From Thalassomonas viridans (GTDB taxonomy: Bacteria > Pseudomonadota > Gammaproteobacteria > Enterobacterales > Alteromonadaceae), in assembly GCF_000948985.2 (NCBI RefSeq), contig NZ_CP059734.1, positions 496,001 through 560,000 on the forward strand: 64,000 bases of DNA, read 5' to 3'. The stretch's first letter is position 1; every line of letters starts with the position of its first letter. The position numbers were made by a program, and so were the translations under genes. Positions 1-64,000 of the stretch are shown one piece after another. The notes beneath the pieces were generated by a model. The model did no database searches. It was not told where the DNA came from and saw only the letters and a program-made list of their open reading frames with translations.

Positions 1-1
1 T

Positions 2-3000
2 TATGTAAAACAGCATGCCGGTACGCCCTTCAGGGAGTATTTACGCAATTCCGTCGACCTGCTTAAGCCTATTGCCCGGGAGTCGGGACTGGATCTGGAT
101 AAGGCGGATAATATGGACACTATCCTCGACGCCGCCTTTAGCCGTTATTTTAATGACTACAGCCTGATAGGCACGCCACAAAGCTGTTTGGGCACATTAC
201 AGCGCCTGCATGCCCTGGGGGTGGATGAAATCGCCTGCCTGGTGGACTTCGGCATTGCCGGGGATATTGTCCTGGCGAACCTGCCCTACCTGAATCAGCT
301 GCAGCAGCAGTTTAACTGCCGCGCCGCCCAGCTGAATTACCTGCACCGGGCCCGGGGCCGCAGTGAAGACGATCTGACGCTGATCGGCAAACACGGTATC
401 AACCATGTGCAGATGACGCCTTCGTATATCAAGGAAATGGCGGCCACTGCCCTGGGACGCGAGGCCCTGGCCCGGGTGGATTGTCTGCTGGTGGGGGGGG
501 AGGCGGTGTCCGCCGATCTCTCGGCCCGGCTGTGCGAGGCGGTTGGCGGCGAGGTCTATAATGTTTACGGGCCGACGGAAACCACCATCTGGTCGGCGAT
601 CAGGCAACTCAGGGGAGACGCCTATATCGGCGGCCCCGTGGCCAATACCCAGTTTTATATCATGGACAAGCAACTGCAGCTGCAGGGGCCGGGAAGCCCG
701 GGAGAGCTTTATATCGGCGGTCTCGGCCTGGCCAGGGGTTATTTTAACGACCAGGCAAAAACCGATGCCAGCTTTATCCGCTGGCAGGGGCAGCGGATTT
801 ACCGTACCGGCGATCTGGCCCGCTGGCGGGAAGACGGTACCCTGGAGTATCTTGGCCGGGCGGATTTCCAGGCCAAAATCCGGGGATTCAGGATAGAACT
901 GGAAGAAGTTGAAGCAAAAATCCGCCAGCTGCCGCGGGTCGGCGATGCGGTTGCCCGGGTGCAAAAAGATCCCCGGGGTCAGGACACCCTGGTGGCTTAT
1001 GTCGTTTTACCGGATGAAAACACCGGGCTCGATGAAGCCGCCTTTTTTACCCGGCTACAAACGGATTTGCGCGACCAGCTGGCGGACTTTATGGTGCCGG
1101 ATGCTTTTGCCCGCCTGGACCGCCTGCCGTTAACGCCGAACGGCAAACTGGACCGCAAGCAGTTGCCGCCGATTTCCCCGGCGGGCAGGCGTGAGGCGTA
1201 TGTGGCGCCGCGCAACCATATCGAACGCACCTTGTGTGAGATCTGGCAGTCGCTGTTTAACCTGGAGCAGGTGAGTATCAGGGACAACTTCTATGCCCTG
1301 GGGGGGCACTCCCTGACGGCTACCCGTTTGCATGCCAGGATCAGGGAAACGCTGGCGGTGGACCTGTCGCTGCGGGAAATGTTTATGACCCAATCGCTGG
1401 CAGAGCTGGCGCAGGTTGTTGCCGCGGCGGGAGAGGGGGATGAAAGCGAAATCATCCCGGTGGAGCGCGGGGAACAGATGCCCCTTTCGTATGGGCAAAA
1501 ACGCCTGTGGTTTATTGACCAGCTTGACCATGCCAGCGCCCAGTATAACGAATTTATCGCCCTGAAACTAAGCGGCGGGCTGGATCTGGATGCGGTGGCA
1601 AAAAGCTTTTCTGCCCTGCTCGGACGCCATGAAATTTTAAGAACCAGCTACCACAGCGACGAGCAGGGACTGGGCTATCAGGTCATCGGGGAGCACAGGG
1701 ACTTCAGCCCGGTGTTACTCGATGTCAGCGGCGCTGGGGATCCCCGCCTGGCGGTTGATGAGCTGCTGGAAAAAGAAGTCCGCCGGCCCTTTGACCTGAG
1801 CCGGGATCTGATGCTTAGGGTGACTGTGGTCAGGGTGGCCCAGGACGAACATGTGCTTTTGATCACCTTGCACCATATCGCCTCTGACGGCTGGTCTCGT
1901 ACAGTGTTAAAGCGGGATTTTGCCGCCTTTTATCAGCATTTTACTCTGGGGCAGGCACTGCCTGAACCCTTGACGGTGCAATTTGCCGATTATGCCGCCT
2001 GGCAGCAAAGCCGGCAGTATCAGCATAAGGTCCGGGAGCATCTGGCCTATTGGCGCACCCAGCTGGACGGCTTACCCCAGGTGCATGACTTGCCCCTGGA
2101 TAGCCAGCGTCCCGCGCTGCAAACCTATGACGGCGCCCGGGTTAACCTGAGTTTGACCCGGGCACAAAGCCAGGGGATCAAAAACCTGGCCCGGGAAGGC
2201 AAGATGACGGCGTTTGTCGTGCTCCAGGCGGTGTTTGCCACCTTGTTGGCGCGTTTCAGCCAGAGCCGGGATATCGTGATGGGCACCATAGTGGCCAACC
2301 GCGAAGCCCGGGTGCTAGAGCCCATGATAGGTTCGTTCGTTAATACCCTGGTGCTGCGCAGCCGCTTTGAGCAGGGCATGACTTTTGCCCGCCTGCTCAA
2401 ACAAAGCGATGAGATGATAGCGCAGGCGCTGGCCCATCAGCAGGTGCCGTTTGAGCTTCTGGTGGATGCCTTGCAGCCGCAGCGGACCACGGCCCACCAG
2501 CCCCTGTTCCAGATCGCCCTGGTGTATCACAGCTATGAGCGGGATCAGGTCAGCTTGCCCGGGGTGAGTTTATCTTCCTATCCCCATGAGGCGGTGATCG
2601 CCAAGTTTGATTTGCAGCTCAATGTTGTCGAGCAGGCGGGGCAGTTCGAACTTGGCTGGGAATACAATACTGCCCTGTTCGACCCCGGCACTGTTACTCG
2701 CCTGGCGCAGGGATTTTCACAGCTGCTCGACAGCTGCCTGGCCAGCCCTGAGTCCGGCTACGAGCAGCTGGCCATTGCCGGCGACGGGCAGGCGCTGGGG
2801 TTTGCGGCGCAGCAGGCCCTGACCGTGGCAGACTATCCGTCGGAGCAGACCTTACACCAGATGTTTGAAGCCCGGGCGGCGGCATCGCCGGATATGCCCG
2901 CCCTGGAGTTCGGCGAACAGACCCTGACTTACCGCGAACTCAATGCCAGGGCCAACCAGCTGGCGCATGCCCTGCGGGCGCAGCAGGCGGTGACGGCGGA

Positions 3001-6000
3001 CACCCTGGTTGCCCTGTATCTGGATCGCAGCCTGGAAATGGTGGTCGCCATCTTGGGGGTGTTAAAGGCCGGTGCGGCTTATGTGCCGATAGCCCTGGAC
3101 TTTCCCCGGGAGCGGGTGGCGTTTTTGCTGGAAGATACCGGGGCCGGGACAGTGATCAGCCAGGAGCAATACCTTAGCCGTTTGCGGGACTGGAGCCATG
3201 GGCTGGCCAGGCCCCCTGCCTTGCTGGCGGCGGACAACCCCGCGGCCACGGCAGAGTTTTCCCGGAGCAACCCGGATGTCGGGAGCCGCCCGGAGGACCT
3301 GGCGTATGTGATTTACACCTCAGGCACCACAGGCAAGCCCAAGGGGGTTATGGTGCCCCATGCGGGCGTCGTGAACCGTATCCACTGGATGCAGTCGCAA
3401 TACCCGTTGACCCACGAGGACAGGGTGCTGCAAAAAACCCCCTATACCTTTGATGTTTCGGTATGGGAGCTGCTGTGGGCCAATTGGGTGGGGGCGAAAA
3501 TCGTGATGGCGCCGCCCGGGGTCCATAAGGAACCGCAGCAGCTGAACCGCCTGATCACAGAGAAAGGGATCAGCATTTTACACTTTGTGCCCTCTATGTT
3601 GTCGGGGTACTGCCAGTATCTGCAGGATGCCGGCGAGCGGCTGCCTGCTGCTCCCCGCCATATCTTTTGCAGCGGCGAAGCCCTGACGGCGCAGCATGTG
3701 CGGCAATATCGCCGGGTGAGCCGGGAGCATACCGGGCTGCACAATTTATACGGCCCCACCGAAGCGTCCATCGATGTGTCTTATTTCAGCCATGCCCAGC
3801 AAAGGGAAGGCAATGTCCCGATAGGGCGCGCGATCGACAATACCCAGCTGCTGGTGCTGGACGGGCAATTACAAACGGTGCCGCCGGGGGCGATAGGCGA
3901 GCTTTATATCGGCGGTGCGGGCCTGGCGCGGGGATACCTGAACCGTGAAGCCCTCACTGCAGAGCGTTTTATCGAACACCCGCAGTTAAATGTCCGCCTT
4001 TACCGGACCGGCGATCTGGTGCGCTGGCGCGCCGATAATGAACTGGAATACCTGGGACGCAATGATTTCCAGGTAAAAATCCGCGGTTACCGGATTGAGT
4101 TGGGAGAAATTGAAAACCTGCTGGGACGGTTAGCCGGGGTGAAGCAGGCGGTGGTGATCGACCGCGAGGAGCAGGGAAGCACCTACCTGGCGGCTTACCT
4201 GGTGTTTGAGGAAGGCCGGGAGCCGGCGCAGGCGGATTTGAGGGACCATCTGGCAGGATCGCTGCCCGATTATATGGTACCGACGACCTTTACCGCCCTT
4301 GACAGCCTGCCCTTGTCCGTGAACGGCAAGCTGGACCGCAGGGCCTTACCGGCGCCGCAGCGCCAGAGCGAGGGGGCTTACCGGGCGCCAAAAACCGGGC
4401 TGCAACGGCAGTTGTGCGGGATCTGGCAGGACCTGCTCGGGCTTGAGCAGGTGGGCATAGAGGATAATTTTTTCCGCATCGGGGGAGATTCCATTATCAG
4501 CATCCAGCTGGTGTCGCGTCTGCGCCGGGCGGGACTGACGGTGCAGGTCAGGGATATTTTCGATGCGCCGACGATAGCCGGGCTGTGCCGGTTGCTGGAG
4601 CAGGCGCAGGCCGATGGCATCGCGGCGGAGCAGGGACAGCTTAGCGGGGAATTTGCCCTGTTGCCGGTGCAGCGGGATTTCTTTGCCCATGCCTGGCAGA
4701 ATCCCCATTACTGGAACCAGGCCTTTATGATGCGGATACCCGCCGGCATAGAAACCAGGGTGATCAGCCGGGCGTTAACCGCACTGGCGCAGCAGCATGA
4801 CATGCTGCGTTGCCGTTTCCGCCGTGATGTCCAGTATTACGACAGTCAAAGCACCATGGCGGATCTGGTTGCGCTGGATGTCTCCGGGCTGGATGAAAGC
4901 CGGTTGCAGGCGCAATTAAGCCAGTGGCAAAGCGGCTTTGATCTGGACGGGGGCAAACTTTGGCAGGTCGCGCATCTGCACGCTTACCCTGACGGCAATG
5001 ACAGGTTGTTCTTTGCCTTCCATCACCTGATCATGGATGCGGTCTCATGGCGGATCCTGGTTGAAGACATGCAGACCCTGCTGCAGGGACAGACGCTGCC
5101 GGCGAAAACCAGCAGTTACCGGCAATGGGTGGCAGCCGTAAGCGAATACGGACAGACCCGCCGGCAGCAACTTGATTATTGGCATCAGGTGCAGGTGCAG
5201 CAAACAGCCCTGCCGGGTGCAGAGGCATTAACCCGGACAAGTTTCACCTTATCCGAAGCACATACCCGGATGCTGTTACGGGAAGCCAACCAGGGGTATC
5301 ATACCGATATTAATGAACTGCTGTTAAGCGCCTTGTCGCTGGCGCTGGAAGAAACCTTAGGCCGGAAGAGAAACCACCTGACCCTGGAAGGCCATGGCCG
5401 TGAAACGATAGAGCCAGGCCTGGATCTGTCCCGCACCCTTGGCTGGTTCGCCAGTTTGTACCCCGTGTGCCTGCAGGCGGGAGACGGCATAGCCGAGACC
5501 ATTATCAACACCAAGGAAATGCTGCGGGCGGTTCCCGACAAAGGCATAGGGTACGGCGCCCTTAAAGATGCCGGCCTGCTGGATGCTCCCCCCCTGCCGG
5601 CCATACGTTTCAATTATTTCGGCCAGCTGAACGACGCCGGTATGTGGCAGGTCAGCGGTGAAAAAACCGGCAAGAGCCGGGACGGGGAAAACGACAACGG
5701 CCTCCTGCTCGATATCAACGGCGCGGTCCGGGACAATGTTCTGGGCTTTGTCCTGGAGTCGCGGCTGGCCCGGCAGCAAACCGGGGTGTTTGCCCGGGCG
5801 TTTGAGTCCGCCCTGGTCGCGGTGACCGAAGAAGCAAGCCGGGCGGCCCGTGACGGCGGGGTGAATACCCCGAGTGATTATCCTTATGTCCAGCTTTCCC
5901 CCGAGCGTTTAAGGGCTTTGGAGCAGAAGTACCAATTCAGCGATCTTTACCCTGCCAGCAGCCTGCAGCAGGGATTTATCCACCACCATATCCAGGAGCC

Positions 6001-9000
6001 TCAGGATGAGGCCTACCGGGTGCAGGTATTACTGGATTACCGCCTGGCCCTGGATGTGCCTGCTTTTAAGCAGGCCTGGCAACTGGCTTCCCTGCGTTAT
6101 CCGAGTCTGCGGGTGGCCTTTGACTGGCAAGGGGAACCGATCCAGGTGATCACCCGGGAAGCCAGTATCACAGAGCAGCAGTTTTGTTATCTGGATTTAA
6201 GCGGGCTAAACCGGGAGCAGCGGGAACAGGAAATTACCCGGATACAGGCGCGGGAGCGGGCCCGGACCTTTGATCTGACCCGGCCGGGTTTGCTCAGGCT
6301 GACGTTGATCAAACAGGACGATCAGGTTTTTACCGTGTTAAAAACCAGCCACCACAGCATCAGTGACGGCTGGAGCGAAGGTTTCCTGTGGCAGACGGTG
6401 CACGGCTACTATCAGGCGTTAGTGCGGGGACAGACGCCTGTGGTTGAAGCCGATGCTTCTTACCTGCTGGCGCAGCAGTATAATGCCCGGATGCAGGCGC
6501 AGACCCAGGCCTACTGGCTCAAGGCCAAACAGGGATTTAGCGAGGCCAATGACCTTAGTCCCATGTTAAACCAGGGCGCCAGGCTGGCCGGGGCCGGTGC
6601 GCCCCAACACCTTGAGGAACAGCTGCAAATCCTGCGGGGGGATGATTACCTGCGCCTCAAAGCCATGTGCGGGCAGCAGGGGATCACCGTCAATGTCGCC
6701 CTGCAGTTTGCCTGGCATAAACTGTTGCAGGCATATACCCAGGATGAACAAACCATAGTGGGAACTACGGTGTCCGGGCGGAGCATGCCGGTGGATAATA
6801 TTGAATCCGGCGTCGGTTTGTATATCAATACCTTGCCCCTGGTCGTAAACTGGCCTGAGGATGCTTCGGTGGCGGAGGTCTTGCAGTCTGTCCACCTGGG
6901 AGTGACAGATCTCAATACCTATGCGGCGATGCCGCTGGCTAAACTGCAAAGCCATGGCCGGCGCCTGTTCCATTCTTTGCTGGTGTTTGAAAACTATCCC
7001 TTTACTCCCGGCGGGCAAGCCGGGGCCGATGATTTTGCCAGTAAGATACGCCTGCGCGCCAGTGCTGAAAAGACGGATTACCCCCTGACTTTGCTCGCGT
7101 TTGAGCGGGGACCAAGCCTGGAGCTGAAACTGGCTTATGATCAAGCCCTGTTGACGGGCAGCCAGGCAAAACGTTTGTTAGCCCAGCTTGCGCTTGTGCT
7201 CGGACAAATCAGCGAAAATGTCCGTCAGTCCCATCAGGCGCTAACCCTGTTAGCCGGTGATGAAAGGGATAAAGTGCTTTACCGGTGGAACCGGACGGAT
7301 TGCGATTACCCGCAGCATAATACCCTGCAGCAACAGTTTGAGCGCCAGGTGGCAAGAACCCCGGATAATATTGCCCTGGAATATGGCGAGCAGCAGCTAA
7401 GTTACCGCCAGCTTAATGAAAGGGCCAACCAACTGGCCCATCTTATCCGCCAGTCGGTGACGGGAGATGCCGGCACCAGCCTGGCGCCGGATACTTTGAT
7501 CGCCCTGTACCTGGATCGCAGCCTTGAGATGGTGATCAGCATCTTGGCCGTGCTTAAAGCCGGGGGGGCGTATGTGCCCCTGTCCCCTGAATATCCGCAG
7601 CAGCGCAGTGCCTTTATTGTTGAGGATACCGCTGCCCCCTTGTTGTTGACCCAACAGCAGCATCTGACAGCCCTGGAGGACTGGTGCGGCTCTGTTGCCA
7701 TACTGGCGGTTGATCAGGATGAGGTGCTGCAGGCCTTTTCCGGGGAAAACCCGTTGGCGGCCAGCGGTCCGGAGGATCTGGCTTATGTGATATATACCTC
7801 GGGCACCACAGGCCGGCCCAAAGGGGTGATGGTGCCCCACAGCGGTGTGGTTAACCGCCTTCACTGGATGCAGATGCAATATCCGCTGGATGCCGCCGAT
7901 AAAGTCCTGCAAAAGACCCCTTATACCTTTGATGTTTCCGTATGGGAATTACTCTGGGCGAACTGGGTCGGGGCCAGGATAGTGATGGCCCCGCCGCACG
8001 TGCATACGGATCCGCAGGCGCTGGCGGCTCTGATGGCAGAGAAGGAGGTGACCACGCTGCATTTCGTCCCTTCCATGCTTAGCGGCTTTTGCCGCTACCT
8101 GGCGGATTCGGGTATGGCCTTGCCGGCGCATATCAGCCGGGTCTTTTGCTCGGGTGAAGCCCTGAGCACAGGCCAGGTGCGGGAGTTTGACCGGGTTAAC
8201 GGCGGCGGCAGCGGCCTTTATAACCTGTACGGACCGACGGAAGCCTCGATTGATGTCAGCTATTTTGATTGCGGGCAAATCAACACGGATCTGGTACCTA
8301 TAGGGCGGGCAATCAACAATACCCGGCTGCTGGTGCTGGATAAGTACCTGCAACCTGTCCCTGTGGGGGTACCGGGAGAGCTTTATATCGGCGGCGCCGG
8401 TTTGGCCAGGGGTTACCTCAACCGGGCGGAGCTCACCGGGCAAAGCTTTATTGAAAACCCGTTTGCGACGGCAAATGACAAGGTCAGGGGCTACCATCGC
8501 CTGTATAAAACCGGTGACATGGTCCGCTGGCTGGCCGGGGGGGAGCTGGATTATCTGGGACGCAATGATTTTCAGGTCAAGATCCGGGGACACCGCATTG
8601 AACCGGAGGAGATCCGGGCCGCCTTATGCCGCCATGAAGCGGTGGCAAATGCCCAGGTGATCGCTAGAAACAATAACCTGGTCGCTTATGTGATCGCCGA
8701 TAAGCAATGGCTTGAAGCCCAGCGCCAGCGCGGCGCAGCCTTTGATGACAGCCGCGGGCAGGGGCGGCGAGCCCTGAGCCGGAGATTACGCCAGTCGCTG
8801 TCTTTGAGCCTGCCCGGGTTTATGGTGCCGCAGCAGTACGTTGTGGTCGATGTTTTCCCGCTGACCGCCAACGGCAAGCTCGACCGTAAGGCGCTGCCGG
8901 ATCCGGCAGCGGATCCTGGGGTTACCTGTGCCGGCGAACAATATGTTGCGCCTGAGAATGAGACCCAGGTGATCTTGTCCCGGATATGGCAGCAGCTGCT

Positions 9001-9205
9001 GGGGGCCGACAGGGTCGGCATAGAAGATAATTTCTTTGAGCTCGGCGGTGATTCGATTCTGGCTATCCAGGTGGCTTTAAGGGCTACGGAGCAGCAATTA
9101 CCCCTGACCACCAGGGATATCATGGCACAACCGACCATTGCCGCCTTAAGCGCTTATCTTGCCGGCCAGGGGGCGGAGGAAGAACGTGAGCTGCTGGAAA
9201 TTTAA
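2..9205 (+). CDS. NRPS, 5' truncated: [LLM]-A(Gly)-T, C-A(Ser)-T-E, C-A(Ser)-T
   Basis: The frame is open from base 2, so the gene begins outside the window; 3067 codons are visible. By nucleotide position the domains are: C-terminal end of an FMN luciferase-like monooxygenase (LLM) inserted in an A domain (2-330); second half of that A domain (390-1165); T (GGHS near 1300); LCL-type C with HHIASDG near 1870 (1470-2740); A (2840-4350); T (4380-4600); E with HHLIMDAVSW at 5021 (4650-5850); DCL-type C with HHSISDG near 6350; A (7310-8900); T (8940-9165). Aligned by eye to GrsA, both complete A pockets read DVWHFSLID, a serine code. The partial one reads xxxQLGVIW, matching glycine codes of the DILQLGxIW type. 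The expected unit is oxidised Gly, D-Ser, L-Ser. There is no TE; the acidic C-terminal tail (EEERELLEI) could dock with a TubC-type N-terminus. Confidence 0.93.
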   Translation, partial: YVKQHAGTPFREYLRNSVDLLKPIARESGLDLDKADNMDTILDAAFSRYFNDYSLIGTPQSCLGTLQRLHALGVDEIACLVDFGIAGDIVLANLPYLNQLQQQFNCRAAQLNYLHRARGRSEDDLTLIGKHGINHVQMTPSYIKEMAATALGREALARVDCLLVGGEAVSADLSARLCEAVGGEVYNVYGPTETTIWSAIRQLRGDAYIGGPVANTQFYIMDKQLQLQGPGSPGELYIGGLGLARGYFNDQAKTDASFIRWQGQRIYRTGDLARWREDGTLEYLGRADFQAKIRGFRIELEEVEAKIRQLPRVGDAVARVQKDPRGQDTLVAYVVLPDENTGLDEAAFFTRLQTDLRDQLADFMVPDAFARLDRLPLTPNGKLDRKQLPPISPAGRREAYVAPRNHIERTLCEIWQSLFNLEQVSIRDNFYALGGHSLTATRLHARIRETLAVDLSLREMFMTQSLAELAQVVAAAGEGDESEIIPVERGEQMPLSYGQKRLWFIDQLDHASAQYNEFIALKLSGGLDLDAVAKSFSALLGRHEILRTSYHSDEQGLGYQVIGEHRDFSPVLLDVSGAGDPRLAVDELLEKEVRRPFDLSRDLMLRVTVVRVAQDEHVLLITLHHIASDGWSRTVLKRDFAAFYQHFTLGQALPEPLTVQFADYAAWQQSRQYQHKVREHLAYWRTQLDGLPQVHDLPLDSQRPALQTYDGARVNLSLTRAQSQGIKNLAREGKMTAFVVLQAVFATLLARFSQSRDIVMGTIVANREARVLEPMIGSFVNTLVLRSRFEQGMTFARLLKQSDEMIAQALAHQQVPFELLVDALQPQRTTAHQPLFQIALVYHSYERDQVSLPGVSLSSYPHEAVIAKFDLQLNVVEQAGQFELGWEYNTALFDPGTVTRLAQGFSQLLDSCLASPESGYEQLAIAGDGQALGFAAQQALTVADYPSEQTLHQMFEARAAASPDMPALEFGEQTLTYRELNARANQLAHALRAQQAVTADTLVALYLDRSLEMVVAILGVLKAGAAYVPIALDFPRERVAFLLEDTGAGTVISQEQYLSRLRDWSHGLARPPALLAADNPAATAEFSRSNPDVGSRPEDLAYVIYTSGTTGKPKGVMVPHAGVVNRIHWMQSQYPLTHEDRVLQKTPYTFDVSVWELLWANWVGAKIVMAPPGVHKEPQQLNRLITEKGISILHFVPSMLSGYCQYLQDAGERLPAAPRHIFCSGEALTAQHVRQYRRVSREHTGLHNLYGPTEASIDVSYFSHAQQREGNVPIGRAIDNTQLLVLDGQLQTVPPGAIGELYIGGAGLARGYLNREALTAERFIEHPQLNVRLYRTGDLVRWRADNELEYLGRNDFQVKIRGYRIELGEIENLLGRLAGVKQAVVIDREEQGSTYLAAYLVFEEGREPAQADLRDHLAGSLPDYMVPTTFTALDSLPLSVNGKLDRRALPAPQRQSEGAYRAPKTGLQRQLCGIWQDLLGLEQVGIEDNFFRIGGDSIISIQLVSRLRRAGLTVQVRDIFDAPTIAGLCRLLEQAQADGIAAEQGQLSGEFALLPVQRDFFAHAWQNPHYWNQAFMMRIPAGIETRVISRALTALAQQHDMLRCRFRRDVQYYDSQSTMADLVALDVSGLDESRLQAQLSQWQSGFDLDGGKLWQVAHLHAYPDGNDRLFFAFHHLIMDAVSWRILVEDMQTLLQGQTLPAKTSSYRQWVAAVSEYGQTRRQQLDYWHQVQVQQTALPGAEALTRTSFTLSEAHTRMLLREANQGYHTDINELLLSALSLALEETLGRKRNHLTLEGHGRETIEPGLDLSRTLGWFASLYPVCLQAGDGIAETIINTKEMLRAVPDKGIGYGALKDAGLLDAPPLPAIRFNYFGQLNDAGMWQVSGEKTGKSRDGENDNGLLLDINGAVRDNVLGFVLESRLARQQTGVFARAFESALVAVTEEASRAARDGGVNTPSDYPYVQLSPERLRALEQKYQFSDLYPASSLQQGFIHHHIQEPQDEAYRVQVLLDYRLALDVPAFKQAWQLASLRYPSLRVAFDWQGEPIQVITREASITEQQFCYLDLSGLNREQREQEITRIQARERARTFDLTRPGLLRLTLIKQDDQVFTVLKTSHHSISDGWSEGFLWQTVHGYYQALVRGQTPVVEADASYLLAQQYNARMQAQTQAYWLKAKQGFSEANDLSPMLNQGARLAGAGAPQHLEEQLQILRGDDYLRLKAMCGQQGITVNVALQFAWHKLLQAYTQDEQTIVGTTVSGRSMPVDNIESGVGLYINTLPLVVNWPEDASVAEVLQSVHLGVTDLNTYAAMPLAKLQSHGRRLFHSLLVFENYPFTPGGQAGADDFASKIRLRASAEKTDYPLTLLAFERGPSLELKLAYDQALLTGSQAKRLLAQLALVLGQISENVRQSHQALTLLAGDERDKVLYRWNRTDCDYPQHNTLQQQFERQVARTPDNIALEYGEQQLSYRQLNERANQLAHLIRQSVTGDAGTSLAPDTLIALYLDRSLEMVISILAVLKAGGAYVPLSPEYPQQRSAFIVEDTAAPLLLTQQQHLTALEDWCGSVAILAVDQDEVLQAFSGENPLAASGPEDLAYVIYTSGTTGRPKGVMVPHSGVVNRLHWMQMQYPLDAADKVLQKTPYTFDVSVWELLWANWVGARIVMAPPHVHTDPQALAALMAEKEVTTLHFVPSMLSGFCRYLADSGMALPAHISRVFCSGEALSTGQVREFDRVNGGGSGLYNLYGPTEASIDVSYFDCGQINTDLVPIGRAINNTRLLVLDKYLQPVPVGVPGELYIGGAGLARGYLNRAELTGQSFIENPFATANDKVRGYHRLYKTGDMVRWLAGGELDYLGRNDFQVKIRGHRIEPEEIRAALCRHEAVANAQVIARNNNLVAYVIADKQWLEAQRQRGAAFDDSRGQGRRALSRRLRQSLSLSLPGFMVPQQYVVVDVFPLTANGKLDRKALPDPAADPGVTCAGEQYVAPENETQVILSRIWQQLLGADRVGIEDNFFELGGDSILAIQVALRATEQQLPLTTRDIMAQPTIAALSAYLAGQGAEEERELLEI

Positions 9206-9261
9206 CGGCGGTACGGCCGCGTAATGAGCCATACCGTTTTGAATAACTATAGGAACATAAA

Positions 9262-10680
9262 ATGAAGATTTCACCGGAATTGATACAGACCTATGCCGGG
9301 CTGAGCAGCCTGGGAGAGTCCTACCTGGATTTTATCGTCAAGCATGAAGGCAACCGGGTACCCTTGCGGTTATCCGATTATCCGGTGCCGCCGAGCATGG
9401 CCAGTTACCATGTTGAATTACAGCCTGTTCCCCTCCTGGTGGATAAGGCCTATGCCGAGTCAACTTTTCGGGAAGCCACTTGCCGGGTGGTGGACCTGGT
9501 CAAAAAACTGATGCGGGTGGTTTTTGATAACGATGCCGGGGCCATCGCCGACTATTATGGTTTTAAAACCCCAGACCGGGTCCGTCAGGCGCTGCAGGGG
9601 GCGGAATTTGGCAATAATATCATTGCCCGCAATGACTTTATCATGACCCGGGATGGCCTTAAGTGCCTTGAAGTGAATGCGACTTCGACCCTGGGGGGCT
9701 GGTTTGTGCCGTTTTTCACCGATATGTACCTGAATCATTTTCCCGTCAGTGAGTTTTTTGCCCGCCACAGCGACAAGGTCTTTTCCACCCCGGATACCTT
9801 AGGCATGTTTTTTGAGTATCTGGTCAGCTCGACCAGAAAACTGGAGAAATTTTCCGGCAGCCGGGTGCTGAATTTAGCCATTATATCCAAAGAGCTGGAG
9901 AGCGATGTCAGCAAAACCCGCCAGGCCATGGTGAATCATTTTTTCAGCAGCAGCATGAACAAACTCGGGCTTGAGGGAGAGCTGGTGATCACTTCCTCCG
10001 CCGATGACATCCGTTTGCTCGACGACAGCCTGTTTATCCGGGGGAAACCTATCCATACCGTAGTGACCTCCAGCGCCGATGAACTGAACCTGGATATCCT
10101 CAGGGCCTTTTCCCTGGGGAATGTGTATTGGCCGGACAATTTGCTCTGTTACGCCTATAACGATAAAAGTAATTTTGCCCTGTTGCACAAGTACCGGGAT
10201 TCAGAGCATTTTACCGATGACGATCGCCGTATTATCGACAGCTATATCCCCAGGAGCTGGCTGTTGTCGGATAAAACCCTGCAGCTGGAGGGGGAAACCG
10301 TCAATACCGCCGAATTTGTGCTTGCCGGGCAAAAACGCCTTATCATCAAGGATATTAAAGGCAAGCAGGGGGACAATGTCTTTATCGGTCCCAAGTGCAG
10401 CGAGCAGGAATGGCGGGACATTATCGCCTCAGCCCTGGAGGACGGACAATGGCTGGTACAGGAATATTGCGAATCCGCGCCTTTTATCGGCCAGTGCGGT
10501 GAGCATGGCCTGGCCGAATACGACCATGTCTGGGGATTATTTTCTTTTGCCGACAGTTATGCCGGGGGGTCGATCCGCATGATGACAAAGGCGGGGACAG
10601 ACGGTGTCATCAATGCGGCCAAGGGAGCGAAGGAAGGGCTGATCATCCAGGTTGATGAGCTTAACCGCAGCACCGGCTGA
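9262..10680 (+). CDS. Permuted ATP-grasp-like ligase (472 aa)
   Basis: A 472-residue soluble protein with an AGGAA ribosome binding site just upstream. It resembles circularly permuted ATP-grasp or glutathionylspermidine-synthase-like proteins: an early acidic metal/ATP motif (CLEVNATSTLGGW), a mid Lys-rich nucleotide segment (RLIIKDIKGKQGDNVFIG), WLVQEYCESAPF, and a late glycine-rich closure (GTDGVINAAKGA). It is clearly paralogous to the protein at 29955-31352, which keeps the same motif order. Such enzymes usually join a carboxylate to an amine through an acyl phosphate. It lies 56 bp after the NRPS and 41 bp before another ATP-grasp gene, so it probably ligates or caps part of the peptide outside the assembly line. 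The family call rests on motif reading; the substrate is unknown. Confidence 0.65.
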   Translation: MKISPELIQTYAGLSSLGESYLDFIVKHEGNRVPLRLSDYPVPPSMASYHVELQPVPLLVDKAYAESTFREATCRVVDLVKKLMRVVFDNDAGAIADYYGFKTPDRVRQALQGAEFGNNIIARNDFIMTRDGLKCLEVNATSTLGGWFVPFFTDMYLNHFPVSEFFARHSDKVFSTPDTLGMFFEYLVSSTRKLEKFSGSRVLNLAIISKELESDVSKTRQAMVNHFFSSSMNKLGLEGELVITSSADDIRLLDDSLFIRGKPIHTVVTSSADELNLDILRAFSLGNVYWPDNLLCYAYNDKSNFALLHKYRDSEHFTDDDRRIIDSYIPRSWLLSDKTLQLEGETVNTAEFVLAGQKRLIIKDIKGKQGDNVFIGPKCSEQEWRDIIASALEDGQWLVQEYCESAPFIGQCGEHGLAEYDHVWGLFSFADSYAGGSIRMMTKAGTDGVINAAKGAKEGLIIQVDELNRSTG

Positions 10681-10721
10681 AATAAGCTGGCAGCCGGTGG
10701 ATAACAATAAGAGGAAAACAA

Positions 10722-12032
10722 ATGTATCTGATTTTTTGCGGCTATCAGCCTAAGATGTTCCGGCAGTTGCTGGAGCGCGAACAGCGGTTGATCCTGATAC
10801 TCGATGACAAGCTGCATACCCTGATTGAAAACATGCGGGCACATCATGCCCGCATCAATGAGCCCTTTGATGACCTGCTGGATAAAGTAAAATATTATTC
10901 TATCCGCTCCTACGATTCCCTGGAAGAGCTCCATGCGGTGTGCGTGGATATCAAGGTGAACAACTATGCCGTCTGCGGGGTGGGCCTGCTGGATGAGATG
11001 CGCCAGTATTGCGCCGGCTTTATTGCCAGCCAGTTTGACTGTCATCGTTTTTTACCGAGAAACCCGGAGATCTGCCGCGATAAGCGGGCCATGAAACATG
11101 CCCTGAAAAAGGCGGGGGTCCGCTGCGCCAACTTTGTTTCCGTGGCCGATACTCAGGATCCCTATGCCCGTCAGCAGGCTTCAGGGCTGGCGTTTCCCGT
11201 GATCGTTAAACCCGCCAGCGGCGTCGGCAGCACTTCAACCTTCCGTGCCGACAATGCCGGGGAATTACATAAGCGCTTCGATCAGCACAGGGCCGGCGGC
11301 CGGATTATTTCCGATCACCTGATAGTGGAAGAATTTGTCCGGGGAGAAGAATATCACTGCGATGTTATGTGGCTCAAGGGTCAGGCGGTGGCGTTCTCTG
11401 TGAGCAAATACCATAGCCCGGTGCTGGAAATCCGCAATAACGATAACATGTATCTTGGCGGCTGTTCCCTGCCCGAGAGCAAACACCAGGCATTGTATGC
11501 CAAAGCCAGAGCCCTGGCTGAGGTCGTGGTTGAGGTTGCCGGTATTGCTACCGGGCTCATCCATATGGAGTTTTTTGTTGAAGAGGACACTGGCGAGCTG
11601 GTGTTTTCCGAAGTGGGGGCACGCCTTGGCGGCGGCGCCATCAAGGATGTTATGTTGCAAAGGTTCGGCATGCCTTTGCTGGACAAATACATCAGTATTT
11701 TATCCGGCGACCAGGATCCGGCCTTTGACCATGAAGTGGCGCAGGATGCCTACCTGGGATATGTGCAGTTTGAGTCGGAAGAAGAAGGCACTATCGTTAA
11801 AATGACCCCGGCGCAGGAAATTGAGGCCATAGATGGCGTGCTCGAATGCATAGTGATACGGCCTGTGGGCAGTGTGCTGCCGCGTGATAACGCCCTGTGC
11901 CTGAAGATAGTTTTTAAGGCGGACGATTTGCCGGCCTTTGAAGCCGTCATGGAGCGGGTGGTGGCTCTGGTGAAGATAGAAACTGTGCCGGCAACGCCGG
12001 CTTCATCGCCGGAGGGAGAGCTAACGGGTTAA
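10722..12032 (+). CDS. ATP-grasp amino acid / peptide ligase
   Basis: A 436-residue ATP-grasp protein of the biotin-carboxylase / L-amino acid ligase fold. Visible motifs are the ATP lid (FPVIVKPASGVGSTST, about residues 159-174), VEEFVRGEEYHCDV (about 204-217), and the metal-binding strand HMEFFVEEDTGELVFSEVG ending in ARLGGG (about 279-304). A good RBS (GAGGA) precedes the ATG at 10722. Known family members (BacD/TabS-type ligases, carnosine synthase) make peptide bonds between free carboxylates and amines using ATP. Its place at the end of the NRPS operon suggests it adds an amino acid or joins two fragments. It is followed by a long hairpin (12232-12290). Substrates cannot be read from the sequence. 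Confidence 0.85.
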   Translation: MYLIFCGYQPKMFRQLLEREQRLILILDDKLHTLIENMRAHHARINEPFDDLLDKVKYYSIRSYDSLEELHAVCVDIKVNNYAVCGVGLLDEMRQYCAGFIASQFDCHRFLPRNPEICRDKRAMKHALKKAGVRCANFVSVADTQDPYARQQASGLAFPVIVKPASGVGSTSTFRADNAGELHKRFDQHRAGGRIISDHLIVEEFVRGEEYHCDVMWLKGQAVAFSVSKYHSPVLEIRNNDNMYLGGCSLPESKHQALYAKARALAEVVVEVAGIATGLIHMEFFVEEDTGELVFSEVGARLGGGAIKDVMLQRFGMPLLDKYISILSGDQDPAFDHEVAQDAYLGYVQFESEEEGTIVKMTPAQEIEAIDGVLECIVIRPVGSVLPRDNALCLKIVFKADDLPAFEAVMERVVALVKIETVPATPASSPEGELTG

Positions 12033-12231
12033 GCCGGCGTTTATCCTCCGGTGCCCGGCTCACATGAATTTTGTGGCTGATACAGGGATTATGCCTGAGT
12101 GAATGGAGTTTATTCTGTTTTTATTTCAGAAACCGCTTGTTTGTAGCTGGGGCTAGCCCCTTAACCCGTCACCGTTACCAGAGTGAGGCGGTTTATGCGG
12201 CATTGGCGCAGGGGGAGGCCATATCGCCGGT

Positions 12232-12290
12232 GGGCAGACAAGGCCCTTGCCGCCGGCTGCTAGCCGGTGCGGCAAGGGCCTTGTCTGCCC
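12232..12290. terminator. Long perfect inverted repeat between convergent genes
   Basis: A 22-bp perfect stem: arm 12232-12253 pairs with arm 12269-12290. The 15-base loop contains its own short GC-rich pairing. It lies between the stop of the plus-strand ATP-grasp gene and the stop codon of the minus-strand JmjC gene at 12293, so it probably ends transcription from both sides. Neither flank has a clear T-tract, so it is not a textbook intrinsic terminator; a role in blocking 3' exonucleases is equally possible. The rest of 12033-12231 holds nothing recognisable. Confidence 0.75.
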
Positions 12291-12292
12291 GG

Positions 12293-13219
12293 CTATTGTC
12301 CCGGGTGGTTATTAACCACCAGGAGCCTTTTTTTCAGCTTGTACAGCATATGCCGGGTTTTTTTGAAAGAGATCAGATAATGCATCAGGCTCAGCACTGC
12401 CGGCTTATTGAGTTTCCATTCGTTTATCCGGGAATTCCAAAAGAAGGCCACTGAGGCGTTCCAGTCCTTGCCCTGGGTGATATGTGCCCAGTGCAGGGGA
12501 ATAAAGACTGCATCTCCCGGGTTGAGCACCAGATCTATATATTCCGCCTTGCTGCTCTCGGGGAAGCTGGCTTCGTCTATGCCGGTAATATTGGGAAAGG
12601 TATCCCGGTTATGGTGATAAAAGTTGATCTTGCTGCGGTTGTAATAGGCGGTATAGACCTTGAAAGGGCTGAGTTTGCTAAATTGCGAAGGAGGATAAAG
12701 CCTGACATGCTTTTGTCCCTGTACCTGGCATAACATCGCCTGCCTGAAGGCATGATAATGTCCCACGCACTGGGTATTTCTACCCAGTATGACATAGCTG
12801 TCTGCCGGAGCTACAGACTCCATCAAAGGGCCGTGGGGCAAGTCATCTTCCGGCTGAGGGGTATCGGCCAAACGGCGGAAGCCTTTCATATCATAGCCGG
12901 CGATATGCAAACCGGGTTTGTCGGCGTCGGCATCTATGCAATCTTCGATGATCTCATGTATGCCCCGCGGCGGATACACTTCGATATCGCGGTAAACGAT
13001 AGACGGTCCTTTGGGCAACAGCCTGGACTGGGCAAGAAAATCCTTATAGGGCTTTAACATGTCTGCCAGGTACCGGGGGGACCAGCGTTTGACTGCCGGC
13101 CAGTGGTGATTTAATTGCCTGAACAGGATCGGCTGACAGGCCTTTTGGTGTTGCTTTAACTGCCGGATTTGTTCGCTCAGTTCTGTTTGCTGTGCATCAA
13201 TTTCTACTATATTCATCAT
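12293..13219 (-). CDS. JmjC/cupin_8-like oxygenase, copy 1
   Basis: Last gene of the minus-strand operon. I chose the internal ATG at 13219 because it gives 308 residues, the length of copy 2, and removes a 13-residue unconserved extension. Family features are the first metal-binding strand GHYHAFRQAMLCQVQGQKHV, LYPPS, and the second histidine in HWAHITQGKDW. JmjC/cupin_8 proteins normally bind Fe(II) with an HxD...H triad and hydroxylate proteins or small molecules using 2-oxoglutarate. Here the expected Asp is His (HYH), as in both tandem paralogues. Activity is therefore uncertain: it could be an oxygenase with a three-histidine site or a changed function. Probable role: oxidative tailoring of the cluster product. 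Confidence 0.75.
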   Translation of the reverse strand: MMNIVEIDAQQTELSEQIRQLKQHQKACQPILFRQLNHHWPAVKRWSPRYLADMLKPYKDFLAQSRLLPKGPSIVYRDIEVYPPRGIHEIIEDCIDADADKPGLHIAGYDMKGFRRLADTPQPEDDLPHGPLMESVAPADSYVILGRNTQCVGHYHAFRQAMLCQVQGQKHVRLYPPSQFSKLSPFKVYTAYYNRSKINFYHHNRDTFPNITGIDEASFPESSKAEYIDLVLNPGDAVFIPLHWAHITQGKDWNASVAFFWNSRINEWKLNKPAVLSLMHYLISFKKTRHMLYKLKKRLLVVNNHPGQ

Positions 13220-13326
13220 TATTAATCGTTTTCTTTGTCTTAGGGTTAAGACAGTCATGTGTTTTTTCGGGCAAAAAAGCTTTTGTATCCAAGCGCTTTT
13301 GCCCTATGTTTAGCGCCTTTTTCTGG

Positions 13327-14253
13327 CTAGCTTATCTGGCGGGACAAGCGTTTCATCCGCCGGTAGCCTTTTATTTTCCCGACCAGGGTAAACGGGAAGG
13401 CAACCAGCTTGATCGGGTAGCGCGCCAGGGTGCGTATCGCCGGGTAGTTGCATCCCCATTCGCGCCAGCGGGCTTTCCAAAAATACGCCATGGAGACGTT
13501 CCAGTCTTTGCCTTGGGTGACATGGGTCCAATGGACAGGAATAAATAAGGCATCCCCCGGGTTGAGTACCAGATCCCTGTACCTTGCCTTGGCTGCTTCG
13601 GGATAGCGTTGGACATCCATGCCCCGGGTGTTGGGGAAGTCCTGACGGTTATGCTGGTAAAAATTGATTTTACAGCGGCTGAAATGCTTGCTGAAAATAC
13701 TGAACCCCTGGAGTTTGCCAAACTCCGAAGGCGGGTATAGGCGGACATGTTTCTGCCCCTGCATCTGGCATAAAAGTGCCTGTAGTTCGGGGTGGAAATG
13801 TCCAACACACTGGGTATTGCGTCCCATAAAGAGTTCGCCGTAGTCCGGATTGATCGCCTGCAACAGCGGGGACTGGGGAGCATCCTGTTCAAGGTAATGC
13901 AGCCGGGTCATGCGCATGCCGGGGACGTAGATTTCCCTGGCTTTATCTTCGGGGTCAATACAGTCGGCCACTATCTCGCTAATGGGCTGAGGCGCCATAG
14001 TAATGTCTTTATAGCTGATATTCTCCGTGCCGACCGGGGTATGGCGCCGCGGTGATATGACGTCGCCCTCGTTTTTGATCATTTGGTGAAAATATTCCGG
14101 GGTCCAGCGTTTCAGGGCTTTGGCATCCAGGTTTAGTCCGCGGATCAACACCGGCTGGCAGCTGTTGATATAGCGATCTAATTCTTTTTTACTGCAGCCG
14201 GCATCGGTTTCAAACAAAACCAGCTCAGGTGCAGGGCTCGTTTCTTGTGTCAT
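13327..14253 (-). CDS. JmjC/cupin_8-like oxygenase, copy 2
   Basis: A 308-residue paralogue of its two neighbours. The start at 14253 has a GGAG box 9 bases upstream. The cupin core is visible as NTQCVGHFHPELQALLCQM, then GQKHVRLYPPS, and a distal PVHWTHVTQGKDWNVSMAYF. The normal HxD iron motif reads HFH. A conserved N-terminal region (QPVLIRGLN; RRHTPVGTENISYKDI; VADCIDPEDKAREIYVPGMR) is shared with copy 3 and more weakly with copy 1. It lies 20 bp from copy 3 and is probably co-transcribed with the PAPS and diaminopropionate genes. Probable Fe-dependent tailoring oxygenase; the substrate is unknown. Confidence 0.78.
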   Translation of the reverse strand: MTQETSPAPELVLFETDAGCSKKELDRYINSCQPVLIRGLNLDAKALKRWTPEYFHQMIKNEGDVISPRRHTPVGTENISYKDITMAPQPISEIVADCIDPEDKAREIYVPGMRMTRLHYLEQDAPQSPLLQAINPDYGELFMGRNTQCVGHFHPELQALLCQMQGQKHVRLYPPSEFGKLQGFSIFSKHFSRCKINFYQHNRQDFPNTRGMDVQRYPEAAKARYRDLVLNPGDALFIPVHWTHVTQGKDWNVSMAYFWKARWREWGCNYPAIRTLARYPIKLVAFPFTLVGKIKGYRRMKRLSRQIS

Positions 14254-14273
14254 CTTGGGTTGCTCCGTGGTTG

Positions 14274-15209
14274 CTATTTGGGCATTTTGGCCGTGCGTGA
14301 CTGTTTCGACAGCAGGGCCAGGCGAAAAAGTGTATACAGGCGGGCAGGTATGCTAAAAGGAAACCTCAGAGTTTTTATCGGGTAGCTCATCAGGGTCCGT
14401 ATGGCCGGGCCATTGACTTTCCAGTCGCGCAGGCGGGCCCGCCAGAAATAAACCATAGAGACATTCCAGTCCTTGCCCTGGGTGACATGGGTCCAGTGAA
14501 TGGGGATAAAGAGCGCATCTCCGGGTTCAACTACCACGTCTATGCATTGGGCGCGGACGGCGTCCGGATAGCGATGGGGATCTATGCCCCGGGTATTGGG
14601 AAAGTCCTGGCGATTGTGCTGGAAATAATTGATTTTCGAGCGGTTAAAGTACTTGGTAAAGGCGCTGAAAGGGCTTAATTTATTCAGCTGTGAAGGGGGA
14701 TATAACCTGACATGCTTTCGCCCCTGCATCTGGCATAACAGCGCCTGGGAATCCCGGTGGAAATGCGCAACGCACTGGGTGTTGCGGCCCATAAAGACTT
14801 CGCCGTACACGCCGGCAATATCCCTGAGCAGGGATGTCCTGGGGGCATCCTGCTCCATGTATTGCAGGTTGCGCATCCTTATCCCGGGAACATAGATCTC
14901 TTTGTCGGGATCTTCCGGATCTATGCAATCCGCCACGATTTCACTGATGGGTTGGGGCGCCAGGGTGATATCTTTAAAATTGATTTTTTGGCTGCCGACC
15001 GGGGTGAGCCGCCTGGGAGAGATCACATCGCCGTTTTTTTTGATCATGTCAAAAAAGTATTCCGGCGTCCAGCACCCTATGGCCCTGGCGCCTTTGTTCA
15101 GGCCGCGTATGATCACCGGCTGGCCATTGCTCAGGTGCTTATCCAGTTCCCGGGGGGTGAATGAGCTGTCACCCTGGTGCAATGCTAAGGCATTTTTTAT
15201 CTGTTTCAT
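14274..15209 (-). CDS. JmjC/cupin_8-like oxygenase, copy 3
   Basis: A 311-residue paralogue and the first of the three tandem JmjC genes in transcription order. Its ATG overlaps the TGA of cysQ (ATGA, 15206-15209), which implies translational coupling to the sulfate-activation genes. Core motifs are VAHFHRDSQALLCQMQGRKH, RLYPPSQ and PIHWTHVTQGKDWNVSMVYF; HFH again replaces the canonical HxD. Copies 2 and 3 are closer to each other than to copy 1, consistent with stepwise tandem duplication. Possible jobs include hydroxylation of an amino-acid side chain or of the azetidinone ring, but nothing in the sequence fixes the substrate. Confidence 0.78.
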   Translation of the reverse strand: MKQIKNALALHQGDSSFTPRELDKHLSNGQPVIIRGLNKGARAIGCWTPEYFFDMIKKNGDVISPRRLTPVGSQKINFKDITLAPQPISEIVADCIDPEDPDKEIYVPGIRMRNLQYMEQDAPRTSLLRDIAGVYGEVFMGRNTQCVAHFHRDSQALLCQMQGRKHVRLYPPSQLNKLSPFSAFTKYFNRSKINYFQHNRQDFPNTRGIDPHRYPDAVRAQCIDVVVEPGDALFIPIHWTHVTQGKDWNVSMVYFWRARLRDWKVNGPAIRTLMSYPIKTLRFPFSIPARLYTLFRLALLSKQSRTAKMPK

Positions 15210-15961
15210 AAAGGAGCCCTTACGAAGTGGAGATCATTTCGACTGGCGATAAAATGATTGTTGACTAAATTTTCTTTGTTGTAGGTCAGCGGCTTTGCGG
15301 TGACGACATCGATAAGTTTACAGCCGGCTTCATTGGCTATGATATGGCTGGCGGCCGTGTCCCATTCCTTGGTGCCGTTCAGGCGCGGGTAAACATCTAT
15401 GACACCTTCCGCCAGTTTGCAGATTTTTATCGAAGAGCCGAACCGGGTGATCCGGGTAATCTTGTGGGCGGCAAAAAACTCGCTGACCAAAGGGGTCGAG
15501 TGAAAGATGCTGTCGCTGGCGATCAAGTCCCGGCGCTGCGACCGGTTGATGATGCGCCGGCCATTTTTAAAGGCGCCGCTATTTTTTTCAGCATAATAAA
15601 CATCTCCCGTCACCGGCAGCAGCACAACCCCGAGCACGGGCTGACGGTTTTCCATCAAGGCGATATTGACGGTAAAGCCGTCATTTTTGGCGATAAAGTC
15701 CTTAGTGCCGTCCAGCGGATCCACCAGCCAGTATTTTTGCCAGTGCCGGCGCTGCGCATACGCCACCGGTGATTCTTCGGTTAATACCGGATAACCGCCT
15801 ATCCCGGCTAACCCGGCGATAATAATATCATTGGCGGCCAGATCCGCCCGGGTAACCGGCGATGCATCCGCTTTTTGCCCGACGGTAAAGTCGCCCCGGT
15901 GATAAACCTCTAATATGGCCTGCGCCGCCTGTTGAGCGACCCGGATCACTGAATCTATCAT
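15206..15961 (-). CDS. cysQ: 3'(2'),5'-bisphosphate nucleotidase (CysQ-like)
   Basis: A 251-residue inositol-monophosphatase-superfamily enzyme. The metal-binding motifs are present: LTEESP, WLVDPLDGTKDF (DPLDGT), and the distal WDTAASHIIANEAG. CysQ hydrolyses 3'-phosphoadenosine 5'-phosphate (PAP), the inhibitory by-product of PAPS-dependent sulfotransferases, to AMP. Its start overlaps the pyruvate-kinase-like gene by ATGA (15958-15961), and its stop overlaps the next JmjC gene. Being encoded beside ATP sulfurylase, APS kinase and a sulfotransferase strongly implies PAP removal during heavy sulfation rather than general sulfur assimilation. Confidence 0.92.
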   Translation of the reverse strand: MIDSVIRVAQQAAQAILEVYHRGDFTVGQKADASPVTRADLAANDIIIAGLAGIGGYPVLTEESPVAYAQRRHWQKYWLVDPLDGTKDFIAKNDGFTVNIALMENRQPVLGVVLLPVTGDVYYAEKNSGAFKNGRRIINRSQRRDLIASDSIFHSTPLVSEFFAAHKITRITRFGSSIKICKLAEGVIDVYPRLNGTKEWDTAASHIIANEAGCKLIDVVTAKPLTYNKENLVNNHFIASRNDLHFVRAPL

Positions 15962-16923
15962 GGGTATCGGGTCTCGTTTGCTATTTCGTTCATCAGTTTC
16001 ACTATAGTATCCAGGCAGGCCTTGGGGTGCTGGCCGATGGCCGTTTCTTCGGACATCTGTACCCCGTAAATGCCGCTGCGCAAGGTATTGTACATATCGA
16101 TCACCTCAGGGATGGTCGGCACGGGATGGATTTCCATGTTTTTCAGAAACTGGGTGGCCAGGAAGACTTTTTTATTATGGTAAAGGGCTTTGTTCACGAT
16201 AAAAGCCTGGAAGGCCGGAATTTTTTCCAGGCTTACCTCGGTTGACAAGTCTCCCCGGTCGATGAGGATATAGTCTACTTCCGCTAAAATCTCATTCAGG
16301 TGGTCAACGGCGGATTTTGTCTCTACTTTCGAGATAAGGGCGGTTTGCGGATTGATTACCTGCTTTGCTTCTTTGATATCGGCGGCATGGCGGACAAAGG
16401 AGAGGCCGACATATGCCAGCTGATGTTTGTTGGCCAGCCCGATCAGCGCCAGATCTTTTTCAAACAGGAAGGGCATGTCCTGATGGATGCCGCGAACATG
16501 CATGCCTTTGTTGTTGTGCAGCTCCCCGGTGGAATGAGACATAAAACGTATAACCTGGCGCCCGGTATCTATGTGGTCAACGACAAAGTGGAAAATGGAG
16601 TCATTGGCCCATACCTGATCGCCTACCTGAATATGCCGGTAAAAGTCGGTGTAGTTGGTTTGTTCAAAGGCCAGTTCGAAGGTCTCCCCTTTAACCAGCT
16701 TGACCGGACTGGCCAGATTGGCTGTCCTGATCTTGTTGCCCGGCAGATCCATCAGGATCTCGGCATCCGGCACCTGCTCCCGTATGGTAAGAATATAGTT
16801 TTCAATGTCGGCCAGGGTGCCATGGGCGCCATTGATGCGGTAGATATTGCGTTCGTGGTGTACTTGTGTCAGGGGCACCCGGTGCAACAGGGAAGGGCCG
16901 ACAGTGGCTATGATCTTCTTCAT
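15958..16923 (-). CDS. Short pyruvate-kinase-like protein (321 aa)
   Basis: The sequence follows the pyruvate kinase TIM barrel but is 321 residues rather than the usual roughly 470, and the C-terminal allosteric domain is absent. Retained motifs are KKIIATVGPS at the N-terminus, MDLPGNKIRT, ALISKVET with the catalytic Lys, IDRGDLSTEV with the metal-binding region, ATQFLKNME, and MSEETAIGQHP. Changes from consensus are RINGAHG in place of NFSHG and DLPGNK in place of DTKGPE. It lies between sat (4 bp) and cysQ (ATGA overlap). Pyruvate kinase makes ATP from PEP and ADP, so it could regenerate ATP for the two ATP-consuming steps of PAPS synthesis. A different phosphoenol or phosphoryl reaction is also possible. 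Confidence 0.82.
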   Translation of the reverse strand: MKKIIATVGPSLLHRVPLTQVHHERNIYRINGAHGTLADIENYILTIREQVPDAEILMDLPGNKIRTANLASPVKLVKGETFELAFEQTNYTDFYRHIQVGDQVWANDSIFHFVVDHIDTGRQVIRFMSHSTGELHNNKGMHVRGIHQDMPFLFEKDLALIGLANKHQLAYVGLSFVRHAADIKEAKQVINPQTALISKVETKSAVDHLNEILAEVDYILIDRGDLSTEVSLEKIPAFQAFIVNKALYHNKKVFLATQFLKNMEIHPVPTIPEVIDMYNTLRSGIYGVQMSEETAIGQHPKACLDTIVKLMNEIANETRYP

Positions 16924-16927
16924 GATA

Positions 16928-17998
16928 TTATTCCGTAATAAATTTATGTTGTTTCAGGCTGATAATGGCATCAGCCACTTCTTTTCTCATCAAACGCTCG
17001 CCGGGGCGCTGATCTTGGGCCAGCATGGCGCGGATCTTGGTGCCGCTGATGCTTTCCCGCTCACTGTGCGGGTGGGCGCAGGTATTATCCGAGACGATTT
17101 GTTCGCATTTATGGCAATAAAACGGCTCTTTCAGCAGCAATAAGGTGATGCCCAGATCATGTTTGGCCATCAGTTTTCTTGCCAGGTCATGGGCTTCGTA
17201 TTTGCCGTAATAATCCCCGACGCCGGCATGATCCCGGCCGATAATAAAATGGCTGCAGCCGAGGTTGCGCCGTATGATGGCGTGAAAAATGGCTTCCCTG
17301 GGCCCGGCATATCGCATCGGGGTCTTTAAGGTGTCCAGGTGAACCCTTAAACCGCAATAATACTCGTCCAGCATTGCCCGGTAGCCGTTGACCACGGCGG
17401 TTTCGCTAAAGTCCCCGGCTTTCTTCCAGCCCACCAGGGGATTGATAAACAGGCCGTCGCAGGTTTCCAGCGCAACCCGCTGCAGGTATTCGTGGGCTTT
17501 ATGCACCGGATTGCGGGTTTGAAAGCCGGCGACGCTTTTCCAGCCCTGCGCTTTAAAGAAATTACGGGTCTTTTCCGGGGTCAGGGCCCCTTCCTGCACC
17601 TGGGGTTCGGTGATCACGACTTTGCCCCCCACCCGGTACGGCTGGCGGCTGTGCTCCCTGGCGACGCCGGGATGGGCGAGATCCCCGGTATTAAAGACCT
17701 TGATGGTGTCGGCGGCAATGTCCACCTGATAACAGTCCGCAATTTCGATAAAGCCGATTTCACGGTCCTGATAACGCAAATACAACCTGGGCACATGCTG
17801 GCTAAGCCGGTAAGTCTCGGGATCGACATCTAAACTTATGGGTATGGTCCAGGGCTCGCCGCTGGTTAACTGCATCTTGTCGGTGACGCCCCGGTAGTCT
17901 GATGCCTTCATAAACCCGGTCAGGGGGGCAAATAAGCCGGTGGCCAGATTGATACAATCCTGCAGTGCTTCCGGGGTGAGTGAAGTGCTATTTTTCAT
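16928..17998 (-). CDS. sat: ATP sulfurylase (single-chain Sat type)
   Basis: A 356-residue sulfate adenylyltransferase that makes adenosine 5'-phosphosulfate (APS) from sulfate and ATP. Diagnostic motifs are the nucleotide-binding QTRNPVHKAHEYLQR (about residues 160-174), INPLVGWKKAGDF, and GRDHAGVGDYYGKYEAHDL (about 258-276). A zinc-ribbon-like FYCHKCEQIVSDNTCAH follows, then GTKIRAML. This is the homomeric Sat family, not the CysD/CysN heterodimer common in gammaproteobacterial assimilation, so it is probably a pathway-dedicated copy. It overlaps cysC by 11 bp and is followed 4 bp later by the pyruvate-kinase-like gene. Confidence 0.95.
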   Translation of the reverse strand: MKNSTSLTPEALQDCINLATGLFAPLTGFMKASDYRGVTDKMQLTSGEPWTIPISLDVDPETYRLSQHVPRLYLRYQDREIGFIEIADCYQVDIAADTIKVFNTGDLAHPGVAREHSRQPYRVGGKVVITEPQVQEGALTPEKTRNFFKAQGWKSVAGFQTRNPVHKAHEYLQRVALETCDGLFINPLVGWKKAGDFSETAVVNGYRAMLDEYYCGLRVHLDTLKTPMRYAGPREAIFHAIIRRNLGCSHFIIGRDHAGVGDYYGKYEAHDLARKLMAKHDLGITLLLLKEPFYCHKCEQIVSDNTCAHPHSERESISGTKIRAMLAQDQRPGERLMRKEVADAIISLKQHKFITE

Positions 17999-18500
17999 GG
18001 TGAAAACCTTTTTGTAACAATGACTTTAGCCTGGCGAAGGAATCATCGACGCTTTCCTTATCCACATCGAGCACCAGTTCATTGCTTAGCGGCGGCTCGA
18101 ATGTCATGTCTACCCCCACCAGGGGAGTTTTATTCATATGGTCTTTATAAATATTTTTAACGTCATTTGTCCGGGCGTGCCGGATGTCCTTACGCAGGTA
18201 AACTTGCTGGTAATTATCGAATTTTTGCCGGGCGAAACGGCGTAAATCTTCAAAAGGCGAGATGTTGCACACTATGGGGATAATGCCGTTTTGTTCCAGC
18301 ACACGGGCGGCGAGCATGATACGCTTGATGTTGTGGCGCCTGTCCGGCGGGCTATAGCCGAGATCATTGTCGTAAAAGTCCCGCACGAGATCGCCGTCGA
18401 GGAGAAAGGACTTGATTCCCTGCGCATCGCAGTAGCTTTTGAGCCTGTTGCCCAGGGTGGATTTACCTGCACCCGAGACACCCAATAACCAGATAACCAT
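17988..18500 (-). CDS. cysC: Adenylylsulfate (APS) kinase
   Basis: A 170-residue P-loop kinase that phosphorylates APS to PAPS, the sulfonate donor for sulfotransferases. The Walker A motif GVSGAGKSTLGNRL is near the N-terminus; LLDGDLVRDFYDNDLGYSPPDRRHNI is the CysC-type substrate loop, given here only as the DGD..R..LGYS..DR.HNI pattern; VCNISPFEDLRR follows. The ATG at 18500 overlaps the TGA of the upstream permease gene by one base; a GTG one codon earlier is also possible. With Sat it forms a complete two-gene PAPS generator directly coupled to the sulfotransferase operon. Confidence 0.94.
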   Translation of the reverse strand: MVIWLLGVSGAGKSTLGNRLKSYCDAQGIKSFLLDGDLVRDFYDNDLGYSPPDRRHNIKRIMLAARVLEQNGIIPIVCNISPFEDLRRFARQKFDNYQQVYLRKDIRHARTNDVKNIYKDHMNKTPLVGVDMTFEPPLSNELVLDVDKESVDDSFARLKSLLQKGFHHEK

Positions 18501-19213
18501 CACAGAACCCCCTTGTAGATCAACATGGAACCCGAAAAAAATAAAAAGCCGGCAAACAGGGTGTCGTATTGCTGGCTCGGAATTTTACGATAGACCAGCC
18601 CTTCGGTCAGGATAAAAACCAGGCTGCCGATCAAGACATAATAAAGATTAAAATCCCCCAGCTGGTCCAGCGAGGCCAGGGTCAGCAACTGGAACAGGGC
18701 AAATGTCAGATATGACAGGCTAATGGTGGCCCTTTTTTCCGGTTTGCTGATCTTGAGGCTGAAAACTTTAGAGGTCAGCAATGAGCCGCCCAGGTTGGTG
18801 AGGCCATGGACAATGCCCTGGAGGAGCAAAAAGCTTTTCTCAAACCTAAACAGGTAACCGATGCCTTTTTCCACCCGGGCGGAAAAGGCTTTCAGGGAAA
18901 TCAGCAGCAAAAAGAGACCGATAACAAAGGACACATTGACCGCCATGGTCACGGTAAAAGCGAGCAGCAGCACTATCGGGGGAACCGAGTAGAGCAGCAG
19001 CCGGCGATAAAAGGCAAAATGAATATGTTTTTGCCCGCCGATCACCTGCAGCAGGTTAATGGTCAGGGAAATTGGCAATAAAGTGGCCAGTGTCGGTACA
19101 AAGGGGTAGCCGAACATCAGCAGTAAAGGTGTGCCGAACAGCAGCACACCCACGCCAAAAACAGATTGAATTACTGACGTAACAACAATGACGAGAACCA
19201 GGGGTAAATCCAT
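18500..19213 (-). CDS. TauE/SafE-family membrane permease
   Basis: A 237-residue, strongly hydrophobic protein with about seven or eight predicted membrane segments. It begins with a TauE/SafE-like first helix (LVLVIVVTSVIQSVFGVGVLLFG, of which the SVFGVG turn is the family mark) and has the mid-repeat GIVHGLTNLGGSLL. Family members move sulfite, sulfonates or other organic anions, usually outward. The gene lies 2 bp after sbnB and overlaps cysC by one base. That position suggests either sulfate or sulfite movement for PAPS supply or export of a sulfonated intermediate; the direction cannot be decided from the sequence. Confidence 0.85.
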   Translation of the reverse strand: MDLPLVLVIVVTSVIQSVFGVGVLLFGTPLLLMFGYPFVPTLATLLPISLTINLLQVIGGQKHIHFAFYRRLLLYSVPPIVLLLAFTVTMAVNVSFVIGLFLLLISLKAFSARVEKGIGYLFRFEKSFLLLQGIVHGLTNLGGSLLTSKVFSLKISKPEKRATISLSYLTFALFQLLTLASLDQLGDFNLYYVLIGSLVFILTEGLVYRKIPSQQYDTLFAGFLFFSGSMLIYKGVL

Positions 19214-19215
19214 GT

Positions 19216-20184
19216 TTAGTCAAGCCGTGTGCCGATACCCGATGCGCTGGCGGCCTGGTAGAAGTGTACCGCAGTGGCAATATCAAACACCGCCATGCCC
19301 ATGGGGTTAAACATCACCACCTCATCGGCTGCCAGCCCCTTAAATGACTTTTCGCTGATCAGCTGCGGCAGGTTTAGGGTGTCTTCCTTGTCCAGCAGCC
19401 CCGCCAGGTGCATATTTTCCACATCGGTATTGTGGCGGCAGATCTCTTCCCAGTTATCCACCAGCATATGATCTACCTGGTGGCGAAACGCCGGCTGGTA
19501 ATCCCGTAAAGAAACATTCAGGTGCAAAGAGCCGGCCTTGGCTTCACCGTCAATATAACCTTTGGCTGAGGTGGTGGCTGTGATAAAGACGTCGGCGCCG
19601 TCAAAGGCCTGCTGCCAGCTGTCCACCGCTTTTATCTTGTCTTTTAGCGGGCTGTCGAACCCGCTTAAATCAACCCCGCGGGGGTCGAACACGGCAATGG
19701 TTTCAATCAGGTCCGGGCATATATCCGCCAGCATGGCGATATGGGTTTGTCCGATAACCCCGAAGCCGTTTAAGCCTATGGTTAACGCCCGGGCGCCGGG
19801 CCTGGCTTCAAGGAATTCTTCTATCACCAGGCCTGTCACCGCAGCGGTGCGCACCGCACTGATATAGGAGGTATTGATTATGGCTTCCACCACCCCGGTC
19901 TGGCTGTTGTTTAAAGCGGTTACCGACTGGGCGCGGGCGATTCCCCGGTCAATGTTGCCGGGAAAACTGGCGATCCATTTTATGCCGGCATAATCGACTT
20001 CCCCTCCCAGATGTGCCGGCATGGCGATAATCCGGTTGGGACTGTCCTTAAAAGTTACATAAGGCTTGATAGGCTGGCAAAAGTCTCCCTGGGCCAGCGC
20101 AAGACAGGCGTTGCGTATGCCCTGGATTATGGTGCGCCAGTCGTTGCCCATGGCAACTATGTTTTGATGTGAAAGGTATAACAT
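19216..20184 (-). CDS. sbnB: 2,3-diaminopropionate biosynthesis dehydrogenase SbnB
   Basis: A 322-residue ornithine-cyclodeaminase/mu-crystallin-family protein. The start at 20184 was chosen because an AGAGGA box lies 4-5 bases upstream; the longer frame would begin with TTG and no RBS. The Rossmann motif GLNGFGVIGQTHIAML and FDPRGVD are visible, and the N-terminal substrate motif KPYVTFKDSPNRIIAMPAHL is of SbnB type. In staphyloferrin B and related pathways, SbnB oxidatively cleaves N-(1-amino-1-carboxyl-2-ethyl)-glutamate with NAD to give L-2,3-diaminopropionate and 2-oxoglutarate. It pairs with sbnA just upstream and supplies L-Dap to the adjacent NRPS. Confidence 0.92.
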   Translation of the reverse strand: MLYLSHQNIVAMGNDWRTIIQGIRNACLALAQGDFCQPIKPYVTFKDSPNRIIAMPAHLGGEVDYAGIKWIASFPGNIDRGIARAQSVTALNNSQTGVVEAIINTSYISAVRTAAVTGLVIEEFLEARPGARALTIGLNGFGVIGQTHIAMLADICPDLIETIAVFDPRGVDLSGFDSPLKDKIKAVDSWQQAFDGADVFITATTSAKGYIDGEAKAGSLHLNVSLRDYQPAFRHQVDHMLVDNWEEICRHNTDVENMHLAGLLDKEDTLNLPQLISEKSFKGLAADEVVMFNPMGMAVFDIATAVHFYQAASASGIGTRLD

Positions 20185-20247
20185 GAAATCCTCTGTATTT
20201 TGACGGCGGATCGGCAAAAAGCCGAGCCGCCTGTGTTAGCCTGAAAA

Positions 20248-21207
20248 TTACTTCATCAGGGCCGGCAGGTCTGCCGCCCACTGTTTATTGTATATGGTGT
20301 CGATATAGGCTTCCCCCGAGTCGTGAACTAGGAAGAGAACCTTGTCCCGGGGGGAAATTTCCCGGCGCTCGATATATTTGCCTATGGCGCTGTAGTTGGC
20401 GCCGCTGGAGGCCCCCGCCATAATGGCCTGGTCGGCACGCAACCGGTGACAACCGTCAATGATATCCTGGTGGGAGACTATGATGTAATCGTCTATCCGG
20501 GCGCTGTCAAAGTGCTTGGTTCTCAGGCTGGCTCCCAGGCCGGAAACGAAGCGCTTTTTATCGCTGGTGGTAAAAATGGTGGAACCTTCGATATCCACGG
20601 CAATAACTTTAAGGTTCGGGTAATGGGCCTTTAACCGGGTGGATAAGCCGGTGATGGTGCCCCCGGTGCTGCAGGCGACAAATAAATAGTCGAGCTCTTC
20701 AAATTCAGAGATGATTTCCGGCGCCATATGGTCATAGTAGGCCTGGCGGTTATGTTCGTTTTCATACTGATTGGTCCAGACGCTGCCGGGGATTTCCCCC
20801 AGCAGCTGTTCGACTTTCGCCAGCCGGTTGAGCAGGTAACCGCCGGTATGGTCGCGTTCGGTGATCTTGATCACCTGTTCACAATACATCGCCAGTTTGG
20901 TTTCGTAAAACCGGTTGATATTCTTGTCAATAACAGGAATAAAGCGGATCCCCAGAAACTGGCACATGGCGGCGAGCGAAACCGCCAGGTTGCCCGAGCT
21001 GGACTCGACTATGGTGGAATCCCGGGTGATCTTCCCATTGAGGATCCCCTGATAGAGGATGTTGTAGGCGGCCCTGTCCTTGATGCTGTTGGAAAGTCCG
21101 TTGAATTCCAGTTTGGCAAAGATATCGATCTCTTTATGCGTGTCGATGCGCAGGACCTGGGTGTTGCCGACCAGGGAGCTGATGGAGTCTAATTTAGATA
21201 ATAACAT
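20248..21207 (-). CDS. sbnA: 2,3-diaminopropionate biosynthesis protein SbnA
   Basis: A 319-residue PLP-dependent enzyme of the cysteine synthase / beta-replacement family. The start at ATG 21207 matches the family N-terminus (LDSISSLVGNTQVLRI); the open frame extends a further 89 codons upstream but that segment overlaps the sulfotransferase gene and is not conserved-looking. The PLP lysine lies in NSIKDRAAYN, followed by VESSSGNLAVSLA and ACSTGGTITG (phosphate cup). SbnA condenses O-phospho-L-serine with L-glutamate, giving the intermediate cleaved by SbnB. Together they make L-Dap. The gene sits 40 bp after the sulfotransferase gene. Confidence 0.92.
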   Translation of the reverse strand: MLLSKLDSISSLVGNTQVLRIDTHKEIDIFAKLEFNGLSNSIKDRAAYNILYQGILNGKITRDSTIVESSSGNLAVSLAAMCQFLGIRFIPVIDKNINRFYETKLAMYCEQVIKITERDHTGGYLLNRLAKVEQLLGEIPGSVWTNQYENEHNRQAYYDHMAPEIISEFEELDYLFVACSTGGTITGLSTRLKAHYPNLKVIAVDIEGSTIFTTSDKKRFVSGLGASLRTKHFDSARIDDYIIVSHQDIIDGCHRLRADQAIMAGASSGANYSAIGKYIERREISPRDKVLFLVHDSGEAYIDTIYNKQWAADLPALMK

Positions 21208-21247
21208 ATGTTTGTCCGTAGATAAGTGTGACCGTATTGGCGGCCAC

Positions 21248-22102
21248 TTAACCTTGGGGGAGTGCCATACGGCGGTAAAGCAATTGGAGGCACCTGGATT
21301 TGATTCCCGGTTTTTCCGGTAAAAAATGCCGGTTGCGCCGTTTAAAGTGAGCAAACTGGTCCATAAACGGGCTGCCCAGCTGTTCGAGGCGCTGCTGGAA
21401 CAGCGCTTTGGCAAACCGGTAAAGTTCGACATCAAAGCGGTTGAGTTGCATGACCTCGGCCTGGGTTTGCTCACTTAACCCCTGGAAACCGAATTTGTTG
21501 CGGGCGACGCCTATTTTCTGGTAATAAGGGGTTTTCCAGCCCATGACCCTGGCCAGGTAAAAAACGGATAGCTCGAATTCCTCAGTGATGCCAAAGGCCC
21601 TGAACTTGTGCTCCAGGTTGTGTTTGGCCAGGTCCAGGTGCGCCTGTTCAACTTTTTGCGAGCGATCGCTAAACTCATGGCCGCTGAGCATTCTTACCTG
21701 AAAGTTATCAAGCTCGGTGGAGACATTGCTGGTGAGAAATTCATCGATAGTCACCCTGTCCTTAAGCAGCCATTGCTTGAGGTAGTGATTTTTTGCCCCC
21801 AGGGCATAAAAATAATAAGAAACCAGGCGGTTGACGGGCTCCCGGACAAAAGTCAGGTGAGAGGCCTGCGCCAGCGCCGGGTCAAAGCCAAAGCTGAAAT
21901 GGCCCTTGACCACCTGATAGCTTTGCTTCTGCCGGGGGGGCAGGGCGACAAAATCTTCAATGCTTTGGGTTGCGACATCTTCATTGTCATCGACATAGAA
22001 ATCTTTGATGCCTGCCTTGGCATAGTTCTGCTGCAGGATCGCACCGAAGTTATTGCCCGCCGTTCTCGGGATATGGACAAAAGCGATTTGTTGTTTGTTC
22101 AT
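21248..22102 (-). CDS. PAPS-dependent sulfotransferase (Sulfotransfer_2-like)
   Basis: A 284-residue soluble sulfotransferase. The 5'-phosphosulfate loop is AFVHIPRTAGNNF near the N-terminus, and the 3'-phosphate motif is LTFVREPVNRLVSYYFY at about residues 82-98. It has no signal peptide or membrane segment, unlike Golgi homologues, so it is cytosolic. It is encoded between the terminal NRPS (stop-to-start gap 13 bp) and sbnA, upstream of the PAPS-generating genes. In sulfazecin biosynthesis, a dedicated sulfotransferase N-sulfonates the carrier-bound diaminopropionyl residue before ring closure. I infer that role here from gene order; O-sulfation of another group is the alternative. Confidence 0.88.
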   Translation of the reverse strand: MNKQQIAFVHIPRTAGNNFGAILQQNYAKAGIKDFYVDDNEDVATQSIEDFVALPPRQKQSYQVVKGHFSFGFDPALAQASHLTFVREPVNRLVSYYFYALGAKNHYLKQWLLKDRVTIDEFLTSNVSTELDNFQVRMLSGHEFSDRSQKVEQAHLDLAKHNLEHKFRAFGITEEFELSVFYLARVMGWKTPYYQKIGVARNKFGFQGLSEQTQAEVMQLNRFDVELYRFAKALFQQRLEQLGSPFMDQFAHFKRRNRHFLPEKPGIKSRCLQLLYRRMALPQG

Positions 22103-22115
22103 GATAAGGACCTTC

Positions 22116-25100
22116 CTATTTACCTATGGCCATCAATAACTTGTCTTTGGCGGACAAGTTTTGGCTGCTCTGTGCCGCATCAAGCGTGTTTTGATAGATG
22201 GCCACCAGGGTTTCTGCCAGCTGCTGCGGGCAATCGCGCAGCAGGTAATGTCCCGCTCCCGGGTACTCTATCAAATGGACTGATTTGCATATTTGCAGCC
22301 AGTACTTATATTTGCGCTGGTAGCCGGCGGTCAGCTTATCTTGGGTGCCGGTAACGCAATAGACAGGCGCGTCAAGCACTTGCTGTTGCCGGGCGTTGAT
22401 CTGTGCCAGCTGGTTGTTGTAGAAAACCTGTGCCAGGTGAACGTCATATTTAAACTCCTGCAGGAAGAAGTTCAGCTCGGCGGCATTGTCGGTTAACGGG
22501 GCTCCCAGGGAGCGTAAAAAGTCGATGATTTGTTCATCCGAGCGTTCATCATCCCTGTTATGGCGGATACGCTGCAGGGCGCCGCCAATAACCAGGCCCC
22601 GGACTTCTATCCCCGATTGTTCCAGGCGGTTGGCGATAGCAATCGCCATCGCCGAGCCGTTACACTGGCCGTATATCACCAGGGGAGTGCTGATCTCCCT
22701 GCCGGCCCAGCCGGCGATCTCATCCGCCAGGCGGCTGATTTCTTCCGTCATTTCCCCGGCGCTGCCGACCGGGTTACGGGGCAGTGTCATGCCGTAAAAG
22801 TCGATTTCATCGCTTAGCCCGGCGACGGCCCGGGCGGTATCTAGGAAGCTGACGGGGTTACCGGCGGAGTTTGGCACCCCTATGACGGTTAACCGGGTTT
22901 CCCCCGGCTGCTCGACCAACTTGGTTAACAGCTGTTGCTGCAGCTGCTCTCCCTGGCTGTCAAGGAAACGGGCCAGCTCCCGTACGCTGGGATAGTCATA
23001 CAGGTGCACCACGGTTAATCCCCGGCCATATTTGGCGGCGATCTGGATGGCTTTGAAGGAATCCCCGCCGATACGGAAATAGTTGTCGGTTACGCCTATT
23101 TCCCGGTTGTCCAGGACCTGGCACCAGGTATCGAGCAGCTCTTGCTCTGTTTCGGTGGCGGCCTTGACCTGTTCAAAGTCCTGGCTATGGACGATTTCTA
23201 TGCTGCGTAGCGCACCGCGGTCGACCTTGCCGCTGTTGTTAAGCGGAAATTGCCGGTGTGACAGGTAATGGCTCGGCAGCATATAAAAAGGCAGGGTTTT
23301 GCGTAATTCGCCGGTGAGGAAATCGCCGTCTAATGTCCTATCGCTTTGAATATGCGCACATAAAAAGGTGTTGCCTTGCTCTGAACGGCAGTCAAGCACC
23401 ACGGCGCCTTTGACCCCGGGGATAGATTGCAGCTGGCCTTCGATTTCCTCCAGTTCGATACGGTGTCCGTGGACTTTGACCTGTTTGTCCTTGCGGCCGA
23501 AAAATTCGACCACGCCGTCGGGACGGAAGCGGCCGATATCGCCGGTTTTATAGTAACGCCCTTTATACCTGTCGGTAAAACCGCCGCTGCCGAAGGCAAG
23601 TGCGGTTTTTTCCGGGTCATTGATATAACCCCTGCCGACGCCTATACCTGTGACCAGGATTTCTCCCTTGACCCCGACAGGCAGCTCCCTGAGCTGTTCG
23701 TCGACAATATGGATATTGAAGTTTTTAAGCACTTTGCCTATGGGAACCGGGTTGATTTGTTCGCCGCCTGTCATCAGGTGGTGGGTGATATCGTCCGAAG
23801 CTTCCGTCGGGCCATAGGCATTAAACACGGGAATGGCGGGAAAACTGCCGAACCAGCGGTTTATCGTGTGCGCATCGACGGTTTCGCCGGTCACCATTAA
23901 AAACTTCAGTTGCTCAAAGTGTTGCCTGTCCTGCGGCAAAGTATCGAGCAGCAGCCCCATATAAGAAGGAACCACCTCTAAAATGGTGATGGCATCGTCA
24001 TTGATGCTGTCGATAAACCGGCGGATATCCAGCACTTTTTGCTGGTCATAAATATAGGTGGTGCCGCCTGAAATCAGGGCGCAAAACATTTGCCATACGG
24101 AAATATCAAAACTTTGCGAGGCGTTCTGCACCACCCGGGAGTTTTCATCTATTTGCAGATCTATGACCTTGTTGAGCATATGATTGAGGGCGCCGACATG
24201 CTCGATTTGCGCTCCCTTGGGCCTGCCGGTGGAACCTGAGGTGAAAATCACATAACTGAGGGCATCCGGCGGAACTTGCCGGTCCGGTAAGCGGCTGTTG
24301 TATTGCTCATCGTGTACGATTTGCGGGTCCAGCTCAGCGATCTGGCCCTGCCAGTTCAGCCGGCCAAGTTTGTCCTGCTGTTGCGGGCTGCACAGCAAGA
24401 TGTCGGCATCGGCATCCTGTAAAATGGCATCTATGCGTTCGGCAGGTAATTCCGGGTCGATGGGAATATAGCCGCTGCCCGTTTTCCAAACCGCCAGGAT
24501 ACTGGTGACCAGTTCGATCGATCTCGGTATCATCAGGGCGATGAGGGAGTCCTGGCGCTCCCCGCTTGTCTGTTGCAGCAGGTAGTCTGCCAGGCGGTTG
24601 GACTGGCTTTCCAGCTCGGCATAACTCAGGTGCCGGTCGTTGCAGACCAGGGCGGTTGCCGCCGGCCGCAGGCGGGCCTGTTCGCTGATCAATTGATGCG
24701 GACATAAGTCGGGTATTTCAAGTGTTCCCTGCTGATGCCACTGGCTTAACTGGCGGCGGTCTGCTTCACTGATAATATCGATCTCCGCCAGCGTTTGCCC
24801 CGGCGCCTCCACCATGGCGCAGATGATGGTTTTGAATCCGCCGATGAGGCGGTCAAAGTCCCGCTTAAGGTATTTTTCATCATCGAATTTTATGGTGATG
24901 CTGATATGCGTGCTGTTGACCACATCCAGGGTGATAGGGTAGTGGCTGTCTTCCTCCATAGTGTAGTTTTCCAGCCTTAACGCCTGGCGGCCATCGCCGC
25001 CGGAGCCGGGGCGGGGCATGTTTTCCACCACCAGCAGGGAGTCGAACAGGGGGATGCCGTTATCCAGGCCGCTTAATTCCGTTATCTTGTTCAGGGGCAG

Positions 25101-27551
25101 GTAGCTGTGGCTTTCCCTGTCAATATGCGCCTGGTGCAATTCAGCCAGCCATTGGCTCAGGGTCAACTGCGGCCGGATCGTCATGGCCACGGGGACGGTA
25201 TTCATAAACATACCCACCATAGACTCTATGCCGGGGATCTGGGAAGGCCTGCCTGAGGTGGTGGAGCCAAAGACCACTGTCTGTGCGCCGCTGTACCTGT
25301 GCAGCAGATAGCCCCAGGCCGCCTGCAAGACGACATTTAAGGTTGTCTTGTGCTGATGGGCGAGCCGGTTGATGGCCCGGCTTTGCTCCTGGTCGAATGT
25401 CAGGGTCTGGCTGATCTTTTGCCCGGTTTTATTGCTTGGCGGCAGCTCTATGTTTATTTTAGTGGGTTCGTCTATCTCTGCCAGTTGTGCCGACCAGTAC
25501 TTGCCCGCACTCCCGGCATCCTGCTGTTCGAGCCAGCGGACATAGAGTGAGGCGGGGGCAGCCGTTTCAACGGCTGAGCCCGTGTCCTGGTGGTATAGCT
25601 GCAATACCCGTTCAATCAGTAAAGGCACACTCCAGCCATCGAGTATGATGTGGTGGAAGGCCAGGTTGATTCTGTGGGTTTGTTCCTTGAGTTTGCCCGA
25701 GGTGAAACGGAGCAAGGGGCCGTCAGCCAGGTTAAAAGGCGGCAGGTCGCGGATGATGTCTGCAAATGCTTCGTCTTGCTGCGCCGGCGCCCTGGCAGAC
25801 AGATCATATTCGTCAACCGGGATTTCGCCCGCCGTCAAAATGATCTGGTGTATGGTTTCACTGTTAATATCGCTGAACCGGGTTCTCAGGGCGCTGTGGC
25901 CCGCCACCAGACGTGCAGCCGCCCGCCTGAAGCGGGCGACATCGAAATCACCGACAATATCCAGCGAAGTATTAATGGTATAGGCGTTATTGTCGAGTAA
26001 GCTGTGGAAGTACATGCCGTGTTGCAGCGGCGTGATGCGGTGGATGGCTTCGACCTGGTTATATTGGCTTATCACCCGGGTTAACTGCTGCTGGGTTAAA
26101 GAAACATCCAGATCGCTTGTATACCAGGCCAGCTGGGGACCGGCGCTGAGCAGGCTTATCATTTGTCTGGCAGCTTGTTCGAGTTCCCGTTCAAACTGTG
26201 CCGCGTCCAGGCCAAAGCCGCTAACGACGAAAGAGAGCTGCCGCTCGCTTAACCGGCAGTCCAGGGTGGTTGCCGGCAGATAAGGCAATACCAGGCTATC
26301 TGCCTCGGCCAAGTGCTGCTCTGCAAGGGAGACCTCCGCATATGCCTCCGTCAGGTCGCTGCAGCTTAATTTGATGCAGTTGCCGGCGATGGCGAAACTG
26401 CTCTCCTGTTGCAGCCAGTGGGATAAAGCCGCGCCATCTTGCGGCTGTTGTGCTTTTTTTTGTTTCAGCTGCTGCAGCTGGCCCGACAGCGAGCTGGCCG
26501 GTGGAGCAGACAGGCACAGCGGGTAGCCAAAATCGAGGGCGGCGGCGGTATGGCGAAAGTCTACCGAATGAAAAGGCAGCTTCCTGGCTTTACCGTACTG
26601 GTAAAGCATCACCTCTTCGCAGCCGTTTACCTGCCTTACGGTATGGCTGACAATTGCCGCGGCAAACTGCTGCAAACTGGTTTTTGCCTGTTCCAGCTGC
26701 TGTTTTAACCCGGAAGCATCAAGGTCGAGGTCGACCCGGCAGCTTTTCGCCGGGGGCGGGGCGCTGGCGGGAGTCAAGTTGCCTGCTTGCCCCTGGTGTG
26801 CCCGCCACCGGGATTCGCCATCGGCGGGCAAGGCTTCTTCCTGAGCCAGGGCCCAGTGGCTCTCGGCTGTTGACGGCGATACCGGCTGTTCCAGGCCGCT
26901 GAAGACCGAGCTGATGCGCTGCCTGAATAATGCCAGGGCAGGCACATCCGCCTGTAACACATGCAAGGCAAAAACCAGGGTTAGTTGTTGTGCCCGGGGA
27001 TAAACAACCAGCCTGAACAGGGGCTGTCCCCCGAATGTTGCGGCGCTGAGTTGCTGCTGCAGCTGTGTCAAATCCGGCCGGCCTTCATCCGTGCTGATGA
27101 CCTGGCGGAGAAAGTTATCGTCAAGGGGCAGATATTCTCCCCGATAGCCGTCTTCAACCCGGGTGACGGCCAGGCGCAAGGCATCGGCATGGCGAATCAC
27201 CTGGCTGAGCTTTTCGGCTATGGCTGCCTGGCTCTGTTGTTGGCGCAGGGTAAATGCCAGCAGATGATACTGTCCCAAATGACATGATGAAGGCTTTGCC
27301 AGGGCGTCCAGTAACTTCAGCTGTTCCGGGCGAAACTCATACCGGCCTGCGGCCGGGGAGGTCTGTTGCAGGAAGCCGGATAACTCGCTGTGTTCAAGCA
27401 TAGCCATCAGCCTGGGCTTATGGTTTTTTAAGGCGGCCACCAGCTCCGGGTTCAGGGCATTGGCGGGGGCATCTACATTCAGTTTTTGCTGATTTTTTTT
27501 AATAATGACCTTGCGAGCGGTCAACTGGTCCAAAATGGGCAAAATGCTCAT
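22116..27551 (-). CDS. Terminal NRPS: TubC docking, degenerate E-like, C, A(diamine), T, TE(Cys)
   Basis: A 1811-residue protein starting at ATG 27551 with a GGAG box 8 bases upstream. Domains by residue: TubC-type docking (1-55); a condensation/epimerisation-superfamily domain (about 60-475) whose HHxxxDG reads LHVLQAD; DCL-type C opening RITPLQHGMYFHSL with HHIILDGW near 633 (500-930); A (965-1450); T with FRIGGDSF (1480-1550); thioesterase (1560-1811). The A-domain pocket reads DIWEMTADD, resembling codes reported for 2,4-diaminobutyrate, so a short diamine such as Dap is likely. The TE nucleophile motif is YGQCNGS with Cys1630 in place of Ser; GTQDKL and GAGHYLL supply Asp and His. Cys-type TEs are known in sulfazecin and obafluorin systems, where they close strained four-membered rings. 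It is co-encoded with SbnAB, the sulfotransferase and PAPS genes. Confidence 0.9.
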   Translation of the reverse strand: MSILPILDQLTARKVIIKKNQQKLNVDAPANALNPELVAALKNHKPRLMAMLEHSELSGFLQQTSPAAGRYEFRPEQLKLLDALAKPSSCHLGQYHLLAFTLRQQQSQAAIAEKLSQVIRHADALRLAVTRVEDGYRGEYLPLDDNFLRQVISTDEGRPDLTQLQQQLSAATFGGQPLFRLVVYPRAQQLTLVFALHVLQADVPALALFRQRISSVFSGLEQPVSPSTAESHWALAQEEALPADGESRWRAHQGQAGNLTPASAPPPAKSCRVDLDLDASGLKQQLEQAKTSLQQFAAAIVSHTVRQVNGCEEVMLYQYGKARKLPFHSVDFRHTAAALDFGYPLCLSAPPASSLSGQLQQLKQKKAQQPQDGAALSHWLQQESSFAIAGNCIKLSCSDLTEAYAEVSLAEQHLAEADSLVLPYLPATTLDCRLSERQLSFVVSGFGLDAAQFERELEQAARQMISLLSAGPQLAWYTSDLDVSLTQQQLTRVISQYNQVEAIHRITPLQHGMYFHSLLDNNAYTINTSLDIVGDFDVARFRRAAARLVAGHSALRTRFSDINSETIHQIILTAGEIPVDEYDLSARAPAQQDEAFADIIRDLPPFNLADGPLLRFTSGKLKEQTHRINLAFHHIILDGWSVPLLIERVLQLYHQDTGSAVETAAPASLYVRWLEQQDAGSAGKYWSAQLAEIDEPTKINIELPPSNKTGQKISQTLTFDQEQSRAINRLAHQHKTTLNVVLQAAWGYLLHRYSGAQTVVFGSTTSGRPSQIPGIESMVGMFMNTVPVAMTIRPQLTLSQWLAELHQAHIDRESHSYLPLNKITELSGLDNGIPLFDSLLVVENMPRPGSGGDGRQALRLENYTMEEDSHYPITLDVVNSTHISITIKFDDEKYLKRDFDRLIGGFKTIICAMVEAPGQTLAEIDIISEADRRQLSQWHQQGTLEIPDLCPHQLISEQARLRPAATALVCNDRHLSYAELESQSNRLADYLLQQTSGERQDSLIALMIPRSIELVTSILAVWKTGSGYIPIDPELPAERIDAILQDADADILLCSPQQQDKLGRLNWQGQIAELDPQIVHDEQYNSRLPDRQVPPDALSYVIFTSGSTGRPKGAQIEHVGALNHMLNKVIDLQIDENSRVVQNASQSFDISVWQMFCALISGGTTYIYDQQKVLDIRRFIDSINDDAITILEVVPSYMGLLLDTLPQDRQHFEQLKFLMVTGETVDAHTINRWFGSFPAIPVFNAYGPTEASDDITHHLMTGGEQINPVPIGKVLKNFNIHIVDEQLRELPVGVKGEILVTGIGVGRGYINDPEKTALAFGSGGFTDRYKGRYYKTGDIGRFRPDGVVEFFGRKDKQVKVHGHRIELEEIEGQLQSIPGVKGAVVLDCRSEQGNTFLCAHIQSDRTLDGDFLTGELRKTLPFYMLPSHYLSHRQFPLNNSGKVDRGALRSIEIVHSQDFEQVKAATETEQELLDTWCQVLDNREIGVTDNYFRIGGDSFKAIQIAAKYGRGLTVVHLYDYPSVRELARFLDSQGEQLQQQLLTKLVEQPGETRLTVIGVPNSAGNPVSFLDTARAVAGLSDEIDFYGMTLPRNPVGSAGEMTEEISRLADEIAGWAGREISTPLVIYGQCNGSAMAIAIANRLEQSGIEVRGLVIGGALQRIRHNRDDERSDEQIIDFLRSLGAPLTDNAAELNFFLQEFKYDVHLAQVFYNNQLAQINARQQQVLDAPVYCVTGTQDKLTAGYQRKYKYWLQICKSVHLIEYPGAGHYLLRDCPQQLAETLVAIYQNTLDAAQSSQNLSAKDKLLMAIGK

Positions 27552-27696
27552 TATATTATCTCCAGAGCATTTTGGCCCTGTGCGGGAAAATGCCACGATA
27601 TTCTCTTTGTTGCGCCGGCGGATGGTGCCGGACGCTTGATTTATATGGTTGAAGGTGAAATTAACCGCCTAATCCTGTCCGGTTAAGCAATGACTT

Positions 27697-28557
27697 TTAA
27701 TACGCCGGTGTCGCCAGTTCCCTGTCGATATTGCCGGCACATCGGCTAAACCTGTAGAGGGCGTAATCATAAAGGGATAACTCCTGCTTATCCTGGTATT
27801 GGATCAGGGCCCATAGTCCCCAGAGGTAGTCGCAAAGCACCTTACACCGCTGAAATGTCAGGCGAACCTGTTCGCTCACGGCCTGGCCGTGATAAAGCTC
27901 CAGCAAGCGGTTATCCCAGTCGGCTTGCTGTTCTTTGTCTACCGCAAAGTCCGCCAGTTCATAAAGGATATAGGAGCGTCCGGCGTACTCCCAGTCGATC
28001 AGCCTTAAATCCCCGCTCTGGCGGTTAAACATGAAATTATCCGCCAGGGAGTCACAATGGCAGTTTGCCTGCGCCAGCTCCGCCCAGTTGATGGTATCAA
28101 GCAGGCTTTGGGCGGTTTTTTGGCAAACCCGTGCGATATCTGGCAGAGGGATGTTACGGCTGTTAATGATCTCATTAAACTTACTGATGATTTCTGCAGG
28201 ATAGAAGCTGGATTCAAAAGGAAGCTCCAATTGGTGGACTTTTTTAAAGACAGCGACGGCTTTCTCTAACATAGCCGCATCGGCAAAATCTCCCCTGGCC
28301 AGCGGCTGATATCCCCGGAGAAAATCCGTTAATAAAATACCGGCCTGTTCATCAAAATATAATACGTCCGATGAAATACCTGTGCCCGTGAGTTGCTGTA
28401 ATATTCTGCCTTCGCTGTCACGGCAAATATAGCTTTCGGTGCCTTTGCCCGGCACCCGTAAAACTAAGGTTTGCCGGTTAAAGGTGATGGCAAAGGACTT
28501 GTTGGTTTTGCCGCCGAGACGCTCAACTTCAGGCAAGCTTGAAACCACTTCTTTCAT
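27697..28557 (-). CDS. APH/choline-kinase-family phosphotransferase
   Basis: A 286-residue protein of the aminoglycoside/choline kinase fold. Visible are the N-lobe start (GGKTNKSFAITF), the catalytic loop HCDSLADNFMF (HxDxxxxN retained), and the metal motif LRLIDWEYAGRSYILYELAD, closest to LicA-type choline kinases. An AAGG box lies 8 bases before the ATG. It is the second gene of the minus-strand operon, 12 bp after the methyltransferase and 145 bp before the terminal NRPS. The substrate is unknown. One attractive idea is that it makes O-phosphoserine for SbnA; resistance by phosphorylation or phosphorylation of an intermediate are alternatives. Confidence 0.8.
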   Translation of the reverse strand: MKEVVSSLPEVERLGGKTNKSFAITFNRQTLVLRVPGKGTESYICRDSEGRILQQLTGTGISSDVLYFDEQAGILLTDFLRGYQPLARGDFADAAMLEKAVAVFKKVHQLELPFESSFYPAEIISKFNEIINSRNIPLPDIARVCQKTAQSLLDTINWAELAQANCHCDSLADNFMFNRQSGDLRLIDWEYAGRSYILYELADFAVDKEQQADWDNRLLELYHGQAVSEQVRLTFQRCKVLCDYLWGLWALIQYQDKQELSLYDYALYRFSRCAGNIDRELATPAY

Positions 28558-28569
28558 ATCTGCATAACC

Positions 28570-29415
28570 TTATTTGCCTGGTGAGGTCAGTAGCCAGGAG
28601 GCCCGTTTGTTTTTCTTGTAATCTCCCAGCTGGCGCCAGTCCGTGATGCCTTGATCTTTCCAGTTGACTTCCTCCGATGAAAAACCATAGTAGTCGAACA
28701 TGATTTTCAGGGCCGAATTTGTGGTCCAGGCCATCAAGCCGGTGGGATCTATGGTGGAGCCGGGGGCCTGGGGATCTTCGTAAAGCAGTACTATATTGCC
28801 AGAGGGTTGCTTTACGGAGCCGAGCAGGCCTTTAAAATATTGCCAGCGGCTCTTGCCCTTATTACCCAGCTGCACTTTGTCGATGGAGTAATTGATTATA
28901 TAGTTGAGTATTTTGGTACGCATATTGGTATAAAACGACTCGCGGATGATCCAGGTATCAAGGATAAAAAGATCCGGATTAATCCGTTTGATTTCCTTGA
29001 TGACTTCAAACTGGTAAATCAAGTGCGAAAAGACGCCGAAACATAAGATAACATCAAATTCTCCCGGCTGGACACCGGCGAGATATTCGACCAGGTCACC
29101 GGCCTCAAAATCGTATTTTTCTGCCGGTATGCCCAGGGACCGCATGTTTTCGTTTGCCTTGTCGACAGACTCGGGGCGCCCTTCCACTCCTTTGACATAC
29201 TCAGCGCCGGTCTGCAGGGCAGCGTAGGAAAAACGTCCGTCGTGACTTGCCAAATCAAGTACTCTTTTTCCTTTGAAATATTGTTTATTTTGTCCGAGTA
29301 GAACGTTTGCCCGCCAATTCAGACGATTGGCATGGGCCAGCACTTTGCTGCTTCCCATATAGGGGGTGCCGTTAAAATCAATTAACGTGGAATTGCCATC
29401 TTTCAATTTGTACAA
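28570..29415 (-). CDS. SAM-dependent methyltransferase, class I
   Basis: A 281-residue Rossmann-fold methyltransferase. Motif I is VLDLASHDGRFSYAAL, with an acidic residue after strand 2 in KGVEGRPES and a motif IV-like FDVILCFGVFSHL. The annotated frame begins with TTG at 29415; a second TTG three codons on has an AGG 9 bases upstream and an internal ATG lies at 29358, so the exact start is uncertain. It is the first gene of the minus-strand operon and faces the divergent ATP-grasp gene across about 540 bp. It probably O- or N-methylates the peptide or a building block. In sulfazecin the azetidinone carries a methoxy group, which makes ring O-methylation a reasonable guess. Confidence 0.8.
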   Translation of the reverse strand: MYKLKDGNSTLIDFNGTPYMGSSKVLAHANRLNWRANVLLGQNKQYFKGKRVLDLASHDGRFSYAALQTGAEYVKGVEGRPESVDKANENMRSLGIPAEKYDFEAGDLVEYLAGVQPGEFDVILCFGVFSHLIYQFEVIKEIKRINPDLFILDTWIIRESFYTNMRTKILNYIINYSIDKVQLGNKGKSRWQYFKGLLGSVKQPSGNIVLLYEDPQAPGSTIDPTGLMAWTTNSALKIMFDYYGFSSEEVNWKDQGITDWRQLGDYKKNKRASWLLTSPGK

Positions 29416-29954
29416 CCTGAATAGTTTTGTAGATTATTTTTTTGGTCGAGGGCAGAACCATAACACATAGCGGGCAATTCTGAAAATTTTATCTGGGTTG
29501 TTATTCATCCGGGGAGTTTTTCCCGACTTTTTCACAACACGGGGGACTTCATCATTCTCCTGCGCTCCCGCCTGTGGCGGCCTTGTGCGGGGCGGCGGAT
29601 AACACCCTCTAAGCGCTTGAAAAACTAACAGGGATAACGTAGGATCCGGGCCCGTTATTTCTGCCGCTTCGGCTTTTAAACACTTGTTTTTAGGGGCGGC
29701 AGCCAAGGTTAAGGGACCCTTTGCGGGCCGCTTGCGGGGGCTTTGACCGGGGGATGTTATCGGCTGTACGGATATCATAGGTTTTACCGTAAAAAGTATA
29801 AAGTGCCGATATTAGCTGATTGCTATTTTTTCGCGCAAGAACATCCCTGCGGCTTTTTTATTTTTGCTGTCTCAGTCCCGGGGGAAGGGGTAAATGAAAC
29901 TTTCGCCTGTCCGCAAGTGAAACGTATTAACACGATGAAGTTATAAGGATAGCC
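29416..29954. promoter_or_regulatory. Divergent intergenic region, 539 bp
   Basis: This stretch separates the minus-strand operon (methyltransferase first) from the plus-strand ATP-grasp gene and must hold both promoters. I see AT-rich patches at 29421-29445 and 29775-29850, separated by a GC-rich middle with no convincing gene. A short open frame on the minus strand (29434-29778) has a composition and residue mix unlike a real protein. No palindrome like those at 31396 or 45004 is evident. The plus-strand gene has a clear AAGGA ribosome binding site at 29945-29949. Confidence 0.5.
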
Positions 29955-31352
29955 ATGCTGTCACAAGAAAATGTCCAAAACCTCGGGTTTTATTCACCCC
30001 GTTATTTACAGTTGATCCGGTTATTGTCGGCCAATGAAGGCATGCGCCGCCATCGCATCTGCGCTGAATCAGACAACCTGGTTGATTTTATGAAAACCTA
30101 CGAATATGACTACGGGGCCTGGCCCATGATTATTTCTAAGGCAAGGGTTGCAGAGTTTGACGCTTTTATAAAAGTCTTTCCGGATATGGTTTATAAGGCC
30201 ATTAACAGCTATTTTCAGGGAGACAGCCGGGAATTTTCCCGTTATTTCCAATCACCGGCATTGATATACGAGCTGTTGCAGGACGCGCAGATAGATAACC
30301 GGGAGCTGCTTAACCGCTATGATACGCTTTATTGTGGCCAGGTATTGAAAATACTTGAGGTAAATTCCGGCTCTAATATCGGCGGCTGGCAACTGGATTA
30401 TCTGCATCCGCAATTTTCCCGGATATTGGCCAGCTACCGGCAGACACGCCAGTGGCATCTCAAGCAGCGCCATGCGGTCAATGCCATGCTGACGGCATTG
30501 ACCGATTGCATCACCCGTACCCTGCCGGAAACATCAAAAGGCAATATACTGATTTATTTTCAGGATGATAAAGATGACGGCCTGAAGCAATTGAGAATTG
30601 ACCTGGCCAATCTCTATCAGGAAATCAAGCCCGAACACTTTCCCGAAGGCAAAATCATGTATTTTTCTGACTGTGCGGACATCAGTTTTACCGGGCAGTG
30701 CCGGGTGAAATACCGGCAAGAGACAATCGATGTGCTGATCATGCCTGAGCCGGACAGACCAATTTTTCCCGATAACTTTTGCCGGCAACTGATTCAGAGC
30801 CGTCTGGCAAACCGGCTGATTTTCCCCGACAGCCCGTTGCATACCATCATAGGGAATAAACATGCTTTAGCCTTGCTGCATGAAGAAGCGGTACAGCAGG
30901 CGTTAAGCGCCGAAGAAGTGCATATGATAAACCGCCATGTCCCCTGGACGGCAAAAATGACACGGGAAGCCGTCTTCTGGCGGGGGGAGCGTTGGGCATT
31001 ACGGCAGCTTTTGATCCGGGAGCAAGCGGCTTTTGTGATAAAGAAATCACACTCCCTGCAGGGGAGAGATGTTTATGTCGGCCGCTATCTGCAGCCGGAT
31101 GCCTGGCTAATGCACCTGGATGAAGTGTTGGGGGAAGGGGACTGGCTGGCACAGGAATTTTGCCAGGCAGACCCTGTGCTAATGTGCGATCAGGCTTCGG
31201 GATTAAACCTTTACCGGCAGGTGTGGGGGGTCTTTGATATCAACAATGCCTATGGCGGCGCTTTTGTTCGGGCTAACCCGCTTGATGGCGGCAACGGTGT
31301 GATTAATTCCGCCAACGGCGCAACCGAATTTGCGGTTTTTGAAGAGGCTTAG
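29955..31352 (+). CDS. Permuted ATP-grasp-like ligase, second copy (465 aa)
   Basis: A 465-residue paralogue of the protein at 9262-10680 with the same order of motifs: KILEVNSGSNIGGWQLDYL, RHVPWTAKMTREAVFW, AFVIKKSHSLQGRDVYVG, WLAQEFCQAD, VWGVFDINNAYGGAFVRA, and NGVINSANGA. The start is set by an AAGGA box 5 bases before the ATG. I read it as a permuted ATP-grasp ligase related to glutathionylspermidine-synthase-like proteins. Two divergent copies flanking the two halves of the cluster suggest two separate amide- or ester-forming steps, or recognition of two different partners. It is followed after 44 bp by a large palindrome. Confidence 0.62.
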   Translation: MLSQENVQNLGFYSPRYLQLIRLLSANEGMRRHRICAESDNLVDFMKTYEYDYGAWPMIISKARVAEFDAFIKVFPDMVYKAINSYFQGDSREFSRYFQSPALIYELLQDAQIDNRELLNRYDTLYCGQVLKILEVNSGSNIGGWQLDYLHPQFSRILASYRQTRQWHLKQRHAVNAMLTALTDCITRTLPETSKGNILIYFQDDKDDGLKQLRIDLANLYQEIKPEHFPEGKIMYFSDCADISFTGQCRVKYRQETIDVLIMPEPDRPIFPDNFCRQLIQSRLANRLIFPDSPLHTIIGNKHALALLHEEAVQQALSAEEVHMINRHVPWTAKMTREAVFWRGERWALRQLLIREQAAFVIKKSHSLQGRDVYVGRYLQPDAWLMHLDEVLGEGDWLAQEFCQADPVLMCDQASGLNLYRQVWGVFDINNAYGGAFVRANPLDGGNGVINSANGATEFAVFEEA

Positions 31353-31395
31353 TCTCAGGCCGGCAGGGTAAGGCGGCGACAGGGCAGGCGGTGGG

Positions 31396-31428
31396 ACTGA
31401 AATCGTCTCATGCATGAGACGTTTCAGT
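31396..31428. promoter_or_regulatory. Large palindrome centred on CATGCATG (copy 1)
   Basis: The core CGTCTCATGCATGAGACG (31404-31421) is a perfect 18-bp palindrome. It is enclosed by ACTGAAA on the left and TTTCAGT on the right, offset by a single base, so the whole 33 bases form a near-perfect inverted repeat. It begins 44 bp after the ATP-grasp stop and ends about 190 bp before a promoter-like block. The same 14-base core recurs at 45020-45033 in an equivalent position. It could be a regulator operator, a terminator hairpin, or both. Confidence 0.7.
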
Positions 31429-31615
31429 GGCAGGGCTTTTAACGGCATCCTGTTATTATTTATGTGTGTGAGTGCCCACTCCTTTTTGTGGCTTTTTATA
31501 TCGCCGATGCGCCTGTTGCTGCTTGTTTCCCAGGGCCGCCCCGGCAGGAAGGCGGACAGTTTTTCTCCATTGCCCCTGCATCAGGGGAACGGGGCAAGGC
31601 TTGTCCCGTAGATAG

Positions 31616-31668
31616 TTGATTTTTCATTTTATATCCTAGAGAATGCCTGCTTTGTTGTATTTTCAGGA
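31616..31668 (+). promoter_or_regulatory. Promoter-like block upstream of the NRPS at 32020
   Basis: The block contains TTGATT (31616-31621), exactly 17 bases, then GAGAAT (31639-31644), a reasonable -35/-10 pair. Its sequence TATATCCTAGAGAATG, then TTTGT, then TTTCAGGA, recurs at 45121-45171 with the same 17-base spacing. That conservation between two intergenic regions argues for a real promoter. The implied leader before the NRPS start at 32020 would be about 370 bases and is rich in GC inverted repeats. Confidence 0.6.
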
Positions 31669-32019
31669 ATATTTCACAAATTTTTCGAAAGAGCATTCAA
31701 GGAAAAGCCGCATATATGGCGGAAGGGTTGGACCGCTGCCCGTGAGCAAGAGGGCATGGCTTTTGTTAAGGTGCCTGCATTAGCGGCTGCAGCATGAGGC
31801 GGCAGCCATGCCCGAAGGCCGCTATGGCCGGCATGGCTTATGCGGCCTGCAGGTGCTAACCGGCCTCTTGCTGAAACCGTACAGCCCGTTGGCGTTATGT
31901 CCATAAAAAAATATCGCGGATGATTTTGCCCGCAGGCATGTTTTATTGAATCAGGTGATGTGATTTATTGCTGCCTGAAAGCATGGCGGGACAGAGCCCG
32001 TAAAAAAGAGACAGAAGAA

Positions 32020-35000
32020 ATGTTAGAAACCGAATCCGGCGCAAATCATAGTGTTGCCAGTCATATCCCCGGCAGCGGCGTTAACGCAGGCTTGCCGGCA
32101 CAAGAACTTATTCATGAACTGTTTGAGCTCCAGGCAGAGAAAACACCGGATAATATTGCTCTGATCTTTGAAGGGCAGCAACTGAGTTACCGGGAGCTCA
32201 ATCAGGCTGCCAACCAACTGGCCCGCCATCTTCGCCGGCAGGGAGTGATGACGGAAACCCTGGTGGGGATTTGCCTTGAGCGCGGCCCCGCTATGGTGAC
32301 GGCTATGCTGGCCGTGCTTAAAGCCGGAGGCGCCTGCCTGGCCCTGGCCCCCGATGAGCGCCCCGAACGTATGGCCTATATGCTTGACGAGCTTGGCCTG
32401 CATTACCTGGTTACCGAAAGCGCCGTACAGGCAGTTGCCCCCGGTCGCGATATTAAGGTGGTGGCGCCGGAGGAGGAAAAGCAGCAAATACAAATGCACC
32501 CGGCCACTAACCTCGAACGAGACACAGGGCAGCTTACGTCCAGCCTGGCTTATGTTACCTATACTTCAGGCCGGCGCGGTTTACCCAAAGCCGTGATGGT
32601 TGAACACCAGGCTTTTATTAACAGCCTGTCGGGCCTGCAGCAGCAACTTGCCGGAGGATCAACGCAGAGCAGCCGCCAGCTCTGTGTGACGCCATTTGAT
32701 GACGCTATGGCGGTACTTGATATTTTTGGCGGGCTTGCCCGGGGAGCGGCCCTGGTGCTTGCCGATAAAACCTGTGCCTCAGATCCCGGGCGCCTGAGCC
32801 GGTTAATCGAGCAACATGATATTAATTTTATCCAGGCGACCCAGGCGACCTGGCAGCTGATGCTTGAGAGCGGCTGGCCGGGGAAAGGGGATTTGCTGGT
32901 CCTGACCGGGGGAGTCTTATCCCTTCCTCTGGCGCGTTTTCTGCTATCCCGTTGCGCTCAGGTATGGCACTGTTATGGAGCCCCGGAAGCCGGCCTTTGC
33001 TCACTTGTCAGGCCGCTTGTCGCCGATGCCGATCCCCTGCACCAGCTTGCCCTGGGGGCGCCTTTGGCAAACAGCCGTTATTGGATCCTGGACGGGGAGT
33101 TGCAGGCCGTAACCCAGGGAAAGATCGGCGAGCTTTATCTTGGCGGCGCGACCCTGGCCCGGGGCTATTGCAATCCTGGGCCATTCAAGCACCGGGATTT
33201 TATCCGGGTGCCCTTGAACGGGGAAGGAAAGGAGTGCCTGTTTAAAACCGGCGATCTGGTCCGTTACCTGGCGGATGGCCGCCTGGAATATTTAGGGGCT
33301 GTCCGGGAGCAGGTGACATTACGCGGCAGCAGGGTTGAACTGGCAGAGCTGGAAGCATTATTGATGCAAGACGGCAAGGTTTCCCGGGCCGTGGCCAGGG
33401 TGCAGCCGTCGGCGCAAGGGGACGAACAGCTCCAGGTTTATCTCTGTCCGCCTTCCGGCGAACTTGCCCGCTACAGTTCGCCGGAGGATAAGGCACAAGG
33501 CCTTAAGCATTCCGCTGAACTTATTGACCGGCTCAGGCAGGTGCTGATGCAACGGCTGCCGGAATTTATGCTGCCGGACGCCTATTTCCTGGTGGCGGAG
33601 ATGCCACTGACGCCGCAGGGGGAAATCGACCAGGCCGCCCTGGCAGGAGTGGAGGTCCTCAATTGGCAGCATGATGCCGGGGCGCAAACGGAGCATGAAA
33701 AAGCACTGGTAGAGATTTGGGCAGATCTGTTGCGCATCAGGCCGGAAGCACTGGGGGTCACCGGGAACTTCTTCGCCCTGGGGGGGGACTCTTTACTGGC
33801 CATGCGCTTGGCGGCCAAAATCCATGCCCGGTGGCAGCAGGTATTGAGCCTTAGTACCCTGTTTGAGGCGCCGACTATCCGCGCCCAGGCACAAGCGATT
33901 GCCAAAGGCGCAGGGACGCCGTTAACGGCGGCGACCGAATCTCAGGCCAGGCAGGGGGGGGCAGTGCTGCCGGCTTCCCCGGCACAGCAGGCTTTATGGC
34001 TCAAGGGGCCTGCGGTCGCCAATACAGTGGCGGCCTATGCCATTGCAGGAAACCTGGATCCGGATGCTGTTGAGCAGGCGCTGGCCGGGATCATTTTATG
34101 CCATGGAGCCCTGAGAACGGTTTTTCGCGGCAAGCCGGGGCAGCTGGAGCAAGTGCTCCTGGCCGATGCCGCCTTTACCCTGGAACGCCATGATCTGGCG
34201 GGGGAAGGGGACGGGCAAAGACGGGCCCGGGTGGATGCCCTGATGGCCAGGGAGTCAGCACATGTCTTCGATTTAAAGAAAGACCTCTTGATCCGGGCCA
34301 TCCATGTCCGTCATGCCGGGACACAGGCAGCCGCCCATGACGTTTTACTCCTTAACCTGCACCCCATGGCGGCAGATACCTGGTCGCTGGGGATTTTGCG
34401 GGATGAACTTATTCGCCGCTACCAGGCCATTGTCCGGGGAGAGCAAACGCAGCCCGCTGCGCCGGCGCTTCAATATGCCGATTATGCCCTCTGGCAGAGG
34501 CAATGGCTGCAGGGGCAGGAAAGCCGTTTACACCTCGATTACTGGCTAAAATTGCTTAATGATGCCCCCGCCTGTCACCGCCTGCCTTTGGACAGGGCCA
34601 GGGGCAAGCCATTGCGGGAAAATGCCGTTGTCACAGGTGAATTGTCTGCGGCGCTGACCGCCCGGGTGACTCAACTGCTTGAGCAGAAGGCCTCTACCCT
34701 GTTTATGTTTATGCAGGCGGCTTTAGCCGTACATATCGGCAGGTTAAGCCATGAAACCGATGTCGTCTTAGGCGGCGTCAATGCCGGGCGCGGGCGCGCA
34801 GGGCTGGCGTCCCTGATAGGTTTAGTCGCCGATACCCGGGTGTACCGGACCAGGTTTGCCGACAACCCGGGTTTTGATGAACTGCTGGCCCGGACCAGGC
34901 AGGAGCATTTAACGGCGCTGCCGTACGCGGATGTGCCCTTTAGCGCCATTGTGGCAGAGATAAAGCCGTCCGCGAAGGCATCTTATGCACCGGTTTTCCA

Positions 35001-37206
35001 GGTGGCGGTGAACCTTGTCGCCAAAGAGGAGCTGGCTGTCCGGATCGACGGTTTGGCAATGAAGCCGCTTGCAGGGAACCAGGCGCCGGATAACCAATAC
35101 GATATCAGTTTATATATTGAGGAGCCGGCGCAGACACATACCTGCCTGCGCTTCAAGTGGGTTTATGACGCCGGGATATTTGACGCCCCTACCGTCACTA
35201 TGTTTGCCCGGGAGTTCGAATATTTTATCCGGCAAATCCTTGACAAGCCCGGGCTGCCGGTGCTGGATCACGGCTGGCAAACCAGCGGGCAATCGGCGGC
35301 CGTGCTGCCGGACAAGGGGCATTTTGGCCGGGACAGCATAGCATCTTTGTTCGAACAACAGGCGCGGACCAATCCCGAAGCCACCGCCCTGTCATATGGG
35401 CGGCAAAGCTGGAGCTATCAGGCCCTTAACCAAAAAGTCAACCGCTTATGCCACCTGCTGGCGCAGGACTACCAAGTGTCTGCGGGAGACAGGGTCTTAG
35501 TCGCCACCTTACGTAACGAATGGCATATCATTGCCGTGCTGGCCCTGCATAAACTCGGCGCCTGCTATATCCCCCTCAGTGATGAGCTGCCCCGGGACCG
35601 GATGAAGTATATGCTGGGGGCGAGTGAACCCGATATTATCCTGACGGACGAAGGTTTTTCGCAGCGGCATGCCTGGCTGACCCCGGGACAAACGGCAGCA
35701 GAGGCCGGCGGCGGGCATAAAGACAGGAAAATTGTGCTTGACGGCCCGGCGGCGACCCGTGCCCAGGCGCAGCATGGCCAGGAAAACCCGCCGGCGAGGC
35801 AAGTGCCCGAAACGGCGATTGCCAACATCCTCTTTACTTCCGGTTCAACCGGCAATCCCAAAGGGGTGCTGGGCTCATATGAGGCAACGGATAACCGCAT
35901 CAACTGGATGCTGGATGCCCTGCCTTTTTCGGTTGGCGAAGCCATGACCCATATCACGGATATGGCATTTGTCGGGGCTATCTGGGAGATGCTGGTGCCC
36001 TTATGCGGCGGCGGGCACCTTTTGCTTTGTCCCCGGGATCTTGTCAGGCAGGCGGATAAGTTTCTTGATTTTTTGATCGAACAAAAAGTGACCCGGCTTA
36101 AATCCGCCCCTTCGCTGATGAAAGCCTTATGTGAAGTGCCGAGGGCGCAGGACTGCCAGGTGAAAACCAGCATTGAACACTGGTTTATCGGGGCGGATTT
36201 GCTGACCATAAAAGATGCCCACCTGGCGCTGGCGAAATTCCCCGGCATATGCCTTTACAACATGTACGGTTCGACGGAAGTGATGTCGGATGCGTTGTGG
36301 GCCAGGGTCAGCCTGCAAGATCAGGGCATCTATGCGCCGGTAGGTTACCCGTTGGCGGGCATGGAGGTGATGGTGACAGGCAGCGGCGGACAGCGGGTGC
36401 CTGACGGGGTGATCGGTGAGCTGGTGGTTGTCGGCTGGCCCGTGGCAAAAGGTTACCTTGGCGATGACAGCGGGCAGAGCTTTATCCAGACCCCTGCCGG
36501 GCGGGGTTACCGGACGGGGGATTTAGGCTGGATAGGCAAGGACGGGCAATTTCAGTGTATCGGCCGTATGGACGATCAAATCAAGATCCGCGGTTACCGC
36601 ATCGAGCTCGGCGAAATCGCCCACCAGATCGCCTTACTGGAGCAGGTTGCTTCCTCTTTGGTGCTGGCGCGGGAGCAGGAGACGGGAGAAAAGGTCCTGA
36701 CCGCCTATGTGGTGCCGGAAAAAGGCACGGCGCTTGGCGAGCAGGCCTTTATTTCCCTGATCAAAACCGCCGTAGCAGACTTTTTACCCGATTATATGCT
36801 GCCTTCATCCTTTGTCATTTTGCCGCACTGGCCCCTGACCCCGTTGGGGAAAATCGACCGCAAAGCCTTGCCCGCCCCCAAAACCGGCTTAGCGCCCGGG
36901 CAGTATCTTGCCCCCGAAACGGAGACGGAAAAAGCCCTGGTGGCCATTTGGGGGCAACTGCTTAACCTGGAGGCGGCCGCCATCAGCGTGACGGTAGGCT
37001 TTTTTGATCTGGGGGGGCATTCCTTGCTGGCGGTACGTATGGTGGCGGCGATCCGTGAACGCTTAGGGGCCGAAATTGCCATCGGCGAATTATTCGATTT
37101 GGCGACCATACGCCAATTGGCGCCGCTGGTGGATAAAGCCGCCACCATGCAGTTTGTACAAGATCAACAACAGAATATTGAAATAACGAGTGAAGGATTC
37201 CTATGA
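32020..37206 (+). CDS. NRPS with decayed first module: A*-T-C*-A-T
   Basis: 1728 residues from ATG 32020, preceded by an AAGAG/AGAAGA stretch; an upstream GTG at 31960 is in frame but less convincing. Domains by nucleotide: A* 32100-33640, T 33690-33900, C* 33960-35260, A 35330-36880, T 36905-37130. The first A domain looks dead: the phosphate loop is YTSGRRGLPKAV instead of SGSTGxPKG, YGPTE has become YGAPE, and the A10 lysine is Glu535 (PQGEID). The C motif is LHPMAAD, with Pro782 in place of the catalytic His. The second A domain keeps SGSTGNPKG and PLGKIDRKAL but has FVGAIW in place of FDxSxW, so the Asp that binds the alpha-amine is Val1318. The tail NIEITSEGFL probably docks with the next protein, whose ATG overlaps this stop. 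Confidence 0.9.
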   Translation: MLETESGANHSVASHIPGSGVNAGLPAQELIHELFELQAEKTPDNIALIFEGQQLSYRELNQAANQLARHLRRQGVMTETLVGICLERGPAMVTAMLAVLKAGGACLALAPDERPERMAYMLDELGLHYLVTESAVQAVAPGRDIKVVAPEEEKQQIQMHPATNLERDTGQLTSSLAYVTYTSGRRGLPKAVMVEHQAFINSLSGLQQQLAGGSTQSSRQLCVTPFDDAMAVLDIFGGLARGAALVLADKTCASDPGRLSRLIEQHDINFIQATQATWQLMLESGWPGKGDLLVLTGGVLSLPLARFLLSRCAQVWHCYGAPEAGLCSLVRPLVADADPLHQLALGAPLANSRYWILDGELQAVTQGKIGELYLGGATLARGYCNPGPFKHRDFIRVPLNGEGKECLFKTGDLVRYLADGRLEYLGAVREQVTLRGSRVELAELEALLMQDGKVSRAVARVQPSAQGDEQLQVYLCPPSGELARYSSPEDKAQGLKHSAELIDRLRQVLMQRLPEFMLPDAYFLVAEMPLTPQGEIDQAALAGVEVLNWQHDAGAQTEHEKALVEIWADLLRIRPEALGVTGNFFALGGDSLLAMRLAAKIHARWQQVLSLSTLFEAPTIRAQAQAIAKGAGTPLTAATESQARQGGAVLPASPAQQALWLKGPAVANTVAAYAIAGNLDPDAVEQALAGIILCHGALRTVFRGKPGQLEQVLLADAAFTLERHDLAGEGDGQRRARVDALMARESAHVFDLKKDLLIRAIHVRHAGTQAAAHDVLLLNLHPMAADTWSLGILRDELIRRYQAIVRGEQTQPAAPALQYADYALWQRQWLQGQESRLHLDYWLKLLNDAPACHRLPLDRARGKPLRENAVVTGELSAALTARVTQLLEQKASTLFMFMQAALAVHIGRLSHETDVVLGGVNAGRGRAGLASLIGLVADTRVYRTRFADNPGFDELLARTRQEHLTALPYADVPFSAIVAEIKPSAKASYAPVFQVAVNLVAKEELAVRIDGLAMKPLAGNQAPDNQYDISLYIEEPAQTHTCLRFKWVYDAGIFDAPTVTMFAREFEYFIRQILDKPGLPVLDHGWQTSGQSAAVLPDKGHFGRDSIASLFEQQARTNPEATALSYGRQSWSYQALNQKVNRLCHLLAQDYQVSAGDRVLVATLRNEWHIIAVLALHKLGACYIPLSDELPRDRMKYMLGASEPDIILTDEGFSQRHAWLTPGQTAAEAGGGHKDRKIVLDGPAATRAQAQHGQENPPARQVPETAIANILFTSGSTGNPKGVLGSYEATDNRINWMLDALPFSVGEAMTHITDMAFVGAIWEMLVPLCGGGHLLLCPRDLVRQADKFLDFLIEQKVTRLKSAPSLMKALCEVPRAQDCQVKTSIEHWFIGADLLTIKDAHLALAKFPGICLYNMYGSTEVMSDALWARVSLQDQGIYAPVGYPLAGMEVMVTGSGGQRVPDGVIGELVVVGWPVAKGYLGDDSGQSFIQTPAGRGYRTGDLGWIGKDGQFQCIGRMDDQIKIRGYRIELGEIAHQIALLEQVASSLVLAREQETGEKVLTAYVVPEKGTALGEQAFISLIKTAVADFLPDYMLPSSFVILPHWPLTPLGKIDRKALPAPKTGLAPGQYLAPETETEKALVAIWGQLLNLEAAAISVTVGFFDLGGHSLLAVRMVAAIRERLGAEIAIGELFDLATIRQLAPLVDKAATMQFVQDQQQNIEITSEGFL

Positions 37207-40200
37207 AGATTTCCAATTTGATTAAACGGGCGGCATCACAGGGGGTGTTTCTGTTTGTTGAAGCGCAGCAGTTAAAGTTTAAGTTGTCCGTAGATGCCTT
37301 TCCGGAAGATTTAAAGGCGGAGATCCTCGGCTGCAAGCAGGAGTTGATCGACTTTTTGGCTGCGGATGCCAGGCCCGTTGCCGCCACCCGGCGTTCCCGG
37401 GTCACTAAACGGACAGAAGCGGGGACGCAGGTGCCGGTTTCTTTTGCCCAGCAGAGATTATGGCTGCTGGATCAGCTTCAGGGGGGCAGCGCCGAATATA
37501 ATATGCCGGCGGCGTTACGCATCAGCGGCGAATTTAATGTCGAAGCGGCCGAGCAGGCCATCCGGCGCATTGTGGCGCGCCATCAAAGCTTAAGAACTGT
37601 GTTCAGCTCCGAAGGGGAGCACACCCTGCAAATTATCCGGGACGATCTTGACTTTACCCTGGAACGGCATGATTTGACCGGCTACGATGAAAAACAGCAG
37701 CAGCTTGAGGCCAGAGCCCTGATGCTGAACAGCAGCCAGGCTCCCTTTGACCTGAGCCGGGATTTGATGGTCAGGGCGGCCTATCTCCACCTGTCAACCC
37801 CCGCCAGGCCGGATCAGGATATCCTGCTGTTTAATATGCATCACATTGCCTCGGACGGCTGGTCTATGGGGGTGCTGCTCAGGGAGTTTACCGCCCAGTA
37901 CCAGGCCATCACCGAAGGGAAGCCGGATCCCCTGCCGCCGCTGGCCATCCAATATGCCGACTATGCCGCCTGGCAGCGCCAGTGGTTCGCCGGCCAGGAG
38001 CAGCAGCGGCAACTGGATTACTGGCTGGGCCAGCTGGCAGACTTGCCGGCCAGCCATGGCCTGAGGTTAGATCATCCCAGGGCCGAAACCAGCCTGCACC
38101 TGGGGGGGCTGGTAACCGGGCTGCTCGACGAAGGGCTGACCCGGCAGCTGCAAACGATGGCGCAGCGCCATCAGCTGACCCTGTTTATGCTGATACATGC
38201 CGCCCTGGCGTTAGTGCTGTCGCGCCATAGCAACAGCCGGGATATTGTCCTGGGGACACCCGTGGCCAACCGGATGCAGGTTGAACTTGAGCCGCTGATC
38301 GGATTTTTTGTCAACACTTTAGTACTTCGGGCCGATACCGGGTATGAAGACCTGGGTGAGTTCCTGGCCCATATCCGGACGGTGAATCTTGACGCCCAGT
38401 CTCACCAGGACGTGCCTTTTGAACACTTGCTTGAGCACTGCCCGGTGAGCCGCGGCACAGGACATGCTCCCCTGTTTCAAATCATGCTCAGGATGAACAC
38501 GTTCGAGCAGGAAGAGCTAGTGCTGCCCGGGGTTAGCTTTACCCCGTTAACCGGGGAAGTGCCCAGCGCCAAGTATGATCTGGATATAGTGGCCAAAGTG
38601 GTGGACGGGCAAATCGAACTTAACTGGATATATGACAGCGGTTTGTTTGACCATCAGCATATTGAAACCCTTAATGAAGATTTACAGCGCCTGCTGGCGG
38701 CGTTTGTGCAGGCCCCGGGGGCAAAACTTAAAGATCTGGCTATGATGTCCGAGCAGGCGCAGGATCATTTGATCCGCCGGCTCAACGATACCGCACTTGA
38801 GCTGCCCGCCGACTGCCTTATCCATGAACTGTTCGAACGGCAGGCGGCGAAAACCCCAAATAATATCGCGCTGGTTTTTGAAGAAAACGCGCTGACCTAC
38901 CGCCAGCTGGATCACCAGGCCAACCGCTTTGCCCACTATTTGCGCTCCGCCTGCGCCATCACCCCGGATACCCTGGTGGGCATATGCGTCGAGCGCTCCC
39001 TGGATATGGTGGTTGCCATGCTCGGCATATTAAAGGCCGGGGCGGCCTATGTGCCCATGGATCTCAGTTATCCGCTTGAGCGCCTCAATTATATGCTTGA
39101 TGACGCCGGGATCCGGGTGCTGGTGACCCAGCAGGCGGCCCTTGAGATTTTACCGGTTAAGGATGAGCTGCTTTGTATCTGTGTCGACGGGGAGCGGCCA
39201 TGGTCGCAATATCCTAAGGAAAACATAGACAAAAGGGTAACCGGGAGCCGGGCGGGACACCTGGCGTATGCCATTTATACGTCCGGTTCAACCGGCAAGC
39301 CCAAAGGGGTGCTGGTGGAGCACAGGAATGTGGTCAACTTTTTTGCCGGCCTGGATGCCGGCATCGGCAGCACGGGAGAGCAGGAAACCTGGCTGGCGGT
39401 TACCAGTATCAGTTTCGATATTTCCGTGCTGGAACTTTTCTGGACCCTGAGCAAAGGCGCCAAAGTGGTACTGCAGCCGGAACGGCCCGTGAGCACCGGC
39501 GCCACCAAAGCCATGGACCTGAGCCTGTTTTATTTCGCGGCAGAGGAAGCCAGCGCCAGCAATAAATATGAGCTGCTGCTCGAAGGGGCGAAATTCGCCG
39601 ACCGGCACCAATTGTCCGGGGTCTGGGTGCCCGAGCGCCACTTTGCCAGTTTTGGCGATCAGTTCCCCAATCCCTCGGTGGCGGCCGCGGCGGTGGCGGC
39701 GATAACCCGGCATGTCAGTATCCGCTCCGGGAGTGTGGTGATCCCCCTGCATGATCCCATCCGGGTGGCGGAGGAGTGGTCTATGGTGGATAACCTGTCC
39801 AACGGCCGGGTCGAACTCTCTATCGCTTCCGGCTGGCACCCTAATGACTTTGTGTTTGCCCCCGATAATTACCCTAACCGGCAAAAGACAATGTGGGAAA
39901 ATACCGCTTTGATACAGCAGCTCTGGCAGGGGCAGGGACTCAAACGGCGCAACGGCATAGACAAAGAGATCGAGGTCTTCCTGCACCCCAGACCTGTCCA
40001 GGACAGGCTGCCCATTTGGGTGACTGCCGCCGGCAGTGAAGACACCTTCCGCTCGGCCGGGGCGGCGGGGGCGAACCTCCTGACCCATATGCTGGGACAG
40101 AACCGCCAGGAATTGCAGCAAAAAATCGCCGTTTACCGCCAGGCCCTGGTAGATGCCGGCTACGACAAAGATCACGGCAAAGTTGCCCTGATGCTGCATA

Positions 40201-43200
40201 CTTTTGTCGGGGAGGATGCCGATGAAGTGAAAACTATCGTCCAGGGGCCGTTTAAGAACTATTTACGCCACTCCGTTAACCTGCTCAAACCGCTGGCCGA
40301 AGAAGCAAAACTGGACATTGAAGAGCATATAGATGCCGTGATCGATATGGCTTTTGAGCGTTATTACCATACCAGCAGCTTATTCGGCAGCCCGGCAAGC
40401 TGCATGAAACGGGTGGAAGCTTTCCAGGCGATAGGGGTGGATGAAATCGCCTGCCTGGTGGACTTTGGCGTGGATAACTCGGTAACCTTAGCGAATTTGC
40501 AATACCTGCACCAGCTGCAGCAGGCGCTGCGGCGTTCGGCCAGCCATCAACGCCTGCTGGCAAAACGCCTGGAAAAAACCAGGTCGCCACAGGAATTGAT
40601 CGCACAGCATGGCGTAAGCCATTTGCAGTCAACCCCCTCTTTTCTCCGGGGACTGCTGTGCGAGCCCAGCGGCGCCGGGGCGCTGTCCGGTTTAGAAAAA
40701 CTCCTGGTGGGGGGAGAGGCCCTGACCCCAGAGCTGGCCGGCAATTTGCTCAGCCAGGCGCCGAAGCAGATTTTCAATATGTACGGCCCGACGGAAACCA
40801 CCATCTGGTCGGCGATCGGTAAAGTCACAGACACTCAGGTCACGATAGGAAAACCTATCGCCAATACCCAGTTCTATGTGGCGGACGAGCAGGGGCAGCT
40901 GTTGCCTTTCGGGGTTACCGGAGAGTTATATATCGGGGGAGCCGGCGTATCCCGGGGCTACTACAGGCGGGGGGAACTTACCTCGGCGCGTTTTATTGAC
41001 GATGTCTTTGGCCCGGTGCAGGGGCAACATCTTTATAAAACCGGTGATCTGGTGCGTTACCGCCAAGATGGCGAGCTGGAGTATGTCGGGAGAATCGATG
41101 ATCAGGTTAAAATTCGCGGTTTCAGGATAGAGCTGGGGGAAATAGAATATCAGTTGTGCCGCTGCAGCGGGGTTGATTCCGCCCTGGTCACTGCCGCAGA
41201 GGCGGGGGAAGCAGGCAAGCAGTTGCTGGCTTATATCAAACTGGCCCGGCGCGATCACGGCGGCGGCGAACACCAGGAGATAGCCGCCATTAAGCAGGCT
41301 CTGCATGAAGCCTTACCCTATTATATGGTGCCGGGCTTGATGGTCATTATCGACGAGTGGCCCCTGACGCCTAACGGAAAAATTGATAAAAAGGCCCTGC
41401 CTGCGCCCAAGCAGCAAAAAGCCGGCGGCGAATACCTGGCCCCGCAAACCGGTTCGGAACTCGAACTGGCCGGGATATGGGCGGAGCTGCTGCATCTGGA
41501 CGCCGGGGATATCAGCGCCGGGGATAACTTTATCGCCCTGGGGGGAGACTCCTTAATGGCGGTCCGTTTGATCGCCAGGGTCAACAGCCTGGGTAGCGCC
41601 AGGCTGACCGCCCAGCAGGTTTTTGCCTCCCCCGTGCTGGCGGATATGGCAAAAATCCTGGAGCAGGAGGAAAAACAGCAGCCGGATGCCTTACCGGCCA
41701 TCATCCCCGAGGCGGATCCCGGCATTACCGGGCTGTCTATTGCCCAGGAAAGGTTCTGGTTTCTGAGCCAGCTGCAGCAAAATACGGTTGACTATAATAT
41801 GGCGATAGCCCTGAAATTAACCGGAAAACTCGACAGCGCAGCGGTGGAGCAGGCGATTGCGTGGATTATCGGCCGCCATGAAACCCTGAGGACGGCCTTT
41901 GTCCGCACCGGCCAGGGGCTGGGACAGCAGATCCTGACCGGCATTGATTATACCTTACCCAGGGAGACTCCGCACGGCAGGGAAGTCGAAGATATTTACC
42001 ATGAATTCCTCGCCCAGCCCTTTGATCTTAGCCGGGCTCCCCTGCTCAGGACCAAGTTGTTGCAGCTGGCTGAGCAGGAGCATATCTTAATGTTCAGCAT
42101 GCATCATATCATTTCTGACGGCTGGTCGCTTAACCTGCTGATAAAAGAATTTTCTTATGCCTATAAGCAGTTTAGCCGTCAGCAGGAGCCTGAATATGCG
42201 TCCTTGCCGGTACAGTACCGGGATTTTGCCCGCTGGCAAAGAAACCTGGCGGATTCTGAGCTGGTCAGCGCCCAGGTAGATTACTGGCAGCAAAAGCTAA
42301 AGGCGGCGCCGCCGGTATTGAACCTGACCATGGCCAAGCCGAGAAAGCCACAGCCGGACCCCGCCGCCGGTTTTGTCAGGGTTGAAATCAGCGCCGGGGT
42401 GCGCGACAAGCTCAAAACCCTGGCAAATGATCAGCAGGGCACCACCTTTATGGTGCTTTTGACGGCCTTTAAACTCTTGCTGGCCAAACATGCCGCGAGC
42501 AAAGATATTATTGTCGGCACGCCTGTGGCTAACCGCCCGGCGCCGGAACTTGAGCCCCTGATCGGCTACTTCCTCAATTCATTGACCCTGCGTACCGAGC
42601 TGGACTTGTCCGGCTCCTTTACCCATCTGCTGGGGCAGGTGAAGCAAACCTGTATCGAGGCCTTTGACCACCAGCTGGTGTCGTTTGAACAGCTGCTGAC
42701 GGAACTGGACGTGGAGCGGTCAATAGCCTATACCCCTTTGTTTCAAATCATGTTCATTATGCAAAACACGCCGGACTACAGCCTGGATCTGCCCGGGGTG
42801 GGCAGTGAAATGCTCGCCTATGAAAGGCAAAGCACAGGTTTTGATATGACCTGCAACTTTAGCGAATCGCCGGCCGGCATTTCCGGGGTGTTTGAGTACC
42901 GCAAAGACCTGTTTGACGAAAAGGATATGCAGTATTTTGCCCGGCAGTTCAGCACCATTATCGAGTGTATTGCCGGTGACCATGACATCGATGTGCAGGA
43001 GATCGATGAACATTTACACCGCCAGACCCTGTCTGCCCCCTGGTACCGCGACAATGTGGTGGCATATGATCCCGGCTTGTCCCTGGGGCAACGGCTGGAG
43101 CAGCAGGTGCGGTTAACCCCGCAGAGCATAGCGATAGATGACGGTTTGCACCAATACACCTACCGCCGTTTCTCGGCATTAATCCACCGGCTTGCCTGCG

Positions 43201-44975
43201 GCCTCAGTGCCGGCGGCGTTGTTTCCGGGGATGTCGTCGGGATTTGCCTGCCCCGCAGCGCCAATGCCCTGGTCAGTATTTTTGCCGTGCTCAAGCTGGG
43301 GGGGATCTTTATGCCCCTGGATATCAATGCTCCCCTGGCGCGCCAGTTGACGATAATCGCCGATGCCAAACCTAAACGGGTGATCGTACCCACAGGCCAT
43401 GCCCTGGCGGGACAGGGGGAAAAAGTCTCTGCCCTGGAGATAGACGAGCTTATGGCGGCTTATCCCGGGGGCGAGTTGTCCGGCATAGAAGCTGGCGGTG
43501 AGCATCCGGCCTACCTGTATTATACTTCCGGTTCTTCCGGGGTCCCTAAAGGGGTACTGGGCAGCCACAGGGCGGTTATCAATAACGCCCTGGGGATCTG
43601 GCAGCAATTTCCTGTCCGTGAGGGGGAAGTTTGCGCCCATAAAACCAATATCGCCTTTATTGCTTCGGTGCAGGAAATTTTCTCCTGCCTGCTGAAAGGG
43701 GCCTGCCTGACGATTATGAGGGATGAAACCTTGCTCTCGCCCGCGGCATTTCTTGAGCATCTCAGCCATAAGCGGGTGACCCGGATCTTTATTGCTCCTT
43801 CCTACCTGTCTCAGCTGCTCGACCTGCAGCCGGCCCTGTCTGCCGTGTTGCCGTCATTGAAGCTGGTGCTGACCGGCGGGGAAGATGTTGCCTTAACCCT
43901 GGTGGAGAAATTTAAGCTTTGCCTGCCCGGCGTAACCCTGATCAACGCCTACGGTTCGACCGAGGTGGTCGGCGATGCCTGTGCCGCGGTGCTGGCGGGA
44001 CCGGACAGCGAAGGGGACAGGCATCTTGTGACCATAGGCCGCAACGTCGCGAACATGCAGGCCAGGGTGCTGGATGAGAACCAGCGCCTGTGTCCCGTCG
44101 GGGTAAAAGGTGAGCTTTATATCAGCGGGGACAGCCTGGCCCTGGGGTATTATAATGACCCGGCGCTCAGTGCCGATAAATTTATTCGCCGCGCCGTTGA
44201 CGGCACAGATGAGCGTTTATATAAATCCGGGGATCTGGGACGCTATCTGGCCAACGGGGAAATTGCATACCTGGGCCGGGCCGACAACCAGGTGAAAATC
44301 AGGGGAAGCAGGGTCGAACTGCTGGAAGTTGAAAGCGCGCTGGCCTGTTATCCCGGGGTGGAACGCTGTATTTGCACCCTGAAAGAAGGGGCCGGCGGAG
44401 CCGCCGAGATAGCGGCTTATATATATGCGCCGGCGGCAGAGAGAATTGCCCCGAAAGTGCATGCTTTTGCGCGTAATAATATGCCCCGTTATATGGTGCC
44501 GGCATCGCTTGAGCAAATCGCTGAAGTTCCGGTGACCGCCAACGGAAAAGTGGACCGCGGCCGGCTTAAGGCGGTTGTGGTAACGGATAATATTGAGGAT
44601 ATGATGCTTGCCAACAGTGAAACAGAGGAAAAAATAGCCGGGATCTGGCTGGAAGTTTTGGATAAAGAAGCGCTGGAGTTGTCTTCCCTGAGTACCCAGA
44701 TGAATTTCTTTGAGGCCGGTGGCAACTCCCTGATGCTGGCGGCGATACAGCTGAAGATAGAAGAGTCGATGGGAGTGAAGATCTCCGTGATGGATTTGTT
44801 CGAGCAGGCGACGATTGCCGCTCTGGCGGAGTTTATCGAAACGCGGAGGCCGGTATTATCCCCGGAAGAGGCAGAGCGCAAACGCCAGAGCCGGGGAGTC
44901 CGTCAGGCAAGGGCGAACCGGGAAAATCAACGCCTGGCGGGGATCCGAAGAGGCAGGGTGACAGAGAAGTCCTGA
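37203..44975 (+). CDS. NRPS: TubC docking, C-A(Gly, LLM)-T, C-A-T
   Basis: 2590 residues; the ATG overlaps the previous stop (ATGA) and follows a GAAGGA box. By residue: TubC docking 1-55; C about 75-520 with HHIASDGW; first half of A from about 540; an FMN luciferase-like monooxygenase inserted at about 770-1110; second half of A to about 1400; T with GGDSLMAV; C about 1510-1935 with HHIISDGW; A about 1960-2460; T with AGGNSLML; then a strongly basic tail of about 35 residues. The first A pocket reads DILQLGMIW, a glycine code. In the myxothiazol and melithiazol systems, monooxygenases embedded in glycine A domains oxidise the alpha carbon. The second A domain has FIASVQ instead of FDxSxW (Asp to Ile2153) and YGSTE. 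There is no thioesterase. Confidence 0.92.
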   Translation: MKISNLIKRAASQGVFLFVEAQQLKFKLSVDAFPEDLKAEILGCKQELIDFLAADARPVAATRRSRVTKRTEAGTQVPVSFAQQRLWLLDQLQGGSAEYNMPAALRISGEFNVEAAEQAIRRIVARHQSLRTVFSSEGEHTLQIIRDDLDFTLERHDLTGYDEKQQQLEARALMLNSSQAPFDLSRDLMVRAAYLHLSTPARPDQDILLFNMHHIASDGWSMGVLLREFTAQYQAITEGKPDPLPPLAIQYADYAAWQRQWFAGQEQQRQLDYWLGQLADLPASHGLRLDHPRAETSLHLGGLVTGLLDEGLTRQLQTMAQRHQLTLFMLIHAALALVLSRHSNSRDIVLGTPVANRMQVELEPLIGFFVNTLVLRADTGYEDLGEFLAHIRTVNLDAQSHQDVPFEHLLEHCPVSRGTGHAPLFQIMLRMNTFEQEELVLPGVSFTPLTGEVPSAKYDLDIVAKVVDGQIELNWIYDSGLFDHQHIETLNEDLQRLLAAFVQAPGAKLKDLAMMSEQAQDHLIRRLNDTALELPADCLIHELFERQAAKTPNNIALVFEENALTYRQLDHQANRFAHYLRSACAITPDTLVGICVERSLDMVVAMLGILKAGAAYVPMDLSYPLERLNYMLDDAGIRVLVTQQAALEILPVKDELLCICVDGERPWSQYPKENIDKRVTGSRAGHLAYAIYTSGSTGKPKGVLVEHRNVVNFFAGLDAGIGSTGEQETWLAVTSISFDISVLELFWTLSKGAKVVLQPERPVSTGATKAMDLSLFYFAAEEASASNKYELLLEGAKFADRHQLSGVWVPERHFASFGDQFPNPSVAAAAVAAITRHVSIRSGSVVIPLHDPIRVAEEWSMVDNLSNGRVELSIASGWHPNDFVFAPDNYPNRQKTMWENTALIQQLWQGQGLKRRNGIDKEIEVFLHPRPVQDRLPIWVTAAGSEDTFRSAGAAGANLLTHMLGQNRQELQQKIAVYRQALVDAGYDKDHGKVALMLHTFVGEDADEVKTIVQGPFKNYLRHSVNLLKPLAEEAKLDIEEHIDAVIDMAFERYYHTSSLFGSPASCMKRVEAFQAIGVDEIACLVDFGVDNSVTLANLQYLHQLQQALRRSASHQRLLAKRLEKTRSPQELIAQHGVSHLQSTPSFLRGLLCEPSGAGALSGLEKLLVGGEALTPELAGNLLSQAPKQIFNMYGPTETTIWSAIGKVTDTQVTIGKPIANTQFYVADEQGQLLPFGVTGELYIGGAGVSRGYYRRGELTSARFIDDVFGPVQGQHLYKTGDLVRYRQDGELEYVGRIDDQVKIRGFRIELGEIEYQLCRCSGVDSALVTAAEAGEAGKQLLAYIKLARRDHGGGEHQEIAAIKQALHEALPYYMVPGLMVIIDEWPLTPNGKIDKKALPAPKQQKAGGEYLAPQTGSELELAGIWAELLHLDAGDISAGDNFIALGGDSLMAVRLIARVNSLGSARLTAQQVFASPVLADMAKILEQEEKQQPDALPAIIPEADPGITGLSIAQERFWFLSQLQQNTVDYNMAIALKLTGKLDSAAVEQAIAWIIGRHETLRTAFVRTGQGLGQQILTGIDYTLPRETPHGREVEDIYHEFLAQPFDLSRAPLLRTKLLQLAEQEHILMFSMHHIISDGWSLNLLIKEFSYAYKQFSRQQEPEYASLPVQYRDFARWQRNLADSELVSAQVDYWQQKLKAAPPVLNLTMAKPRKPQPDPAAGFVRVEISAGVRDKLKTLANDQQGTTFMVLLTAFKLLLAKHAASKDIIVGTPVANRPAPELEPLIGYFLNSLTLRTELDLSGSFTHLLGQVKQTCIEAFDHQLVSFEQLLTELDVERSIAYTPLFQIMFIMQNTPDYSLDLPGVGSEMLAYERQSTGFDMTCNFSESPAGISGVFEYRKDLFDEKDMQYFARQFSTIIECIAGDHDIDVQEIDEHLHRQTLSAPWYRDNVVAYDPGLSLGQRLEQQVRLTPQSIAIDDGLHQYTYRRFSALIHRLACGLSAGGVVSGDVVGICLPRSANALVSIFAVLKLGGIFMPLDINAPLARQLTIIADAKPKRVIVPTGHALAGQGEKVSALEIDELMAAYPGGELSGIEAGGEHPAYLYYTSGSSGVPKGVLGSHRAVINNALGIWQQFPVREGEVCAHKTNIAFIASVQEIFSCLLKGACLTIMRDETLLSPAAFLEHLSHKRVTRIFIAPSYLSQLLDLQPALSAVLPSLKLVLTGGEDVALTLVEKFKLCLPGVTLINAYGSTEVVGDACAAVLAGPDSEGDRHLVTIGRNVANMQARVLDENQRLCPVGVKGELYISGDSLALGYYNDPALSADKFIRRAVDGTDERLYKSGDLGRYLANGEIAYLGRADNQVKIRGSRVELLEVESALACYPGVERCICTLKEGAGGAAEIAAYIYAPAAERIAPKVHAFARNNMPRYMVPASLEQIAEVPVTANGKVDRGRLKAVVVTDNIEDMMLANSETEEKIAGIWLEVLDKEALELSSLSTQMNFFEAGGNSLMLAAIQLKIEESMGVKISVMDLFEQATIAALAEFIETRRPVLSPEEAERKRQSRGVRQARANRENQRLAGIRRGRVTEKS

Positions 44976-45003
44976 CGGCCGGGGCCGTTTTTACCGGGAA
45001 AAC

Positions 45004-45046
45004 CCCGGGTGTAACAAGTTCTCATGCATGAGATGTGCATCCGGGG
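45004..45046. promoter_or_regulatory. CATGCATG palindrome (copy 2)
   Basis: A 14-bp perfect palindrome TCTCATGCATGAGA (45020-45033) lies 45 bp after the stop of the NRPS. It is flanked by an outer inverted repeat, CCCCGG on the left (45004-45009) and CCGGGG on the right (45041-45046). The core is identical to the centre of the 31396-31428 palindrome. Both copies lie a short distance after the stop of the preceding gene and upstream of the same promoter-like block, so they are probably sites for one regulator or paired terminators. Confidence 0.65.
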
Positions 45047-45120
45047 GCTGCAGCTCTTTCAGGCTTGCCGCCTCCGGGTGTCAGGCCTTGGGGGAGCCGG
45101 CGGCGGATAAAGGGATATGG

Positions 45121-45171
45121 TTGATTTTTAAGTCTATATCCTAGAGAATGTGCCCTTTGTCATTTCAGGAG
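45121..45171 (+). promoter_or_regulatory. Promoter-like block upstream of the sulfotransferase at 45570
   Basis: TTGATT (45121-45126), 17 bases, then GAGAAT (45144-45149), the same arrangement as at 31616-31644. The segment TATATCCTAGAGAATG is identical in both copies and is followed by TTTGT and TTTCAGGA. A 13-base part (AAGTCTATATCCT, 45130-45142) also occurs on the minus strand at 63735-63723, upstream of the carbamoyltransferase. The leader to the first ATG would be about 420 bases. The remainder of 45172-45569 shows no gene. Confidence 0.58.
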
Positions 45172-45569
45172 CCATTGAGGCCAAGGCGGCAAAGTATCCG
45201 CAAGAACTTGCCGGCAGCGGGGACGCAGGCATGGCAAGATCCCGGTTTTTGCGCCAACGTGGGATTTTTATCCTTGCCCTGGTTTTGCGGCAATATTCAT
45301 GCAAACCCGGATAAAGCACGTGCCGGCAAGGGGAGTTTTTGTCCGCCAACGGAAAAGGCGCTTGATGGTGATACCAGGGTATGATTTGTTTTCGCCGGCT
45401 GATGTTAAGCGGCAGCGACAATAAAGTGATGACTATAAGGCTGAATGTCTATGAAAGCTGTTGCAGGGCACAATCTGCTAAGGGGAATAAATCCGGTTAA
45501 GCGCGCATTTTCCAAAAGAGGAGATTTTGTTCGCCTCTGCTGAGGAGCAGCCGTTGACGTTTTACTTTT

Positions 45570-46385
45570 ATGAGCCAGATATCTAAAGAAGAGCTGAACC
45601 TGAGTTTAGCCTCCATTGCCGACGGCAAAGGGTCATCAGGCCGGATTGATGATTTTTTCCGTTTATACCGGCAATACCTTGAACAGCATTACCAGGTTTT
45701 GCCTGTGCCGGGAAAGGTGTTGTTTGTTGTCGGCACCGGCAGGAACGGTTCCACCAGTTTTGCCCAGGCGTTACGCCGGTTACCCGCCAGCCTGATCACG
45801 CATGAAAGGCCGCCCCTGGTATACTGGCAAAAGGCGCAAGCCTCGTTAGCGTTTCATATCCGCTTTATCGAGATGTCACGGCAGTATTTTTCCGTTGTCG
45901 GCGATGTCTCCCACTGGTGGTTGCCTCATTTGCATACCCTGAGGCTGAGGTTTGGCCATATCTATGTGATTAATTTGCACCGGGACAGCAAAGCAACCGT
46001 AGACTCCTTTATCAAGGTGAAATCCAGGTCCGGGAAGTCATTTAATCATTGGCTCGCACACGATGGCCGCCTGTGGTCCCATGATCCCTGGGATCCCTGC
46101 TACCCGGATATTCCCTTGCCCGGGAACTTGCCTGCTCCCGCAGAGACCGGTTATCAGGAGGCCGCCAGCCATTACGGCATCAGCCGTTATGTGCAGGATT
46201 ATCATAACCGGGCTCAGGCTTATGTGGCAAAACATCATGGCCTGAACCTTGAGTTATCCGGCTTGTTTACTGAGGCGGGCAGGCAAAAGCTGCAGCAGTT
46301 TTTAGGTGTCCCTGTCTGCTGGGAGCAAGTCCACTATAACAAACAGACAACGTATGATTCGGCCCGGATGGAGGTTTTTTATTGA
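45570..46385 (+). CDS. PAPS-dependent sulfotransferase (stand-alone)
   Basis: A 271-residue sulfotransferase-family protein. The PAPS 5'-phosphate loop is FVVGTGRNGSTSFAQAL (about residues 53-69), and the 3'-phosphate motif is YVINLHRDSKATVDSF (about 132-147). It has no signal peptide. No strong ribosome binding site is next to the ATG; GAGGAG lies 24 bases upstream. It starts the third transcription block together with a PhyH dioxygenase, the sulfating PKS and an NRPS. It differs in sequence from the sulfotransferase at 21248 and the one fused to the PKS, so the cluster probably sulfates at least two positions. Confidence 0.85.
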   Translation: MSQISKEELNLSLASIADGKGSSGRIDDFFRLYRQYLEQHYQVLPVPGKVLFVVGTGRNGSTSFAQALRRLPASLITHERPPLVYWQKAQASLAFHIRFIEMSRQYFSVVGDVSHWWLPHLHTLRLRFGHIYVINLHRDSKATVDSFIKVKSRSGKSFNHWLAHDGRLWSHDPWDPCYPDIPLPGNLPAPAETGYQEAASHYGISRYVQDYHNRAQAYVAKHHGLNLELSGLFTEAGRQKLQQFLGVPVCWEQVHYNKQTTYDSARMEVFY

Positions 46386-46728
46386 ACCCGGGTTTTTCTG
46401 TGAAGGGATGTCACAAGCCCGGCCTTGGCCCGGGAAATACCTGAACAAGGCAGGTAAAAGCTTAGCCGGGCAATCAGCCGAAACCGCCGGTTAGCGCCAG
46501 GCCCGGTAAAGCCGCCGGTGCCGGCAGGGGTATAGCCTTTAAGCACAGTAAACCCGGCGGCAATATCCGTCAGTCTTGCCCTTTTGCCGGGACAAGGTTC
46601 AGGGGGCATGGGTTGGAGGTACGGTTTGCAGCGGAGCGGATAAAAGAGAAATACAGAGCAATCCCGGGAGAGGTAATATCTTGCCACCTTAAGTGGCCGG
46701 GGGAAAATGGTTAAAGAGGTAACGGACA
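46386..46728. other. Intergenic 343 bp without a recognisable gene
   Basis: The stretch between the sulfotransferase and the PhyH gene has several GC-rich imperfect inverted repeats but no convincing open frame on either strand. An AGAGGT ribosome binding site for the next gene lies just before 46729. Confidence 0.5.
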
Positions 46729-47514
46729 ATGAACATTGATTTTGAGCAGGCAAGAACGCAGTATCGGGAAAAGGGATTCTGGCAGAGCGACAGTATTTTC
46801 GATGAACTAAGGGTCGAGCAAATCAACATGGCCATGGATGATGTCATGGACGGACTTTATGATACCGGGATCCAAGCCCGGGATACCGCCGGGCCGGGAT
46901 TTAATGCCAAAGACACCATCAGGGATATCAATATGGTGCACCTGGCCAACAGCGACATCGCCGAGTTGGTTTGTGATCCTGCGCTGATCGATATCCTGGC
47001 AGGCTTATTTGACGCTAAAGCCCTGCAAATCTGGGGCAGCCAGCTGTTCCACAAGCCACCGGCGTTATCGCGTAAATGCAACATCGGCTGGCATCAGGAT
47101 TTTTACTTTCATGGCAAATTTTTTGCGCCTGAAAGTGAGATCTTCACCGTCTGGATCGCCATGTCCGATGTGGCCGAAAACTCGGGTCCGGTCCGTATGG
47201 TGCCGGGTTCACATAAATGGGGATTTTATGATATCCAGTCGACCCCGAAAGAATACGTGTTGCAGCAACTGACTGCCGCACAAAGCCGGCAATGGCAGGA
47301 GCAGCCTGTGGTGCTGGCGCCCGGGGCTTTTAGTGTGCACCATACCCTGACTTATCATGGCAGTTATTCAAACCTGTCAGACCAGCCCAGGCGTTGTATC
47401 GCCCTCAGGATGAGAACCGATAAATCCACGCCATGTCAGGGAGCAAAGTTAGATTTGAAAAATACCGATGCCTACCCTGTGGTATTTGGTAGCGAAGCAG
47501 ATCTCTTGTATTAA
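46729..47514 (+). CDS. Phytanoyl-CoA dioxygenase (PhyH) family hydroxylase
   Basis: A 261-residue Fe(II)/2-oxoglutarate oxygenase. The iron motif HxD is seen in NIGWHQDFYFHG, the distal His in LTYHGSYSN, and the 2-oxoglutarate Arg in QPRRCIALRM. Family members in NRPS clusters hydroxylate free or carrier-bound amino acids and other small molecules; eukaryotic PhyH acts on phytanoyl-CoA. The active site looks intact, unlike the three JmjC proteins of this cluster. It lies 21 bp before the PKS and is likely co-transcribed with it. The substrate is unknown; a beta-hydroxylated amino acid or the polyketide-derived unit are both reasonable. Confidence 0.87.
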   Translation: MNIDFEQARTQYREKGFWQSDSIFDELRVEQINMAMDDVMDGLYDTGIQARDTAGPGFNAKDTIRDINMVHLANSDIAELVCDPALIDILAGLFDAKALQIWGSQLFHKPPALSRKCNIGWHQDFYFHGKFFAPESEIFTVWIAMSDVAENSGPVRMVPGSHKWGFYDIQSTPKEYVLQQLTAAQSRQWQEQPVVLAPGAFSVHHTLTYHGSYSNLSDQPRRCIALRMRTDKSTPCQGAKLDLKNTDAYPVVFGSEADLLY

Positions 47515-47535
47515 ATTTTTAGTTATAGGTATTTT

Positions 47536-50500
47536 ATGGATAAGTTAAATGATGTCCCCGGCATCGCGGTGATCGGCATGTCGGGGGAATTTCCCGGTGC
47601 CAAAAATGTTGAACAATATTGGCAGAATATCTGTAATAAAGTGGATTCGGTGGAACTGCTCACCGAACAGGAGTTGCTGGATTTAGGGGCATCCCCCGAG
47701 ATCATTAAAGAGAAAAACTTTGTGCCCGTGAGCAACCGGCTTGAAGATGTCGAATTGTTCGATGCCGACTTTTTTGGCTTTGTGGGCAAAGAAGCCAGTA
47801 TTATGGATCCGCAGCAAAGGCGCCTGCTGGAGCAGTCACACCTGGCGCTGGAAGATGCCGGTTATTGTCCGCAAAAGACCCGACAACAGATAGGGATTTA
47901 TGCCGGTGTCGGTTTTAGCTCTTACCTGCTGAATAATCTGCTTAATAACAAGTCCGAGATAGCCTCGGTAAAAGCGATGCAGCTGATGATTGCCAACGAC
48001 AAGGATTATGCCTCAACCCGGGTCGCCTACAAGCTGGGCCTGACCGGACCGAGCGTCAATATGGGCACCGCGTGTTCGACATCCCTGGTGGCGATTCACC
48101 TTGCCTGCCGCGCCCTGCTCGGTTATGAAACCGATATCGCCCTGGCGGGGGCGGTCAAAGTCGATTTGATCGCCAATCTTGGCCAGCTTCACCAGTCCGG
48201 CGGTATTTTTTCTTCCGACGGCAGGACCCGCACCTTTGACGCCAGGGCCGACGGCACCACCTTCGGTGACGGCGCCGGTATGGTGGTGTTGAAGCGGCTG
48301 GAAGAAGCCATAGAGGACGGGGATCATATCTATGCGGTGATCAAAGGCTCGGCAATCAACAATGACGGCTCAGATAAAATCGGTTACACCGCCCCGAGCA
48401 TAGCCAGCCAGGCGGAAGTGATCAGTATTGCCCAGGAAGTGGCGGATGTCAGCCCGCAGAGTATCCAGTATGTGGAGGCCCACGGCACAGCCACGCCTTT
48501 GGGGGATCCCATAGAGATTGCCGCCCTGACGCGGGCGTTCAGGGAAAAAACCGATGAAAAACAATATTGCGCCATAGGTTCATCCAAGTCGAATATCGGT
48601 CATCTGGACAGTGCTTCCGGAATGGCCGGTTTGATCAAAACCGTGAAGGCGATTGAGCACGCCCAGCTGCCGCCTTCCCTGTATTACGAGACGCCGAATC
48701 CGGAAATTGACTTTGAAAACAGCCCGTTTTTTGTCAACACCGAGTTACAGCCCTGGCCCGGGCTGCCAAGACGCGCCGGAGTCAGTGCTTTCGGGGTCGG
48801 CGGGACCAATGCCCACCTTGTTTTGGAGCAGGCTCCCCCGGCGCCTGCCCGCCGGCGCGTGCGCGAGGCGGTGACCCTACACCTGAGCGCGAAAAATAAA
48901 GTCGCCCTTGAGCAGAATTGCCTCCGGCTGGGGGAATACCTGGCACGGGCCGGTGAACCGGATCTGGGGGATGTTGCCTATACCTTACGTTACGGCCGGG
49001 GGGACTATAGTCACAGATACAGCATCACCTGTGAAAACCACCAAGAAGCCATAGCCGCCTTAACCGCCTTTAACGAGAAAAAAATTTCTGAGGTGGATCC
49101 GGACAAAGCCAGTCCCGTGTATTTCATGTTTAGCGGACAAGGTACCCAGCATTTACAGATGGCGGCGGATCTTTATGCCCAGGAGCCCCTGTTTACTTCC
49201 CTGATTGACCGCTGTGCCGATTTGCTGCAACCCGAGCTGGAGCTGGATATCCGTGAGGTCCTTTATGGCGGGGGCGGGGACAGCAGCCGCCGGGAGGCTA
49301 TGTTGAACGAAACCAGGCTGGCGCAGCCGGTGATTTTTGCCATCGAATATGCCCTGGCAAAACTGTGGATGTCCTGGGGCATTCAGCCCAAAGCCATGAT
49401 AGGACATAGCCTGGGGGAATACACGGCTGCCTGCCTTGCCGGGGTGTTTTCCCTTGAAGATGCCCTGAAGCTGGTTGCTTTCAGGGGGGCCGTGATGCAG
49501 GCGCAAACCCCGGGGGATATGGTGGCGGTTGCCCTCGACGAAGAGGCGCTGCAGGAGGTGTTGCTTGCCGGGGTAAGCATAGCGGCGGTCAACGGACAAA
49601 ACCAGTGTGTGATCAGCGGTCCTGCCGGGCTGATCCGGGAGCAGGTGGCGTTACTGGAAAACCGGCAACTCCGGTGTTCAACATTAAATACCTCCCATGC
49701 CTTCCATAGCCAGATGATGCAGCCCGCCAGCGAAGCCTTGTCGCAGCTGCTGGCTGATATGACCTTAAATGCCCCGGCCATGCGTTATGTGTCTAATGTC
49801 ACGGGCAAATGGATCACCCGCAAGCTGGCATGCGACCCGCAGTATTATATCGAGCATATGTTAAAGCCGGTGCGTTTTTATGACGGTATTGCCCTGATGG
49901 CGAAATTGCCCGGGTCCGTGATGCTGGAAATAGGTCCGGGGCACACCTTAACTAAGCTGGCCAGGCGCGCTTTGGGCAGCAGCGCCCGTGTGGTGCCCTC
50001 CCTCAACGAAGCCGGCAGCGGGCAGGGCTCTGCCAACAGCGTAGCGGCGGCGCTCGGTTTATTATGGAGTTACGGCGTCCCCCTTGACTGGGACAGTTAC
50101 TATCAGCATGAATCCCTCGGGCGGGTGCCTTTACCCGGTTATGCCTTTCAAAAGAAAAAATACTGGATTGAGCCGCTTGAGCAGAGTCCGCCAAGCGTTG
50201 AACCGGCGGCGCCGGGCAAGAAAGAGCAGCCCAAAGACTGGTTTTATACCCCGTCCTGGCAGCAAAGCCTGTTGCCCCCGGGCGGCGGAAAAAACCTTCC
50301 CGGCCATGTCCTGATCCTGGCCCGCGAGGACCAGGCATGGCAGGCCCTGGCCGAGGCGATGCCGGATGCGATTGTCGTGACCTTAGGGGAGAGTTTCCGG
50401 CAGCTGTCGCCTTCTCATTACAGTATCAGGGGCACGGAGCAGGCAAGTTATCAGCGCCTGTTCGAGGCCCTGGCTTCCTCCCGGCTGTATCCCGCAGGCG

Positions 50501-53079
50501 TCATTAATTTATGCCCGCTGCAATCCGGGGCGGTGCGGGAGTATGATGCGGCGCAGTTTGCCCTTGACCGTGTCAACTATTATGACAGTTTGCTGTTATT
50601 GGCGGACGGCCTCAGCCGCCACCTTAACGGCAAAGTTAAGGTATTAACCTTTACCCGGGGCAACTGTGACGTGCTCGGCGCTTTGGATGCCGTGGCCCCC
50701 TGTGCCGCCATGCCGGTGGCGCTGGCAACCGTGATCAACCAGGAAATGCCGGGGCTGGCGTGCCGCGTCCTGGATATCGGCGACCTGGTCCCCGGCAGCG
50801 ACGCCTTTACCCGGGTGGTTGCCGACGAATTTGCCTGTGAAAACAGCCCGGTGCACCTGGCCTACCGGGCCGGGCAACGCTGGCTGCAAACCTACCAGGC
50901 CTATGATCCCCAGCTGAGTGAAACCCTGCCGCCGGTTCACCGGGACGGCGTGTATGTGATCACCGGCGGCCTGGGGAATGTCGGTTATGCCCTGGCGCAA
51001 CATTTAGCCAGGCAGTGCGCCCCGGCAATCTGTTTTGTTGCCCGATCTCCTTTGCCCCCCAGATCCCGGTGGCCGCAGCTGCTGGCGGAGCAAAGCCAGC
51101 CGGAAGCCGTGCTGGCAAAAATCCGTAAGGTCATGGCCCTGCAGGCGCTTGGCGCCAGGGTGTCGGTTTATGCCACGGATGTCAGTGAATTCGAGGCCCT
51201 CAACCGGACCTTTGAGCAAATCCGCAGTGAATACGGCGCCATCAACGGCGTGATCCACGGGGCCGGGCATTACGCCTTTGCCACCATAGACCAGATCACG
51301 GCGAATGACGCCGATTTGAGTTTTGCCCCTAAGGTGCAGGGCCTGATGAATCTGGCTGAAGTGACCCGGGATCTGGAACTGGATTTTGCCATTTTGCTGT
51401 CATCGGTTTCTTCCATGCTCGGCGGCCTGGGGTATGCGGCCTATGCCAGCGCCAACGCCTTTATGGACGGCTACTGCCGCTATCTGCGCGCCAGCGGGCG
51501 AAACCAGTGGCTGACGGTTAACTGGGACGCGTGGCAGTCGGAGCAGCAGGGAGAGGGAGAAGGCTCCACCCTGATGAAAACGGCGATAGCCCATGACGAA
51601 GGGGAGCAGGCGTTCGATCTGGTCCTGCGCAATTGCCTGCATAGGCAACTGGTTGTTTCCACAACCGATCTTAATGTCCGCATGGCCCACTGGAGTACGC
51701 CTAAGGCGGCGGAAAAGACGAGCGTGCAGGCGCTGGAGCAAAGCGTTGCCCAGGGGCTGAGCGAGCTTGAAAAGAAATTACTGCTGATCTGGCATACGGT
51801 TTTTGGTATGTCCGATTTCGGCATAGATGATAATTTCTTTGAACTGGGGGGAGATTCCCTGCTGGGTATGTCCCTGGTGACAGAGATCCAAAAAGCATTC
51901 GGCGTCAGTATCTATATTCGCGCCATTTTTGAAGCGCCGAGTGTCGGCGAGCTGGCGGGATATTTTGAAAAACATTATCCGGAAGAAGTGGCGAAATTGT
52001 GTGGTGAAACCCTGGCGCCGGATACCGGACACCAGCCCCTCACCTGGCAGGAATACCGGGATTTGAGCCGGGAGGCGACCTCGGCGCTGCAGTTCGACCT
52101 GCCGCACCGTAAGGTCCCAGGCACAGTTGTGTTTGTACTTAGCCCGCCCCGCTCCGGTTCAACCCTGCTGCGGGTCATGCTGGCCGGTAACAGCGCCCTG
52201 TGCGCACCGCCTGAGCTTGAGTTATTGTGTTTCAATACCCTCAGCGACCGTGACCGGGCTTATGGTGAAGTGGCTAAATACCGCAATAACGGTTTATTGA
52301 GCCTGATCGAAAACGCCTATGCCTGCGATGAAGCGCAAAGCCAGGAGATCATGGAAAAATGGCGCCAGGGGGATGCCATATGCGGCGTATATGCCGATAT
52401 ACAAGAGCGGTTGCAGGGACGGTTCCTGGTGGATAAATCACCGGTTTATTCCCACAGCCTTGAAGTATTGCGACGGGCGGAACAAATGTTTGAAAATGCC
52501 GTGTATATCAATTTGCAGCGGCACCCGGGAGGTATGATCAATTCCTACCGCAATGCCCGTCTGGACCTGCTCACGGATAACCTGGATTTGCCGCCGTTAA
52601 AACTGGGAGAGCTGCAATGGAACATGGCCAGCCGAGCTATCGGCGAGTTTTTAACCCAGATCCCCGCAGAGCGCCAGTTCACTTTGCAATTTGAAGCCTT
52701 GCTGCAACAGCCGGAGCAGATGATGCGCCGGTTGTGCGGATTTTTAGGCATTGATTATGATCCCGGGATGCTGACCCCCTATGCCGATCAGGGCAAACGC
52801 ATGACCAAAGAGGGCATGCAGGTGGGGGATCCGAATTTTCACCTGCACAAGGGCATTGACGCCTCGGTGGGGGAAAAATGGCAAAATGAGCTGGACTGTA
52901 ACCAACTGGCCGATTTTACCCTGGCACTGGCCCGGGAACAGGGTTACGTCTTTGCACAGGCGGAAGCGGCAAGTCCCGGTGACGGCAGTGACAAGTATTT
53001 GCAAATGGACAGTGAATCGCTGGACGAACTGGACGACAGTGAGCTCGACTCGCTGTTAAAGGAACTGGGCCAGGCCTGA
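47536..53079 (+). CDS. PKS module with fused sulfotransferase: KS-AT-KR-ACP-ST
   Basis: 1847 residues. KS (10-430) has Cys180 in GTACSTS, EAHGTAT and NIGHLDSASG. AT (520-830) has GHSLGEYTA with Ser625, and HAFHS, which suggests malonyl-CoA. KR (about 1130-1355) has TGGLGNVGYALA and YASANAFMDG. ACP (about 1410-1475) has ELGGDSLLGM. A sulfotransferase (about 1525-1810) has VFVLSPPRSGSTLLRV and INLQRHPGGMINSY. KS-AT-KR-ACP-ST is the order found in curacin CurM and in olefin synthases, where sulfation of the beta-hydroxyl precedes TE-driven decarboxylation to a terminal alkene. Here there is no TE. The acidic tail (ELDDSELDSLLKELGQA) looks like a docking element for the next NRPS. The predicted product is a beta-O-sulfated acyl chain passed on to that NRPS. 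Confidence 0.92.
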   Translation: MDKLNDVPGIAVIGMSGEFPGAKNVEQYWQNICNKVDSVELLTEQELLDLGASPEIIKEKNFVPVSNRLEDVELFDADFFGFVGKEASIMDPQQRRLLEQSHLALEDAGYCPQKTRQQIGIYAGVGFSSYLLNNLLNNKSEIASVKAMQLMIANDKDYASTRVAYKLGLTGPSVNMGTACSTSLVAIHLACRALLGYETDIALAGAVKVDLIANLGQLHQSGGIFSSDGRTRTFDARADGTTFGDGAGMVVLKRLEEAIEDGDHIYAVIKGSAINNDGSDKIGYTAPSIASQAEVISIAQEVADVSPQSIQYVEAHGTATPLGDPIEIAALTRAFREKTDEKQYCAIGSSKSNIGHLDSASGMAGLIKTVKAIEHAQLPPSLYYETPNPEIDFENSPFFVNTELQPWPGLPRRAGVSAFGVGGTNAHLVLEQAPPAPARRRVREAVTLHLSAKNKVALEQNCLRLGEYLARAGEPDLGDVAYTLRYGRGDYSHRYSITCENHQEAIAALTAFNEKKISEVDPDKASPVYFMFSGQGTQHLQMAADLYAQEPLFTSLIDRCADLLQPELELDIREVLYGGGGDSSRREAMLNETRLAQPVIFAIEYALAKLWMSWGIQPKAMIGHSLGEYTAACLAGVFSLEDALKLVAFRGAVMQAQTPGDMVAVALDEEALQEVLLAGVSIAAVNGQNQCVISGPAGLIREQVALLENRQLRCSTLNTSHAFHSQMMQPASEALSQLLADMTLNAPAMRYVSNVTGKWITRKLACDPQYYIEHMLKPVRFYDGIALMAKLPGSVMLEIGPGHTLTKLARRALGSSARVVPSLNEAGSGQGSANSVAAALGLLWSYGVPLDWDSYYQHESLGRVPLPGYAFQKKKYWIEPLEQSPPSVEPAAPGKKEQPKDWFYTPSWQQSLLPPGGGKNLPGHVLILAREDQAWQALAEAMPDAIVVTLGESFRQLSPSHYSIRGTEQASYQRLFEALASSRLYPAGVINLCPLQSGAVREYDAAQFALDRVNYYDSLLLLADGLSRHLNGKVKVLTFTRGNCDVLGALDAVAPCAAMPVALATVINQEMPGLACRVLDIGDLVPGSDAFTRVVADEFACENSPVHLAYRAGQRWLQTYQAYDPQLSETLPPVHRDGVYVITGGLGNVGYALAQHLARQCAPAICFVARSPLPPRSRWPQLLAEQSQPEAVLAKIRKVMALQALGARVSVYATDVSEFEALNRTFEQIRSEYGAINGVIHGAGHYAFATIDQITANDADLSFAPKVQGLMNLAEVTRDLELDFAILLSSVSSMLGGLGYAAYASANAFMDGYCRYLRASGRNQWLTVNWDAWQSEQQGEGEGSTLMKTAIAHDEGEQAFDLVLRNCLHRQLVVSTTDLNVRMAHWSTPKAAEKTSVQALEQSVAQGLSELEKKLLLIWHTVFGMSDFGIDDNFFELGGDSLLGMSLVTEIQKAFGVSIYIRAIFEAPSVGELAGYFEKHYPEEVAKLCGETLAPDTGHQPLTWQEYRDLSREATSALQFDLPHRKVPGTVVFVLSPPRSGSTLLRVMLAGNSALCAPPELELLCFNTLSDRDRAYGEVAKYRNNGLLSLIENAYACDEAQSQEIMEKWRQGDAICGVYADIQERLQGRFLVDKSPVYSHSLEVLRRAEQMFENAVYINLQRHPGGMINSYRNARLDLLTDNLDLPPLKLGELQWNMASRAIGEFLTQIPAERQFTLQFEALLQQPEQMMRRLCGFLGIDYDPGMLTPYADQGKRMTKEGMQVGDPNFHLHKGIDASVGEKWQNELDCNQLADFTLALAREQGYVFAQAEAASPGDGSDKYLQMDSESLDELDDSELDSLLKELGQA

Positions 53080-53086
53080 GTCCCGG

Positions 53087-53120
53087 GGCTCTGCCTGATA
53101 CGGCCGTGTCAGGCAGAGCC
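53087..53120. terminator. 12-bp stem hairpin between PKS and NRPS
   Basis: GGCTCTGCCTGA (53087-53098) pairs perfectly with TCAGGCAGAGCC (53109-53120) around a 10-base loop that holds ACGGCCGT. It begins 8 bp after the PKS stop. No T-tract follows. The next gene starts at 53169 in the same direction and the proteins appear to dock, so this is more likely an mRNA-stabilising or partial attenuator hairpin than a full terminator. Confidence 0.6.
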
Positions 53121-53168
53121 TCCGGTTGGAGTCCCAGTCAAACCTGAGAATATAAGAAATAAGATAAG

Positions 53169-56100
53169 ATGAATAATTTAGTCGAACTGAGCCGAGCAGA
53201 AAAAATCAAACTCGCCAAAAAGCTGTTACGTGACAGGCAAGGCAGCACTGACAAGCGCTATCCTATGTCCAGTCACCAAAAAAGACTCTGGTTTCTGGCT
53301 CAATTTCCCGAAGCCAATATTGCCTACAATCAGCGGATTGTTTTCAATATCGACGGGGAATTAAATGTTCCGGCATTTAAGCAAGCCGCCGGCTGTTTGT
53401 TTCAGCGCCATGAGGCTTTCCGGACACGCTTTGAAAGCAAAGGGGCGATCCTGGAACAGGTGGTGGCCGCCGAGGCAGAGGCCGGGGTTGAAGTGCAGCA
53501 GTGTGATGACGAGACCCGGGCCGCTGAGGTGATCCAGGAGTTGCTTTCCCGGCCTTTTGATTTATCCCGCGGGCCTTTGGTGCGCGCCCATGTGCTGTCG
53601 GTGGGCAGTGACAGGCATATGATAGTCCTGGTGCTGCACCATATCATTACCGATTCTTTTTCCATGGACATTATCCGCCGGGAGCTGCTGGGGTTATATC
53701 AGGATTTTAGCCGCGGATGCGTACCGGCACTGTCTCCTTTGAGCTGGCAATACGGGGATTATGCCCGCTGGGAGCATGATTTTTTACAATCCGCTCAGTT
53801 CCGCTGCCAGCTGGAGTTTTGGCAGCAACAGCTCTCGGGCCTGCCTCCCTTGCTGGAGCTGGCCACGGACAAACCCAGACCTAAGGAGAAAAGTTACCGG
53901 GGCACCCGGGTGAAGCTTCATCTTAGCCCGCAGATCAGCGAGGCGCTGGAGCTGGCCTGCCGGCAAACGGGCACCACGAAATTCATGTATTTGCTGGCGT
54001 GTTTTAAGCTCGTACTCAGCGTATATAGCCGCCAGGATGATGTTTTTGTCGGCACCACCATAGCAAACCGGGAAAAGGAGCAGTGGCGGGATCTGGTGGG
54101 GCTTTTGGTCAATAACCTGGTTTTACGCACCCGGCTTGACTGGCAAGCCTCCTTTAAAACACTGCTGGCGACGATCAAGCAGGTGTGTTTACAAGCCTAT
54201 GGCAATGCTGATGTGGCGTTTAACCAGGTGGTTGATGCCCTCAATCCCGAAAGGTCGCCAAGCTACTCGCCCCTGTTCCAGGTTATGTTTACCTTCCACG
54301 GTAATAAGTCCGCGCGCCAATACCAGGCGGACAAGCTCGAACTGGAACTGGCGGAAACCCGGCATAGCAGCAGTATCTTTGATCTTTCCCTGAACCTGGC
54401 GGAATTGAAATCCGGTATCCTGGGGTACGTCGAATATGATACCGACCTGTTTCTACCCGGAACCATAGAGAATATGACAGGGCTGTTTTCCCGCCTGGTG
54501 GAGCAGACCCTGGCCGATGGTGACCGGCCCCTTAACCGCTACTCCCTGGTGGAGCCGGCGGGGCACTGGAGCCGGTTGCGCCGGTTTAACGATACCGGGA
54601 TCAGGCACACGCCGGAGGGCACCTTGCTTGACCTGATCGAGGCGATATGCCGGCGCGTGCCGCAAAAAATTGCCGTCTCTGACGACGGCGCCAGGCAGCT
54701 TTCCTATCAGCAGCTGTGGGCCGGCTCGGCCCGGGTGGCGCGCTTTCTCCGGGTCAAAGGAGTCCGGCCGGGGGACAGGGTGGCGGTGATGATGCCACGC
54801 AGTTGTGATTTGCTGGTGGCCCTGCTCGGGATTTTAAGGGCGAAGGCGGGTTATCTGCCGCTGGAGACTTCGCTGCCGGAGCAGCGCATACGTTATATGC
54901 TGGAGAATGCCGGTTGCGGCATTTTGCTGACGGATCAGCAGGCCCTGGATAAGAGGGGGGCAGAAAAAGTTGATGTGATTGCCTTTGGTGATATCCCGGC
55001 CGCTGATGATGGGGCGGAACATGATGCTTTGCCTGGTGTGACCGGCGAGGATCTCGCCTATGTGATCTATACCTCGGGCTCCACCGGAAAACCTAAAGGG
55101 GTGGAGATCAGCCATAAGGCCATCGCCAACCGCCTGCACTGGATGCTGAGAAAGTTCCGGTTCGACAGCAGCGATATCGTATTGCAAAAAACCCCCTACG
55201 GATTTGATGTGTCGGTATGGGAGTTATTCCTGCCTTTACTGACAGGGGCGAAAGTGGTGTTTGCCAGACCCGACGGCCATAAAGACCTCGATTATCTGCA
55301 AAAGGTGCTGGCGGAGGAGAATATCACCAGCATACATTTTGTTCCTTCCATGTTCGAAACCGCGCTGGATATGATGCCGCCTTCGAGCTGGCAGGGGCTG
55401 AAACGCATTTTTTGCGGCGGGGAAGTCCTGGAAAAGCATACGGTGGAGAAATTTTACCGTACCGGCAGCCCGGCGCAGCTGTATAACCTTTACGGGCCGA
55501 CAGAGGCGACCATAGGCGTCACTGCCTTTGATTGCCGTGAGCACCTGGCTTATAAACATATCCCGATCGGCAAGCCCATAGACAATACTAAACTTATGGT
55601 GCTCGGCTCCGGGGATCAGCAGTTGCCCGTCGGGGTGACCGGGCATTTGCATATAGGCGGCGTGCAGCTGGCAAAGGGCTATATCAACCAGGCAGAGCTG
55701 AGCCAAAAGCAGTTTGTTGAACTTGAATACGATGGCAGCCGGGAGCGTTTTTATAAAACCGGTGATCTCGTGCGCTGGCTGCCCTGCGGCAACATTGAAT
55801 ATATCGGCCGTATCGATCACCAGGTGAAAATAAGGGGCTTTCGTATCGAGTGCCAGGAGATTGAACAACATATCCTGGCTTTACCCCAGACCGGGCAGGC
55901 ACATGTGCTGGCGATGAAAGTCGGTGAAGTGATGTCCCTTTGTGCTTTTATCGTCAAAAGCAGCGCTTATGCCGCTGATACAGACGAGCAGGTGATCGCT
56001 GAAATTAAAGCGGCCCTGGCACAATCGCTGCCTGATTATATGGTGCCCCAGCATTTTTCCTGCCTCGAACATATGCCGGTGAATCAAAACGGTAAGCTGG

Positions 56101-56444
56101 ATCGCCATGCCCTGGCCCGGGCTGAATTTGCAAAAATCGAGAAAGCCGTGCGTTTGCCGCAGACGCCGGAAGAAGAAGCCTTTGCGGCTATTGTGATCCG
56201 GGTCCTGGGCCGCCGGGGACAGCAGATAAACTTGAATGACAGCCTGTTTGAACTTGGCGGCAACTCGCTTCAGGCCATGCGGCTCCTGACCCTGGTTAAT
56301 GAAGAGTTTGCGGCGGCCTTAACCATTAAAGATGTTTTTGACAGCTCCAGCCTGCTGGCATTTTTTGGGTTAATCGCCGCTGACAGCGGCGGCGGGAAAA
56401 ACGAAGCAGAAAGCGATGACGAAACAGAGGTTTTTGCCTTTTAG
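53169..56444 (+). CDS. NRPS: docking-C-A-T
   Basis: 1091 residues in one module. A short basic helix (LSRAEKIKLAKKLLRDRQG) at the N-terminus matches the acidic PKS tail as a docking pair. C (about 30-460) has HHIITDS, so the Gly of HHxxxDG is Ser but both His and Asp remain. A (about 475-980) has FDVSVWEL, IYTSGSTGKPKG and NQNGKLDRHAL. The pocket reads DVWHFGLIG, similar to serine codes but with Gly where Ser codes have Ser and at the final position; serine or a relative is possible. T (about 1000-1060) has ELGGNSLQAM. There is no TE. It would attach one amino acid to the polyketide-derived unit and pass it on in trans. Confidence 0.9.
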   Translation: MNNLVELSRAEKIKLAKKLLRDRQGSTDKRYPMSSHQKRLWFLAQFPEANIAYNQRIVFNIDGELNVPAFKQAAGCLFQRHEAFRTRFESKGAILEQVVAAEAEAGVEVQQCDDETRAAEVIQELLSRPFDLSRGPLVRAHVLSVGSDRHMIVLVLHHIITDSFSMDIIRRELLGLYQDFSRGCVPALSPLSWQYGDYARWEHDFLQSAQFRCQLEFWQQQLSGLPPLLELATDKPRPKEKSYRGTRVKLHLSPQISEALELACRQTGTTKFMYLLACFKLVLSVYSRQDDVFVGTTIANREKEQWRDLVGLLVNNLVLRTRLDWQASFKTLLATIKQVCLQAYGNADVAFNQVVDALNPERSPSYSPLFQVMFTFHGNKSARQYQADKLELELAETRHSSSIFDLSLNLAELKSGILGYVEYDTDLFLPGTIENMTGLFSRLVEQTLADGDRPLNRYSLVEPAGHWSRLRRFNDTGIRHTPEGTLLDLIEAICRRVPQKIAVSDDGARQLSYQQLWAGSARVARFLRVKGVRPGDRVAVMMPRSCDLLVALLGILRAKAGYLPLETSLPEQRIRYMLENAGCGILLTDQQALDKRGAEKVDVIAFGDIPAADDGAEHDALPGVTGEDLAYVIYTSGSTGKPKGVEISHKAIANRLHWMLRKFRFDSSDIVLQKTPYGFDVSVWELFLPLLTGAKVVFARPDGHKDLDYLQKVLAEENITSIHFVPSMFETALDMMPPSSWQGLKRIFCGGEVLEKHTVEKFYRTGSPAQLYNLYGPTEATIGVTAFDCREHLAYKHIPIGKPIDNTKLMVLGSGDQQLPVGVTGHLHIGGVQLAKGYINQAELSQKQFVELEYDGSRERFYKTGDLVRWLPCGNIEYIGRIDHQVKIRGFRIECQEIEQHILALPQTGQAHVLAMKVGEVMSLCAFIVKSSAYAADTDEQVIAEIKAALAQSLPDYMVPQHFSCLEHMPVNQNGKLDRHALARAEFAKIEKAVRLPQTPEEEAFAAIVIRVLGRRGQQINLNDSLFELGGNSLQAMRLLTLVNEEFAAALTIKDVFDSSSLLAFFGLIAADSGGGKNEAESDDETEVFAF

Positions 56445-56519
56445 GGAAAGGGCTTTGCTTTATCCGGGCTGTGTTTTCTTGTCCCGGCGCTTGGCGGGAC
56501 AGTTATTTTGGAGAGCTTG

Positions 56520-58943
56520 ATGGCTTTTGTAAAAACATTATTTGTAAGACACCCGATCTTAACCCAGTTTATGGGCTGGCTGATCATTCCTGCACTGGTG
56601 CTGGCGGTTATCCTGTACCGGCAGCTGATGCAAGCCTTGCCGGCGGAGCGGGAGCAATTGCAGGCGGCTTTTTTGTCGGCCGCCGCCGATATTTCCCGTG
56701 ATAACCTGGGGATGGCGACGGTAACCGCGGCAAAAGACACGGATGCCTTTTTTTCCCTGGGGTATATGCATGCCCAGGACCGCTTATGGCAAATGGAATA
56801 CCAGCGCAGGCTGGGACAGGGGCGCCTGAGTGAGATTTTTGGCAAAGAAAGCCTGAATACCGACCGTTATATGCGCACCCTGGGGATATACCGGGCGGCC
56901 GAAAAGGCTTACGGGTACTTATCCGGAGAAGGCAAGCTGGCCCTGGACGCCTATGTGAAAGGGGTCAACCATTGGCTGGCCCGGGCGCCCGAGCTGCCGC
57001 TGGAATTTAAGCTCTTCGGCTTTGAGCCCGCCCCCTGGACATATGCCGACTCCCTGGTGCAAATCAAATTATTGGCTTTAAACCTGGGGGCCAACTACCG
57101 CCATGAACTGCAAAATGAAATGTTGCTTAAGCAGCTGGGAAAAGCCAGGTTTGAGCAATTGCTGGTAAGCGATCAGGAAACCGGAGCCGTGGTCGCCTCC
57201 CACGGGGAGGATGGAGACAGAGGCGAGGCTTTTGCCCGGCAGCTAGCCGGCCTTGATAATTATGTCGGCGAGCTCTACCGGCAACTGGACCTTGGCCTGG
57301 AAGGGGTGGGAAGCAATGCCTGGGTGGTGTCAGGCCGGCATACCCGCTCCGGCTTGCCCGTCCTGGCCAATGATCCCCATTTAGCCTTGTCTTTGCCCAC
57401 CACTTTCTACCTGGCCAGGCTCAAAGGGGATAAAATCAATGTTGCCGGCGCCACCTTGCCCGGCTTGCCTATGGTTATTTTCGGGAAAAATGCCGATATC
57501 ACCTGGGGCGCCACCAACCTGGCGGCGGACGTCCAGGACTTGTATATCGAAAGGGTCGACCGCGCCGACAGCAATTTGTACCAGCTCGGTGACCGCTGGC
57601 AGCCCTTTACCAGCCGCGAGGAAATCATCAAGGTTGCCGCGGACTTTCCCGCCTTGTTACATCAGGAATACCAGCCGGTGAAATGGCTGGTCAGGGAAAG
57701 TGTGCATGGCCCCCTGATCTCAGACGTGCTGAATGACGCCAAATATCCCATGGCGTTACGCTGGACGGCGCTGGATGCGGATGACACCAGCTTTGACAGT
57801 ATTTTCGCCGTCAATTATGCCCGGGACTGGCAGGGATTTCGGCAGGCGCTGGCGGACCTGGTGGCCCCGGCGCTGGGCTTTGTGTACGCAGACAATAAGG
57901 ACAATACCGGTTTTATCGCCGCCGGGCGGATCCCGGTGCGCGCCGGCGGCAGGGGACTGATGCCATCACCTGGCTGGGACGGGCAGCACAGCTGGCAGCG
58001 CTATCTTGGTATCGATGAATATGTCCAGCAAACGAACCCCGAAAGCGGCGTGATAGTGACGGCAAACAACCGTATCCATGGCGCGGATTACCCCTACCTG
58101 ATCTCCAATAACTGGAAGCCCGGATACCGGGCCAGACGTATCAAACAATTGCTTGAGGGACATATCCAGGCCGGGCATGCCATGCAAACCCGGGATTTTG
58201 TCACCCTGCAGCAGGATGTCGTTGATTTGCAGGCGGGGGAAATAAAGCCGTTTCTGGCGGCGCTTAAAGGGGAAGACGGCCGCCAGCAGGAGTTATTGGC
58301 GATCCTTGAACACTGGGACATGAAAATGGACGGCGACAGTATCGGCGCCACCGTTTACCGGATCTGGCTCAACCATTTTACCCGCCTGGTGGTTGGCGAC
58401 GAACTGCTGGAAAATGTCATTTTTCCCGGCCTGTATGCCAGGCTAAGCGCCCAGGCCAATGAATCCCGGCCAATTTTTTTACGTGAGCTGCTAAAAGGCA
58501 AACACCCCCTGTGGTGTGATGTCGTTACCACGGCGCCCCGGGAAAACTGCGCCGATATCGCCTTGCTGGCGCTCACGCAAACTTATGAGGAGCTGAGTAA
58601 ACTGTCCGGGGGAGATGCCAGCCAGTGGCAGTGGAGCCGGTTACATGAGACGGCCTACTCCCATAAAGCCTTTTCGTTTTCCCAGCTGATGTCGCTGATA
58701 TTCGACCGGGATAAAGGCGCGCAGGGAGGATTTTATACCGTCAATGTTTCAGGCAATCATTATGTCAAGGGGGAAGGCTACCGGCGTGTCCTGGGGGCCA
58801 GCTATCGCCAGGTGGTGGATATGGGGGCGCCGGAGCTCAGTGTTTTCGGTATTGACCTGGGCCAGTCCGGGCAGATGCTGAGTCCGCATTATGATGACTT
58901 TTTATACCGGCAGGCGATGATAACCATGGATATTCAACCCTGA
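56520..58943 (+). CDS. Penicillin-acylase-family N-terminal-Ser hydrolase
   Basis: 807 residues from ATG 56520, which has GGAG 6 bases upstream; an in-frame TTG at 56508 lacks a separate RBS. A hydrophobic segment (about residues 18-34) is a signal peptide or membrane anchor, placing the enzyme in the periplasm. The autocatalytic cleavage site is EGVGSNAWVV, with Ser at codon 265 becoming the N-terminus of the beta chain, followed by LANDPHLALSLPTTF. Relatives include beta-lactam acylases and PvdQ, which removes the fatty acyl group from pyoverdine precursors. Next to a SyrD/PvdE-type exporter this suggests periplasmic removal of an acyl mask. Hydrolysis of a beta-lactam side chain for self-protection is an alternative. 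Confidence 0.9.
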   Translation: MAFVKTLFVRHPILTQFMGWLIIPALVLAVILYRQLMQALPAEREQLQAAFLSAAADISRDNLGMATVTAAKDTDAFFSLGYMHAQDRLWQMEYQRRLGQGRLSEIFGKESLNTDRYMRTLGIYRAAEKAYGYLSGEGKLALDAYVKGVNHWLARAPELPLEFKLFGFEPAPWTYADSLVQIKLLALNLGANYRHELQNEMLLKQLGKARFEQLLVSDQETGAVVASHGEDGDRGEAFARQLAGLDNYVGELYRQLDLGLEGVGSNAWVVSGRHTRSGLPVLANDPHLALSLPTTFYLARLKGDKINVAGATLPGLPMVIFGKNADITWGATNLAADVQDLYIERVDRADSNLYQLGDRWQPFTSREEIIKVAADFPALLHQEYQPVKWLVRESVHGPLISDVLNDAKYPMALRWTALDADDTSFDSIFAVNYARDWQGFRQALADLVAPALGFVYADNKDNTGFIAAGRIPVRAGGRGLMPSPGWDGQHSWQRYLGIDEYVQQTNPESGVIVTANNRIHGADYPYLISNNWKPGYRARRIKQLLEGHIQAGHAMQTRDFVTLQQDVVDLQAGEIKPFLAALKGEDGRQQELLAILEHWDMKMDGDSIGATVYRIWLNHFTRLVVGDELLENVIFPGLYARLSAQANESRPIFLRELLKGKHPLWCDVVTTAPRENCADIALLALTQTYEELSKLSGGDASQWQWSRLHETAYSHKAFSFSQLMSLIFDRDKGAQGGFYTVNVSGNHYVKGEGYRRVLGASYRQVVDMGAPELSVFGIDLGQSGQMLSPHYDDFLYRQAMITMDIQP

Positions 58944-59001
58944 TGAAAACGATAACCCCAGCCGATTATTTACCGATTAGAGTGACAGAAGGAAAACCCA
59001 G

Positions 59002-60747
59002 ATGAATGATAAGATAAAACCGGCGCATTTTAGCGGTTTGTTTTTCTTTCTCGCCAGCCAGGCGCCGCGCCAGATCTTTGTATCTATCTTGCTCAGTATC
59101 ATGAGCGGCATCGCCTATTCATTTTTGATCCCCCTGGTGCTGATGTCGGTGCAAAGCAGCGATGACTTCCTGCTGTCCCCGGCGGAGGATGCGCCGGTTT
59201 TTCTCTGGGATTTTGAGGTCTACCAGCCGGACTTTGCCCTCGCCTTTGCCTCCTTATGCGTGTTTATCTTGATCACCCGAAGCGCCGCGCAAATCATGTT
59301 TTCACGTGTGGTGGTCGCTTCTTCCTGCCAGTTGCGCATCTATCTTTGCCGGCGCATCAACCAGATGCCCATTGCCAACCTGGAAAAAATCGGCCAGCCG
59401 GAATTAACCACCTCCCTGACCAGCGACATACCCGCGCTGATCAGCGGCGCTTCCGTGTATCCCCAGCTGTTTACCAGCATCTCGACCCTGTTCGGCATCT
59501 TTGGTTTTTTACTGGTGCTTAATCTTGATGTCTTTATCCTGGTGCTTACCGTGATCCTCTTTGGCATTATCACCTACCGCCTGCCGGTGATGCTCTCTAA
59601 CCGTTATTTTACTTTTGCCCGCACGGCTTTTTCGAAGATCTTGGCGGATTTGTCCGGTGTGGTTTTAGGGGCGAAAGAGCTTAAGCTTAACCCGCGCCGC
59701 CGGGAAGATTTTATGCAAAAGAACCTGGTGGCGCATGTTGCCCATTACCGCAAACAGCAAACCAAGGCATTGTCGGTGACCGCCGTGGCGGTGAATTACG
59801 GCTCTATGATCAGCTTTTTTGCCATAGGCATACTGACCTATATCATTTCCAGCGACCTGGACTTGTCTAAGGAAATCCTGGTGGGCACCATAATGGCGCT
59901 GTTATATGCGGTGGGGCCGATAGGCGTTATCATGAATTTGATCTCATCTTACCAGCAGGGGAATGTTGCCCTGAAAAGGATGCGCCGCCTGCTGGGGCAA
60001 ATGCCGGTGGAAGCGGAAAGCAGCATGCCGGTAAAAGCGTTTGATACCATAAGGTTAGAGCAGATCTGTTATGAATATGACAGGGAAAACGGCTTTACGG
60101 TCGGGCCGGTCGACCTGAGCCTGAAATCGGGGGAAGTGACGTTTCTGGTGGGCGGCAACGGCTCAGGCAAGTCGACGCTGGCGAAAATCATCACCTGCCA
60201 TTATCTCAACAGCCGGGGCCGCCTGCTGTTTGATGACCAGGCGATCGATGCAACCAATATCAGCGGCGCCCGAACGCATATCTCGGCCATTTATACCGAT
60301 TTCCATTTATTTACCCGCTTATACGGCCTGTCCGGGGATGAGGTGGCCAAGGCCGGCCAGTACCTGGAATTATTGCAGCTAAGCGACAAGGTCTCCATCG
60401 TTGACAATGGTTTTTCCAGCATCCATTTGTCTGACGGCCAGAAGAAAAGGCTGGCGCTTGTGGTTGCCTATCTGGACGACACTAAGGTATACCTGTTTGA
60501 TGAATGGGCCGCCGATCAGGATCCCCAGTTTAAAGCCTTTTTCTATCAGCACTTGCTGCCGGACCTGAAGGCCAAAGGCAAAATCGTCATAGTGATCAGC
60601 CATGACGATCAATATTTTGATACCGCGGATCAGGTGGTCAAGCTCGGCGAAGGCCGGATTTTAAATATTTCCCGCCCGGCGGGTGAAAATCTCCCGCCGG
60701 GGATGAAAACCGCCGGGAAATTGGATACTATTGCCGGCGCCGGTTAG
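59002..60747 (+). CDS. Cyclic-peptide-type ABC exporter (SyrD/PvdE family)
   Basis: A 581-residue half-transporter with fused membrane and ATPase domains. About six membrane segments lie in residues 20-320. The nucleotide-binding domain has Walker A VGGNGSGKSTLA, signature LSDGQKKRLAL, Walker B VYLFDEWAADQDP and the switch VISHDD; WAADQDP is typical of the SyrD/PvdE group. An AAGGA box precedes the ATG. Such exporters move non-ribosomal peptide precursors across the inner membrane. It is flanked by the periplasmic acylase and a deacetylase, completing an export-and-maturation unit. Confidence 0.92.
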   Translation: MNDKIKPAHFSGLFFFLASQAPRQIFVSILLSIMSGIAYSFLIPLVLMSVQSSDDFLLSPAEDAPVFLWDFEVYQPDFALAFASLCVFILITRSAAQIMFSRVVVASSCQLRIYLCRRINQMPIANLEKIGQPELTTSLTSDIPALISGASVYPQLFTSISTLFGIFGFLLVLNLDVFILVLTVILFGIITYRLPVMLSNRYFTFARTAFSKILADLSGVVLGAKELKLNPRRREDFMQKNLVAHVAHYRKQQTKALSVTAVAVNYGSMISFFAIGILTYIISSDLDLSKEILVGTIMALLYAVGPIGVIMNLISSYQQGNVALKRMRRLLGQMPVEAESSMPVKAFDTIRLEQICYEYDRENGFTVGPVDLSLKSGEVTFLVGGNGSGKSTLAKIITCHYLNSRGRLLFDDQAIDATNISGARTHISAIYTDFHLFTRLYGLSGDEVAKAGQYLELLQLSDKVSIVDNGFSSIHLSDGQKKRLALVVAYLDDTKVYLFDEWAADQDPQFKAFFYQHLLPDLKAKGKIVIVISHDDQYFDTADQVVKLGEGRILNISRPAGENLPPGMKTAGKLDTIAGAG

Positions 60748-60791
60748 CCCCCAGCGGCCGGTTTTGAAGTTCCTAGCTAAAGAAGAGTTAT

Positions 60792-61649
60792 ATGTATCAG
60801 GCGAAACCGCTGTTCACTGTCACCCTGGATGATGCCAACACCTTTGAAACCCCGCTGCTCTCTCCCCGGGAGCGGAACCAAAAGATACTGGCGGCCCTTG
60901 ATAACCACAGGCACCAGGGGGCCGTGTTTGTTAACGGCTCTTTTTTACCCGGTTGGCAGGGAAGCGCCATTCTTGCAGACTGGGATCGCCGGGGACATTT
61001 GATCGGCAACCACACCTATGATCACAGCAACTACCATAGTGAAGCCGTTTCGGTCAGGGATTTCCAGCGGGATTTTATCAGGGGGGACGACTGGATTCGC
61101 CGCTGCCGCGGCTACCGCAAGCTGTTCCGCTTTCCTTACCTGAAAGAAGGCGATTCAGCGGATAAAGTCACGCAAATGCGGCAATTTCTGCAGCGGATGC
61201 ATTACCGCAATGCCTATGTGACAATAGATACTTCCGACTGGTATATAGACGAAAGGATGACGGCCCGCCTGGCGCTTGACCCGCAACAGCCGCTGGCGGG
61301 TTATAAGGCCTATTACCTCGGCCATGTGCTGGAGCGGGCAAATTATTACCAGGATTTGTCACACCGGGTGCTGGGCCGGCCTGTCTGCCATACTGTGCTG
61401 CTGCACAGCAATTTATTAAACGCCTTATTCCTGGATGAGCTGTTGGGGCATATGCAGGCGCATGGCTGGCAACTGGCGGATGCCGAACAGGCCTATGGCG
61501 AACACTATCTTGAGCAGCAAAGCAACAGCCTGCCCGCCGGGGAAAGCCGGATCTGGAGCCTGGCCAGGGCCGGTGATATCCCGGGCCTGAGGTATCCGGC
61601 GGAAGGGGCCGATTATGAAGCGGCAAAAATGGAAGCTATGGGACTATAG
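60792..61649 (+). CDS. NodB-type polysaccharide deacetylase-like hydrolase
   Basis: A 285-residue protein of carbohydrate esterase family 4 type. The catalytic motifs are TVTLDDAN (Asp pair), GNHTYDHSN (HxxxH metal site) and FRFPYLKEG (third motif). No signal peptide is visible, so it probably works in the cytosol. Family members remove N-acetyl, N-formyl or other amide groups from sugars or small molecules. As the last gene of the plus-strand block, 44 bp after the exporter and 17 bp before the convergent carbamoyltransferase, it may deprotect an amine of the product. The substrate is unknown. Confidence 0.85.
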   Translation: MYQAKPLFTVTLDDANTFETPLLSPRERNQKILAALDNHRHQGAVFVNGSFLPGWQGSAILADWDRRGHLIGNHTYDHSNYHSEAVSVRDFQRDFIRGDDWIRRCRGYRKLFRFPYLKEGDSADKVTQMRQFLQRMHYRNAYVTIDTSDWYIDERMTARLALDPQQPLAGYKAYYLGHVLERANYYQDLSHRVLGRPVCHTVLLHSNLLNALFLDELLGHMQAHGWQLADAEQAYGEHYLEQQSNSLPAGESRIWSLARAGDIPGLRYPAEGADYEAAKMEAMGL

Positions 61650-61666
61650 CTTCCAACAGGCTCAGA

Positions 61667-63373
61667 TCACTTTGTTGCCGGGGCCGGGTAGTCCGATAAA
61701 TAATAGGGATTAACCGGCTCCTGCTGTTTAAGGATCAGGTAAGGCGGGGCGATCAGGCCGTAAACCGGGGTCTTTTGCATAGTGTCAACGGCTTCCTGCA
61801 AGGTTTCCACTATCGTCTGGTTTTTTCCGTTAAAGGAAGTGTTTGAGATCACCGCCATGCCGGTTTGCCGCTCGAATGCCCGGATCAGTTCATAGACAAA
61901 GGGATTGGTGTTTTGCCTCAGGGTCTGGACCCGGGCGGTATCGTCTATGTGACAGATGGCTTCCAGGCGCCTGCGATAGGGCTCCCTGACTTTCGCCGTA
62001 TATAACATATAGGGAGACGGCTGCTGCAGTTCAAAATACTCGCTCGCCTTTTCTTCGATAACGATAGGGGCGATGGGCCTGAACCACTCCCGGCCTTTGA
62101 TGCTTTGGTTGATCCAGTGGCGGGTCACGGCGAAACAGGGGCTGGCCACAAAGCTTCTGTTGCCCAGGGCGCGCGGGCCGAATTCGCTGCCCCCCTGGTA
62201 TAGTGCCAGCACATGTCCCCGGGCCATCAATTTAGCGCAAGTGTCCGCCAGGTCATCCGGCTTGAGGACGTCACAACCCGTTATTCCGGCAAAACTGCCG
62301 GCATCGATAGCGGCTTGGTTAACCGGCCCCAGGTAATCATGCTGCCAGTCGAAACTCAGGGGCTGCCTGAGCACCTGGGTGATGCCATAGATGGCGCAGC
62401 CGATGGCCGAGCCGCCGTCATGGGGAGCCGGCGGGATGGACATCTGTTCAAAGATACCGCTGTGCCGCAACCGGGTGTTGGCGACAACATTGAGGGCGCA
62501 GCCGCCGGCATAACAAAGCTTGCTTTGCGCGGTTTCCTGCTGCAGCCAGCGGCTGATTTTCAGCAGGGCATTTTCGAAAACCTGCTGGCCACGCGCCGCC
62601 AGGTGAGCCTTGGTTTGAAAACTGTGATTGTCGGTGCGCTTGTATTCGTAATCGGCTTGCTGGTTAAAGATATCCAGCCAGGGCCGGGGGATGGTGACTT
62701 CGCCTTCGTTGACGTCAAGCTCCGGCAGATCGGATCTCACCCGGGGATCACCGTAAGCGCTCAGCCCCATGACTTTGCCGTCATTGCCGTCGCCGTGGAA
62801 AAAGCAGCGGCTGAGGAAATTGTAGAAGATGCCCAGTCCGACCGGTTTAGTGCGGTCCCCGTCCCAGAGATGCTTTTTGATGCAACGTACCCCCTGCGGG
62901 GTGCAAAGGTAATAAGACGCGACTTCCAGCCAGTTTTCCTGGTGCCGGGAAACCGGATAGTCTTCGGTGAAATCCCGGGCATAGCTGCCCTGGAAATCTA
63001 TGATCATGGCGGCGCTGCTGTCAAAGCCGGAGGTGGGCCAGGCGCTGTACAGGTGCGACAGGTGATGGGAAAGGCGGATGCGTTCGCCGTCCGGGGCCAG
63101 GGTGAGCTCCCGTGCCATTTCTTCGTCGTATGCGCCGGCGTTTTCCTGTTCGCTATCGGATGAAAAACACTCTACCACCAGGTTTAGCGGCTGCTTTAAC
63201 TGGGGCAGCCTTTGCTTATATAAGGCGATATCCCCGAGCTTGCCCCAGTCATGTTTGATGCCTGTGATCCTTTCTTTGTGCAAAGAGCTGGCATGCTCGC
63301 CGTTTTTGAAAATACTGATGCTGCCATCTTGGGTCCGGTTTAAGCCGACAACTATTTTTTTATTGTTATTCAA
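61667..63373 (-). CDS. O-carbamoyltransferase (NodU/CmcH/TobZ family)
   Basis: 568 residues from TTG 63373, which has GGAG 9 bases upstream and gives a family-like N-terminus (NNNKKIVVGLNRTQDGSIS); the frame stays open to 63565 but that extension is unconserved. Motifs include SHHLSHLYSAW (metal site), AGGCALNVVANTRL, APHDGGSAIGC, FGPRALGNRSFVASP, WFRPIAPIV and NTSFNGKNQTIVET. These enzymes transfer carbamoyl from carbamoyl phosphate and ATP to a hydroxyl. The usual LNxxHDxS near the start reads LNRTQDGS, replacing His with Gln, which may affect the N-terminal domain. The likely acceptor is a serine or sugar hydroxyl of the peptide. Confidence 0.9.
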   Translation of the reverse strand: MNNNKKIVVGLNRTQDGSISIFKNGEHASSLHKERITGIKHDWGKLGDIALYKQRLPQLKQPLNLVVECFSSDSEQENAGAYDEEMARELTLAPDGERIRLSHHLSHLYSAWPTSGFDSSAAMIIDFQGSYARDFTEDYPVSRHQENWLEVASYYLCTPQGVRCIKKHLWDGDRTKPVGLGIFYNFLSRCFFHGDGNDGKVMGLSAYGDPRVRSDLPELDVNEGEVTIPRPWLDIFNQQADYEYKRTDNHSFQTKAHLAARGQQVFENALLKISRWLQQETAQSKLCYAGGCALNVVANTRLRHSGIFEQMSIPPAPHDGGSAIGCAIYGITQVLRQPLSFDWQHDYLGPVNQAAIDAGSFAGITGCDVLKPDDLADTCAKLMARGHVLALYQGGSEFGPRALGNRSFVASPCFAVTRHWINQSIKGREWFRPIAPIVIEEKASEYFELQQPSPYMLYTAKVREPYRRRLEAICHIDDTARVQTLRQNTNPFVYELIRAFERQTGMAVISNTSFNGKNQTIVETLQEAVDTMQKTPVYGLIAPPYLILKQQEPVNPYYLSDYPAPATK

Positions 63374-63955
63374 GTAATTATACTCCACTACTTTTACTGA
63401 ATGTCTGTTTTGTCTGGTGCCTGTATCGGCAATCAAGGTGAACACCCGGCAGCGGCTTGCCACGGGGGAATAGCGCCCGTGCGCCTGGTGTTTGCCGTTA
63501 ACTGCAAAGGTTAAATATCCCCTGAATTGCCTGCGCCTTTGACTGGCGGTGCCTGTTGTTTGCACCTTGGCCTGAAGTTTTAATAACAGGGACTTTAGTG
63601 ATAAACCGGGGGGAAATCAATAAATTAATTTTCCAGGCCCGGGGATGAATCCCTGCCGGGGCACGGGGGGCGATTAAATTGTTATGAATTTATCCTTTAA
63701 TTAGTTGTTTTTTGATATAAAAAGGATATAGACTTTGCTCCGTCGCTTATCTGGCTGAGCCGGTTTTGACGGTTATTTTCATAAAGGCGCTTGTATAAGA
63801 AAAAGATGCATGCTGTTGGCAGGGGCCAACCATGGCAGAAGCCGGCTCCCGCCACCGGGGAACCGGCGTATTCAGGTTGCAGTTTATGTATAAGTATTTG
63901 ATAACTATGCTGCTTTAATGCCAGACTCGGATAAGCGCAGATGATGTATAAAAAG
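63374..63955. promoter_or_regulatory. Upstream region of the carbamoyltransferase
   Basis: About 580 bp without a convincing gene. The first part is the in-frame extension of the carbamoyltransferase. An AT-rich zone at 63675-63735 probably contains the minus-strand promoter. On the minus strand it includes AAGTCTATATCCT (63735-63723), 13 bases identical to 45130-45142 in the promoter-like block before the sulfotransferase, a possible shared regulator site. Confidence 0.45.
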
Positions 63956-63981
63956 AAAAAAGGCTCATAAGAGCCTTTTTT
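63956..63981. terminator. Bidirectional intrinsic terminator
   Basis: A perfect 11-bp stem, AAAAAAGGCTC (63956-63966) and GAGCCTTTTTT (63971-63981), with an ATAA loop, gives a T-tract on either strand. It most likely ends a gene beyond the right edge of the window and marks the cluster boundary there. Confidence 0.88.
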
Positions 63982-64000
63982 AATATAATAAAATGCAGGG

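Follow-up and report, generated by a model that had tools for sequence, protein, structure and literature searches.

The closest described system to the locus analysed here is the sulfazecin cluster (SulG, SulH, SulI, SulM, SulN, SulO and SulP), in which the adenylation (A) domain of SulM module 3 is described, in excerpts of PMC11298585, as activating L-2,3-diaminopropionate (Dap). Sequence criteria for beta-lactam-forming thioesterases (TEs) were published by Patel 2024 (PMC11298585, in excerpt), and an excerpt of PMC5472815 reports a beta-lactamase in the clusters of both sulfazecin and isosulfazecin. The clusters of the EM5400 NRPS of Agrobacterium (P0018), of Flexibacter ATCC 35208 (P0032) and of Chryseobacterium sp. 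G0240 (P0036) are given as monobactam or likely beta-lactam clusters in passages of PMC11298585 and PMC9248904, and the obafluorin enzyme ObiF1 yields a four-membered ring, as a passage of PMC11298585 states. In a search of open-access titles and abstract beginnings, no publication turned up that describes a monobactam cluster from this lineage. The sul locus (Paraburkholderia acidicola ATCC 31363) is unannotated, and its gene names were assigned here from content, order and the excerpted text of PMC11298585.

Here, we compared with these systems an operon at positions 12293-29415 of the window, the whole 64,000-nt stretch of DNA that was analysed. Its genes are as follows, with percentages giving protein identity:

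12293..13258, minus strand: cupin_8/JmjC-like oxygenase, candidate 3 (Pfam; 42-46% to candidates 1 and 2)
13327..14253, minus strand: cupin_8/JmjC-like oxygenase, candidate 2 (Pfam; 64% to candidate 1)
14274..15209, minus strand: cupin_8/JmjC-like oxygenase, candidate 1 (Pfam; HFH...H motif)
15206..15961, minus strand: CysQ, PAP phosphatase (TIGR01331, 248.6 bits, above the cut-off of 228.8)
15958..16923, minus strand: short pyruvate kinase without the C-terminal domain (Pfam PK barrel; relatives of ~320 aa form a family), possibly for ATP recycling
16928..17998, minus strand: Sat, ATP sulfurylase (NF003166, 426.4, above the cut-off of 387)
17988..18503, minus strand: CysC, APS kinase (Pfam; TIGR00455, 119.9, below the cut-off of 138.7)
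18500..19213, minus strand: TauE/SafE permease (Pfam PF01925, 47.3 bits), possibly for sulfate or sulfite transport
19216..20217, minus strand: SbnB-type dehydrogenase for Dap (TIGR03944, 289.8, below the cut-off of 326.9)
20248..21207, minus strand: SbnA-type Dap synthase (TIGR03945, 349.3, 0.65 bits below the cut-off of 349.95)
21248..22102, minus strand: SulN-type PAPS sulfotransferase (Pfam Sulfotransfer_2; 43% to SulN, 45% to Chromobacterium subtsugae)
22116..27551, minus strand: terminal NRPS of the proposed monobactam, 1811 aa (Pfam; whole-length relative in Pseudoalteromonas sp. MMG013, 42%)
27697..28557, minus strand: choline-kinase/APH-like kinase (Pfam; GntI model, E 3.5e-35, below cut-off)
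28570..29415, minus strand: SulP-type methyltransferase (43% to the presumed SulP of the sul locus, 49% to the C. subtsugae homologue)

The preliminary description had placed SbnA, SbnB, Sat, CysC, CysQ, a sulfotransferase and an NRPS in one minus-strand operon of consecutive, mostly overlapping or closely spaced genes. All of these were found there with Pfam and TIGR/NF models, and most of them overlap or lie <70 bases apart. It did not name the short pyruvate kinase, the permease, the kinase and the methyltransferase, the last of which lies beyond the bounds it gave, 12293..27551; a gap of 100-145 bases upstream of the NRPS is followed by the kinase and the methyltransferase. The SbnA reading frame (20248-21474) runs into the sulfotransferase gene, and its start is likely the Met at 21207.

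The NRPS reading frame reaches 27596 (1826 aa), while the database form begins at 27551. It encodes a single module with the following parts, in order from the N-terminus:

27393..27536, minus strand: TubC_N (beta-hairpin) docking domain (Pfam PF18563, residues 21-68, 25 bits against a cut-off of 26)
26097..27392, minus strand: region preceding the C domain, about residues 69-500, without a Pfam match
24747..26039, minus strand: condensation (C) domain (Pfam, residues 520-950; HHIILDG motif)
23187..24686, minus strand: A domain, code DIWEMTADD (Pfam; SulM module 3 code DVWEMNADD)
22962..23144, minus strand: carrier (T) domain (Pfam, residues 1485-1545)
22206..22874, minus strand: TE with a Q-C-N nucleophile (Pfam; match to 8w2d together with the T domain; criteria residues; tree)
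22662..22664, minus strand: codon of the catalytic Cys1645 in the 1826-aa numbering (GQCNGSA; Q-C-N invariant in A1)

The TubC_N region aligns in the Pseudoalteromonas sp. MMG013 NRPS (P0004), for which this Pfam domain is also listed. When a two-row alignment of the pre-C region was compared by hhalign with four single C or E domains, probabilities of 0.2-8.3 were obtained, and the best E, 0.004, was against the module's own C domain. The C-A-T-TE part is 38-39% identical to SulM module 3 and the C. subtsugae protein (38.9% over 1345 aa for the SulM module). The diamine-like A pocket proposed earlier agrees with what we found, as seven of nine code positions are shared with SulM module 3, for which the excerpts of PMC11298585 report activation of Dap.

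We then considered the TE, for which a Cys nucleophile had been claimed. This was borne out by the GQCNG motif at Cys1645, which carries the Q-C-N of the published criteria, and both the catalytic Asp at position II (SulM D2926) and the His are kept. Those criteria also ask that two of the three Arg positions be positively charged, positions which we located from the residues named in the excerpted text of PMC11298585; the window TE has Arg at SulM positions 2849, 2854 (Lys in SulM) and 2858. The best solved relative of the T-TE pair is the sulfazecin SulM PCP-TE (8w2d, E 6.2e-72). In a tree of 48 of the 90 matches of one search, with ObiF1 added, the window TE falls inside the Q-C-N clade of SulM (support 98/96), apart from ordinary TEs, and pairs with the Pseudoalteromonas protein (100/99). 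A chance likeness is no issue: in a draw of 369 genomes of the class, the profile of the TE hit a single one at E 1e-30, the source genome itself. The branch parting this lineage from SulM is deep and well supported, and because of this and the ~39% identity, the module may carry out a changed reaction.

ObiF1 is the next best solved relative of the T-TE pair (E 2e-35) and likewise has a Cys nucleophile and the Asp at position II, and the PKS of a neighbouring assembly line carries a further sulfotransferase domain. It could thus be asked whether the TE makes a beta-lactone or a macrocycle, as ObiF does, with the sulfotransferase sulfating a hydroxyl elsewhere. However, ObiF1 has an H-C-A motif, lacks equivalents of Arg2849 and Lys2854 and falls outside the Q-C-N clade, whereas the window A code is that of the SulM Dap domain at seven of nine positions and the operon holds Dap genes and a SulN relative. 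On the motif, the Arg positions and the tree we rejected this reading, to which we give very little weight.

The genes for Dap (SulG/SulH type) and for PAPS supply are both present. SbnA and SbnB are 34% and 32% identical to their sul-locus homologues, and CysC is 31% identical to a sul-locus stretch and 34% to C. subtsugae. The scores of these three below the curated cut-offs count against a sulfazecin-like reading; together with the pre-C region blank in Pfam, they could also fit a module that is a decayed relic, with Dap and PAPS used for other residues of the neighbouring lines. We regard this as the least probable explanation of all, as the NRPS reading frame is open, the compared TE residues are all kept, and a distant Pseudoalteromonas protein has the same arrangement at 42%. 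Moreover, the sulfotransferase had been taken to act on carrier-bound Dap, and its relation to SulN, its place directly downstream of the NRPS, as in sulfazecin, and the fusion of such a sulfotransferase to the NRPS in one family member, P0027, suggest the same.

Taken together, these results give us high confidence that the operon would form the beta-lactam end of an N-sulfonated monobactam, a confidence that applies to the beta-lactam-forming module and not to the line that feeds it. From gene content, homology, active-site residues, A code and phylogeny we infer each of the following reactions, the methoxy group and the upstream peptide included. SbnA and SbnB would supply Dap, which the terminal module would activate and join to a peptide delivered by a partner assembly line and handed over via the TubC_N docking domain. 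Sat and CysC would make PAPS and CysQ would clear the PAP, with ADP perhaps recycled by the short pyruvate kinase. Once the SulN-type sulfotransferase had sulfonated the beta-amine on the carrier, the chain would pass to the cysteine of the Q-C-N TE, where attack of the N-sulfo amine on the thioester would give a 1-sulfo-azetidin-2-one. A methoxy group would probably be added by the SulP-type methyltransferase after hydroxylation by an operon cupin or another oxygenase. The gene set thus very probably builds a new monobactam-type antibiotic, made as sulfazecin is, in another lineage.

The operon is flanked by two unusually large assembly lines, Y on the left and Z on the right:

113..9205, plus strand: last NRPS of line Y, 4055 aa, the gene beginning upstream of the window (three modules, an E domain, no TE)
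31960..56444, plus strand: line Z, consisting of NRPS, NRPS, PKS with a sulfotransferase domain, and NRPS (no TE)
56508..60747, plus strand: penicillin-amidase-family acylase and ABC exporter of line Z (paralogues of the line Y pair)

Lines Y and Z are paralogous and stand one on either side of the operon. Between C2:463,925 and C2:585,774 (C2 being the contig of the window), the only PF00975 thioesterase is that of the terminal module, so neither line has a TE of its own. One could imagine a portable module that docks by its beta-hairpin domain onto both lines and caps both with an N-sulfo-azetidinone. The two resulting peptidyl monobactams, one or both of which would be N-acylated, would be exported and then deacylated by the penicillin-amidase-family enzymes, beside a bulgecin-like potentiator cassette. 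We consider this scheme rather unlikely; if true, nature would here make beta-lactams combinatorially, and the inactive acyl form would protect the producer. Somewhat easier to accept, though still tentative and equally compatible with monobactam chemistry, is that the same module forms the beta-lactam for a short free-standing peptide or another locus, and that Y and Z make separate acylated peptides. The minus-strand operon indeed runs against both plus-strand lines, Y and Z each come with a separate amidase-exporter pair, and several Q-C-N relatives are one-module proteins by length (~1170-1500 aa). On the other side, the only nearby TE for the two lines is in the module, a donor is required by the module, whose first domain is a docking domain, and the last proteins of Y and Z end in acidic C-terminal tails with no obvious partner by eye.

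A candidate bulgecin-type potentiator cassette lies in the neighbourhood. A split transketolase and a 360-aa reductase-like protein are common to it and the sulfazecin neighbourhood (47%, 48% and 29% identity), and the 360-aa protein occurs in three of 185 genomes, each with a 282-290-aa frame for the transketolase N-half on the same contig. SerC-like and CysD-like genes like those downstream of the sulfazecin cluster were sought, and at E 1e-3 none of the 55 genes tested hit that region. At C2:566745-567548 there is a glycosyltransferase that shares 58% identity with one next to the sulfazecin cluster. We dropped it as evidence for a bulgecin locus: among the 120 of 430 relatives listed, all but its own match lie at 58-82% and come from scattered bacteria, which makes such a level of identity non-specific.

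Matches in the plasmid collection came to 908 records for the NRPS, 29 for the sulfotransferase and 142 for the short pyruvate kinase, none of those listed reaching 60% identity at its best place. A near-identity DNA search with 24 kb gave two records with matches of ~100 bases, and a scan of the genome contigs gave two loci.

Monobactams resist zinc beta-lactamases. If it works as proposed, the operon, which has a docking domain, a sulfotransferase and a PAPS supply of its own, would be a transplantable beta-lactam-forming cap. The candidates for its upstream chain (fatty acyl, polyketide, Gly-like and Ser-like residues) would lead to monobactams that differ from sulfazecin.

Among known systems, the sulfazecin cluster differs from the window in several respects. 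In tblastn, its SulO (TauD-type) stretch was hit by none of the 55 genes compared, and the five TauD matches that the genome has are all on the other contig (C1); the window has three cupins instead. Upstream Glu and Ala modules like those of sulfazecin (SulI, SulM modules 1-2) were not found: the terminal NRPS of the operon is single-module, and no other A domain compared shares the code of the upstream SulM module. In a search of the Beta-lactamase2 class, the only two matches of the genome were both on C1. This absence from the cluster and that of SulO count against a sulfazecin-like reading, which is nevertheless largely supported as far as sequence allows. The P0018, P0032 and P0036 NRPSs have a Q-C-N TE as well, but they lie in other sub-branches of the tree and are of other lengths, and in P0027 a SulN-type sulfotransferase (33% to that of the window) is fused to a SulM-type module. 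The nearest relative of the window NRPS comes from a Pseudoalteromonas. P0004 has the same domain order, docking and pre-C regions included, and is its sister in the tree, at 42% over the whole protein. In common with sulfazecin, the window has a terminal C-A-T-TE with Q-C-N and a Dap code, a SulN-type sulfotransferase next to the NRPS, a SulP-type methyltransferase, Dap and PAPS genes and, in the neighbourhood, the transketolase cassette. In contrast to sulfazecin, what is new is a terminal module that forms a protein by itself and carries a TubC_N docking domain, a free-standing set of PAPS-supply genes accompanied by a pyruvate kinase and CysQ, and two large PKS/NRPS lines, paralogous and TE-less, on both sides.

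The window corresponds to bases 496001-560000 of contig C2 in a 7.95 Mb genome of two contigs, and the features of the proposed monobactam locus within it are as follows.

Window 12293-29415, minus strand: probable monobactam operon
Window 22116-27551, minus strand: terminal NRPS of the operon, with a Cys-type thioesterase (TE)

All genes named in the preliminary description were found on the minus strand and matched that description; most of them overlap or are separated by fewer than 70 bases. Pfam and NCBIfam assigned CysQ, ATP sulfurylase, APS kinase, SbnB, SbnA, a Sulfotransfer_2 protein and the NRPS (C, A, T and thioesterase domains), with SbnB, CysC and, by less than 1 bit, SbnA lying below the curated NCBIfam cut-offs. 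The operon is wider than the 12293-27551 first given, as a kinase and a methyltransferase lie beyond these bounds, while the interval itself also holds three Cupin_8 proteins, a TauE/SafE permease and a pyruvate kinase that lacks the C-terminal domain (Pfam). We conclude that the monobactam chemistry proposed for this operon is most likely correct.

When the T-TE portion was compared with the sequences of solved structures, the best match was the PCP-TE of the sulfazecin NRPS SulM (8w2d, E 6.2e-72), followed by the SulM TE (8w2c) and then ObiF1 at E 2.3e-35. Patel et al. 2024 (PMC11298585) set out criteria by which a beta-lactam-forming TE can be recognised: position II is Asp, the motif Gln-Cys-Asn (Q-C-N) is present, two of the three arginine sites carry a positive residue, the final A domain has a Dap code, and there is a gene for a sulfotransferase. 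By alignment in SulM numbering, the window TE carries the equivalents of Q2817, C2818, N2819, R2849, D2856, R2858, D2926 and H2956, and an Arg at 2854. A tree was built from ObiF1 and 48 of the 90 proteins found by search; the other 42, which mostly matched about one-fifth of the query (the carrier domain), were left out. This phylogeny, proposed earlier as a check against the SulM and ObiF TEs, placed the window TE among 35 Q-C-N rows on one side of a branch (98/96), with ObiF1 outside the clade. The window TE and that of Pseudoalteromonas sp. MMG013 formed a pair (100/99), sister to 25 SulM-like rows from taxa that include Burkholderia, Agrobacterium and Chromobacterium (support for all 27 rows together, 99/93). 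The exact depth of the window row is less sure than its clade membership, because the tree program warned of long branches and of the unusual amino-acid make-up of this row. In a control with the TE profile at E 1e-30, only the own genome matched among 369 genomes of the host's class.

The last A domain, for which a diamine-like pocket had been claimed, has the code DIWEMTADD against DVWEMNADD for SulM module 3 by the same extraction, with the nine positions assigned after Stachelhaus. SulM module 3 is described as Dap-activating in the relevant passages of PMC11298585. A search with the whole NRPS gave matches in 56 of 59 genomes (the own genome and relatives), and among the matches listed only the own genome showed end-to-end coverage. 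Between the docking and C domains, at about residues 69-500, lies a domain of about 430 residues, which the Pseudoalteromonas protein has too.

In the most likely route, Dap would be synthesised, activated and then joined to a peptide; the amine of carrier-bound Dap would be sulfonated with PAPS as donor, the chain would pass to the TE cysteine, and the N-sulfo amine would close the ring. For sulfazecin, sulfonation, transfer to Cys and ring closure are reported as reconstituted in the portion of PMC11298585 concerned, and we infer the same three steps here. The SulM variants C2818A and C2818S were used as controls in that study; the corresponding residue in the window NRPS is C1645. The sulfotransferase was matched at E 0.001 in 20 of the 369 class genomes and at E <=1e-20 in five, the own genome included in both counts; at the latter threshold the best foreign match was 32% identical. 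P0027, a SulM-type NRPS from the Q-C-N clade, carries a fused SulN-type sulfotransferase at its C-terminus (residues 2459-2713; 33% identical, E 6e-45), the sole fusion of this family to an NRPS among 43 proteins tested. The genes on the PAPS side make up an unusually complete set, in which the permease, CysC, Sat, the short pyruvate kinase and CysQ are encoded one after another by genes that overlap or abut. The short pyruvate kinase (15958-16923), which lacks the C-terminal domain and sits between Sat and CysQ, belongs to a family of proteins of about 320 residues with 1478 relatives found, Sulfurimonas and Arcobacter being among the named sources in the 120 listed; at E 1e-50 it was found in the own genome only among 369 class genomes. 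Our guess is that it recycles ATP.

No SulO or other TauD-type oxygenase was found near the operon, either by tblastn of the 55 genes of the extended region or among the TauD matches in the genome. The operon cupins or the PhyH protein at 46729-47514 are candidate replacements for SulO. The usual metal motif of the cupin fold is H-x-D; the three related Cupin_8 proteins (window 12293-15209) carry H-x-H. Further right, window 45570-47514 encodes the PhyH oxygenase and another protein in which a P-loop resembling that of sulfotransferases was seen by eye, and the PKS at 47536-53079 ends in a sulfotransferase domain.

The operon is flanked by two paralogous PKS/NRPS assembly lines.

C2:475498-508032 (window -20502 to 12032): line Y, left of the operon
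Window 31960-60747: line Z, right of the operon

Line Y begins with an NRPS whose AMP-ligase start resembles the fatty-acyl type (judged by eye and from a Pfam match below threshold). Next in gene order come a PKS, a protein of the penicillin-amidase family, an ABC exporter and an NRPS module, and the line closes with an NRPS of three modules, the second of which is followed by an E domain. Line Z is a related set that begins with another A-T module, and the Y and Z paralogues are 38% (PKS), 47% (amidase) and 46% (exporter) identical. Two A domains, in window 37203-44975 and 113-9205 (gene start C2:493038), have a luciferase-like monooxygenase insert between motifs A4 and A5; we take their codes to be Gly-like and those of the last two A domains of line Y to be Ser-like. 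The monobactam TE is the only PF00975 match between C2:463,925 and C2:585,774. The monobactam module opens with a TubC_N domain (Pfam, just below cut-off), and the consulted parts of PMC13324335 and PMC6195595 describe beta-hairpin docking domains of this kind as binding short C-terminal motifs. The C-terminal residues of the final protein are EEERELLEI in line Y and DDETEVFAF in line Z. Neither tail has an obvious partner by eye, while three further acidic tails of this region each precede a gene whose start looks TubC_N-like (by eye). With this docking start and these two tails, line Y, line Z or both could be the peptide donor to the monobactam module. Each junction between line and operon holds one of two proteins (9262-10680 and 29955-31352), 23% alike and without a Pfam match, that resemble ATP-grasp-type ligases by eye.

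A further cassette adjoins this region.

C2:560009-564771, just right of the window: 360-aa reductase-like protein, asparagine-synthase-like protein and split transketolase

Homologues stand in a row 3.7 kb beyond the SulN gene of the sulfazecin locus (transketolase halves 47% and 48%, 360-aa protein 29%). Among 185 class genomes, three, counting the own one, had the 360-aa protein, and in all three the contig that carries it also has a transketolase N-half frame of 282-290 aa. The transketolase identity is unspecific by itself, because other short frames at 42-47% occur where the 360-aa protein does not. According to PMC5472815, P. mesoacidophila produces bulgecin as well as isosulfazecin, and the authors put forward a route through a transketolase as one way in which the bulgecinine core might arise. 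Given this case and the shared cassette, a bulgecin-like potentiator locus possibly adjoins both monobactam loci. Two findings speak against such a locus: none of the window genes tested matched the SerC-like or CysD-like genes found on the sulfazecin side, and the other two genomes with the cassette had no Q-C-N TE within the 369-genome TE-profile sample.

The sulfazecin locus of Paraburkholderia acidicola encodes a 2984-aa NRPS, the length given for SulM in the corresponding passage of PMC11298585, and we assign the genes after it as SulN, SulO and SulP by content and order. The sulfotransferase gene immediately follows the NRPS gene there, as it does in the window. The 55 genes of the extended region were compared by tblastn with this locus and that of Chromobacterium subtsugae, both with flanks; identities were, respectively, 43% and 45% for the sulfotransferase, 43% and 49% for the methyltransferase, 34% and 30% for SbnA, 32% and 31% for SbnB, 31% and 34% for CysC, and 39% and 38% for the NRPS C-A-T-TE. 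The class of system is already known; what sets this variant apart is its lineage, a docking module that stands on its own, a position between two lines that lack a TE, and the fact that no SulO was found nearby.
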